A DNA stretch of 64,000 bases from contig CAMPDV010001303.1 in the NCBI GenBank assembly GCA_946699065.1, positions 1-64,000 of the forward strand. Direction: 5' to 3'. The stretch's first letter is position 1. The number at the start of each line of letters is the position of its first letter. The DNA is from Loxodes magnus. Its lineage: Eukaryota; Ciliophora; Karyorelictea; Loxodida; Loxodidae. This document shows positions 1 to 64,000 of this stretch, in pieces. The notes below the pieces were generated by a model. It searched no databases. It worked only from the letters and a program-made list of their open reading frames with translations, and was not told where the DNA came from. Made by a program: the position numbers and the translations under genes.

Positions 1-804
1 GTAATAAAAAGTTCTTAAGATTAATTCATATTGAAGTTAAAAAACTTTAACCTTAGTAGTTTAAAAATTTATCGAAACTTATAAATATAAACAATGTAAG
101 AATTATTTTCTAAGTAGCATAATAATTTATAGCAAATTGAGATTTATTTTTGCAATAATTTTAATGATAATCAACTGATATCTTTAATGTAAAACTGTTC
201 TAGTTTAGAATCTATTATATTAGATTCATTATATGAACTTACTAATATATCTTTGAAGAAAATAGGAGATTTTGGATAGAATTATAAAGAAATATCTTTT
301 ATTTCTGTTAGCCAACTTTCTAATAAAACTCTATGTTATATTTTTGAGAATTGTAGAAAACTAACAAAGTTATCTCTTAATTAAATGAAAAAACTAAAAA
401 ATAAGACTTTATAATCTTTGAGTTAAAACTGTAAGGAGTTAGAAAGTTTAAAATTGATAGATTGCATAATGTTAGATGAGAATTGAATAGATGAAATAGT
501 TAAAATAAGCAAATTAAAATAATTATAGTTTTAAGGAACTTAACTAAATAATAAAGATATAGTAAAAATAGTAACTAACTGTAAACATTTAAAAATATTA
601 AATCTTATGCATTTAAAGGATGTTACATAAGAAGGCTTTCCAATTTATGATTTAGAGGGATAAGAATATCCTTTTTATAGAAATCTTAAATATCTATATA
701 TTATTGGAACGTCAATAAGAGAACAGTGGGTTAGAAAACTTAAATAGAAGTTCGTAAGGATGACAGTAATCCATAATGTCGAGAAAGGTAGCAAACAAAC
801 TTGA
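1..804 (+). pseudogene. F-box/LRR protein, C-terminal part (copy 0)
   Basis: This is the last 267 codons plus stop of the F-box/LRR frame that is complete at 7908-9746. It begins in frame at the first base of the window and ends at TGA 802-804 in the ciliate code. It holds the C-terminal leucine-rich repeats, which start with Cys-containing segments such as NCRKLTKLSLNQMKKL and NCKELESLKLIDC. One in-frame TGA lies at 484-486 (codon 507 of the full frame), in the middle of clear LRR sequence. This copy carries the B-type 3' markers (GGAACTT near 536, ATGCATTT near 608, ATTATTGG near 700), shared only with copy 6. Confidence 0.75.
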
Positions 805-1550
805 AAGAAAGTAAATAACAATTTAATTTTCTATTTTAATAAATAATTTATGCTAATCAAATAAAATTACATAAAATAGCTTATTAAGATACTTTTTATA
901 TTGCATTATAAAATATAATCTTTACATAACTTTGTTCGTAATAAGTAGAATAAATAGAAATAAATAATGTTTCAGTTGTTATATATAAATAAATAACTAT
1001 TTAAATATGAATTGTAAAGCATAATAATAAATAAACTATTTAGCTTATGATATTAAAGCATTATTTTATATAATTATTTAGTTTATAATATTTAAATTAT
1101 AGTACTTAAACTTTAAAATGATAAAAAGGAAAGCAGATAGAGTATATAATAAAGAAGTTTAGTAGATAATTTATGAGAAATGAATAGTTTGAAAATAATA
1201 AATGACAAGTTTAGATGTAATAAATAATTAAAAAAAATGTTATAAGGTATGCTAAAATATTAAGTTTAAATGAAATATCTCTTATTATAATACGAAACTA
1301 AGTTATTTTAATTTGATCTAAAATTCTTATGTTGTTATCATATAAGTTATAATTTAATAAGAAATTAATATCTTAAATAAATTAAAGTTTCACTTTTTAC
1401 AAAAAATAAAGAACTTCATTGATACTATGATCGGTAACATATAATTAGTTTAAATTAGCTACTATCTAATTTTAATTCTAATAGATTTATTAAATACGTT
1501 AATAATCATTAAATTTTAAGAACTATTAAAAATAATATTCATAATTAAAA

Positions 1551-1848
1551 AGATGATGGGAGCTGAGATTGACCTTCTGAATCATACTTTCTGGTTTTAT
1601 AGCTAGGAACAAGTTCCTTTCCTGTCGCTGAGAAAGTCCCTGATCAAAGTCAACCTTTGCAAGGGAACGCCTTCCTCTTGATTATCCACTCCTGGTAGGG
1701 GCTGGCTTGAAGCCTGGCTGCCCATAGCGATGGAGCTCCCTGGCAGCTGCTTTTCGAAAGCAACAGGATATCCCCGTTATCCCCATGAAGGGAGTGTTGG
1801 GGTCGTTAAACTGCAAGAAGTTGCAGTCCAAAACTCTTTAAGTTGGAA
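1551..1848. other. GC-rich island, copy in U0
   Basis: About 298 bp whose core (1561-1800) has 120 G+C of 240 bases by hand count, against about 20% in the spacer on both sides. The edges are abrupt: AT-rich sequence ending in AATTAAAA on the left, and a run of four AATT on the right (1847-1864). It contains several short stems (GGAAC/GTTCC, GCTTT/AAAGC, CTGCAA/TTGCAG). Several frames on both strands stay open for dozens of codons, but none is recognisable as a known family. This copy differs from the others by an extra C near 1783 and by G at 1826, which completes the CTGCAA-GAAG-TTGCAG stem. Function unknown: candidates are a structured RNA, a fragment of a foreign or mobile sequence, or a regulatory element. 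Confidence 0.8.
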
Positions 1849-1864
1849 TTAATTAATTAATTAA
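1847..1864. repeat. (AATT)n microsatellite at the island edge
   Basis: Four and a half AATT units mark the right edge of the GC island. The same run follows the island in every unit (for example 10786-10803 and 21000-21017). Confidence 0.8.
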
Positions 1865-3737
1865 AAATAATATAGACCAACCTTATCAATAATCTTATCA
1901 AATCACTTTAACCATTTCTATCTTATACATTTCTATTAAATTATTTAAACCAAAACCATAATTATAACCATCCCTTAAAAAATCTACTCTTACTTTATTA
2001 TATCAAATTAAGCCCAAAGCTTCTCTTTTAATTTTAGAAAATAAAAATATTTTTGATAATAATGAAAAATAAATTCTTATTTTATAAAGATTGTATAATA
2101 GTAACTAATATATATTTGTATAACTTACTTATTTATAAAATTTGCTAAACTTATTTTGTTAATTAATAAATTAAATAACTTTCTATATGATAGAAGTAAC
2201 TTATACCCTTTATAGTAGAATAATAAACTTAAGATTTTTATAAAAAAGTAATTAATAAACATTTTTATATGTTATTTTTAATGTATTAATCTCTATATGC
2301 TTATACTAATATTAAACGATCATAATACTATTGATTAAATACATTCATTCTAAATGTTATATCTTAGTGTTGATTTAAAAATTAATTTATTTAAGATATT
2401 ATAAAATTGAATATCTCAAATAAAGTTTATTCTTAATGGTTTAATATTAAAAACATAGTAGAAGGATTTTATTAAATTCCCTAAGAATTTAAATTAAATG
2501 TTAGCTTTGATTAATATAATATCTTAAATTTAATATATTAATCCTTTATTATATATTTAGTATATTTAATAAGACTTAATTTTAGTGAAATACTAATTAA
2601 AATTAGAATAAATAAAATATTTTATCTTTTTTATTTTTAGTTTATATGAATAAAGATATTTAGTGTTATTGATTTATTTTATTCTCTTTTCATTAACTTT
2701 GTTGACTGAAAGTTAAATAAAAGATTAAATATTTTTGTTATCTATTAAAAAATATTTTCCAGTTCTCTTGATGATTTACTTTTGAGCTGTTTATTTCTCC
2801 TTAGTTATTGAAGTAAAGCTTTTATTAATTAATGGTTTTTTTAAAATGAATGACTTTTAAGTTTTTTATTTTTCAGTTTAGATATTAATTTAACAAAATA
2901 CTTTTAATCTCTTTTGAATAAATAATTCAATGAATTACAATAATAGCAAGAATTGTTTTATTTTTTACTTATAAATTGAATATCTTCTATTATCATTCAA
3001 TCTTAACTCTTTCTTTAATTAAGTAGAAAAATGATTTTAACTGCCTAATCCTCTTGTTTATTGAAATATTTGATTTTAGTGATAAGCTTAATTTGAGGTG
3101 AGTTTTGTGGGTTGATGGTTAAGAATTGATCTGTTTGTTGAGATAAATGTTGATGGTATTTGTGGATTTGTTAATTGACTATAATGTTGATATATTGCAT
3201 AGTTATATTAAATATATTGATAGTTATAATATGTTGAATTATAAGTTAAGTATTTGAATAAAAAGATTACAATATAAGTGTATTTATTTTGTAATAATTT
3301 AAAGTTTGATTTGATTTATACTTTATGTTGTATATCTAATTAAAGTAAAGAAAATTGTAGATTAAACATAAATTTAAAATTATAAATATCTAAATTTATT
3401 ATTCTTTTATTTAGATATTTAATTATAGACAAATATTTATCGTTATAAATTTAAAAAATTAGAATTTTATCTCTAATTTTATTTTAATTTAAATTAAGAA
3501 AAAAGTAGATTGGAATTATATAAAGTTTAATAAAATCTGATTTAAAATGATAGAATTATTTTAAATGTTTACCTTAATAATAAACTATAATATAGATTTT
3601 TTAAAAGTAATCAAAATATTATCAATCTCTTAAGAAACTAAATTTATAATTTGTTCATGTTTATTTTTATTTTTTACATTGAGGAAGTAGAAATAAATTA
3701 AATTTAATATCTTAAAATAAATCTTTTTACAGTAGAG

Positions 3738-3857
3738 TTATTTTAGTATCTCTCTAAAATAGATAGTAAATAATATATTTTATAGATACAAATTGTTAAA
3801 TAAAATTTCATCTATATAAAAATAATATTTACTATCTATTATAGAGATATAAAATAA
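3738..3857. repeat. Long imperfect inverted repeat (stem-loop)
   Basis: The left arm at 3738-3775 (core AATAGATAGTAAATA with TATCTCT upstream) pairs with the right arm at 3822-3857 (core TATTTACTATCTATT), with a few mismatches and one bulge, around a loop of about 46 nt. The stem is much longer than the chance hairpins in this AT-rich DNA. It recurs at about 12678-12797, 22892-23011, 33106-33225, 43318-43437, 53533-53653 and 62494-62613. It could be a MITE-like relic or a cruciform element. No target-site duplication could be identified. Confidence 0.6.
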
Positions 3858-6746
3858 TTAAGTCTTAAGTATAATTTGAGATAGCCTTTCTATAGTAAAA
3901 TATGTATATAAAATATATTATTTTTATGGCTTTTAATATTTAAAAATATAGATAGTTTTTAAATAAATTTATCTTATTTTCATTTATTTTTATCTATAGA
4001 AAACTAATAAAAAATTAATAATAAAAATTGTATAATCTGAGTTAAATAAAATACTTAGCTAAATTAATAATTTAATAACTAATTCCTACCTTTAAGTGTG
4101 ATAAAACTAATTAATTATTAACATTTTGAAGCATAATTACTATGATAAGTTATTTTAATCTTTATATTTAATAAAATTTACATTTTATATATATTTTAAT
4201 TTTAACATTTAAGAGTAGATATTAATTGCAATCTGCTATAACTTATATTTATCACATTTCAAGATTGCTTAAATAGACAAATATATCAACATTTTTAAAC
4301 TAAACTAATCTATTATACTAAGAGCAGCTAGCTTTAATACAAACTATTAAATTAACATTTTAAAAATTAAACTAACCTAAAATATTTAATGAAGGTATGA
4401 AGCATACCTATAAAAGTAAAACATGTAATTCAAATTAATTTAAAAGAGAAATTATCAAATAATAATAAAATAATTTGATAAAAGTTAAAAGCTGAAGTAA
4501 AGAATTATTATACTATTTTACAATATTATATTTTAACTTTTACAAAATACAGATTTATTATGAACAAAATTACCTTGCAACAGTAAAAACTCTTATGCAA
4601 AATTACAAATATACAAATATAACCAATAAATAAACACATTAAACATAAAGAGAGAAAATTCTATTTACAAAATATTTAAAACTATCTAAAAATATTAAAA
4701 AGTACAATAATCCATAAAATAAACATAAAATTCATAAAAAATTTAAATTAATTTCATTCTAATTATTAAAAATATCTTAAATAATTAGAAATATCATTAA
4801 ACCCTAATTAAATTTAAAAAATTTCATAAAATAACTTTAATTTTATTTTTAAAAAGATTAAAAAAATTGATATATTATTTGAAAATCTAAATAAAAATAT
4901 ATTTATTAAAAAACAGATAACTGCTAAGCTTGCTTTAATTACATTAAATGAATAACAATCATTAATAAATATTTAATTTTTTTAAGTTTTTAGTGATTAA
5001 TTAATAAGATAATTAATGTTTAAGAAATTTCTCTTTATTTATACTTAGTTTAATAAAGCAAATAATAAATAAAATTAGAAATTTATAAGATTTTTTAATT
5101 AATCTTTTATAACTTAAATTAGTCTGATTATATAACATAATATTTTTCTTGTTTCTTTTGAATTACTAAAATATCTTTTATATATGTTTACTTTTTCTTG
5201 AATTGCTTTTTTAAATATTTCATTTTATTTAGCTACGAATTATTTATAATATGTAAATTTATGTATAATAGTTTTTTAGTGTTTTTTCTTTTGAAAGAAT
5301 TTTGTAGCTAATTAAGATTAAACTTATTTAATAGATATTTAAAACTAAAATAATTTAAAATTTATGTTTACATTATACACTTTATTAGATTAATTATATA
5401 AAATCATATTTAATGCTATACTTAAATCTTCATTAGAATAAATAGAATTTAATAAAAAATAATTAATAATTTAAATTAAAAAATACAGTTATAAGTTAAG
5501 AAGTTTTAGAAGCAAAGAAAATGAGAATAAAAATTAAAGCAAGAAATTAATTATTATTTTCTAAGCTAAAAATAACTTAATAAAAATAAATAATCATATT
5601 TTTAACTATTAACTTAGTTATTTAACTCTATTTATTTTCATATTATCTGATATTTTATTATACAATTATAATTACTATGCATATAATTTAAAAAGTTAAT
5701 TATATAAAAAAATAAGTAACTAAAATGAAAAGCAATTAAGTTGTTATAATGAATAAAGACTCTTTGTAAATAAATAACAAAACATTTACTTAATAAAGAG
5801 TATTTAGTGAATTTCATTACATAGCATTAATCAATTCATTTTTAATATAATATTAAATTAAAAGAAAATCATAACTTGGCTATAAAAAGGCTATTTATTT
5901 ATAAAAATTAAAAAAATATTTTTAAGGGGGTTCAGATAAATTCTATATATTTTTTTATAAGCCTTTAAAATATTTTTTAATTCTATTATATAAAATTATA
6001 AAAAGTAATCAAAAATTGATATTTAAATTTAATTATTTTTGGTTTTAACAGCTATTTTTAAATACTTTATTAATTGATAAAAAGCTATTTCGAAAGATAA
6101 AGTTTAATTAAAATATTTTTACTAATTATTGAATCATATTTTAGTTTTATTTTACAAAAATAGTATTAAATAAAAATTAAATACCCAGCTTTTTATTAAG
6201 ATAGAAAAACTATAAGAAAATATTTATTAAATGTTATTCAATTAACCTTTTATTTCTTTTTTGTTTATGATTTTAATTGTAAACATTCATTTTTAATAAT
6301 GACATAAGTTTTACCTATGAATTTTGATATAAAATATACGAAATAATATTAAGTAAAATAAAGTTAGATATTAAAATCATATTACTGTTGAAAAATCTGC
6401 TTAAAAAGATTTAGAAAGTAAAAAAGTAATTTAAACAGTTCCATCACTTAGACTAAATGTAAATAACTTTATCTACTCTAAATATAATATTATTATAAAA
6501 ATTGTATTCCTGAATGTTTTATAATAATTATTTAACATTAATTTAAATATTAAAATTAACTTAGATTGTAAAATATATGTTAATTACTTAAGTTATGGTA
6601 AGTAAAATTTAATCTACTTATAGTAAATTATTGTTGCTTTTTAAATTTAAGTTATTTTATTAAAAATAAAAGCTTATTAAGCTTTTATAATAATTAAGTT
6701 AGGAATTATTCTTTAATTATTTATTTTTAATATTTTATTAAGATTA

Positions 6747-7762
6747 AGAGGCAAATCAATACCAAACAAAGGAAAAACCGTAGACGGATTATTGTTCGAC
6801 TGGTTAAGAAGAGAATTTTATATTTGAATAATACTGCACAGCAATAAAAGTAGAATTAAAAATTGAAGACAAAGAAATATTTATAGATGATGGTAATAAC
6901 AATTAAAAAGGAAAGAAAAACATTAATCGTGCAATATGAGAATATAGAGTATATGTAGAAGATAGAAAGGATGGAGTAAATGATAACAACATTACAATAT
7001 AGAAAAACATGATTTGATGAATATGTAGTAGGACCACCTAACTACCTGAGATATAATAAAAATAGAAAAGAAGAAATATGTCACCTATTTAGAATAAGAA
7101 CGAGATGTAATGGGAGTTAGGATTACTTAAAAGAAAGACACCTAATTATGACAAGTCAGTGCCTTTTCTGTAACAATGCAAGAGAAAACGAAAGGCATAT
7201 CATAGAAAACTGTTCAGAATACAAAGAAGGAAGATAATAATGTATCTGAAATCTTAGAGCATCAGGAGTGAGAGATAAGGAATGGAACTATTTGATATAA
7301 TATGAGGAACGGCAAATTCGAGAAATTCATTAGAATCTAAGAAAATTAAAAAGAGCTAAAGCTGACTTGATAATAAAAGATTATATCAAAAATATATTAG
7401 AAAAAAGGAAAAGAGGATATATAGAAAAGAAAATTGAATGCAAAAGAGAAATAAGAAAAGACTATAGAGCAGGAAAAGGATAATTTTTATGAGTGTATAG
7501 AAGCTTGATCAAGAAGAAAAGAATTAGAAATGAAAATTAGTAAGATATGTAAGAAAAAATAAATAAAGCTTGTAATAAAGATCTAAAAATGCGTAGATAG
7601 ATAGAAGACAGAAGAAAAAGAGTTAACATTGAGGAAAGTGAGGAAGATATGTAACTAATAAGAGAAGAATTTCTATTACCTGAAGGCTTACTTGAAGAAA
7701 CGGACATATATTGAGATATGTAAAGAGCTGCGCACCAACGAGGTGCTACGCGCTCTATAATC
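6747..7762 (+). mobile_element. LINE (non-LTR retrotransposon) C-terminal fragment 1
   Basis: In the ciliate code this encodes the end of a LINE ORF2-type protein. The first stretch (6747 on) reads GKSIPNKGKTVDGLLFDWL; it shifts frame near 6815 (next segment EQYCTAIKVELKIEDKEI) and again near 7005. From about 7015 one frame runs to TGA 7712-7714. It has the C-terminal zinc finger of LINE proteins, CLFCNNARENERHIIENC (7160-7213; C-x2-C-x8-H-x4-C), preceded by an RIRTRCNG motif and followed by a long basic, charged tail. Internal TGAs interrupt it at CI-TGA-NLRA and FL-TGA-VYRS, and in this copy a TTA Leu codon has become TGA in ACATGATTTGAT near 7010. The endonuclease and RT catalytic motifs are absent, so it is 5'-truncated. 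It ends in the tail GCTCTATAATC (7752-7762), 145 nt before the next LRR start codon. Confidence 0.82.
7723..7762 (+). repeat. LINE 3' tail, fused short junction
   Basis: This 40-bp tail is the LINE-type version throughout, yet it is followed directly by TTATTTATTAATTT, the sequence that in long units follows the second tail. It is therefore the product (or the precursor) of an exchange between the two tails. The same junction occurs at 57532-57571. Confidence 0.8.
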
Positions 7763-7907
7763 TTATTTATTAATTTATATAATTTAAAAGTTTATTATAC
7801 TAATTTAAATCTATTTAAAATATGATTATGATTGTATAAATTATAAATATAGCCGTTATTCATAATTTAAGTATAAATAGTCTAATAAAATAAAAAATTA
7901 TAATAAA

Positions 7908-9746
7908 ATGTAAAGCAGGACTGATTAATCAACTAGTAGCTAAAACTATACACCAAATAGTTCAAATTGTTAATCCTCTTCTGATCGATAATAAGAAGAA
8001 TCTAATAAACACCACCAAGAAACTTAAGTAGCAGCCTAAATCCAAAACAATTTAGCATAAGATTAAAATAAAAAAAATAATTTGATAAATTAAAAAGAAT
8101 CAATAAAAGAGTATTAAGATTAAGAAATATCGCTTCCAATAAAGAGATTTCATGAACACTTAAACTAAGAAGAAGAGTTTTCTTAAGAATAATAAAGCAT
8201 TAAGTAGTTTAAAAGTAATAAATAAACTTTATTTTCAAATTCTTATATTCTTCAAAATATTTGTTAGTTCCTTAAAAATATAGACATTTGTAGATTACAG
8301 TAAGTTAGTTAATTTCTAAATAAGTTTAAGTATTAATTTGAAAAGTTAGAAATAAAAAAATATTCAAGTAATAAAGGCTACGTTTAAAATAAAAAAAACT
8401 GAACTCTCAAACAAATTTTATAATCTGATACTAAATTTCTTTAAATTAATACTTAAAATTGATAAGAAGAAAATTAAGCAGAAAAAATCTTTCAATAAAT
8501 AAAGAAATGCTTAGAACTAAAATTAAATTTATATCAAAAAGGATATAAACTAGTATAAGAAATTAATTTAATTGGACTAAATAATTTAGATAAAACCTTT
8601 CAAGAATATATTTCAAAATGCTCAAATCTAAAAAAACTTGTTTTAAGGTTTAACTTATTATTGGAAGAAAATTTAAATTTTTTGTAAAATTTGACTCGTT
8701 TATAATCCTTAGAAATCTTAGACATAAATTAGAAATAGATAACAGGAAAGTTTTTACTAGACTACTGTTAAGGATTAAATTTAAAGGAACTAAAAATATT
8801 TATTAAAGGAATTAATAAAGAAATGTTATTATAATATTTGTAATAAAAAGGAAAATTGTTAGAAGAAATAAATATTAACTATAATAGAGATATGGACAAG
8901 TATATTTATCTTTGTCCTAATTTAAACAAAATTGACTTTTATGTAATAAAAAGTTCTTAAGATTAATTCATATTGAAGTTAAAAAACTTTAACCTTAGTA
9001 GTTTAAAAATTTATCGAAACTTATAAATATAAACAATGTAAGAATTATTTTCTAAGTAGCATAATAATTTATAGCAAATTGAGATTTATTTTTGCAATAA
9101 TTTTAATGATAATCAACTGATATCTTTAATGTAAAACTGTTCTAGTTTAGAATCTATTATATTAGATTCATTATATGAACTTACTAATATATCTTTGAAG
9201 AAAATAGGAGATTTTGGATAGAATTATAAAGAAATATCTTTTATTTCTGTTAGCCAACTTTCTAATAAAACTCTATGTTATATTTTTGAGAATTGTAGAA
9301 AACTAACAAAGTTATCTCTTAATTAAATGAAAAAACTAAAAAATAAGACTTTATAATCTTTGAGTTAAAACTGTAAGGAGTTAGAAAGTTTAAAATTGAT
9401 AGATTGCATAATGTTAGATGAGAATTGAATAGATGAAATAGTTAAAATAAGCAAATTAAAATAATTATAGTTTTAAGAAACTTAACTAAATAATAAAGAT
9501 ATAGTAAAAATAGTAACTAACTGTAAACATTTAAAAATATTAAATCTTATGCGTTTAAAGGATGTTACATAAGAAGGCTTTCCAATTTATGATTTAGAGG
9601 GATAAGAATATCCTTTTTATAGAAATCTTAAATATCTATATATTAGTGGAACGTCAATAAGAGAACAGTGGGTTAGAAAACTTAAATAGAAGTTCGTAAG
9701 GATGACAGTAATCCATAATGTCGAGAAAGGTAGCAAACAAACTTGA
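7908..9746 (+). pseudogene. F-box/leucine-rich-repeat protein (copy 1)
   Basis: A 613-codon frame in the ciliate code starts at ATG 7908 in an AAAATG context and ends at TGA 9744. Residues 1-110 are Gln/Asn/Ser-rich. About 112-150 resemble an F-box (ILQNICQFLKNIDICRLQQV). About 215-600 hold some 14 leucine-rich repeats of roughly 26 residues, many opening with Cys (CSNLKKL, CSSLESI, CRKLTKL, CKELESL, CKHLKIL), as in FBXL/AMN1 proteins. Such proteins choose substrates for SCF ubiquitin ligases; that role is inferred. TGAs interrupt the frame at 8400, 8460 and 9426. The first two could be removed by a 114-bp frame-preserving intron (8368-8481, GTAATA...GCAG); the third lies inside an LRR, so a nonsense mutation is the simplest reading. 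Markers change from B type (last near 8590) to A type (first near 9475). Confidence 0.78.
8368..8481 (+). other. Candidate intron in the F-box/LRR gene
   Basis: GTAATA at 8368 and GCAG ending at 8481 enclose 114 bp, a multiple of three, containing the in-frame TGAs at 8400-8402 and 8460-8462. Splicing would join an A to AA and keep the frame. An AG at 8466 (99 bp) would also work. This is a prediction from splice dinucleotides only; the same arrangement is present in the other copies. Confidence 0.35.
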
Positions 9747-10490
9747 AAGAAAGTAAATAACAATTTAATTTTCTATTTTAATAAATAATTTATGCTAATC
9801 AAATAAAATTACATAAAATAGCTTATTAAGATACTTTTTATATTGCATTATAAAATATAATCTTTACATAACTTTGTTCGTAATAAGTAGAATAAATAGA
9901 AATAAATAATGTTTCAGTTGTTATATATAAATAAATAACTATTTAAATATGAATTGTAAAGCATAATAATAAATAAACTATTTAGCTTATGATATTAAAG
10001 CATTATTTTATATAATTATTTAGTTTATAATATTTAAATTATAGTACTTAAACTTAAAATGATAAAAAGGAAAGCAGATAGAGTATATAATAAAGAAGTT
10101 TAGTAGATAATTTATGAGAAATGAATAGTTTGAAAATAATAAATGACAAGTTTAGATGTAATAAATAATTAAAAAAAATGTTATAAGTATGCTAAAATAT
10201 TAAGTTTAAATGAAATATCTCTTATTATAATACGAAACTAAGTTATTTTAATTTGATCTAAAATTCTTATGTTGTTATCATATAAGTTATAATTTAATAA
10301 GAAATTAATATCTTAAATAAATTAAAGTTTCACTTTTTACAAAAAATAAAGAACTTCATTGATACTATGATCGGTAACATATAATTAGTTTAAATTAGCT
10401 ACTATCTAATTTTAATTCTAATAGATTTATTAAATACGTTAATAATCATTAAATTTTAAGAACTATTAAAAATAATATTCATAATTAAAA

Positions 10491-10787
10491 AGATGATGGG
10501 AGCTGAGATTGACCTTCTGAATCATACTTTCTGGTTTTATAGCTAGGAACAAGTTCCTTTCCTGTCGCTGAGAAAGTCCCTGATCAAAGTCAACCTTTGC
10601 AAGGGAACGCCTTCCTCTTGATTATCCACTCCTGGTAGGGGCTGGCTTGAAGCCTGGCTGCCCATAGCGATGGAGCTCCCTGGCAGCTGCTTTTCGAAAG
10701 CAACAGGATATCCCCGTTATCCCATGAAGGGAGTGTTGGGGTCGTTAAACTGCAAGAAGTTGCAATCCAAAACTCTTTAAGTTGGAA
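10491..10787. other. GC-rich island, copy in U1
   Basis: Near-identical to the island at 1551-1848, with CCC rather than CCCC in the TTATCCC tract and TTGCAATCC instead of TTGCAGTCC. These two states are shared by all copies except U0. Confidence 0.8.
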
Positions 10788-11354
10788 TTAATTAATTAAT
10801 TAAAAATAATATAGACCAACCTTATCAATAATCTTATCAAATCACTTTAACCATTTCTATCTTATACATTTCTATTAAATTATTTAAACCAAAACCATAA
10901 TTATAACCATCCCTTAAAAAATCTACTCTTACTTTATTATATCAAATTAAGCCCAAAGCTTCTCTTTTAATTTTAGAAAATAAAAATATTTTTGATAATA
11001 ATGAAAAATAAATTCTTATTTTATAAAGATTGTATAATAGTAACTAATATATATTTGTATAACTTACTTATTTATAAAATTTGCTAAACTTATTTTGTTA
11101 ATTAATAAATTAAATAACTTTCTATATGATAGAAGTAACTTATACCCTTTATAGTAGAATAATAAACTTAAGATTTTATAAAAAAGTAATTAATAAACAT
11201 TTTTATATGTTATTTTTAATGTATTAATCTCTATATGCTTATACTAATATTAAACGATCATAATACTATTGATTAAATACATTCATTCTAAATGTTATAT
11301 CTTAGTGTTGATTTAAAAATTAATTTATTTTAAGATATTATAAAATTTCATATC

Positions 11355-12140
11355 TCAAATAAAGTTTATTCTTAATGGTTTAATATTAAAAACATAGTAG
11401 AAGGATTTTATTAAATTCCCTAAGAATTTAAATTAAATGTTAGCTTTGATTAATATAATATCTTAAATTTAATATATTAATCCTTTATTATATATTTAGT
11501 ATATTTAATAAGACTTAATTTTAGTGAAATACTAATTAAAATTAGAATAAATAAAATATTTTATCTTTTTTATTTTTAGTTTATATGAATAAAGATATTT
11601 AGTGTTATTGATTTATTTTATTCTCTTTTTCATTAACTTTGTTGACTGAAAGTTAAATAAAAGATTAAATATTTTTGTTATCTATTAAAAAATATTTTCC
11701 AGTTCTCTTGATGATTTACTTTTGAGCTGTTTATTTCTCCTTAGTTATTGAAGTAAAGCTTTTATTAATTAATGGTTTTTTAAAATGAATGACTTTTAAG
11801 TTTTTTATTTTTCAGTTTAGATATTAATTTAACAAAATACTTTTAATCTCTTTTGAATAAATAATTCAATGAATTACAATAATAGCAAGAATTGTTTTAT
11901 TTTTTACTTATAAATTGAATATCTTCTATTATCATTCAATCTTTAACTCTTTCTTTAATTAAGTAGAAAAATGATTTTAACTGCCTAATCCTCTTGTTTA
12001 TTGAAATATTTGATTTTAGTGATAAGCTTAATTTGAGGTGAGTTTTGTGGGTTGATGGTTAAGAATTGATCTGTTTGTTGAGATAAATGTTGATGGTATT
12101 TGTGGATTTGTTAATTGACTATAATGTTGATATATTGCAT
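11355..12140 (-). CDS. Hypothetical minus-strand ORF, 261 codons (ciliate code)
   Basis: Starting at the ATG complementary to 12138-12140, the frame is free of TGA for 261 codons and stops at the complement of 11355-11357. The N-terminal third is Gln/Asn/Ser/Thr/Pro-rich and uses codons such as ATC, TTC, AAC and CAC, as many ciliate genes do; the remainder is Lys/Ile/Phe/Asn-rich. Equal-length 786-bp frames occur at 21569-22354, 31783-32568 and 41995-42780; U0, U5 and U6 carry frame-changing indels. The evidence is weak: the plus strand is poor in TCA here, so long open frames on the minus strand are expected by chance (I found eight out-of-frame TCAs before the first in-frame one). No family is recognised. 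Confidence 0.2.
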
Positions 12141-15100
12141 AGTTATATTAAATATATTGATAGTTATAATATGTTGAATTATAAGTTAAGTATTTGAATA
12201 AAAAGATTACAATATAAGTGTATTTATTTTGTAATAATTTAAAGTTTGATTTGATTTATACTTTATGTTGTATATCTAATTAAAGTAAAGAAAATTGTAG
12301 ATTAAACATAAATTTAAAATTATAAATATCTAAATTTATTATTCTTTTATTTAGATATTTAATTATAGACAAATATTTATCGTTATAAATTTAAAAAATT
12401 AGAATTTTATCTCTAATTTTATTTTAATTTAAATTAAGAAAAAAGTAGATTGGAATTATATAAAGTTTAATAAAATCTGATTTAAAATGATAGAATTATT
12501 TTAAATGTTTACCTTAATAATAAACTATAATATAGATTTTTTAAAAGTAATCAAAATATTATCAATCTCTTAAGAAACTAAATTTATAATTTGTTCATGT
12601 TTATTTTTATTTTTTACATTGAGGAAGTAGAAATAAATTAAATTTAATATCTTAAAATAAATCTTTTTACAGTAGAGTTATTTTAGTATCTCTCTAAAAT
12701 AGATAGTAAATAATATATTTTATAGATACAAATTGTTAAATAAAATTTCATCTATATAAAAATAATATTTACTATCTATTATAGAGATATAAAATAATTA
12801 AGTCTTAAGTATAATTTGAGATAGCCTTTCTATAGTAAAAATATGTATATAAAATATATTATTTTTATGGCTTTTAATATTTAAAAATATAGATAGTTTT
12901 TAAATAAATTTATCTTATTTTCATTTATTTTTATCTATAGAAAACTAATAAAAAAATTAATAATAAAAATTGTATAATCTGAGTTAAATAAAATACTTAG
13001 CTAAATTAATAATTTAATAACTAATTCCTACCTTTAAGTGTGATAAAACTAATTAATTATTAACATTTTGAAGCATAATTACTATGATAAGTTATTTTAA
13101 TCTTTATATTTAATAAAATTTACATTTTATATATATTTTAATTTTAACATTTAAGAGTAGATATTAATTGCAATCTGCTATAACTTATATTTATCACATT
13201 TCAAGATTGCTTAAATAGACAAATATATCAACATTTTTAAACTAAACTAATCTATTATACTAAGAGCAGCTAGCTTTAATACAAACTATTAAATTAACAT
13301 TTTAAAAATTAAACTAACCTAAAATATTTAATGAAGGTATGAAGCATACCTATAAAAGTAAAACATGTAATTCAAATTAATTTAAAAGAGAAATTATCAA
13401 ATAATAATAAAATAATTTGATAAAAGTTAAAAGCTGAAGTAAAGAATTATTATACTATTTTACAATATTATATTTTAACTTTTACAAAATACAGATTTAT
13501 TATGAACAAAATTACCTTGCAACAGTAAAAACTCTTATGCAAAATTACAAATATACAAATATAACCAATAAATAAACACATTAAACATAAAGAGAGAAAA
13601 TTCTATTTACAAAATATTTAAAACTATCTAAAAATATTAAAAAGTACAATAATCCATAAAATAAACATAAAATTCATAAAAAATTTAAATTAATTTCATT
13701 CTAATTATTAAAAATATCTTAAATAATTAGAAATATCATTAAACCCTAATTAAATTTAAAAAATTTCATAAAATAACTTTAATTTTATTTTTAAAAAAGA
13801 TTAAAAAAATTGATATATTATTTGAAAATCTAAATAAAAATATATTTATTAAAAAACAGATAACTGCTAAGCTTGCTTTAATTACATTAAATGAATAACA
13901 ATCATTAATAAATATTTAATTTTTTTAAGTTTTTTAGTGATTAATTAATAAGATAATTAATGTTTAAGAAATTTCTCTTTATTTATACTTAGTTTAATAA
14001 AGCAAATAATAAATAAAATTAGAAATTTATAAGATTTTTTAATTAATCTTTTATAACTTAAATTAGTCTGATTATATAACATAATATTTTTCTTGTTTCT
14101 TTTGAATTACTAAAATATCTTTTATATATGTTTACTTTTTCTTGAATTGCTTTTTTAAATATTTCATTTTATTTAGCTACGAATTATTTATAATATGTAA
14201 ATTTATGTATAATAGTTTTTTAGTGTTTTTTCTTTTGAAAGAATTTTGTAGCTAATTAAGATTAAACTTATTTAATAGATATTTAAAACTAAAATAATTT
14301 AAAATTTATGTTTACATTATACACTTTATTAGATTAATTATATAAAATCATATTTAATGCTATACTTAAATCTTCATTAGAATAAATAGAATTTAATAAA
14401 AAATAATTAATAATTTAAATTAAAAAATACAGTTATAAGTTAATAAGTTTTAGAAGCAAAGAAAATGAGAATAAAAATTAAAGCAAGAAATTAATTATTA
14501 TTTTCTAAGCTAAAAATAACTTAATAAAAATAAATAATCATATTTTTAACTACTAACTTAATTATTATAACTCTATTTATTTTCATATTATCTGATATTT
14601 TATTATACAATTATAATTACTATGCATATAATTTAAAAAGTTAACTATGCAAAAAAATAAGTAACTAAAATGAAAAGCAATTAAGTTGTTATAATAAATA
14701 AAGATTCTTTGTAAATAAATAAAGAAACATTTACTTTAATAAAGAGTATTTAGTGAATTTCATTACATAGCATTCATCAATTCATTTTTAGTATAATATT
14801 AAATTAAAAGAAAATTATAACTTGGCTAAGAAGACTATTTATTTTATAAACATTTTCAAAATGTTTTTTAAGAAAGTTGAGATAAAATTTTATATTTTCT
14901 TTTTCTAAGCCTTTAAAAATATTTTTAATTCTATTATATAAAATTATAAAAAGTAATCAAAAATTGATATTTAAATTTAATTATTTTTGGTTTTAACAGC
15001 TATTTTTAAATACTTTATTAATTGATAAATAGCTATTTCGAAAGATAAAGTTTAATTAAAATATTTTTACTAATTATTGAATCATATTTTAGTTTTATTT

Positions 15101-15696
15101 TACAAAAATAGTATTAAATAAAAATTAAATACCCAGCTTTTTATTAAGATAGAAAAACTATAAGAAAATATTTATTAAATGTTATTCAATTAACCTTTTA
15201 TTTCTTTTTTGTTTATGATTTTAATTGTAAACATTCATTTTTAATAATTGCTTAAGTTTTATCTATGGATTTTTATATAAAACATAAGAAATAATATCAA
15301 TTAAAATAAAGTAAGATATTAAAATCATACTACTGTTGAAAAAATTTGCTTAAAAAGATTTAGAAAGTAAAAAAGTAAATTAAATAGTCCATCATTTAGA
15401 TTTAAATGTAAATAACTTTATCTACTCTAAATATAATATTATTATAAAAATTGTATTCCTGAATGTTTTATAATAATTATTTAACATTAATTTAAATATT
15501 AAAATTAACTTAGATTGTAAAATATATGTTAATTACTTAAGTTATGGTAAGTAAAATTTAATCTACTTATAGTAAATTATTGTTGCTTTTTAAATTTAAG
15601 TTATTTTATTAAAAATAAAAGCTTATTAAGCTTTTTATAATAATTAAGTTAGGAATTATTCTTTAATTATTTATTTTTAATATTTTATTAAGATTA

Positions 15697-16712
15697 AGAG
15701 GCAAATCAATACCAAACAAAGGAAAAACCGTAGACGGATTATTGTTCGACTGGTTAAGAAGAGAATTTTATATTTGAATAATACTGCACAGCAATAAAAG
15801 TAGAATTAAAAATTGAAGACAAAGAAATATTTATAGATGATGGTAATAACAATTAAAAAGGAAAGAAAAACATTAATCGTGCAATATGAGAATATAGAGT
15901 ATATGTAGAAGATAGAAAGGATGGAGTAAATGATAACAACATTACAATATAGAAAAACATGATTTGATGAATATGTAGTAGGACCACCTAACTACCTGAG
16001 ATATAATAAAAATAGAAAAGAAGAAATATGTCACCTATTTAGAATAAGAACGAGATGTAATGGGAGTTAGGATTACTTAAAAGAAAGACACCTAATTATG
16101 ACAAGTCAGTGCCTTTTCTGTAACAATGCAAGAGAAAACGAAAGGCATATCATAGAAAACTGTTCAGAATACAAAGAAGGAAGATAATAATGTATCTGAA
16201 ATCTTAGAGCATCAGGAGTGAGAGATAAGGAATGGAACTATTTGATATAATATGAGGAACGGCAAATTCGAGAAATTCATTAGAATCTAAGAAAATTAAA
16301 AAGAGCTAAAGCTGACTTGATAATAAAAGATTATATCAAAAATATATTAGAAAAAAGGAAAAGAGGATATATAGAAAAGAAAATTGAATGCAAAAGAGAA
16401 ATAAGAAAAGACTATAGAGCAGGAAAAGGATAATTTTTATGAGTGTATAGAAGCTTGATCAAGAAGAAAAGAATTAGAAATGAAAATTAGTAAGATATGT
16501 AAGAAAAAATAAATAAAGCTTGTAATAAAGATCTAAAAATGCGTAGATAGATAGAAGACAGAAGAAAAAGAGTTAACATTGAGGAAAGTGAGGAAGATAT
16601 GTAACTAATAAGAGAAGAATTTCTATTACCTGAAGGCTTACTTGAAGAAACGGACATATATTGAGATATGTAAAGAGCTGCGCACCAACGAGGTGCTACG
16701 CGCTCTATAATC
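15697..16712 (+). mobile_element. LINE C-terminal fragment 2
   Basis: Same fragment as at 6747-7762, with both frameshifts and the internal TGAs retained; the C-terminal frame ends at TGA 16662-16664. This copy carries the TGA variant (ACATGATTTGATG near 15960). Its tail is followed by AAATTTATTTATTTATT, the start of the 1.26-kb segment. A standard-code antisense frame of 75 codons (16487-16714) over its end is a shadow. Confidence 0.82.
16673..16712 (+). repeat. 40-bp tail repeat, upstream member
   Basis: The LINE 3' tail is matched by 17933-17972 at 32 of 40 positions. Seven of the eight differences are transitions, and the last 11 bases (GCTCTATAATC) are identical. The two form direct repeats around the 1.26-kb segment. 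Confidence 0.85.
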
Positions 16713-17972
16713 AAATTTATTTATTTATTTATTATTTAATAGTTATTGTAGAAAAATAAAGATTTTTAAAAATAATTATAATAAAGTACTTATTTTTAAA
16801 GTATTACTTCTATTGATATTTAGCTTATATTATTTTATAATTAGTAAACTTATATTTTGTTCTTTACAAATTTTAATTATTCATTTTTTAGTGATTCAAA
16901 GCTATTTTTATCAATTTTAAAATAGAAAGTCTCTTCATTTTTTATAATAAAGTAACTTATTAGGCTTCTATAGAGTAAGAGATAAATATTATTAAATACT
17001 AAAACTTAAATATTTCTACACTTTATTTTCAATTTAAATAAACATTTAAAAAAGAGATTTTCCTATTAAGTTTAATCTATTTAAGATAGTTTTAAATATT
17101 CTTTCCTATTATAAGGATTCTTCCTTTTATTACAATTATTACAATTATATCTTTTATTTTCAATCTATATTATCTCAAACTATCATATTTATTTTCACTA
17201 TTATATTCAAACTTTTCTTCTCTCAGACCAAATATCAAAACGTTCAAATCAATTTAGGTAGAAGGTTTTAATATAACCAATAGTATGAAAGAACCTATTT
17301 AAGCTTCTAATTCCTAACTTCAGTCGAAATCAACTGATAGAGCAAAAAACTTGAGAAAGTTTCATCTATTTGAAACAAGAAATTTAAATAGTGCAATATG
17401 AAAATTAGAAAATACATTTTAGGGTAATCTGATTTGAAAAGTTGAAGATATCAAAAAAGAATAATTAAAGTATGATTAGAAATGTTTAAATAAAATAAAA
17501 TAATGATTTAAAGAAATAGAAAATCTAAATAGAGACTCAAAAAAAATAAATTGAAGATAAGAAGTTTTACTTTCTTATTATATAAAGAACAAAATTTGGA
17601 TAAGCAATTAAAGCTGAATTATTATAATAAACTATTATTATTATTTATATTAATTTTAAATAGGGAGAAACAATTCTCTAACTGAGATTTACTTCAAATG
17701 CTGTACCAAGAAATACCATGAGTGAAGAACTGAAAAAGAATCTCATAGAAGACAAGAGAAGATAAGACTGAAGAAGCATCAAGTAAAGTTAATGATGAAA
17801 GATGCCAGATATATTAATGTCTCTTCGGGGGAATTCAAATCAAGGCCCTATAGAAGACAAGATTCACAAATGATTGTTTGCGGTTTGGAAGATTTCAGCA
17901 AAGAGATATTTAAACATTAAAAATCTTTATTAAAGAACTGCATGCCATTGGGGTGCTACGTGCTCTATAATC
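16713..17972 (+). mobile_element. 1.26-kb second LINE-related segment (long units only)
   Basis: This 1,260-bp segment is missing from U0 and U5. It opens with an (ATTT)n run. A frame at 17285-17554 (89 codons, three internal TGAs) is rich in Lys, Glu, Leu and Ile and could be a coiled coil like a retrotransposon ORF1, but this is weak. A second frame from about 17687 shows FKCCTKKYHE, then TGA (17723), then RTEKESH, a basic region and SQMIVCGLEDFSKEIFK, and looks like decayed retroelement coding sequence with a Cys/His cluster. It ends in a tail related to the LINE tail (17933-17972). It may be another LINE family member with an internal deletion, or a non-autonomous element sharing the LINE 3' end. 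RT motifs were not seen. Confidence 0.55.
17933..17972 (+). repeat. 40-bp tail repeat, downstream member
   Basis: Diverged version of the LINE tail (AAGAACTGCATGCC at its start), ending in the identical GCTCTATAATC. It is followed by TTATTTATTAATTT, which in short units follows the LINE tail directly. The next LRR start codon is 147 nt downstream. Confidence 0.85.
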
Positions 17973-18119
17973 TTATTTATTAATTTATATAATTTAAAAA
18001 GTTTATTATACTAATTTAAATCTATTTAAAAATATGATTATGATTGTATAAATTATAAATATAGCCGTTATTCATAATTTAAGTATAAATAGTCTAATAA
18101 AATAAAAAATTATAATAAA

Positions 18120-19959
18120 ATGTAAAGCAGGACTGATTAATCAACTAGTAGCTAAAACTATACACCAAATAGTTCAAATTGTTAATCCTCTTCTGATCGA
18201 TAATAAGAAGAATCTAATAGACACCACCAAGAAACTTAAGTAGCAGCCTAAATCCAAAACAATTTAGCATAAGATTAAAATAAAAAAAATAATTTGATAA
18301 ATTAAAAAGAATCAATAAAAGAGTATTAAGATTAAGAAATATCGCTTCCAATGAAGAGATTTCGTGAACACTTTAACTAAGAAGAAGAGTTTTCTTAAGA
18401 ATAATAAAGCATTAAGTAGTTTAAAAGTAATAAATAAACTTTATTTTCAAATTCTTATATTCTTCAAAATATTTGTTAGTTCCTTAAAAATATAGAAATT
18501 TGTAGACTACAATAGGTTAGTTAATTTCTAAATAAGTTTAAGTATTAATTTGAAAAGTTAGAAATAAAAAAATATTCAAGTAATAAAGGCTACGTTTAAA
18601 ATAAAACAAACTGAACTCTCAAACAAATTTTATAATCTGATACTAAATTTCTTTAAATTAATACTTAAAATTGATAAGAAGAAAATTAAGCAGAAAAAAT
18701 CTTTCAATAAATAAAGAAATGCTTAGAACTAAAATTAAATTTATATCAAAAAGGATATAAACTAGTATAAGAAATTAATTTAATTGGACTAAATAATTTA
18801 GGTAAAACCTTTCAAGAATATATTTCAAAATGCTCAAATCTAAAAAAACTTGTTTTAAGGTTTAACTTATTATTGGAAGAAAATTTAAATTTTTTGTAAA
18901 ATTTGACTCGTTTATAATCCTTAGAAATCTTAGACATAAATTAGAAATAGATAACAGGAAAGTTTTTACTAGACTACTGTTAAGGATTAAATTTAAAGGA
19001 ACTAAAAATATTTATTAAAGGAATTAATAAAGAAATGTTATTATAATATTTGTAATAAAAAGGAAAATTGTTAGAAGAAATAAATATTAACTATAATAGA
19101 GATATGGACAAGTATATTTATCTTTGTCCTAATTTAAACAAAATTGACTTTTATGTAATAAAAAGTTCTTAAGATTAATTCATATTGAAGTTAAAAAACT
19201 TTAACCTTAGTAGTTTAAAAATTTATCGAAACTTATAAATATAAACAATGTAAGAATTATTTTCTAAGTAGCATAATAATTTATAGCAAATTGAGATTTA
19301 TTTTTGCAATAATTTTAATGATAATCAACTGATATCTTTAATGTAAAACTGTTCTAGTTTAGAATCTATTATATTAGATTCATTATATGAACTTACTAAT
19401 ATATCTTTGAAGAAAATAGGAGATTTTGGATAGAATTATAAAGAAATATCTTTTATTTCTGTTAGCCAACTTTCTAATAAAACTCTATGTTATATTTTTG
19501 AGAATTGTAGAAAACTAACAAAGTTATCTCTTAATTAAATGAAAAAACTAAAAAATAAGACTTTATAATCTTTGAGTTAAAACTGTAAGGAGTTAGAAAG
19601 TTTAAAATTGATAGATTGCATAATGTTAGATGAGAATTGAATAGATGAAATAGTTAAAATAAGCAAATTAAAATAATTATAGTTTTAAGAAACTTAACTA
19701 AATAATAAAGATATAGTAAAAATAGTAACTAACTGTAAACATTTAAAAATATTAAATCTTATGCGTTTAAAGGATGTTACATAAGAAGGCTTTCCAATTT
19801 ATGATTTTAGAGGGATAAGAATATCCTTTTTATAGAAATCTTAAATATCTATATATTAGTGGAACGTCAATAAGAGAACAGTGGGTTAGAAAACTTAAAT
19901 AGAAGTTCGTAAGGATGACAGTAATCCATAATGTCGAGAAAGGTAGCAAACAAACTTGA
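18120..19959 (+). pseudogene. F-box/LRR protein (copy 2)
   Basis: A-type copy of the frame at 7908-9746, with the same three in-frame TGAs. One extra T in GATTTTAG near 19805 (GATTTAG elsewhere) shifts the frame about 50 codons before the normal end, so the C-terminus differs. The change is in a homopolymer and could be a sequencing error. A-type markers are AATAGACACC, CCAATGAAGAG, GTAGACTACAATAGG and TTAGGTAAAACC. Confidence 0.75.
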
Positions 19960-22900
19960 AAGAAAGTAAATAACAATTTAATTTTCTATTTTAATAAATA
20001 ATTTATGCTAATCAAATAAAATTACATAAAATAGCTTATTAAGATACTTTTTATATTGCATTATAAAATATAATCTTTACATAACTTTGTTCGTAATAAG
20101 TAGAATAAATAGAAATAAATAATGTTTCAGTTGTTATATATAAATAAATAACTATTTAAATATGAATTGTAAAGCATAATAATAAATAAACTATTTAGCT
20201 TATGATATTAAAGCATTATTTTATATAATTATTTAGTTTATAATATTTAAATTATAGTACTTAAACTTTAAAATGATAAAAAGGAAAGCAGATAGAGTAT
20301 ATAATAAAGAAGTTTAGTAGATAATTTATGAGAAATGAATAGTTTGAAAATAATAAATGACAAGTTTAGATGTAATAAATAATTAAAAAAAATGTTATAA
20401 GTATGCTAAAATATTAAGTTTAAATGAAATATCTCTTATTATAATACGAAACTAAGTTATTTTAATTTGATCTAAAATTCTTATGTTGTTATCATATAAG
20501 TTATAATTTAATAAGAAATTAATATCTTAAATAAATTAAAGTTTCACTTTTTACAAAAAATAAAGAACTTCATTGATACTATGATCGGTAACATATAATT
20601 AGTTTAAATTAGCTACTATCTAATTTTAATTCTAATAGATTTATTAAATACGTTAATAATCATTAAATTTTAAGAACTATTAAAAATAATATTCATAATT
20701 AAAAAGATGATGGGAGCTGAGATTGACCTTCTGAATCATACTTTCTGGTTTTATAGCTAGGAACAAGTTTCCTTTCCTGTCGCTGAGAAAGTCCCTGATC
20801 AAAGTCAACCTTTGCAAGGGAACGCCTTCCTCTTGATTATCCACTCCTGGTAGGGGCTGGCTTGAAGCCTGGCTGCCCATAGCGATGGAGCTCCCTGGCA
20901 GCTGCTTTTCGAAAGCAACAGGATATCCCCGTTATCCCATGAAGGGAGTGTTGGGGTCGTTAAACTGCAAGAAGTTGCAATCCAAAACTCTTTAAGTTGG
21001 AATTAATTAATTAATTAAAAATAATATAGACCAACCTTATCAATAATCTTATCAAATCACTTTAACCATTTCTATCTTATACATTTCTATTAAATTATTT
21101 AAACCAAAACCATAATTATAACCATCCCTTAAAAAATCTACTCTTACTTTATTATATCAAATTAAGCCCAAAGCTTCTCTTTTAATTTTAGAAATAAAAA
21201 TATTTTTGATAATAATGAAAAATAAATTCTTATTTTATAAAGATTGTATAATAGTAACTAATATATATTTGTATAACTTACTTATTTATAAAATTTGCTA
21301 AACTTATTTTGTTAATTAATAAATTAAATAACTTTCTATATGATAGAAGTAACTTATACCCTTTATAGTAGAATAATAAACTTAAGATTTTATAAAAAAG
21401 TAATTAATAAACATTTTTATATGTTATTTTTAATGTATTAATCTCTATATGCTTATACTAATATTAAACGATCATAATACTATTGATTAAATACATTCAT
21501 TCTAAATGTTATATCTTAGTGTTGATTTAAAAATTAATTTATTTTAAGATATTATAAAATTGAATATCTCAAATAAAGTTTATTCTTAATGGTTTAATAT
21601 TAAAAACATAGTAGAAGGATTTTATTAAATTCCCTAAGAATTTAAATTAAATGTTAGCTTTGATTAATATAATATCTTAAATTTAATATATTAATCCTTT
21701 ATTATATATTTAGTATATTTAATAAGACTTAATTTTAGTGAAATACTAATTAAAATTAGAATAAATAAAATATTTTATCTTTTTTATTTTTAGTTTATAT
21801 GAATAAAGATATTTAGTGTTATTGATTTATTTTATTCTCTTTTTCATTAACTTTGTTGACTGAAAGTTAAATAAAAGATTAAATATTTTTGTTATCTATT
21901 AAAAAATATTTTCCAGTTCTCTTGATGATTTACTTTTGAGCTGTTTATTTCTCCTTAGTTATTGAAGTAAAGCTTTTATTAATTAATGGTTTTTTAAAAT
22001 GAATGACTTTTAAGTTTTTTATTTTTCAGTTTAGATATTAATTTAACAAAATACTTTTAATCTCTTTTGAATAAATAATTCAATGAATTACAATAATAGC
22101 AAGAATTGTTTTATTTTTTACTTATAAATTGAATATCTTCTATTATCATTCAATCTTTAACTCTTTCTTTAATTAAGTAGAAAAATGATTTTAACTGCCT
22201 AATCCTCTTGTTTATTGAAATATTTGATTTTAGTGATAAGCTTAATTTGAGGTGAGTTTTGTGGGTTGATGGTTAAGAATTGATCTGTTTGTTGAGATAA
22301 ATGTTGATGGTATTTGTGGATTTGTTAATTGACTATAATGTTGATATATTGCATAGTTATATTAAATATATTGATAGTTATAATATGTTGAATTATAAGT
22401 TAAGTATTTGAATAAAAAGATTACAATATAAGTGTATTTATTTTGTAATAATTTAAAGTTTGATTTGATTTATACTTTATGTTGTATATCTAATTAAAGT
22501 AAAGAAAATTGTAGATTAAACATAAATTTAAAATTATAAATATCTAAATTTATTATTCTTTTATTTAGATATTTAATTATAGACAAATATTTATCGTTAT
22601 AAATTTAAAAAATTAGAATTTTATCTCTAATTTTATTTTAATTTAAATTAAGAAAAAAGTAGATTGGAATTATATAAAGTTTAATAAAATCTGATTTAAA
22701 ATGATAGAATTATTTTAAATGTTTACCTTAATAATAAACTATAATATAGATTTTTTAAAAGTAATCAAAATATTATCAATCTCTTAAGAAACTAAATTTA
22801 TAATTTGTTCATGTTTATTTTTATTTTTTACATTGAGGAAGTAGAAATAAATTAAATTTAATATCTTAAAATAAATCTTTTTACAGTAGAGTTATTTTAG

Positions 22901-25900
22901 TATCTCTCTAAAATAGATAGTAAATAATATATTTTATAGATACAAATTGTTAAATAAAATTTCATCTATATAAAAATAATATTTACTATCTATTATAGAG
23001 ATATAAAATAATTAAGTCTTAAGTATAATTTGAGATAGCCTTTCTATAGTAAAATATGTATATAAAATATATTATTTTTATGGCTTTTAATATTTAAAAA
23101 TATAGATAGTTTTTAAATAAATTTATCTATTTTCATTTATTTTTATCTATAGAAAACTAATAAAAAATTAATAATAAAAATTGTATAATCTGAGTTAAAT
23201 AAAATACTTAGCTAAATTAATAATTTAATAACTAATTCCTACCTTTAAGTGTGATAAAACTAATTAATTATTAACATTTTTGAAGCATAATTACTATGAT
23301 AAGTTATTTTAATCTTTATATTTAATAAAATTTACATTTTATATATATTTTAATTTTAACATTTAAGAGTAGATATTAATTGCAATCTGCTATAACTTAT
23401 ATTTATCACATTTCAAGATTGCTTAAATAGACAAATATATCAACATTTTTAAACTAAACTAATCTATTATACTAAGAGCAGCTAGCTTTAATACAAACTA
23501 TTAAATTAACATTTTAAAAATTAAACTAACCTAAAATATTTAATGAAGGTATGAAGCATACCTATAAAAGTAAAACATGTAATTCAAATTAATTTAAAGA
23601 GAAATTATCAAATAATAATAAAATAATTTGATAAAAGTTAAAAGCTGAAGTAAAGAATTATTATACTATTTTACAATATTATATTTTTAACTTTTACAAA
23701 ATACAGATTTATTATGAACAAAATTACCTTGCAACAGTAAAAACTCTTATGCAAAATTACAAATATACAAATATAACCAATAAATAAACACATTAAACAT
23801 AAAGAGAGAAAATTCTATTTACAAAATATTTAAAACTATCTAAAAATATTAAAAAGTACAATAATCCATAAAATAAACATAAAATTCATAAAAAATTTAA
23901 ATTAATTTCATTCTAATTATTAAAAATATCTTAAATAATTAGAAATATCATTAAACCCTAATTAAATTTAAAAAATTTCATAAAATAACTTTAATTTTAT
24001 TTTTAAAAAAGATTAAAAAAATTGATATATTATTTGAAAATCTAAATAAAAATATATTTATTAAAAAACAGATAACTGCTAAGCTTGCTTTAATTACATT
24101 AAATGAATAACAATCATTAATAAATATTTAATTTTTTTAAGTTTTTAGTGATTAATTAATAAGATAATTAATGTTTAAGAAATTTCTCTTTATTTATACT
24201 TAGTTTAATAAAGCAAATAATAAATAAAATTAGAAATTTATAAGATTTTTTAATTAATCTTTTATAACTTAAATTAGTCTGATTATATAACATAATATTT
24301 TTCTTGTTTCTTTTGAATTACTAAAATATCTTTTATATATGTTTACTTTTTCTTGAATTGCTTTTTTAAATATTTCATTTTATTTAGCTACGAATTATTT
24401 ATAATATGTAAATTTATGTATAATAGTTTTTTAGTGTTTTTTCTTTTGAAAGAATTTTGTAGCTAATTAAGATTAAACTTATTTAATAGATATTTAAAAC
24501 TAAAATAATTTAAAATTTATGTTTACATTATACACTTTATTAGATTAATTATATAAAATCATATTAATGCTATACTTAAATCTTCATTAGAATAAATAGA
24601 ATTTAATAAAAAATAATTAATAATTTAAATTAAAAAATACAGTTATAAGTTAATAAGTTTTAGAAGCAAAGAAAATGAGAATAAAAAATTAAAGCAAGAA
24701 ATTTAATTATTATTTTCTAAGCTAAAAATAACTTAATAAAAATAAATAATCATATTTTTAACTACTAACTTAATTATTATAACTCTATTTATTTTCATAT
24801 TATCTGATATTTTATTATACAATTATAATTACTATGCATATAATTTAAAAAGTTAACTATGCAAAAAAATAAGTAACTAAAATGAAAAGCAATTAAGTTG
24901 TTATAATAAATAAAGATTCTTTGTAAATAAATAAAGAAACATTTACTTTAATAAAGAGTATTTAGTGAATTTCATTACATAGCATTCATCAATTCATTTT
25001 TAGTATAATATTAAATTAAAAGAAAATTATAACTTGGCTAAGAAGACTATTTATTTTATAAACATTTTCAAAATGTTTTTTAAGAAAGTTGAGATAAAAT
25101 TTTATATTTTCTTTTTCTAAGCCTTTAAAATATTTTTAATTCTATTATATAAAATTATAAAAAGTAATCAAAAATTGATATTTAAATTTAATTATTTTTG
25201 GTTTTTAACAGCTATTTTTAAATACTTTATTAATTGATAAATAGCTATTTCGAAAGATAAAGTTTAATTAAAATATTTTTACTAATTATTGAATCATATT
25301 TTAGTTTTATTTTACAAAAATAGTATTAAATAAAAATTAAATACCCAGCTTTTTATTAAGATAGAAAAACTATAAGAAAATATTTATTAAATGTTATTCA
25401 ATTAACCTTTTATTTCTTTTTTGTTTATGATTTTAATTGTAAACATTCATTTTTAATAATTGCTTAAGTTTTATCTAATGGGATTTTTATATAAAACATA
25501 AGAAATAATATCAATTAAAATAAAGTAAGATATTAAAATCATACTACTGTTGAAAAAATTTGCTTAAAAAGATTTAGAAAGTAAAAAAGTAAATTAAATA
25601 GTCCATCATTTAGATTTAAATGTAAATAACTTTATCTACTCTAAATATAATATTATTATAAAAATTGTATTCCTGAATGTTTTATAATAATTATTTAACA
25701 TTAATTTAAATATTAAAATTAACTTAGATTGTAAAATATATGTTAATTACTTAAGTTATGGTAAGTAAAATTTAATCTACTTATAGTAAATTATTGTTGC
25801 TTTTTAAATTTAAGTTATTTTATTAAAAATAAAAGCTTATTAAGCTTTTTATAATAATTAAGTTAGGAATTATTCTTTAATTATTTATTTTAATATTTTA

Positions 25901-25909
25901 TTAAGATTA
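19960..25909. other. AT-rich spacer of unit U2
   Basis: GC island at 20705-21002, inverted repeat at about 22892-23011, and the 786-bp minus-strand frame at 21569-22354. I see nothing else I can assign. Confidence 0.7.
20705..21002. other. GC-rich island, copy in U2
   Basis: As in U1, but with one extra T (AAGTTTCC near 20770). That single base opens a 66-codon standard-code frame on the minus strand (20680-20880) that the other copies do not have, so the frame is not conserved and is probably accidental. Confidence 0.8.
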
Positions 25910-26925
25910 AGAGGCAAATCAATACCAAACAAAGGAAAAACCGTAGACGGATTATTGTTCGACTGGTTAAGAAGAGAATTTTATATTTGAATAATACTGC
26001 ACAGCAATAAAAGTAGAATTAAAATTGAAGACAAAGAAATATTTATAGATGATGGTAATAACAATTAAAAAGGAAAGAAAAACATTAATCGTGCAATATG
26101 AGAATATAGAGTATATGTAGAAGATAGAAAGGATGGAGTAAATGATAACAACATTACAATATAGAAAAACATTATTTGATGAATATGTAGTAGGACCACC
26201 TAACTACCTGAGATATAATAAAAATAGAAAAGAAGAAATATGTCACCTATTTAGAATAAGAACGAGATGTAATGGGAGTTAGGATTACTTAAAAGAAAGA
26301 CACCTAATTATGACAAGTCAGTGCCTTTTCTGTAACAATGCAAGAGAAAACGAAAGGCATATCATAGAAAACTGTTCAGAATACAAAGAAGGAAGATAAT
26401 AATGTATCTGAAATCTTAGAGCATCAGGAGTGAGAGATAAGGAATGGAACTATTTGATATAATATGAGGAACGGCAAATTCGAGAAATTCATTAGAATCT
26501 AAGAAAATTAAAAAGAGCTAAAGCTGACTTGATAATAAAAGATTATATCAAAAAATATATTAGAAAAAAGGAAAAGAGGATATATAGAAAAGAAAATTGA
26601 ATGCAAAAGAGAAATAAGAAAAGACTATAGAGCAGGAAAAGGATAATTTTTATGAGTGTATAGAAGCTTGATCAAGAAGAAAAGAATTAGAAATGAAAAT
26701 TAGTAAGATATGTAAGAAAAAATAAATAAAGCTTGTAATAAAGATCTAAAAATGCGTAGATAGATAGAAGACAGAAGAAAAAGAGTTAACATTGAGGAAA
26801 GTGAGGAAGATATGTAACTAATAAGAGAAGAATTTCTATTACCTGAAGGCTTACTTGAAGAAACGGACATATATTGAGATATGTAAAGAGCTGCGCACCA
26901 ACGAGGTGCTACGCGCTCTATAATC
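25910..26925 (+). mobile_element. LINE C-terminal fragment 3
   Basis: Same LINE end, with stop TGA at 26875-26877. Here the polymorphic site reads ACATTATTTGATG (near 26170), so the Leu codon is intact and the frame runs through TLFDEYVVGPPNYL. It lacks one A near 26025 and has an extra A near 26550, both in A runs. Confidence 0.82.
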
Positions 26926-28186
26926 AAATTTATTTATTTATTTATTATTTAATAGTTATTGTAGAAAAATAAAGATTTTTAAAAATAATTATAATAAAGT
27001 ACTTATTTTTAAAGTATTACTTCTATTGATATTTTAGCTTATATTATTTTATAATTAGTAAACTTATATTTTGTTCTTTACAAATTTTAATTATTCATTT
27101 TTTAGTGATTCAAAGCTATTTTTATCAATTTTAAAATAGAAAGTCTCTTCATTTTTTATAATAAAGTAACTTATTAGGCTTCTATAGAGTAAGAGATAAA
27201 TATTATTAAATACTAAAACTTAAATATTTCTACACTTTATTTTCAATTTAAATAAACATTTAAAAAAGAGATTTTCCTATTAAGTTTAATCTATTTAAGA
27301 TAGTTTTAAATATTCTTTCCTATTATAAGGATTCTTCCTTTTATTACAATTATTACAATTATATCTTTTATTTTCAATCTATATTATCTCAAACTATCAT
27401 ATTTATTTTCACTATTATATTCAAACTTTTCTTCTCTCAGACCAAATATCAAAACGTTCAAATCAATTTAGGTAGAAGGTTTTAATATAACCAATAGTAT
27501 GAAAGAACCTATTTAAGCTTCTAATTCCTAACTTCAGTCGAAATCAACTGATAGAGCAAAAAACTTGAGAAAGTTTCATCTATTTGAAACAAGAAATTTA
27601 AATAGTGCAATATGAAAATTAGAAAATACATTTTAGGGTAATCTGATTTGAAAAGTTGAAGATATCAAAAAAGAATAATTAAAGTATGATTAGAAATGTT
27701 TAAATAAAATAAAATAATGATTTAAAGAAATAGAAAATCTAAATAGAGACTCAAAAAAAATAAATTGAAGATAAGAAGTTTTACTTTCTTATTATATAAA
27801 GAACAAAATTTGGATAAGCAATTAAAGCTGAATTATTATATTAAACTATTATTATTATTTATATTAATTTTAAATAGGGAGAAACAATTCTCTAACTGAG
27901 ATTTACTTCAAATGCTGTACCAAGAAATACCATGAGTGAAGAACTGAAAAAGAATCTCATAGAAGACAAGAGAAGATAAGACTGAAGAAGCATCAAGTAA
28001 AGTTAATGATGAAAGATGCCAGATATATTAATGTCTCTTCGGGGGAATTCAAATCAAGGCCCTATAGAAGACAAGATTCACAAATGATTGTTTGCGGTTT
28101 GGAAGATTTCAGCAAAGAGATATTTAAACATTAAAAATCTTTATTAAAGAACTGCATGCCATTGGGGTGCTACGTGCTCTATAATC
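26926..28186 (+). mobile_element. 1.26-kb second LINE-related segment, copy 2
   Basis: Copy of 16713-17972 between the two tail repeats, differing by a few single bases (TTTTAGC near 27032; TATTAAACT near 27840 instead of TAATAAACT). Confidence 0.55.
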
Positions 28187-28332
28187 TTATTTATTAATTT
28201 ATATAATTTAAAAAGTTTATTATACTAATTTAAATCTATTTAAAATATGATTATGATTGTATAAATTATAAATATAGCCGTTATTCATAATTTAAGTATA
28301 AATAGTCTAATAAAATAAAAAATTATAATAAA

Positions 28333-30173
28333 ATGTAAAGCAGGACTGATTAATCAACTAGTAGCTAAAACTATACACCAAATAGTTCAAATTGTTAATC
28401 CTCTTCTGATCGATAATAAGAAGAATCTAATAGACACCACCAAGAAACTTAAGTAGCAGCCTAAATCCAAAACAATTTAGCATAAGATTAAAATAAAAAA
28501 AATAATTTGATAAATTAAAAAGAATCAATAAAAGAGTATTAAGATTAAGAAATATCGCTTCCAATGAAGAGATTTCGTGAACACTTTAACTAAGAAGAAG
28601 AGTTTTCTTAAGAATAATAAAGCATTAAGTAGTTTAAAAGTAATAAATAAACTTTATTTTCAAATTCTTATATTCTTCAAAATATTTGTTAGTTCCTTAA
28701 AAATATAGAAATTTGTAGACTACAATAGGTTAGTTAATTTCTAAATAAGTTTAAGTATTAATTTGAAAAGTTAGAAATAAAAAAATATTCAAGTAATAAA
28801 GGCTACGTTTAAAATAAAACAAACTGAACTCTCAAACAAATTTTATAATCTGATACTAAATTTCTTTAAATTAATACTTAAAATTGATAAGAAGAAAATT
28901 AAGCAGAAAAAATCTTTCAATAAATAAAGAAATGCTTAGAACTAAAATTAAATTTATATCAAAAAGGATATAAACTAGTATAAGAAATTAATTTAATTGG
29001 ACTAAATAATTTAGGTAAAACCTTTCAAGAATATATTTCAAAATGCTCAAATCTAAAAAAACTTGTTTTAAGGTTTAACTTATTATTGGAAGAAAATTTA
29101 AATTTTTTGTAAAATTTGACTCGTTTATAATCCTTAGAAATCTTAGACATAAATTAGAAATAGATAACAGGAAAGTTTTTACTAGACTACTGTTAAGGAT
29201 TAAATTTAAAGGAACTAAAAATATTTATTAAAGGAATTAATAAAGAAATGTTATTATAATATTTGTAATAAAAAGGAAAATTGTTAGAAGAAATAAATAT
29301 TAACTATAATAGAGATATGGACAAGTATATTTATCTTTGTCCTAATTTAAACAAAATTGACTTTTATGTAATAAAAAGTTCTTAAGATTAATTCATATTG
29401 AAGTTAAAAAACTTTAACCTTAGTAGTTTAAAAATTTATCGAAACTTATAAATATAAACAATGTAAGAATTATTTTCTAAGTAGCATAATAATTTATAGC
29501 AAATTGAGATTTATTTTTGCAATAATTTTAATGATAATCAACTGATATCTTTAATGTAAAACTGTTTCTAGTTTAGAATCTATTATATTAGATTCATTAT
29601 ATGAACTTACTAATATATCTTTGAAGAAAATAGGAGATTTTGGGATAGAATTATAAAGAAATATCTTTTATTTCTGTTAGCCAACTTTCTAATAAAACTC
29701 TATGTTATATTTTTGAGAATTGTAGAAAACTAACAAAGTTATCTCTTAATTAAATGAAAAAACTAAAAAATAAGACTTTATAATCTTTGAGTTAAAACTG
29801 TAAGGAGTTAGAAAGTTTAAAATTGATAGATTGCATAATGTTAGATGAGAATTGAATAGATGAAATAGTTAAAATAAGCAAATTAAAATAATTATAGTTT
29901 TAAGAAACTTAACTAAATAATAAAGATATAGTAAAAATAGTAACTAACTGTAAACATTTAAAAATATTAAATCTTATGCGTTTAAAGGATGTTACATAAG
30001 AAGGCTTTCCAATTTATGATTTAGAGGGATAAGAATATCCTTTTTATAGAAATCTTAAATATCTATATATTAGTGGAACGTCAATAAGAGAACAGTGGGT
30101 TAGAAAACTTAAATAGAAGTTCGTAAGGATGACAGTAATCCATAATGTCGAGAAAGGTAGCAAACAAACTTGA
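28333..30173 (+). pseudogene. F-box/LRR protein (copy 3)
   Basis: A-type copy with the same three TGAs plus two single-base insertions, an extra T near 29565 and an extra G near 29642. They do not cancel, so the last third is out of frame. Both lie in homopolymer runs. Confidence 0.75.
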
Positions 30174-33100
30174 AAGAAAGTAAATAACAATTTAATTTTC
30201 TATTTTAATAAATAATTTATGCTAATCAAATAAAATTACATAAAATAGCTTATTAAGATACTTTTTATATTGCATTATAAAATATAATCTTTACATAACT
30301 TTGTTCGTAATAAGTAGAATAAATAGAAATAAATAATGTTTCAGTTGTTATATATAAATAAATAACTATTTAAATATGAATTGTAAAGCATAATAATAAA
30401 TAAACTATTTAGCTTATGATATTAAAGCATTATTTTATATAATTATTTAGTTTATAATATTTAAATTATAGTACTTAAACTTTAAAATGATAAAAAGGAA
30501 AGCAGATAGAGTATATAATAAAGAAGTTTAGTAGATAATTTATGAGAAATGAATAGTTTGAAAATAATAAATGACAAGTTTAGATGTAATAAATAATTAA
30601 AAAAAATGTTATAAGTATGCTAAAATATTAAGTTTAAATGAAATATCTCTTATTATAATACGAAACTAAGTTATTTTAATTTGATCTAAAATTCTTATGT
30701 TGTTATCATATAAGTTATAATTTAATAAGAAATTAATATCTTAAATAAATTAAAGTTTCACTTTTTACAAAAAATAAAGAACTTCATTGATACTATGATC
30801 GGTAACATATAATTAGTTTAAATTAGCTACTATCTAATTTTAATTCTAATAGATTTATTAAATACGTTAATAATCATTAAATTTTAAGAACTATTAAAAA
30901 TAATATTCATAATTAAAAAGATGATGGGAGCTGAGATTGACCTTCTGAATCATACTTTCTGGTTTTATAGCTAGGAACAAGTTCCTTTCCTGTCGCTGAG
31001 AAAGTCCCTGATCAAAGTCAACCTTTGCAAGGGAACGCCTTCCTCTTGATTATCCACTCCTGGTAGGGGCTGGCTTGAAGCCTGGCTGCCCATAGCGATG
31101 GAGCTCCCTGGCAGCTGCTTTTCGAAAGCAACAGGATATCCCCGTTATCCCATGAAGGGAGTGTTGGGGTCGTTAAACTGCAAGAAGTTGCAATCCAAAA
31201 CTCTTTAAGTTGGAATTAATTAATTAATTAAAAATAATATAGACCAACCTTATCAATAATCTTATCAAATCACTTTAACCATTTCTATCTTATACATTTC
31301 TATTAAATTATTTAAACCAAAACCATAATTATAACCATCCCTTAAAAAATCTACTCTTACTTTATTATATCAAATTAAGCCCAAAGCTTCTCTTTTAATT
31401 TTAGAAAATAAAAATATTTTTGATAATAATGAAAAATAAATTCTTATTTTATAAAGATTGTATAATAGTAACTAATATATATTTGTATAACTTACTTATT
31501 TATAAAATTTGCTAAACTTATTTTGTTAATTAATAAATTAAATAACTTTCTATATGATAGAAGTAACTTATACCCTTTATAGTAGAATAATAAACTTAAG
31601 ATTTTATAAAAAAGTAATTAATAAACATTTTTATATGTTATTTTTAATGTATTAATCTCTATATGCTTATACTAATATTAAACGATCATAATACTATTGA
31701 TTAAATACATTCATTCTAAATGTTATATCTTAGTGTTGATTTAAAAATTAATTTATTTTAAGATATTATAAAATTTCATATCTCAAATAAAGTTTATTCT
31801 TAATGGTTTAATATTAAAAACATAGTAGAAGGATTTTATTAAATTCCCTAAGAATTTAAATTAAATGTTAGCTTTGATTAATATAATATCTTAAATTTAA
31901 TATATTAATCCTTTATTATATATTTAGTATATTTAATAAGACTTAATTTTAGTGAAATACTAATTAAAATTAGAATAAATAAAATATTTTATCTTTTTTA
32001 TTTTTAGTTTATATGAATAAAGATATTTAGTGTTATTGATTTATTTTATTCTCTTTTTCATTAACTTTGTTGACTGAAAGTTAAATAAAAGATTAAATAT
32101 TTTTGTTATCTATTAAAAAATATTTTCCAGTTCTCTTGATGATTTACTTTTGAGCTGTTTATTTCTCCTTAGTTATTGAAGTAAAGCTTTTATTAATTAA
32201 TGGTTTTTTAAAATGAATGACTTTTAAGTTTTTTATTTTTCAGTTTAGATATTAATTTAACAAAATACTTTTAATCTCTTTTGAATAAATAATTCAATGA
32301 ATTACAATAATAGCAAGAATTGTTTTATTTTTTACTTATAAATTGAATATCTTCTATTATCATTCAATCTTTAACTCTTTCTTTAATTAAGTAGAAAAAT
32401 GATTTTAACTGCCTAATCCTCTTGTTTATTGAAATATTTGATTTTAGTGATAAGCTTAATTTGAGGTGAGTTTTGTGGGTTGATGGTTAAGAATTGATCT
32501 GTTTGTTGAGATAAATGTTGATGGTATTTGTGGATTTGTTAATTGACTATAATGTTGATATATTGCATAGTTATATTAAATATATTGATAGTTATAATAT
32601 GTTGAATTATAAGTTAAGTATTTGAATAAAAAGATTACAATATAAGTGTATTTATTTTGTAATAATTTAAAGTTTGATTTGATTTATACTTTATGTTGTA
32701 TATCTAATTAAAGTAAAGAAAATTGTAGATTAAACATAAATTTAAAATTATAAATATCTAAATTTATTATTCTTTTATTTAGATATTTAATTATAGACAA
32801 ATATTTATCGTTATAAATTTAAAAAATTAGAATTTTATCTCTAATTTTATTTTAATTTAAATTAAGAAAAAAGTAGATTGGAATTATATAAAGTTTAATA
32901 AAATCTGATTTAAAATGATAGAATTATTTTAAATGTTTACCTTAATAATAAACTATAATATAGATTTTTTAAAAGTAATCAAAATATTATCAATCTCTTA
33001 AGAAACTAAATTTATAATTTGTTCATGTTTATTTTTATTTTTTACATTGAGGAAGTAGAAATAAATTAAATTTAATATCTTAAAATAAATCTTTTTACAG

Positions 33101-36100
33101 TAGAGTTATTTTAGTATCTCTCTAAAATAGATAGTAAATAATATATTTTATAGATACAAATTGTTAAATAAAATTTCATCTATATAAAAATAATATTTAC
33201 TATCTATTATAGAGATATAAAATAATTAAGTCTTAAGTATAATTTGAGATAGCCTTTCTATAGTAAAATATGTATATAAAATATATTATTTTTATGGCTT
33301 TTAATATTTAAAAATATAGATAGTTTTTAAATAAATTTATCTTATTTTCATTTATTTTTATCTATAGAAAACTAATAAAAAATTAATAATAAAAATTGTA
33401 TAATCTGAGTTAAATAAAATACTTAGCTAAATTAATAATTTAATAACTAATTCCTACCTTTAAGTGTGATAAAACTAATTAATTATTAACATTTTGAAGC
33501 ATAATTACTATGATAAGTTATTTTAATCTTTATATTTAATAAAATTTACATTTTATATATATTTTAATTTTAACATTTAAGAGTAGATATTAATTGCAAT
33601 CTGCTATAACTTATATTTATCACATTTCAAGATTGCTTAAATAGACAAATATATCAACATTTTTAAACTAAACTAATCTATTATACTAAGAGCAGCTAGC
33701 TTTAATACAAACTATTAAATTAACATTTTAAAAATTAAACTAACCTAAAATATTTAATGAAGGTATGAAGCATACCTATAAAAGTAAAACATGTAATTCA
33801 AATTAATTTAAAAGAGAAATTATCAAATAATAATAAAATAATTTGATAAAAGTTAAAAGCTGAAGTAAAGAATTATTATACTATTTTACAATATTATATT
33901 TTAACTTTTACAAAATACAGATTTATTATGAACAAAATTACCTTGCAACAGTAAAAACTCTTATGCAAAATTACAAATATACAAATATAACCAATAAATA
34001 AACACATTAAACATAAAGAGAGAAAATTCTATTTACAAAATATTTAAAACTATCTAAAAATATTAAAAAGTACAATAATCCATAAAATAAACATAAAATT
34101 CATAAAAAATTTAAATTAATTTCATTCTAATTATTAAAAATATCTTAAATAATTAGAAATATCATTAAACCCTAATTAAATTTAAAAAATTTCATAAAAT
34201 AACTTTAATTTTATTTTTAAAAAAGATTAAAAAAATTGATATATTATTTGAAAATCTAAATAAAAATATATTTATTAAAAAACAGATAACTGCTAAGCTT
34301 GCTTTAATTACATTAAATGAATAACAATCATTAATAAATATTTAATTTTTTTAAGTTTTTAGTGATTAATTAATAAGATAATTAATGTTTAAGAAATTTC
34401 TCTTTATTTATACTTAGTTTAATAAAGCAAATAATAAATAAAATTAGAAATTTATAAGATTTTTTAATTAATCTTTTATAACTTAAATTAGTCTGATTAT
34501 ATAACATAATATTTTTCTTGTTTCTTTTGAATTACTAAAATATCTTTTATATATGTTTACTTTTTCTTGAATTGCTTTTTTAAATATTTCATTTTATTTA
34601 GCTACGAATTATTTATAATATGTAAATTTATGTATAATAGTTTTTTAGTGTTTTTTCTTTTGAAAGAATTTTGTAGCTAATTAAGATTAAACTTATTTAA
34701 TAGATATTTAAAACTAAAATAATTTAAAATTTATGTTTACATTATACACTTTATTAGATTAATTATATAAAATCATATTTAATGCTATACTTAAATCTTC
34801 ATTAGAATAAATAGAATTTAATAAAAAATAATTAATAATTTAAATTAAAAAATACAGTTATAAGTTAATAAGTTTTAGAAGCAAAGAAAATGAGAATAAA
34901 AATTAAAGCAAGAAATTAATTATTATTTTCTAAGCTAAAAATAACTTAATAAAAATAAATAATCATATTTTTAACTATTAACTTAATTATTATAACTCTA
35001 TTTATTTTCATATTATCTGATATTTTATTATACAATTATAATTACTATGCATATAATTTAAAAAGTTAACTATGCAAAAAAATAAGTAACTAAAATGAAA
35101 AGCAATTAAGTTGTTATAATAAATAAAGATTCTTTGTAAATAAATAAAGAAACATTTACTTTAATAAAGAGTATTTAGTGAATTTCATTACATAGCATTC
35201 ATCAATTCATTTTTAGTATAATATTAAATTAAAAGAAAATTATAACTTGGCTAAGAAGACTATTTATTTTATAAACATTTTCAAAATGTTTTTTTAAGAA
35301 AGTTGAGATAAAATTTTATATTTTCTTTTTCTAAGCCTTTAAAATATTTTTAATTCTATTATATAAAATTATAAAAAGTAATCAAAAATTGATATTTAAA
35401 TTTAATTATTTTTGGTTTTAACAGCTATTTTTAAATACTTTATTAATTGATAAATAGCTATTTCGAAAGATAAAGTTTAATTAAAATATTTTTACTAATT
35501 ATTGAATCATATTTTAGTTTTATTTTACAAAAATAGTATTAAATAAAAATTAAATACCCAGCTTTTTATTAAGATAGAAAAACTATAAGAAAATATTTAT
35601 TAAATGTTATTCAATTAACCTTTTATTTCTTTTTTTGTTTATGATTTTAATTGTAAACATTCATTTTTAATAATTGCTTAAGTTTTATCTATGGATTTTT
35701 ATATAAAACATAAGAAATAATATCAATTAAAATAAAGTAAGATATTAAAATCATACTACTGTTGAAAAAATTTGCTTAAAAAGATTTAGAAAGTAAAAAA
35801 GTAAATTAAATAGTCCATCATTTAGATTTAAATGTAAATAACTTTATCTACTCTAAATATAATATTATTATAAAAATTGTATTCCTGAATGTTTTATAAT
35901 AATTATTTAACATTAATTTAAATATTAAAATTAACTTAGATTGTAAAATATATGTTAATTACTTAAGTTATGGTAAGTAAAATTTAATCTACTTATAGTA
36001 AATTATTGTTGCTTTTTAAATTTAAGTTATTTTATTAAAAAATAAAAGCTTATTAAGCTTTTTATAATAATTAAGTTAGGAATTATTCTTTAATTATTTA

Positions 36101-36123
36101 TTTTTAATATTTTATTAAGATTA
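30174..36123. other. AT-rich spacer of unit U3
   Basis: GC island at 30919-31215, inverted repeat at about 33106-33225, minus-strand 786-bp frame at 31783-32568. Nothing else assignable. Confidence 0.7.
30919..31215. other. GC-rich island, copy in U3
   Basis: Appears identical to the U1 copy by eye. Confidence 0.8.
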
Positions 36124-37140
36124 AGAGGCAAATCAATACCAAACAAAGGAAAAACCGTAGACGGATTATTGTTCGACTGGTTAAGAAGAGAATTTTATAT
36201 TTGAATAATACTGCACAGCAATAAAAGTAGAATTAAAAATTGAAGACAAAGAAATATTTATAGATGATGGTAATAACAATTAAAAAGGAAAGAAAAACAT
36301 TAATCGTGCAATATGAGAATATAGAGTATATGTAGAAGATAGAAAGGATGGAGTAAATGATAACAACATTACAATATAGAAAAACATTATTTGATGAATA
36401 TGTAGTAGGACCACCTAACTACCTGAGATATAATAAAAATAGAAAAGAAGAAATATGTCACCTATTTAGAATAAGAACGAGATGTAATGGGAGTTAGGAT
36501 TACTTAAAAGAAAGACACCTAATTATGACAAGTCAGTGCCTTTTCTGTAACAATGCAAGAGAAAAACGAAAGGCATATCATAGAAAACTGTTCAGAATAC
36601 AAAGAAGGAAGATAATAATGTATCTGAAATCTTAGAGCATCAGGAGTGAGAGATAAGGAATGGAACTATTTGATATAATATGAGGAACGGCAAATTCGAG
36701 AAATTCATTAGAATCTAAGAAAATTAAAAAGAGCTAAAGCTGACTTGATAATAAAAGATTATATCAAAAATATATTAGAAAAAAGGAAAAGAGGATATAT
36801 AGAAAAGAAAATTGAATGCAAAAGAGAAATAAGAAAAGACTATAGAGCAGGAAAAGGATAATTTTTATGAGTGTATAGAAGCTTGATCAAGAAGAAAAGA
36901 ATTAGAAATGAAAATTAGTAAGATATGTAAGAAAAAATAAATAAAGCTTGTAATAAAGATCTAAAAATGCGTAGATAGATAGAAGACAGAAGAAAAAGAG
37001 TTAACATTGAGGAAAGTGAGGAAGATATGTAACTAATAAGAGAAGAATTTCTATTACCTGAAGGCTTACTTGAAGAAACGGACATATATTGAGATATGTA
37101 AAGAGCTGCGCACCAACGAGGTGCTACGCGCTCTATAATC
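36124..37140 (+). mobile_element. LINE C-terminal fragment 4
   Basis: Same LINE end, with stop TGA at 37090-37092 and the intact ACATTATTTGATG variant (near 36384). An extra A in GAGAAAAACG near 36563 shifts the frame inside the zinc finger, between the Cys pair and the His. Confidence 0.82.
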
Positions 37141-38400
37141 AAATTTATTTATTTATTTATTATTTAATAGTTATTGTAGAAAAATAAAGATTTTTAAAAA
37201 TAATTATAATAAAGTACTTATTTTTAAAGTATTACTTCTATTGATATTTAGCTTATATTATTTTATAATTAGTAAACTTATATTTTGTTCTTTACAAATT
37301 TTAATTATTCATTTTTTAGTGATTCAAAGCTATTTTTATCAATTTTAAAATAGAAAGTCTCTTCATTTTTTATAATAAAGTAACTTATTAGGCTTCTATA
37401 GAGTAAGAGATAAATATTATTAAATACTAAAACTTAAATATTTCTACACTTTATTTTCAATTTAAATAAACATTTAAAAAGAGATTTTCCTATTAAGTTT
37501 AATCTATTTAAGATAGTTTTAAATATTCTTTCCTATTATAAGGATTCTTCCTTTTATTACAATTATTACAATTATATCTTTTATTTTCAATCTATATTAT
37601 CTCAAACTATCATATTTATTTTCACTATTATATTCAAACTTTTCTTCTCTCAGACCAAATATCAAAACGTTCAAATCAATTTAGGTAGAAGGTTTTAATA
37701 TAACCAATAGTATGAAAGAACCTATTTAAGCTTCTAATTCCTAACTTCAGTCGAAATCAACTGATAGAGCAAAAAACTTGAGAAAGTTTCATCTATTTGA
37801 AACAAGAAATTTAAATAGTGCAATATGAAAATTAGAAAATACATTTTAGGGTAATCTGATTTGAAAAGTTGAAGATATCAAAAAAGAATAATTAAAGTAT
37901 GATTAGAAATGTTTAAATAAAATAAAATAATGATTTAAAGAAATAGAAAATCTAAATAGAGACTCAAAAAAAATAAATTGAAGATAAGAAGTTTTACTTT
38001 CTTATTATATAAAGAACAAAATTTGGATAAGCAATTAAAGCTGAATTATTATATTAAACTATTATTATTATTTATATTAATTTTAAATAGGGAGAAACAA
38101 TTCTCTAACTGAGATTTACTTCAAATGCTGTACCAAGAAATACCATGAGTGAAGAACTGAAAAAGAATCTCATAGAAGACAAGAGAAGATAAGACTGAAG
38201 AAGCATCAAGTAAAGTTAATGATGAAAGATGCCAGATATATTAATGTCTCTTCGGGGGGAATTCAAATCAAGGCCCTATAGAAGACAAGATTCACAAATG
38301 ATTGTTTGCGGTTTGGAAGATTTCAGCAAAGAGATATTTAAACATTAAAAATCTTTATTAAAGAACTGCATGCCATTGGGGTGCTACGTGCTCTATAATC
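37141..38400 (+). mobile_element. 1.26-kb second LINE-related segment, copy 3
   Basis: Copy of 16713-17972. The G run before GAATTC is six (near 38258), against five in copies 1 and 2 and four in copy 4; it lies within the putative coding remnant. Confidence 0.55.
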
Positions 38401-38546
38401 TTATTTATTAATTTATATAATTTAAAAAGTTTATTATACTAATTTAAATCTATTTAAAATATGATTATGATTGTATAAATTATAAATATAGCCGTTATTC
38501 ATAATTTAAGTATAAATAGTCTAATAAAATAAAAAATTATAATAAA

Positions 38547-40385
38547 ATGTAAAGCAGGACTGATTAATCAACTAGTAGCTAAAACTATACACCAAATAGT
38601 TCAAATTGTTAATCCTCTTCTGATCGATAATAAGAAGAATCTAATAGACACCACCAAGAAACTTAAGTAGCAGCCTAAATCCAAAACAATTTAGCATAAG
38701 ATTAAAATAAAAAAAATAATTTGATAAATTAAAAAGAATCAATAAAAGAGTATTAAGATTAAGAAATATCGCTTCCAATGAAGAGATTTCGTGAACACTT
38801 TAACTAAGAAGAAGAGTTTTCTTAAGAATAATAAAGCATTAAGTAGTTTAAAAGTAATAAATAAACTTTATTTTCAAATTCTTATATTCTTCAAAATATT
38901 TGTTAGTTCCTTAAAAATATAGAAATTTGTAGACTACAATAGGTTAGTTAATTTCTAAATAAGTTTAAGTATTAATTTGAAAAGTTAGAAATAAAAAAAT
39001 ATTCAAGTAATAAAGGCTACGTTTAAAATAAAACAAACTGAACTCTCAAACAAATTTTATAATCTGATACTAAATTTCTTTAAATTAATACTTAAAATTG
39101 ATAAGAAGAAAATTAAGCAGAAAAAATCTTTCAATAAATAAAGAAATGCTTAGAACTAAAATTAAATTTATATCAAAAAGGATATAAACTAGTATAAGAA
39201 ATTAATTTAATTGGACTAAATAATTTAGGTAAAACCTTTCAAGAATATATTTCAAAATGCTCAAATCTAAAAAAACTTGTTTTAAGGTTTAACTTATTAT
39301 TGGAAGAAAATTTAAATTTTTTGTAAAATTTGACTCGTTTATAATCCTTAGAAATCTTAGACATAAATTAGAAATAGATAACAGGAAAGTTTTTACTAGA
39401 CTACTGTTAAGGATTAAATTTAAAGGAACTAAAAATATTTATTAAAGGAATTAATAAAGAAATGTTATTATAATATTTGTAATAAAAAGGAAAATTGTTA
39501 GAAGAAATAAATATTAACTATAATAGAGATATGGACAAGTATATTTATCTTTGTCCTAATTTAAACAAAATTGACTTTTATGTAATAAAAAGTTCTTAAG
39601 ATTAATTCATATTGAAGTTAAAAAACTTTAACCTTAGTAGTTTAAAAATTTATCGAAACTTATAAATATAAACAATGTAAGAATTATTTTCTAAGTAGCA
39701 TAATAATTTATAGCAAATTGAGATTTATTTTTGCAATAATTTTAATGATAATCAACTGATATCTTTAATGTAAAACTGTTCTAGTTTAGAATCTATTATA
39801 TTAGATTCATTATATGAACTTACTAATATATCTTTGAAGAAAATAGGAGATTTTGGATAGAATTATAAAGAAATATCTTTTATTTCTGTTAGCCAACTTT
39901 CTAATAAAACTCTATGTTATATTTTTGAGAATTGTAGAAAACTAACAAAGTTATCTCTTAATTAAATGAAAAAACTAAAAAATAAGACTTTATAATCTTT
40001 GAGTTAAAACTGTAAGGAGTTAGAAAGTTTAAAATTGATAGATTGCATAATGTTAGATGAGAATTGAATAGATGAAATAGTTAAAATAAGCAAATTAAAA
40101 TAATTATAGTTTTAAGAAACTTAACTAAATAATAAAGATATAGTAAAAATAGTAACTAACTGTAAACATTTAAAAATATTAAATCTTATGCGTTTAAAGG
40201 ATGTTACATAAGAAGGCTTTCCAATTTATGATTTAGAGGGATAAGAATATCCTTTTTATAGAAATCTTAAATATCTATATATTAGTGGAACGTCAATAAG
40301 AGAACAGTGGGTTAGAAAACTTAAATAGAAGTTCGTAAGGATGACAGTAATCCATAATGTCGAGAAAGGTAGCAAACAAACTTGA
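38547..40385 (+). pseudogene. F-box/LRR protein (copy 4)
   Basis: The cleanest A-type copy: 613 codons with no frameshift, same layout as 7908-9746 (Q/N-rich N-terminus, F-box-like segment, about 14 LRRs) and the same three in-frame TGAs. If the intron model is right, only the TGA at codon 507 (40065-40067) interrupts it. Confidence 0.78.
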
Positions 40386-43300
40386 AAGAAAGTAAATAAC
40401 AATTTAATTTTCTATTTTAATAAATAATTTATGCTAATCAAATAAAATTACATAAAATAGCTTATTAAGATACTTTTTATATTGCATTATAAAATATAAT
40501 CTTTACATAACTTTGTTCGTAATAAGTAGAATAAATAGAAATAAATAATGTTTCAGTTGTTATATATAAATAAATAACTATTTAAATATGAATTGTAAAG
40601 CATAATAATAAATAAACTATTTAGCTTATGATATTAAAGCATTATTTTATATAATTATTTAGTTTATAATATTTAAATTATAGTACTTAAACTTTAAAAT
40701 GATAAAAAGGAAAGCAGATAGAGTATATAATAAAGAAGTTTAGTAGATAATTTATGAGAAATGAATAGTTTGAAATAATAAATGACAAGTTTAGATGTAA
40801 TAAATAATTAAAAAAAATGTTATAAGTATGCTAAAATATTAAGTTTAAATGAAATATCTCTTATTATAATACGAAACTAAGTTATTTTAATTTGATCTAA
40901 AATTCTTATGTTGTTATCATATAAGTTATAATTTAATAAGAAATTAATATCTTAAATAAATTAAAGTTTCACTTTTTACAAAAAATAAAGAACTTCATTG
41001 ATACTATGATCGGTAACATATAATTAGTTTAAATTAGCTACTATCTAATTTTAATTCTAATAGATTTATTAAATACGTTAATAATCATTAAATTTTAAGA
41101 ACTATTAAAAATAATATTCATAATTAAAAAGATGATGGGAGCTGAGATTGACCTTCTGAATCATACTTTCTGGTTTTATAGCTAGGAACAAGTTCCTTTC
41201 CTGTCGCTGAGAAAGTCCCTGATCAAAGTCAACCTTTGCAAGGGAACGCCTTCCTCTTGATTATCCACTCCTGGTAGGGGCTGGCTTGAAGCCTGGCTGC
41301 CCATAGCGATGGAGCTCCCTGGCAGCTGCTTTTCGAAAGCAACAGGATATCCCCGTTATCCCATGAAGGGAGTGTTGGGGTCGTTAAACTGCAAGAAGTT
41401 GCAATCCAAAACTCTTTAAGTTGGAATTAATTAATTAATTAAAAATAATATAGACCAACCTTATCAATAATCTTATCAAATCACTTTAACCATTTCTATC
41501 TTATACATTTCTATTAAATTATTTAAACCAAAACCATAATTATAACCATCCCTTAAAAAATCTACTCTTACTTTATTATATCAAATTAAGCCCAAAGCTT
41601 CTCTTTTAATTTTAGAAAATAAAAATATTTTTGATAATAATGAAAAATAAATTCTTATTTTATAAAGATTGTATAATAGTAACTAATATATATTTGTATA
41701 ACTTACTTATTTATAAAATTTGCTAAACTTATTTTGTTAATTAATAAATTAAATAACTTTCTATATGATAGAAGTAACTTATTACCCTTTATAGTAGAAT
41801 AATAAACTTAAGATTTTATAAAAAAGTAATTAATAAACATTTTTATATGTTATTTTTAATGTATTAATCTCTATATGCTTATACTAATATTAAACGATCA
41901 TAATACTATTGATTAAATACATTCATTCTAAATGTTATATCTTAGTGTTGATTTAAAAATTAATTTATTTTAAGATATTATAAAATTTCATATCTCAAAT
42001 AAAGTTTATTCTTAATGGTTTAATATTAAAAACATAGTAGAAGGATTTTATTAAATTCCCTAAGAATTTAAATTAAATGTTAGCTTTGATTAATATAATA
42101 TCTTAAATTTAATATATTAATCCTTTATTATATATTTAGTATATTTAATAAGACTTAATTTTAGTGAAATACTAATTAAAATTAGAATAAATAAAATATT
42201 TTATCTTTTTTATTTTTAGTTTATATGAATAAAGATATTTAGTGTTATTGATTTATTTTATTCTCTTTTTCATTAACTTTGTTGACTGAAAGTTAAATAA
42301 AAGATTAAATATTTTTGTTATCTATTAAAAAATATTTTCCAGTTCTCTTGATGATTTACTTTTGAGCTGTTTATTTCTCCTTAGTTATTGAAGTAAAGCT
42401 TTTATTAATTAATGGTTTTTTAAAATGAATGACTTTTAAGTTTTTTATTTTTCAGTTTAGATATTAATTTAACAAAATACTTTTAATCTCTTTTGAATAA
42501 ATAATTCAATGAATTACAATAATAGCAAGAATTGTTTTATTTTTTACTTATAAATTGAATATCTTCTATTATCATTCAATCTTTAACTCTTTCTTTAATT
42601 AAGTAGAAAAATGATTTTAACTGCCTAATCCTCTTGTTTATTGAAATATTTGATTTTAGTGATAAGCTTAATTTGAGGTGAGTTTTGTGGGTTGATGGTT
42701 AAGAATTGATCTGTTTGTTGAGATAAATGTTGATGGTATTTGTGGATTTGTTAATTGACTATAATGTTGATATATTGCATAGTTATATTAAATATATTGA
42801 TAGTTATAATATGTTGAATTATAAGTTAAGTATTTGAATAAAAAGATTACAATATAAGTGTATTTATTTTGTAATAATTTAAAGTTTGATTTGATTTATA
42901 CTTTATGTTGTATATCTAATTAAAGTAAAGAAAATTGTAGATTAAACATAAATTTAAAATTATAAATATCTAAATTTATTATTCTTTTATTTAGATATTT
43001 AATTATAGACAAATATTTATCGTTATAAATTTAAAAAATTAGAATTTTATCTCTAATTTTATTTTAATTTAAATTAAGAAAAAAGTAGATTGGAATTATA
43101 TAAAGTTTAATAAAATCTGATTTAAAATGATAGAATTATTTTAAATGTTTACCTTAATAATAAACTATAATATAGATTTTTTAAAAGTAATCAAAATATT
43201 ATCAATCTCTTAAGAAACTAAATTTATAATTTGTTCATGTTTATTTTTATTTTTTACATTGAGGAAGTAGAAATAAATTAAATTTAATATCTTAAAATAA

Positions 43301-46300
43301 ATCTTTTTACAGTAGAGTTATTTTAGTATCTCTCTAAAATAGATAGTAAATAATATATTTTATAGATACAAATTGTTAAATAAAATTTCATCTATATAAA
43401 AATAATATTTACTATCTATTATAGAGATATAAAATAATTAAGTCTTAAGTATAATTTGAGATAGCCTTTCTATAGTAAAATATGTATATAAAATATATTA
43501 TTTTTATGGCTTTTAATATTTAAAAATATAGATAGTTTTTAAATAAATTTATCTTATTTTCATTTATTTTTATCTATAGAAAACTAATAAAAAATTAATA
43601 ATAAAAATTGTATAATCTGAGTTAAATAAAATACTTAGCTAAATTAATAATTTAATAACTAATTCCTACCTTTAAGTGTGATAAAACTAATTAATTATTA
43701 ACATTTTGAAGCATAATTACTATGATAAGTTATTTTAATCTTTATATTTAATAAAATTTACATTTTATATATATTTTAATTTTAACATTTAAGAGTAGAT
43801 ATTAATTGCAATCTGCTATAACTTATATTTATCACATTTCAAGATTGCTTAAATAGACAAATATATCAACATTTTTAAACTAAACTAATCTATTATACTA
43901 AGAGCAGCTAGCTTTAATACAAACTATTAAATTAACATTTTAAAAATTAAACTAACCTAAAATATTTAATGAAGGTATGAAGCATACCTATAAAAGTAAA
44001 ACATGTAATTCAAATTAATTTAAAAGAGAAATTATCAAATAATAATAAAATAATTTGATAAAAGTTAAAGCTGAAGTAAAGAATTATTATACTATTTTAC
44101 AATATTATATTTTAACTTTTACAAAATACAGATTTATTATGAACAAAATTACCTTGCAACAGTAAAAACTCTTATGCAAAATTACAAATATACAAATATA
44201 ACCAATAAATAAACACATTAAACATAAAGAGAGAAAATTCTATTTACAAAATATTTAAAACTATCTAAAAATATTAAAAAGTACAATAATCCATAAAATA
44301 AACATAAAATTCATAAAAAATTTAAATTAATTTCATTCTAATTATTAAAAATATCTTAAATAATTAGAAATATCATTAAACCCTAATTAAATTTAAAAAA
44401 TTTCATAAAATAACTTTAATTTTATTTTTAAAAAAGATTAAAAAAATTGATATATTATTTGAAAATCTAAATAAAAATATATTTATTAAAAAACAGATAA
44501 CTGCTAAGCTTGCTTTAATTACATTAAATGAATAACAATCATTAATAAATATTTAATTTTTTTAAGTTTTTAGTGATTAATTAATAAGATAATTAATGTT
44601 TAAGAAATTTCTCTTTATTTATACTTAGTTTAATAAAGCAAATAATAAATAAAATTAGAAATTTATAAGATTTTTTAATTAATCTTTTATAACTTAAATT
44701 AGTCTGATTATATAACATAATATTTTTCTTGTTTCTTTTGAATTACTAAAATATCTTTTATATATGTTTACTTTTTCTTGAATTACTTTTTTAAATATTT
44801 CATTTTATTTAGCTACGAATTATTTATAATATGTAAATTTATGTATAATAGTTTTTTAGTGTTTTTTCTTTTGAAAGAATTTTGTAGCTAATTAAGATTA
44901 AACTTATTTAATAGATATTTAAAACTAAAATAATTTAAAATTTATGTTTACATTATACACTTTATTAGATTAATTATATAAAATCATATTTAATGCTATA
45001 CTTAAATCTTCATTAGAATAAATAGAATTTAATAAAAAATAATTAATAATTTAAAATTAAAAAATACAGTTATAAGTTAATAAGTTTTAGAAGCAAAGAA
45101 AATGAGAATAAAAATTAAAGCAAGAAATTAATTATTATTTTCTAAGCTAAAAATAACTTAATAAAAATAAATAATCATATTTTTAACTACTAACTTAATT
45201 ATTATAACTCTATTTATTTTCATATTATCTGATATTTTATTATACAATTATAATACTATGCATATAATTTAAAAAGTTAACTATGCAAAAAAATAAGTAA
45301 CTAAAATGAAAAGCAATTAAGTTGTTATAATAAATAAAGATTCTTTGTAAATAAATAAAGAAACATTTACTTTAATAAAGAGTATTTAGTGAATTTCATT
45401 ACATAGCATTCATCAATTCATTTTTAGTATAATATTAAATTAAAAGAAAATTATAACTTGGCTAAGAAGACTATTTATTTTATAAACATTTTCAAAATGT
45501 TTTTTAAGAAAGTTGAGATAAAATTTTATATTTTCTTTTTCTAAGCCTTTAAAATATTTTTAATTCTATTATATAAAATTATAAAAAGTAATCAAAAATT
45601 GATATTTAAATTTAATTATTTTTGGTTTTAACAGCTATTTTTAAATACTTTATTAATTGATAAATAGCTATTTCGAAAGATAAAGTTTAATTAAAATATT
45701 TTTACTAATTATTGAATCATATTTTAGTTTTATTTTACAAAAATAGTATTAAATAAAATTAAATACCCAGCTTTTTATTAAGATAGAAAAACTATAAGAA
45801 AATATTTATTAAATGTTATTCAATTAACCTTTTATTTCTTTTTTGTTTATGATTTTAATTGTAAACATTCATTTTTAATAATTGCTTAAGTTTTATCTAT
45901 GGATTTTTATATAAAACATAAGAAATAATATCAATTAAAATAAAGTAAGATATTAAAATCATACTACTGTTGAAAAAATTTGCTTAAAAAGATTTAGAAA
46001 GTAAAAAAGTAAATTAAATAGTCCATCATTTAGATTTAAATGTAAATAACTTTATCTACTCTAAATATAATATTATTATAAAAATTGTATTCCTGAATGT
46101 TTTATAATAATTATTTAACATTAATTTAAATATTAAAATTAACTTAGATTGTAAAATATATGTTAATTACTTAAGTTATGGTAAGTAAAATTTAATCTAC
46201 TTATAGTAAATTATTGTTGCTTTTTAAATTTAAGTTATTTTATTAAAAATAAAAGCTTATTAAGCTTTTTATAATAATTAAGTTAGGAATTATTCTTTAA

Positions 46301-46330
46301 TTATTTATTTTTAATATTTTATTAAGATTA
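40386..46330. other. AT-rich spacer of unit U4
   Basis: GC island at 41130-41426, inverted repeat at about 43318-43437, minus-strand 786-bp frame at 41995-42780. Nothing else assignable. Confidence 0.7.
41130..41426. other. GC-rich island, copy in U4
   Basis: Appears identical to the U1 and U3 copies by eye. Confidence 0.8.
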
Positions 46331-47346
46331 AGAGGCAAATCAATACCAAACAAAGGAAAAACCGTAGACGGATTATTGTTCGACTGGTTAAGAAGAGAAT
46401 TTTATATTTGAATAATACTGCACAGCAATAAAAGTAGAATTAAAAATTGAAGACAAAGAAATATTTATAGATGATGGTAATAACAATTAAAAAGGAAAGA
46501 AAAACATTAATCGTGCAATATGAGAATATAGAGTATATGTAGAAGATAGAAAGGATGGAGTAAATGATAACAACATTACAATATAGAAAAACATGATTTG
46601 ATGAATATGTAGTAGGACCACCTAACTACTGAGATATAATAAAAATAGAAAAGAAGAAATATGTCACCTATTTAGAATAAGAACGAGATGTAATGGGAGT
46701 TAGGATTACTTAAAAGAAAGACACCTAATTATGACAAGTCAGTGCCTTTTCTGTAACAATGCAAGAGAAAACGAAAGGCATATCATAGAAAACTGTTCAG
46801 AATACAAAGAAGGAAGATAATAATGTATCTGAAATCTTAGAGCATCAGGAGTGAGAGATAAGGAATGGAACTATTTGATATAATATGAGGAACGGCAAAT
46901 TCGAGAAATTCATTAGAATCTAAGAAAATTAAAAAGAGCTAAAGCTGACTTGATAATAAAAGATTATATCAAAAATATATTAGAAAAAAGGAAAAGAGGA
47001 TATATAGAAAAGAAAATTGAATGCAAAAGAGAAATAAGAAAAGACTATAGAGCAGGAAAAGGATAATTTTTATGAGTGTATAGAAGCTTGATCAAGAAGA
47101 AAAGAATTAGAAAATGAAAATTAGTAAGATATGTAAGAAAAAATAAATAAAGCTTGTAATAAAGATCTAAAAATGCGTAGATAGATAGAAGACAGAAGAA
47201 AAAGAGTTAACATTGAGGAAAGTGAGGAAGATATGTAACTAATAAGAGAAGAATTTCTATTACCTGAAGGCTTACTTGAAGAAACGGACATATATTGAGA
47301 TATGTAAAGAGCTGCGCACCAACGAGGTGCTACGCGCTCTATAATC
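46331..47346 (+). mobile_element. LINE C-terminal fragment 5
   Basis: Same LINE end, with stop TGA at 47296-47298. It carries the TGA variant (ACATGATTTGATG near 46592) and lacks one C in CTAACTACTGAG near 46628 (CTACCTGAG elsewhere). Confidence 0.82.
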
Positions 47347-48608
47347 AAATTTATTTATTTATTTATTATTTAATAGTTATTGTAGAAAAATAAAGATTTT
47401 TAAAAATAATTATAATAAAGTACTTATTTTTAAAGTATTACTTCTATTGATATTTAGCTTATATTATTTTATAATTAGTAAAACTTATATTTTGTTCTTT
47501 ACCAAATTTTAATTATTCATTTTTTAGTGATTCAAAGCTATTTTTATCAATTTTAAAATAGAAAGTCTCTTCATTTTTTATAATAAAGTAACTTATTAGG
47601 CTTCTATAGAGTAAGAGATAAATATTATTAAATACTAAAACTTAAATATTCTACACTTTATTTTCAATTTAAATAAACATTTAAAAAAGAGATTTTCCTA
47701 TTAAGTTTAATCTATTTAAGATAGTTTTAAATATTCTTTCCTATTATAAGGATTCTTCCTTTTATTACAATTATTACAATTATATCTTTTATTTTCAATC
47801 TATATTATCTCAAACTATCTATATTTATTTTCACTATTATATTCAAACTTTTCTTCTCTCAGACCAAATATCAAACGTTCAAATCAATTTAGGTAGAAGG
47901 TTTTAATATAACCAATAGTATGAAAGAACCTATTTAAGCTTCTAATTCCTAACTTCAGTCGAAATCAACTGATAGAGCAAAAAACTTGAGAAAGTTTCAT
48001 CTATTTGAAACAAGAAATTTAAATAGTGCAATATGAAAATTAGAAAATACATTTTAGGGTAATCTGATTTGAAAAGTTGAAGATATCAAAAAAGAATAAT
48101 TAAAGTATGATTAGAAATGTTTAAATAAAATAAAATAATGATTTAAAGAAATAGAAAATCTAAATAGAGACTCAAAAAAAATAAATTGAAGATAAGAAGT
48201 TTTACTTTCTTATTATATAAAGAACAAAATTTGGATAAGCAATTAAAGCTGAATTATTATATTAAACCTATTATTATTATTTATATTAATTTTAAATAGG
48301 GAGAAACAATTCTCTAACTGAGAATTTACTTCAAATGCTGTACCAAGAAATACCATGAGTGAAGAACTGAAAAAGAATCTCATAGAAGACAAGAGAAGAT
48401 AAGACTGAAGAAGCATCAAGTAAAGTTAATGATGAAAGATGCCAGATATATTAATGTCTCTTCGGGGAATTCAAATCAAGGCCCTATAGAAGACAAGATT
48501 CACAAATGATTGTTTGCGGTTTGGAAGATTTCAGCAAAGAGATATTTAAACATTAAAAATCTTTATTAAAGAACTGCATGCCATTGGGGTGCTACGTGCT
48601 CTATAATC
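47347..48608 (+). mobile_element. 1.26-kb second LINE-related segment, copy 4
   Basis: The most indel-rich copy of the segment (for example ACCAAATTT near 47501, AACTATCTATATTT near 47815, four Gs before GAATTC near 48468). It ends at the downstream tail repeat. Confidence 0.55.
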
Positions 48609-48754
48609 TTATTTATTAATTTATATAATTTAAAAAGTTTATTATACTAATTTAAATCTATTTAAAATATGATTATGATTGTATAAATTATAAATATAGC
48701 CGTTATTCATAATTTAAGTATAAATAGTCTAATAAAATAAAAAATTATAATAAA

Positions 48755-50595
48755 ATGTAAAGCAGGACTGATTAATCAACTAGTAGCTAAAACTATACAC
48801 CAAATAGTTCAAATTGTTAATCCTCTTCTGATCGATAATAAGAAGAATCTAATAGACACCACCAAGAAACTTAAGTAGCAGCCTAAATCCAAAACAATTT
48901 AGCATAAGATTAAAATAAAAAAAATAATTTGATAAATTAAAAAGAATCAATAAAGAGTATTAAGATTAAGAAATATCGCTTCCAATGAAGAGATTTCGTG
49001 AACACTTTAACTAAGAAGAAGAGTTTTTCTTAAGAATAATAAAGCATTAAGTAGTTTAAAAGTAATAAATAAACTTTATTTTCAAATTCTTATATTCTTC
49101 AAAATATTTGTTAGTTCCTTAAAAATATAGAAATTTGTAGATTACAATAGGTTAGTTAATTCTAAATAAGTTTAAGTATTAATTTGAAAAGTTAGAAATA
49201 AAAAAATATTCAAGTAATAAAGGCTACGTTTAAAATAAAACAAACTGAACTCTCAAACAAATTTTATAATCTGATACTAAATTTCTTTAAATTTAATACT
49301 TAAAATTGATAAGAAGAAAATTAAGCAGAAAAAATCTTTCAATAAATAAAGAAATGCTTAGAACTAAAATTAAATTTATATCAAAAAGGATATAAACTAG
49401 TATAAGAAATTAATTTAATTGGACTAAATAATTTAGGTAAAACCTTTCAAGAATATATTTCAAAATGCTCAAATCTAAAAAAAACTTGTTTTAAGGTTTA
49501 ACTTATTATTGGAAGAAAATTTAAATTTTTTGTAAAATTTGACTCGTTTATAATCCTTAGAAATCTTAGACATAAATTAGAAATAGATAACAGGAAAGTT
49601 TTTACTAGACTACTGTTAAGGATTAAATTTAAAGGAACTAAAAATATTTATTAAAGGAATTAATAAAGAAATGTTATTATAATATTTGTAATAAAAAGGA
49701 AATTTGTTAGAAGAAATAAATATTAACTATAATAGAGATATGGACAAGTATATTTATCTTTGTCCTATTTTAAACAAAATTGACTTTTATGTAATAAAAA
49801 GTTCTTAAGATTAATTCATATTGAAGTTAAAAAACTTTAACCTTAGTAGTTTAAAAATTTATCGAAACTTATAAATATAAACAATGTAAGAATTATTTTC
49901 TAAGTAGCATAATAATTTATAGCAAATTGAGATTTATTTTTGCAATAATTTTAATGATAATCAACTGATATCTTTAATGTAAAACTGTTCTAGTTTAGAA
50001 TCTATTATATTAGATTCATTATATGAACTTACTAATATATCTTTGAAGAAAATAGGAGATTTTTGGATAGAATTATAAAGAAATATCTTTTATTTCTGTT
50101 AGCCAACTTTCTAATAAAACTCTATGTTATATTTTTGAGAATTGTAGAAAACTAACAAAGTTATCTCTTAATTAAATGAAAAAACTAAAAAATAAGACTT
50201 TATAATCTTTGAGTTAAAACTGTAAGGAGTTAGAAAGTTTAAAATTGATAGATTGCATAATGTTAGATGAGAATTGAATAGATGAAATAGTTAAAATAAG
50301 CAAATTAAAATAATTATAGTTTTAAGAAACTTAACTAAATAATAAAGATATAGTAAAAATAGTAACTAACTGTAAACATTTAAAAATATTAAATCTTATG
50401 CGTTTAAAGGATGTTACATAAGAAGGCTTTCCAATTTATGATTTAGAGGGATAAGAATATCCTTTTTATAGAAATCTTAAATATCTATATATTAGTGGAA
50501 CGTCAATAAGAGAACAGTGGGTTAGAAAACTTAAATAGAAGTTCGTAAGGATGACAGTAATCCATAATGTCGAGAAAGGTAGCAAACAAACTTGA
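48755..50595 (+). pseudogene. F-box/LRR protein (copy 5)
   Basis: Mainly A-type copy with the same TGAs and six single-base homopolymer indels (near 48952, 49023, 49160, 49290, 49480 and 50060), so the frame changes repeatedly. It shares GGAAATTTGTTAG (near 49700) with copy 6 only, and GTAGATTACAATAGG mixes A and B markers, indicating exchange with the B-type unit to its right. Confidence 0.75.
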
Positions 50596-53500
50596 AAGAA
50601 AGTAAATAACAATTTAATTTTCTATTTTAATAAATAATTTATGCTAATCAAATAAAATTACATAAAATAGCTTATTAAGATACTTTTTATATTGCATTAT
50701 AAAATATAATCTTTACATAAACTTTGTTCGTAATAAGTAGAATAAATAGAAATAAATAATGTTTCAGTTGTTATATATAAATAAATAACTATTTAAATAT
50801 GAATTGTAAAGCATAATAATAAATAATCTATTTAGCTTATGATATTAAAGCATTATTTTATATAATTATTTAGTTTATAATATTTAAATTATAGTACTTA
50901 AACTTTAAAATGATAAAAAGGAAAGCAGATAGAGTATATAATAAAGAAGTTTAGTAGATAATTTATGAGAAATGAATAGTTTGAAAATAATAAATGACAA
51001 GTTTAGATGTAATAAATAATTAAAAAAAATGTTATAAGTATGCTAAAATATTAAGTTTAAATGAAATATCTCTTATTATAATACGAAAACTAAGTTATTT
51101 TAATTTGATCTAAAATTCTTATGTTGTTATCATATAAGTTATAATTTAATAAGAAATTAATATCTTAAATAAATTAAAGTTTCACTTTTTACAAAAAATA
51201 AAGAACTTCATTGATACTATGATCGGTAACATATAATTAGTTTAAATTAGCTACTATCTAATTTTAATTCTAATAGATTTATTAAATACGTTAATAATCA
51301 TTAAATTTTAAGAACTATTAAAAATAATATTCATAATTAAAAAGATGATGGGAGCTGAGATTGACCTTCTGAATCATACTTTCTGGTTTTATAGCTAGGA
51401 ACAAGTTCCTTTCCTGTCGCTGAGAAAGTCCCTGATCAAAGTCAACCTTTGCAAGGGAACGCCTTCCTCTTGATTATCCACTCCTGGTAGGGGCTGGCTT
51501 GAAGCCTGGCTGCCCATAGCGATGGAGCTCCCTGGCAGCTGCTTTTCGAAAGCAACAGGATATCCCCGTTATCCCATGAAGGGAGTGTTGGGGTCATTAA
51601 ACTGCAAGAAGTTGCAATCCAAAACTCTTTAAGTTGGAATTAATTAATTAATTAAAAATAATATAGACCAACCTTATCAATAATCTTATCAAATCACTTT
51701 AACCATTTCTATCTTATACATTTCTATTAAATTATTTAAACCAAAACCATAATTATAACCATCCCTTAAAAAATCTACTCTTACTTTATTATATCAAATT
51801 AAGCCCAAAGCTTCTCTTTTAATTTTAGAAAATAAAAATATTTTTGATAATAATGAAAAATAAATTCTTATTTTATAAAGATTGTATAATAGTAACTAAT
51901 ATATATTTGTATAACTTACTTATTTATAAAATTTGCTAAACTTATTTTGTTAATTAATAAATTAAATAACTTTCTATATGATAGAAGTAACTTATACCCT
52001 TTATAGTAGAATAATAAACTTAAGATTTTATAAAAAAGTAATTAATAAACATTTTTATATGTTATTTTTAATGTATTAATCTCTATATGCTTATACTAAT
52101 ATTAAACGATCATAATACTATTGATTAAATACATTCATTCTAAATGTTATATCTTAGTGTTGATTTAAAAATTAATTTATTTTAAGATATTATAAAATTT
52201 CATATCTCAAATAAAGTTTATTCTTAATGGTTTAATATTAAAAACATAGTAGAAGGATTTTATTAAATTCCCTAAGAATTTAAATTAAATGTTTAGCTTT
52301 GATTAATATAATATCTTAAATTTAATATATTAATCCTTTATTATATATTTAGTATATTTAATAAGACTTAATTTTAGTGAAATACTAATTAAAATTAGAA
52401 TAAATAAAATATTTTATCTTTTTTTATTTTTAGTTTATATGAATAAAGATATTTAGTGTTATTGATTTATTTTATTCTCTTTTTCATTAACTTTGTTGAC
52501 TGAAAGTTAAATAAAAGATTAAATATTTTTGTTATCTATTAAAAAATATTTTCCAGTTCTCTTGATGATTTACTTTTGAGCTGTTTATTTCTCCTTAGTT
52601 ATTGAAGTAAAGCTTTTATTAATTAATGGTTTTTTAAAATGAATGACTTTTAAGTTTTTTATTTTTCAGTTTAGATATTAATTTAACAAAATACTTTTAA
52701 TCTCTTTTGAATAAATAATTCAATGAATTACAATAATAGCAAGAATTGTTTTATTTTTTACTTATAAATTGAATATCTTCTATTATCATTCAATCTTTAA
52801 CTCTTTCTTTAATTAAGTAGAAAAATGATTTTAACTGCCTAATCCTCTTGTTTATTGAAATATTTGATTTTAGTGATAAGCTTAATTTGAGGTGAGTTTT
52901 GTGGGTTGATGGTTAAGAATTGATCTGTTTGTTGAGATAAATGTTGATGGTATTTGTGGATTTGTTAATTGACTATAATGTTGATATATTGCATAGTTAT
53001 ATTAAATATATTGATAGTTATAATATGTTGAATTATAAGTTAAGTATTTGAATAAAAAGATTACAATATAAGTGTATTTATTTTGTAATAATTTAAAGTT
53101 TGATTTGATTTATACTTTATGTTGTATATCTAATTAAAGTAAAGAAAAATTGTAGATTAAACATAAATTTAAAATTATAAATATCTAAATTTATTATTCT
53201 TTTATTTAGATATTTAATTATAGACAAATATTTATCGTTATAAATTTAAAAAATTAGAATTTTATCTCTAATTTTATTTTAATTTAAATTAAGAAAAAAG
53301 TAGATTGGAATTATATAAAGTTTAATAAAATCTGATTTAAAATGATAGAATTATTTTAAATGTTTACCTTAATAATAAACTATAATATAGATTTTTTAAA
53401 AGTAATCAAAATATTATCAATCTCTTAAGAAACTAAATTTATAATTTGTTCATGTTTATTTTTATTTTTTACATTGAGGAAGTAGAAATAAATTAAATTT

Positions 53501-56500
53501 AATATCTTAAAATAAATCTTTTTACAGTAGAGTTATTTTAGTATCTCTCTAAAATAGATAGTAAATAATATATTTTATAGATACAAATTGTTAAATAAAA
53601 TTTCATCTATATAAAAAATAATATTTACTATCTATTATAGAGATATAAAATAATTAAGTCTTAAGTATAATTTGAGATAGCCTTTCTATAGTAAAATATG
53701 TATATAAAATATATTATTTTTATGGCTTTTAATATTTAAAAATATAGATAGTTTTTAAATAAATTTATCTTATTTTCATTTATTTTTATCTATAGAAAAC
53801 TAATAAAAAATTAATAATAAAAATTGTATAATCTGAGTTAAATAAAATACTTAGCTAAATTAATAATTTAATAACTAATTCCTACCTTTAAGTGTGATAA
53901 AACTAATTAATTATTAACATTTTGAAGCATAATTACTATGATAAGTTATTTTAATCTTTATATTTAATAAAATTTACATTTTATATATATTTTAATTTTA
54001 ACATTTAAGAGTAGATATTAATTGCAATCTGCTATAACTTATATTTATCACATTTCAAGATTGCTTAAATAGACAAATATATCAACATTTTTAAACTAAA
54101 CTAATCTATTATACTAAGAGCAGCTAGCTTTAATACAAACTATTAAATTAACATTTTAAAAATTAAACTAACCTAAAATATTTAATGAAGGTATGAAGCA
54201 TACCTATAAAAGTAAAACATGTAATTCAAATTAATTTAAAAGAGAAATTATCAAATAATAATAAATAATTTGATAAAAGTTAAAAGCTGAAGTAAAGAAT
54301 TATTATACTATTTTACAATATTATATTTTAACTTTTACAAAATACAGATTTATTATGAACAAAATTACCTTGCAACAGTAAAAACTCTTATGCAAAATTA
54401 CAAATATACAAATATAACCAATAAATAAACACATTAAACATAAAGAGAGAAAATTCTATTTACAAAATATTTAAAACTATCTAAAAATATTAAAAAGTAC
54501 AATAATCCATAAAATAAACATAAAATTCATAAAAAATTTAAATTAATTTCATTCTAATTATTAAAAATATCTTAAATAATTAGAAATATCATTAAACCCT
54601 AATTAAATTTAAAAAATTTCATAAAATAACTTTAATTTTATTTTTAAAAAAGATTAAAAAAAATTGATATATTATTTGAAAATCTAAATAAAAATATATT
54701 TATTAAAAAAACAGATAACTGCTAAGCTTGCTTTAATTACATTAAATGAATAACAATCATTAATAAATATTTAATTTTTTTAAGTTTTTAGTGATTAATT
54801 AATAAGATAATTAATGTTTAAAGAAATTTCTCTTTATTTATACTTAGTTTAATAAAGCAAATAATAAATAAAATTAGAAATTTATAAGATTTTTTAATTA
54901 ATCTTTTATAACTTAAATTAGTCTGATTATATAACATAATATTTTTCTTGTTTCTTTTGAATTACTAAAATATCTTTTATATATGTTTACTTTTTCTTGA
55001 ATTGCTTTTTTAAATATTTCATTTTATTTAGCTATGAATTATTTATAATATGTAAATTTATGTATAATAGTTTTTTAGTGTTTTTTCTTTTGAAAGAATT
55101 TAGTAGCTAATTAAGATTAAACTTATTTAATAGATATTTAAACTAAAATAATTTAAAATTTATGTTTACATTATACACTTTATTAGATTAATTATATAAA
55201 ATCATATTTAATGCTATACTTAAATCTTCATTAGAATAAATAGAATTTAATAAAAAATAATTAATAATTAAAATTAAAAAATACAGTTATAAGTTAATAA
55301 GTTTTAGAAGCAAAGAAAATGAAAATAAAAATTAAAGCAAGAAATTAATTATTATTTTCTAAGCTAAAAAATAACTTAATAAAAATAAATAATCATATTT
55401 TTAACTACTAACTTAGTTATTATAACTCTATTTATTTTCATATTATCTGATATTTTATTATACAATTATAATTACTATGTATATAATTTAAAAAGTTAAT
55501 TATATGCAAAAAAATAAGTAACTAAAATGAAAAGCAATTAAGTTGTTATAATAAATAAAGATTCTTTGTAAATAAATAAAGAAACATTTACTTTAATAAA
55601 GAGTATTTAGTGAATTTCATTACATAGCATTAATCAATTCATTTTTAGTATAATATTAAATTTAAAAGAAAATTATAACTTGGCTAAGAAGACTATTTAT
55701 TTCTAAAACATTTTCAAAAATATTTTTAAGAAAGTTGAGATAAAATTCTATATTTTTTTTTTCTAAGCCTTTAAAATATTTTTTTAATTCTAATATAAAA
55801 TTATAAAAAGTAATCAAAAATTGATATTTAAATTTAATTATTTTTGGTTTTAACAGCTATTTTTAAATACTTTATTAATTGATAAATAGCTATTTCGAAA
55901 GATAAAGTTTAATTAAAATATTTTTACTAATTATTGAATCATATTTTAGTTTTATTTTACAAAAATAGTATTAAATAAAAATTAAATACCCAGCTTTTTA
56001 TTAAGATAGAAAAACTATAAGAAAATATTTATTAAATGTTATTCAATTAACCTTTTATTTCTTTTTTGTTTATGATTTTAATTGTAAACATTCATTTTTA
56101 ATAATTGCTTAAGTTTTATCTATGGATTTTTATATAAAACATAAGAAATAATATCAATTAAAATAAAGTAAGATATTAAAATCATACTACTGTTGAAAAA
56201 ATTTGCTTAAAAAGATTTAGAAAGTAAAAAAGTAAATTAAATAGTCCATCATTTAGATTTAAATGTAAATAACTTTATCTACTCTAAATATAATATTATT
56301 ATAAAAATTGTATTCCTGAATGTTTTATAATAATTATTTAACATTAATTTAAATATTAAAATTAACTTAGATTGTAAAATATATGTTAATTACTTAAGTT
56401 ATGGTAAGTAAAATTTAATCTACTTATAGTAAAATTATTGTTGCTTTTTAAATTTAAGTTATTTTATTAAAAATAAAAGCTTATTAAGCTTTTTATAATA

Positions 56501-56554
56501 ATTAAGTTAGGAATTATTCTTTAATTATTTATTTTTAATATTTTATTAAGATTA
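50596..56554. other. AT-rich spacer of unit U5
   Basis: GC island at 51343-51639 and inverted repeat at about 53533-53653. The minus-strand frame (52207-52994) is broken by two insertions. Around 55100-55800 this spacer departs from U1-U4 (TTTAGTAGC, AAACATTTTCAAAAATATTTT), partly towards U0. Confidence 0.7.
51343..51639. other. GC-rich island, copy in U5
   Basis: As in U1 except GGGGTCATTAAA for GGGGTCGTTAAA near 51594, a change shared with U6. Confidence 0.8.
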
Positions 56555-57571
56555 AGAGGCAAATCAATACCAAACAAAGGAAAAACCGTAGACGGATTAT
56601 TGTTCGACTGGTTAAGAAGAGAATTTTATATTTGAATAATACTGCACAGCAATAAAAGTAGAATTAAAAATTGAAGACAAAGAAATATTTATAGATGATG
56701 GTAATAACAATTAAAAAGGAAAGAAAAACATTAATCGTGCAATATGAGAATATAGAGTATATGTAGAAGATAGAAAGGATGGAGTAAATGATAACAACAT
56801 TACAATATAGAAAAACATTATTTGATGAATATGTAGTAGGACCACCTAACTACCTGAGATATAATAAAAATAGAAAAGAAGAAATATGTCACCTATTTAG
56901 AATAAGAACGAGATGTAATGGGAGTTAGGATTACTTAAAAGAAAGACACCTAATTATGACAAGTCAGTGCCTTTTCTGTAACAATGCAAGAGAAAACGAA
57001 AGGCATATCATAGAAAACTGTTCAGAATACAAAGAAGGAAGATAATAATGTATCTGAAATCTTAGAGCATCAGGAGTGAGAGATAAGGAATGGAACTATT
57101 TGATATAATATGAGGAACGGCAAATTCGAGAAATTCATTAGAATCTAAGAAAATTAAAAAGAGCTAAAGCTGACTTGATAATAAAAGATTATATCAAAAA
57201 TATATTAGAAAAAAGGAAAAGAGGATATATAGAAAAGAAAATTGAATGCAAAAGAGAAATAAGAAAAGACTATAGAGCAGGAAAAGGATAATTTTTTATG
57301 AGTGTATAGAAGCTTGATCAAGAAGAAAAGAATTAGAAATGAAAATTAGTAAGATATGTAAGAAAAAATAAATAAAGCTTGTAATAAAGATCTAAAAATG
57401 CGTAGATAGATAGAAGACAGAAGAAAAAGAGTTAACATTGAGGAAAGTGAGGAAGATATGTAACTAATAAGAGAAGAATTTCTATTACCTGAAGGCTTAC
57501 TTGAAGAAACGGACATATATTGAGATATGTAAAGAGCTGCGCACCAACGAGGTGCTACGCGCTCTATAATC
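56555..57571 (+). mobile_element. LINE C-terminal fragment 6
   Basis: Same LINE end, with stop TGA at 57521-57523 and the intact ACATTATTTGATG variant (near 56816). The tail is joined directly to TTATTTATTAATTT, the short junction, 145 nt before the LRR start codon at 57717. Confidence 0.82.
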
Positions 57572-57716
57572 TTATTTATTAATTTATATAATTTAAAAGT
57601 TTATTATACTAATTTAAATCTATTTAAAATATGATTATGATTGTATAAATTATAAATATAGCCGTTATTCATAATTTAAGTATAAATAGTCTAATAAAAT
57701 AAAAAATTATAATAAA

Positions 57717-59557
57717 ATGTAAAGCAGGGACTGATTAATCAACTAGTAGCTAAAACTATACACCAAATAGTTCAAATTGTTAATCCTCTTCTGATCGATA
57801 ATAAGAAGAATCTAATAAACACCACCAAGAAACTTAAGTAGCAGCCTAAATCCAAAACAATTTAGCATAAGATTAAAATAAAAAAAATAATTTGATAAAT
57901 TAAAAAGAATCAATAAAAGAGTATTAAGATTAAGAAATATCGCTTCCAATAAAGAGATTTCATGAACACTTAAACTAAGAAGAAGAGTTTTCTTAAGAAT
58001 AATAAAGCATTAAGTAGTTTAAAAGTAATAAATAAACTTTATTTTCAAATTCTTATATTCTTCAAAATATTTTGTTAGTTCCTTAAAAATATAGACATTT
58101 GTAGATTACAGTAAGTTAGTTAATTTCTAAATAAGTTTAAGTATTAATTTGAAAAGTTAGAAATAAAAAAATATTCAAGTAATAAAGGCTACGTTTAAAA
58201 TAAAAAAAACTGAACTCTCAAACAAATTTTATAATCTGATACTAAATTTCTTTAAATTAATACTTAAAATTGATAAGAAGAAAATTAAGCAGAAAAAATC
58301 TTTCAATAAATAAAGAAATGCTTAGAACTAAAATTAAATTTATATCAAAAAGGATATAAACTAGTATAAGAAATTCATTTAATTGGACTAAATAATTTAG
58401 ATAAAACCTTTCAAGAATATATTTCAAAATGCTCAAATCTAAAAAAACTTGTTTTAAGGTTTAACTTATTATTGGAAGAAAATTTAAATTTTTTGTAAAA
58501 TTTGACTCGTTTATAATCCTTAGAAATCTTAGACATAAATTAGAAATAGATAACAGGAAAGTTTTTACTAGACTACTGTTAAGGATTAAATTTAAAGGAA
58601 CTAAAAATATTTATTAAAGGAATTAATAAAGAAATGTTATTATAATATTTGTAATAAAAAGGAAATTTGTTAGAAGAAATAAATATTAACTATAATAGAG
58701 ATATGGACAAGTATATTTATCTTTGTCCTAATTTAAACAAAATTGACTTTTATGTAATAAAAAGTTCTTAAGATTAATTCATATTGAAGTTAAAAAACTT
58801 TAACCTTAGTAGTTTAAAAATTTATCGAAACTTATAAATATAAACAATGTAAGAATTATTTTCTAAGTAGCATAATAATTTATAGCAAATTGAGATTTAT
58901 TTTTGCAATAATTTTAATGATAATCAACTGATATCTTTAATGTAAAACTGTTCTAGTTTAGAATCTATTATATTAGATTCATTATATGAACTTACTAATA
59001 TATCTTTGAAGAAAATAGGAGATTTTGGATAGAATTATAAAGAAATATCTTTTATTTCTGTTAGCCAACTTTCTAATAAAACTCTATGTTATATTTTTGA
59101 GAATTGTAGAAAACTAACAAAGTTATCTCTTAATTAAATGAAAAAACTAAAAAATAAGACTTTATAATCTTTGAGTTAAAACTGTAAGGAGTTAGAAAGT
59201 TTAAAATTGATAGATTGCATAATGTTAGATGAGAATTGAATAGATGAAATAGTTAAAATAAGCAAATTAAAATAATTATAGTTTTAAGGAACTTAACTAA
59301 ATAATAAAGATATAGTAAAAATAGTAACTAACTGTAAACATTTAAAAATATTAAATCTTATGCATTTAAAGGATGTTACATAAGAAGGCTTTCCAATTTA
59401 TGATTTAGAGGGATAAGAATATCCTTTTTATAGAAATCTTAAATATCTATATATTATTGGAACGTCAATAAGAGAACAGTGGGTTAGAAAACTTAAATAG
59501 AAGTTCGTAAGGATGACAGTAATCCATAATGTCGAGAAAGGTAGCAAACAAACTTGA
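57717..59557 (+). pseudogene. F-box/LRR protein (copy 6)
   Basis: B type from end to end (AATAAACACC, CCAATAAAGAG, GACATTTGTAGATTACAG, GGAACTT, ATGCATTT, ATTATTGG). The three shared TGAs are present, plus an extra G near 57728 that shifts the frame after about four codons and an extra T near 58070. It is the reference for the B haplotype, because copy 0 is truncated and copy 1 is a mosaic. Confidence 0.75.
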
Positions 59558-62500
59558 AAGAAAGTAAATAACAATTTAATTTTCTATTTTAATAAATAAT
59601 TTATGCTAATCAAATAAAATTACATAAAATAGCTTATTAAGATACTTTTTATATTGCATTATAAAATATAATCTTTACATAACTTTGTTCGTAATAAGTA
59701 GAATAAATAGAAATAAATAATGTTTCAGTTGTTATATATAAATAAATAACTATTTAAATATGAATTGTAAAGCATAATAATAAATAAACTATTTAGCTTA
59801 TGATATTAAAGCATTATTTTATATAATTATTTAGTTTATAATATTTAAATTATAGTACTTAAACTTTAAAATGATAAAAAGGAAAGCAGATAGAGTATAT
59901 AATAAAGAAGTTTAGTAGATAATTTATGAGAAATGAATAGTTTGAAAATAATAAATGACAAGTTTAGGTTAATAAATAATTTAAAAGGATGTTATAAGTA
60001 TGTTAAAATATTAAGTTTAAATGAAAATATCTCTTATTATAATACGAAACTAAGTTATTTTAATTTGATCTAAAATTCTTATGTTGTTATCATATAAGCT
60101 ATACTTTAATAAGAAATTAATATCTTAAATAAATTAAAGTTTCACTTTTTACAAAAAATAAAGAACTTCATTGATACTATGATCGGTAACATATAATTAG
60201 TTTAAATTAGCTACTATCTAATTTTAATTCTAATAGATTTATTAAATACGCTAATAATCATTAAATTTTAAGAACTATTAAAAATAATATTCATAATTAA
60301 AAAGATGATGGGAGCTGAGATTGACCTTCTGAATCATACTTTCTGGTTTTTATGGCTAGGAACAAGTTCCTTCCTGTCGCTGAGAAAGTCCCTGATCAAA
60401 GTCAACCTTTGCAAGGGAACGCCTTCCTCTTGATTATCCACTCCTGGTAGGGGCTGGCTTGAAGCCTGGCTGCCCATAGCGATGGAGCTCCCTGGCAGCT
60501 GCTTTTCGAAAGCAACAGGATATCCCCGTTATCCCATGAAGGGAGTGTTGGGGGTCATTAAACTGCAAGAAGTTGCAATCCAAAACTCTTTAAGTTGGAA
60601 TTAATTAATTAATTAAAAATAATATAGACCAACCTTATCAATAATCTTATCAAATCACTTTAACCATTTCTATCTTATACATTTCTATTAAATTATTTAA
60701 ACCAAAACCATAATTATAACCATCCCTTAAAAAATCTACTCTTACTTTATTATATCAAATTAAGCCCAAAGCTTCTCTTTTAATTTTAGAAAATAAAAAT
60801 ATTTTTGATAATAATGAAAAATAAATTCTTATTTTATAAAGATTGTATAATAGTAACTAATATATATTTGTATAACTTACTTATTTATAAAATTTGCTAA
60901 ACTTATTTTGTTAATTAATAAATTAAATAACTTTCTATATGATAGAAGTAACTTATACCCTTTATAGTAGAATAATAAACTTAAGATTTTATAAAAAAGT
61001 AATTAATAAACATTTTTATATGTTATTTTTAATGTATTAATCTCTATATGCTTATACTAATATTAAACGATCATAATACTATTGATTAAATACATTCATT
61101 CTAAATGTTATATCTTAGTGTTGATTTAAAAATTAATTTATTTTAAGATATTATAAAATTTCATATCTCAAATAAAGTTTATTCTTAATGGTTTAATATT
61201 AAAAACATAGTAGAAGGATTTTATTAAATTCCCTAAGAATTTAAATTAAATGTTAGCTTTGATTAATATAATATCTTAAATTTAATATATTAATCCTTTA
61301 TTATATATTTAGTATATTTAATAAGACTTAATTTTAGTGAAATACTAATTAAAATTAGAATAAATAAAATATTTTATCTTTTTTATTTTTAGTTTATATG
61401 AATAAAGATATTTTAGTGTTATTGATTGATTTTATTCTCTTTTTCATTAACTTTGTTGACTGAAAGTTAAATAAAAGATTAAATATTTTTGTTATCTATT
61501 AAAAAATATTTTCCAGTTCTCTTGATGATTTACTTTTGAGCTGTTTATTTCTCCTTAGTTATTGAAGTAAAGCTTTTATTAATTAATGGTTTTTTAAAAT
61601 GAATGACTTTTAAGTTTTTTATTTTTTCAGTTTAGATATTAATTTAACAAAATACTTTTAATCTCTTTTGAATAAATAATTCAATGAATTACAATAATAG
61701 CAAGAATTGTTTTATTTTTTACTTATAAATTGAATATCTTCTATTATCATTCAATCTTTAACTCTTTCTTTAATTAAGTAGAAAAATGATTTTAACTGCC
61801 TAATCCTCTTGTTTATTGAAATATTTGATTTTAGTGATAAGCTTAATTTGAGGTGAGTTTTTGTGGGTTGATGGTTAAGAATTGATCTGTTTGTTGAGAT
61901 AAATGTTGATGGTATTTGTGGATTTGTTAATTGACTATAATGTTGATATATTGCATAGTTATATTAAATATATTGATAGTTATAATATGTTGAATTATAA
62001 GTTAAGTATTTGAATAAAAAGATTACAATATAAGTGTATTTATTTTGTAATAATTTAAAGTTTGATTTGATTTATACTTTATGTTGTATATCTAATTAAA
62101 GTAAAGAAAATTGTAGATTAAACATAAATTTAAAATTATAAATATCTAAATTTATTATTCTTTTATTTAGATATTTAATTATAGACAAATATTTATCGTT
62201 ATAAATTTAAAAAATTAGAATTTTATCTCTAATTTTATTTTAATTTAAATTAAGAAAAAAGTAGATTGGAATTATATAAAGTTTAATAAAATCTGATTTA
62301 AAATGATAGAATTATTTTAAATGTTTACCTTAATAATAAACTATAATATAGATTTTTTAAAAGTAATCAAAATATTATCAATCTCTTAAGAAACTAAATT
62401 TATAATTTGTTCATGTTTATTTTTATTTTTTACATTGAGGAAGTAGAAATAAATTAAATTTAATATCTTAAAATAAATCTTTTTACAGTAGAGTTATTTT

Positions 62501-64000
62501 AGTATCTCTCTAAAATAGATAGTAAATAATATATTTTATAGATACAAATTGTTAAATAAAATTTCATCTATATAAAAATAATATTTACTATCTATTATAG
62601 AGATATAAAATAATTAAGTCTTAAGTATAATTTGAGATAGCCTTTCTATAGTAAAATATGTATATAAAATATATTATTTTTATGGCTTTTAATATTTAAA
62701 AATATAGATAGTTTTTAAATAAATTTATCTTATTTTCATTTATTTTTATCTATAGAAAACTAATAAAAAATTAATAATAAAAATTGTATAATCTGAGTTA
62801 AATAAAATACTTAGCTAAATTAATAATTTAATAACTAATTCCTACCTTTAAGTGTGATAAAACTAATTAATTATTAACATTTTGAAGCATAATTACTATG
62901 ATAAGTTATTTTAATCTTTATATTTAATAAAATTTACATTTTATATATATTTTAATTTTAACTAAGAGTAGATATTAATTGCAATCTGCTATAACTTATA
63001 TTTATCACATTTCAAGATTGCTTAAATAGACAAATATATCAACATTTTTAAACTAAACTAATCTATTATACTAAGAGCAGCTAGCTTTAATACAAACTAT
63101 TAAATTAACATTTTAAAAATTAAACTAACCTAAAATATTTAATGAAGGTATGAAGCATACCTATAAAAGTAAAACATGTAATTCAAATTAATTTAAAAGA
63201 GAAATTATCAAATAATAATAAAATAATTTGATAAAAGTTAAAAGCTGAAGTAAAGAATTATTATACTATTTTACAATATTATATTTTAACTTTTACAAAA
63301 TACAGATTTATTATGAACAAAATTACCTTGCAACAGTAAAAACTCTTATGCAAAATTACAAATATACAAATATAACCAATAAATAAACACATTAAACATA
63401 AAGAGAGAAAATTCTATTTACAAAATATTTAAAACTATCTAAAAATATTAAAAAGTACAATAATCCATAAAATAAACATAAAATTCATAAAAAATTTAAA
63501 TTAATTTCATTCTAATTATTAAAAATATCTTAAATAATTAGAAATATCATTAAACCCTAATTAAATTTAAAAAATTTCATAAAATAACTTTAATTTTATT
63601 TTTAAAAAAGATTAAAAAAATTGATATATTATTTGAAAATCTAAATAAAAATATATTTATTAAAAAACAGATAACTGCTAAGCTTGCTTTAATTACATTA
63701 AATGAATAACAATCATTAATAAATATTTAATTTTTTTAAGTTTTTAGTGATTAATTAATAAGATAATTAATGTTTAAGAAATTTCTCTTTATTTATACTT
63801 AGTTTAATAAAGCAAATAATAAATAAAATTAGAAATTTATAAGATTTTTTAATTAATCTTTTATAACTTAAATTAGTCTGATTATATAACATAATATTTT
63901 TCTTGTTTCTTTTGAATTACTAAAATATCTTTTATATATGTTTACTTTTTCTTGAATTGCTTTTTTAAATATTTTATTTTATTTAGCTATGAATTATTTA
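59558..64000. other. AT-rich spacer of unit U6, to window end
   Basis: GC island at 60303-60599 and inverted repeat at about 62494-62613. The minus-strand frame (61168-61956) carries three insertions. No gene seen. Confidence 0.7.
60303..60599. other. GC-rich island, copy in U6
   Basis: The most altered copy: TTTTTATGGCTAGG near 60350, one T fewer in GTTCCTTCC, five Gs before TCATTAAA. It still matches the others closely over its full length, with the same edges. Confidence 0.8.

Follow-up and report, generated by a model that had tools for sequence, protein, structure and literature searches.

Why does a stretch of the Loxodes magnus genome consist entirely of one gene-bearing unit, and do the gene copies look like working genes or like passengers? 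The window (the whole stretch analysed, 64,000 bases) was covered throughout by head-to-tail repetition, as seen from shared 20-mers and from a marker recurring at 988, 9930, 20143, 30357, 40569, 50780 and 59741. Offsets between shared 20-mers peaked at 10,212-10,214, 20,425-20,428 and 30,639; further peaks, near 8,942-8,962 and 19,154, formed a second series. The window contains six complete and two partial units, and the complete ones fall into four long (10.21 kb) and two short (about 8.95 kb) units (Table 1). The sequence-only reading had described 6.3 copies of a 10.2-kb unit; the tandem macrosatellite filling the window was confirmed, but two of the six complete units (8942 and 8961 bp) depart from that length. 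The three parts it had named, an FBXL-type LRR gene, a GC-rich stretch and a LINE C-terminus, were all recovered. Moreover, the contig holding the window (C1303, 128,740 bases; 128.7 kb) consists of array over its whole length, with 13 complete units in the assembly, and relatives were found on 19 other contigs, some of them probably redundant. Kilobase units repeated head to tail across tens of kilobases or more make this a macrosatellite. On balance, we consider it probable that it belongs to a multi-locus, gene-bearing macrosatellite of a karyorelict macronuclear genome, in which a repertoire of genes for ubiquitin-ligase adaptors is maintained and reshuffled.

Table 1. Features of the window (positions in bp; U, unit)
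Feature	Position	Strand	Remarks
U0, partial, 3' end	1..987	+	987 bp identical to U6 tail
Gene copy of U0, last ~0.8 kb	within 1..987	+	position by comparison with U6
U1, short	988..9929	+	8,942 bp
Gene of U1	7908..9746	+	612 codons, unshifted; TGA as Trp at codons 165, 185, 507
Stop TGA of U1 gene	9744-9746	+	
U2, long, reference unit	9930..20142	+	10,213 bp
Target-site duplication, left	10468..10478	.	11 bp, AAAAATAATAT
GC island of U2	10479..10801	.	~323 bp, (AATT)n end; dispersed element
Target-site duplication, right	10802..10812	.	11 bp, AAAAATAATAT
Truncated LINE 3' end in U2	15963..16701	+	start uncertain
zf-RVT knuckle of U2 LINE	about 16038-16172	+	E 8.4e-5
LINE tail A of U2	16671..16782	+	core GGTGCTACG[C/T]GCTCTATAATC
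Segment of long units	16702..17961	+	~1.26 kb; missing in U1 and U6
LINE tail B of U2	17931..18044	+	directly upstream of gene
Gene copy of U2	18120..19959	+	end approximate; extra T near 19805 shifts last ~50 codons
U3, long	20143..30356	+	10,214 bp
Gene copy of U3	28333..30173	+	end approximate; single-base indel shifts in assembled sequence
U4, long	30357..40568	+	10,212 bp
Gene of U4	38547..40385	+	612 codons, unshifted; same three TGA
LRR solenoid of U4 gene	39195..40358	+	residues 217-604; strands alternate with helices
Stop TGA of U4 gene	40383-40385	+	
U5, long	40569..50779	+	10,211 bp
Gene copy of U5	48755..50595	+	end approximate; single-base indel shifts in assembled sequence
U6, short	50780..59740	+	8,961 bp
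Gene copy of U6	57717..59557	+	end approximate; shift near gene start in assembled sequence
U7, partial	59741..64000	+	array runs on to contig end, 128,740

U2-U5 were 99.91-99.97% identical to one another, and comparisons of a short with a long unit gave 99.26-99.54%. One segment (1,267 alignment columns) is missing from both short units; it sits between two LINE tails that are 75.7% identical over 115 columns. Outside this segment, the alignment of the six complete units contained 87 columns with substitutions and 82 with indels, 49 of the latter in homopolymers of four or more. Because distant array copies contain 951 bp of the segment at 93-95%, the long form is likely older and a deletion between the LINE tails is favoured over an insertion into a short ancestral form. 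The LINE is at most a truncated 3' end, since six-frame Pfam scans of U2 (10300 to 20141) detected no reverse transcriptase domain; they returned only the zf-RVT knuckle (23.6 bits, below the cut-off of 27.5) and an LRR family, and a full-length LINE in the unit was therefore rejected. A search for the LINE-tail pattern among prokaryote and viral contigs found no exact match.

In 100-base steps, the GC-rich stretch has 45-57% G+C, as compared with about 20%. It is a dispersed element about 323 bp long, whose insertion produced an 11-bp target-site duplication. Among 40 places scored, 12 copies, 92-97% identical, were located on 11 other contigs and ended within about 40 bases of its bounds, and contig C1087 carries an empty site with a single copy of the 11-bp sequence. 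Dispersal, shortness and a target-site duplication are features of short interspersed elements; U2 gave no Rfam match at E up to 1 and no tRNA by ARAGORN, and we use the term element rather than SINE. These two results and an ordinary folding energy (z -1.3, -1.9) led us to reject an RNA gene. A vector or bacterial insert was likewise rejected, since E. coli genomes, plasmids and phages gave no match, and the dispersed-element reading was preferred.

In the karyorelict code, the F-box/LRR gene is one uninterrupted frame of 612 codons; three TGA codons lie in frame, and the nine gene copies examined all retain them. In L. magnus, TAA and TAG are read as Gln, and TGA stands for either Trp or stop. 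In ciliate code 6, in-frame TGA breaks every copy in the window, whereas the karyorelict code does not; the broken-gene view was dropped because the same three TGAs occur in copies on other contigs that differ by 11-15% in DNA, and because the assembly matches a species that reads TGA as Trp. TGA read as stop can thus make a gene look broken, which calls for caution. Shifts in the assembled sequence affect 10 of the 13 gene copies on C1303, but the frame was held by 123 of 124 scored relatives, and four of five far copies retrieved ran without a shift to the same stop, as did the fifth up to its last ~9 codons. Polishing of the assembly used only reads with mapping quality of 20 or more, according to part of the same paper (PMC11441545); given this and the homopolymer indels, near-identical units may keep consensus errors. 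As far as sequence can tell, some gene copies look usable in the organism's genetic code.

Both sequence and predicted fold identified an LRR solenoid of the FBXL kind, and the LRR part is predicted to fold like FBXL2 and FBXL17. An F-box ahead of it is probable: an F-box-like model gave weak matches in four of eight members (best E 0.035), and the F-box model reached E 0.046 and 14.1 bits (cut-off 20.5) in one piece, in a region of low structure-model confidence. Single-sequence folding of 321 residues yielded a pLDDT of 34. Among seven distinct copies, whose proteins differ by about 19-27%, the F-box region was constrained (N/S 0.28) and predicted concave LRR positions showed an excess of amino-acid change (N/S 1.5, or 2.0 weighted). 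Variation tracked the LRR register, and the predicted target-binding face is more variable than the rest of the protein.

Gene variants were shuffled between copies, and mosaic patches were common to units and contigs. The 13 units differed at 190 substitution columns, at 61 of which the rarer base occurred in at least two units. The most divergent patch of U1 (1,021 bp) had a 99.9% match on another contig, C1087, which verifies the unit-specific variants in part. The proposal that unequal exchange shaped the array was strengthened by these patches, by the two unit lengths, which differ at a single shared breakpoint inside the LINE tails, and by a contig, C5003, that equals C1303 minus 58.8 kb of units.

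That contig also offers an argument for an assembly product, in which the assembler strung together one or a few loci, as it is free of mismatches to C1303 over 23,280 and 16,167 bp; additionally, misassembly of low-complexity repeats was suspected in a passage of the L. magnus paper (PMC11441545). The difference between the contigs reflects either an allele or an assembly path, and because of it neither the precise order nor the count of the near-identical units is proven. An assembly origin of the array is nevertheless very improbable, considering the breakpoint shared by the two unit lengths, the recurring variants, the U1 patch on a second contig and gene copies on five contigs that differ by 11-15% in DNA. 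The array stands as more than a simple assembly duplication, as first proposed. The Tetrahymena germline setting suggested at the outset was not supported. TAA and TAG as Gln, AT-rich DNA and an LRR gene near a LINE end would suit an LRR/LINE array eliminated from the soma, but the conserved in-frame TGA and a single 612-codon frame in place of 90-bp exons with phase-2 introns make this hardly credible. Moreover, the assembly holding the window (705,730,643 bases) matches the published macronuclear assembly of L. magnus (706 Mbp), which was made from sorted macronuclei, and the same source, as far as its relevant sections go, reports no extensive DNA elimination in L. magnus (PMC11441545).

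A neutral macrosatellite, in which the gene is a mostly decayed passenger of functionless expansion by unequal crossing-over, is unlikely but more plausible than these. The shifted copies on C1303 would fit it, as would a gene G+C as low as that of the spacer and the 12 of 15 gene substitutions among the window's complete units (to 19830 in U2) that alter the protein. It is opposed by the frame kept in relatives and far copies, by a ratio of 0.57 in the coding frame against 0.66-0.97 in the other five, and by variation in LRR register, while the shifts themselves may be consensus errors. The 99.9% identity among U2-U5 could instead point to a dosage array, many copies supplying a single protein in quantity, in the manner of rDNA or histone clusters; the protein differences among the distinct copies and the concentration of change at the predicted binding face render this improbable.

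Under the preferred reading, a macrosatellite maintaining and shuffling adaptor genes, each 9-10 kb unit would carry one uninterrupted FBXL-type gene whose product, if expressed, would dock on Skp1/SCF through the probable F-box and hold its target in the long LRR solenoid that follows. Unequal crossing-over and gene conversion would alter the number of copies, make spacers uniform and move short tracts among gene copies, and selection would retain the frame and the F-box region and favour change at exposed concave-face residues of the LRR. The outcome would be ubiquitin-ligase substrate adaptors with many binding specificities, directed at variable targets, e.g., intracellular parasites, symbionts, mobile elements or non-self proteins. 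More tentatively, this single-celled eukaryote might maintain a large, steadily recombining set of such adaptors with the LRR concave face under diversifying selection. The set might serve in immune or self/non-self recognition inside the cell, with exchange in the macrosatellite evening out spacers but reshuffling variants of the binding face. Plants, animals and fungi have large, diversified receptor repertoires; if true, a ubiquitin-ligase adaptor repertoire in an unedited ciliate soma would be a new setting for them.

No prior report of the array appeared among the literature matches listed, which is no proof of absence from print, and the term F-box does not occur in the main text of the L. 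magnus paper (PMC11441545; supplement excluded). The tandem-repeat search described in part of that paper was limited to periods of 2 kb (PMC11441545) and may miss arrays of 9-10 kb units.

Among known systems, the FBXL substrate receptors of SCF (FBXL2, FBXL17, Skp2, TIR1/COI1) resemble the array gene in LRR sequence, predicted fold and a probable F-box ahead of the LRR, but here the gene forms a large tandem family with shuffled variants and weak F-box model matches. The Caenorhabditis F-box families are also expanded (Thomas 2006, as cited in PMC12062965) and, in the passages concerned, have the F-box under purifying selection while positive selection acts more strongly on the substrate-binding domain, a similar pairing of a constrained F-box with a changing binding domain; that domain is FTH or FBA2 rather than LRR, and those passages describe no macrosatellite (PMC12062965). 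The Tetrahymena LRR genes with 90-bp exons beside REP retrotransposons, as presented in part of PMC6564038, share with the array a ciliate host, LRR genes, nearby LINE tails and a proposed role of unequal crossing-over, whereas here an uninterrupted FBXL-type frame lies in 9-10 kb units of an assembly matching the macronuclear one of another ciliate. Gene-bearing macrosatellites in man and mouse, USP17/RS447 among them, likewise repeat a ubiquitin-pathway gene in tandem, according to the literature entries PMC2874809 and PMC3018141. USP17 is a deubiquitinase, whereas the gene of the Loxodes array encodes a putative adaptor.

The window was tandem throughout its 64 kb, with a self-match peak at about 10,213 bp and a second class at about 8,950 bp, and a marker repeat set seven unit starts. 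The sequence-only reading had proposed an array of a single unit length; the tandem array was confirmed, whereas the single length gave way to the two measured lengths. The long units, U2 to U5, were 99.91–99.97% identical to one another. One segment was missing from both short units, U1 and U6; in long units it is flanked by a pair of direct repeats that share the core GGTGCTACG[C/T]GCTCTATAATC. These repeats are the two LINE tails (75.7% identity over 115 columns), and the short-unit join sits within the core common to both, as expected if exchange took place between LINE tails. Because a 951-bp query from the segment found 93–95% matches in distant array copies, the long form is probably the older. 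Downstream of the join, substitutions were common to U1 and U6, and elsewhere these two units differed; therefore, the array is a mosaic.

Coordinates and lengths of features in the window
Feature	Position	Length or description
U1, complete unit		8942 bp
U2, complete unit	9930-20142	10213 bp
U3, complete unit		10214 bp
U4, complete unit		10212 bp
U5, complete unit		10211 bp
U6, complete unit		8961 bp
Gene of U1	7908-9746	612 codons, table 27
Gene of U4	38547-40385	612 codons, table 27
GC island, U2	10479-10801	
LINE tail A	16671-16782	
LINE tail B	17931-18044	
Stretch ahead of tail B	17682-17960	nearly open when TGA = Trp
Inverted repeat, U2 spacer	11035-11218	
Inverted repeat, U2 spacer	11507-11609	
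Inverted repeat, U2 spacer	12678-12797	
Stretch in very AT-rich spacer	21569-23911, minus strand	780 codons without TGA

In the assembly (705,730,643 bases, 7,843 contigs), the contig that starts with the window, C1303 (128,740 bp), was array over its full length; of its 13 complete units, 8 were long and 5 were short, and both contig ends lay within the array. Across these units, 190 substitution columns were found, 61 of which had the rarer base in at least two units, and the most divergent patch of U1 had a 99.9% match on another contig, C1087. Therefore, the unit variants are not merely noise. The assembled order of near-identical units in C1303 is putative. Contig C5003 was identical to C1303 over the first 23,280 bp and the last 16,167 bp and missed 58,767 bp; it is either an assembly path or an allele that carries a smaller number of units.

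When the genome was searched with 321 residues of the LRR and stops were read through, 124 matches were scored from 2,558 first-look candidates; they were located on 20 contigs and had 75 distinct scores, and at least 291 residues were in frame in 123 of them. Contig C250 held 37 scored matches across 430 kb, with a median spacing of 9.9 kb. Because the same scores occurred on several contigs, the data suggest that the assembly is redundant, and the real copy number is uncertain.

Among seven copies with 214 biallelic informative sites, the four-gamete test was failed by 37% of pairs less than 30 bp apart, 56% at 30–99 bp and 64% at 900 bp or more, and none of 1,000 permutations gave a close-pair failure as low as observed. 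Repeated mutation could lift all of these figures, but not their increase with distance; thus, copies on different contigs appear to be mosaics built from short tracts. On C1087, gene variants B and C, about 85% identical to the window's gene and belonging to a higher-order repeat of 23 kb within 56001-116000, adjoin spacer that matches the window's at about 99% identity, so the spacers were homogenised and the gene variants kept.

About 323 bp long, the GC island is an inserted element: the empty site in B-type units has a single AAAAATAATAT, and U2 has two copies. At least 12 copies of the island were found on 11 other contigs, with ends no more than about 40 bases from its bounds (40 places scored of 2,356 candidates). 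In a stretch of C1087 with its own coordinates (L023, 6377-6925 vs 6908 onward), identity to the window's unit leaps from about 91% to 99%, coinciding with the point where the GC element is inserted (window 10478/10802).

Of the LINE, the unit carries a truncated 3' end that includes a zinc knuckle, and no reverse transcriptase was found in six frames of U2. The end of the stretch ahead of tail B (RTACHWGATCSII) is similar to the LINE end ahead of tail A, and this stretch is perhaps a second, diverged LINE end. The long imperfect inverted repeats of the AT-rich spacer spanned 108–189 columns at 68–81% identity to their own complement. The 780-codon stretch had no Pfam match, and its counterparts in U1, U2 and U4 were split differently in the ORF list.

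As described in PMC11441545, Falcon was used to build the 706-Mbp macronuclear assembly of L. magnus from PacBio HiFi data, Racon polishing relied on reads with mapping quality 20 or more, and extensive DNA elimination was not seen. The same paper assigns translation table 27, with UGA as the sole stop, also able to mean tryptophan, and coding TGA depleted over about 20 codons ahead of stops (PMC11441545). The array gene fits this code: under table 27, the LRR frame is a single gene of 612 codons, beginning with MQSRTDQ and ending with TGA. In-frame TGAs at codons 165, 185 and 507 were kept in all nine aligned copies (three near-identical and six about 11–15% different in DNA), and the sole invariant TGG was codon 588, 25 codons ahead of the stop. 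Five more TGAs (codons 370, 385, 524, 549 and 571) occurred in single copies at variable sites. Shift-free copies numbered three of 13 on C1303, two of the six complete copies in the window (U1 and U4) and, in fetched parts of C1087, five of nine starts found by pattern. Single-base indels in homopolymers made up 49 of the 82 indel columns among window units, and polishing may have passed over the near-identical ones.

The principal new finding, which is supported though still provisional, is an excess of amino-acid change by position. In a small sample of seven distinct copies, mean pN/pS was 0.57 in the coding frame vs 0.66–0.97 in the five other frames, with 0.28 in the F-box region, 0.49 over most of the LRR and 1.50 for positions 5, 7 and 8 of the repeat, which were chosen after the alignment was seen. 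Weighted by the synonymous mutation spectrum, these three values became 0.43, 0.66 and 2.00, respectively. The 95% interval at positions 5, 7 and 8 was 1.27–3.46 weighted and 0.91–2.80 unweighted; 28 of 5,000 label permutations were as high as the observed value, and sliding the register by +2 gave 1.43. Of the 14 repeats in a structure model, 11 had the predicted strand at positions 3-7, two at 3-6 and one at 6-9. Alternating exposed residues in this region make up the concave surface with which LRR proteins bind.

The array is most likely a gene-bearing macrosatellite with a diversified family of FBXL-type adaptors, putative in function, in a karyorelict ciliate; the Tetrahymena germline setting to which it had been likened does not hold.
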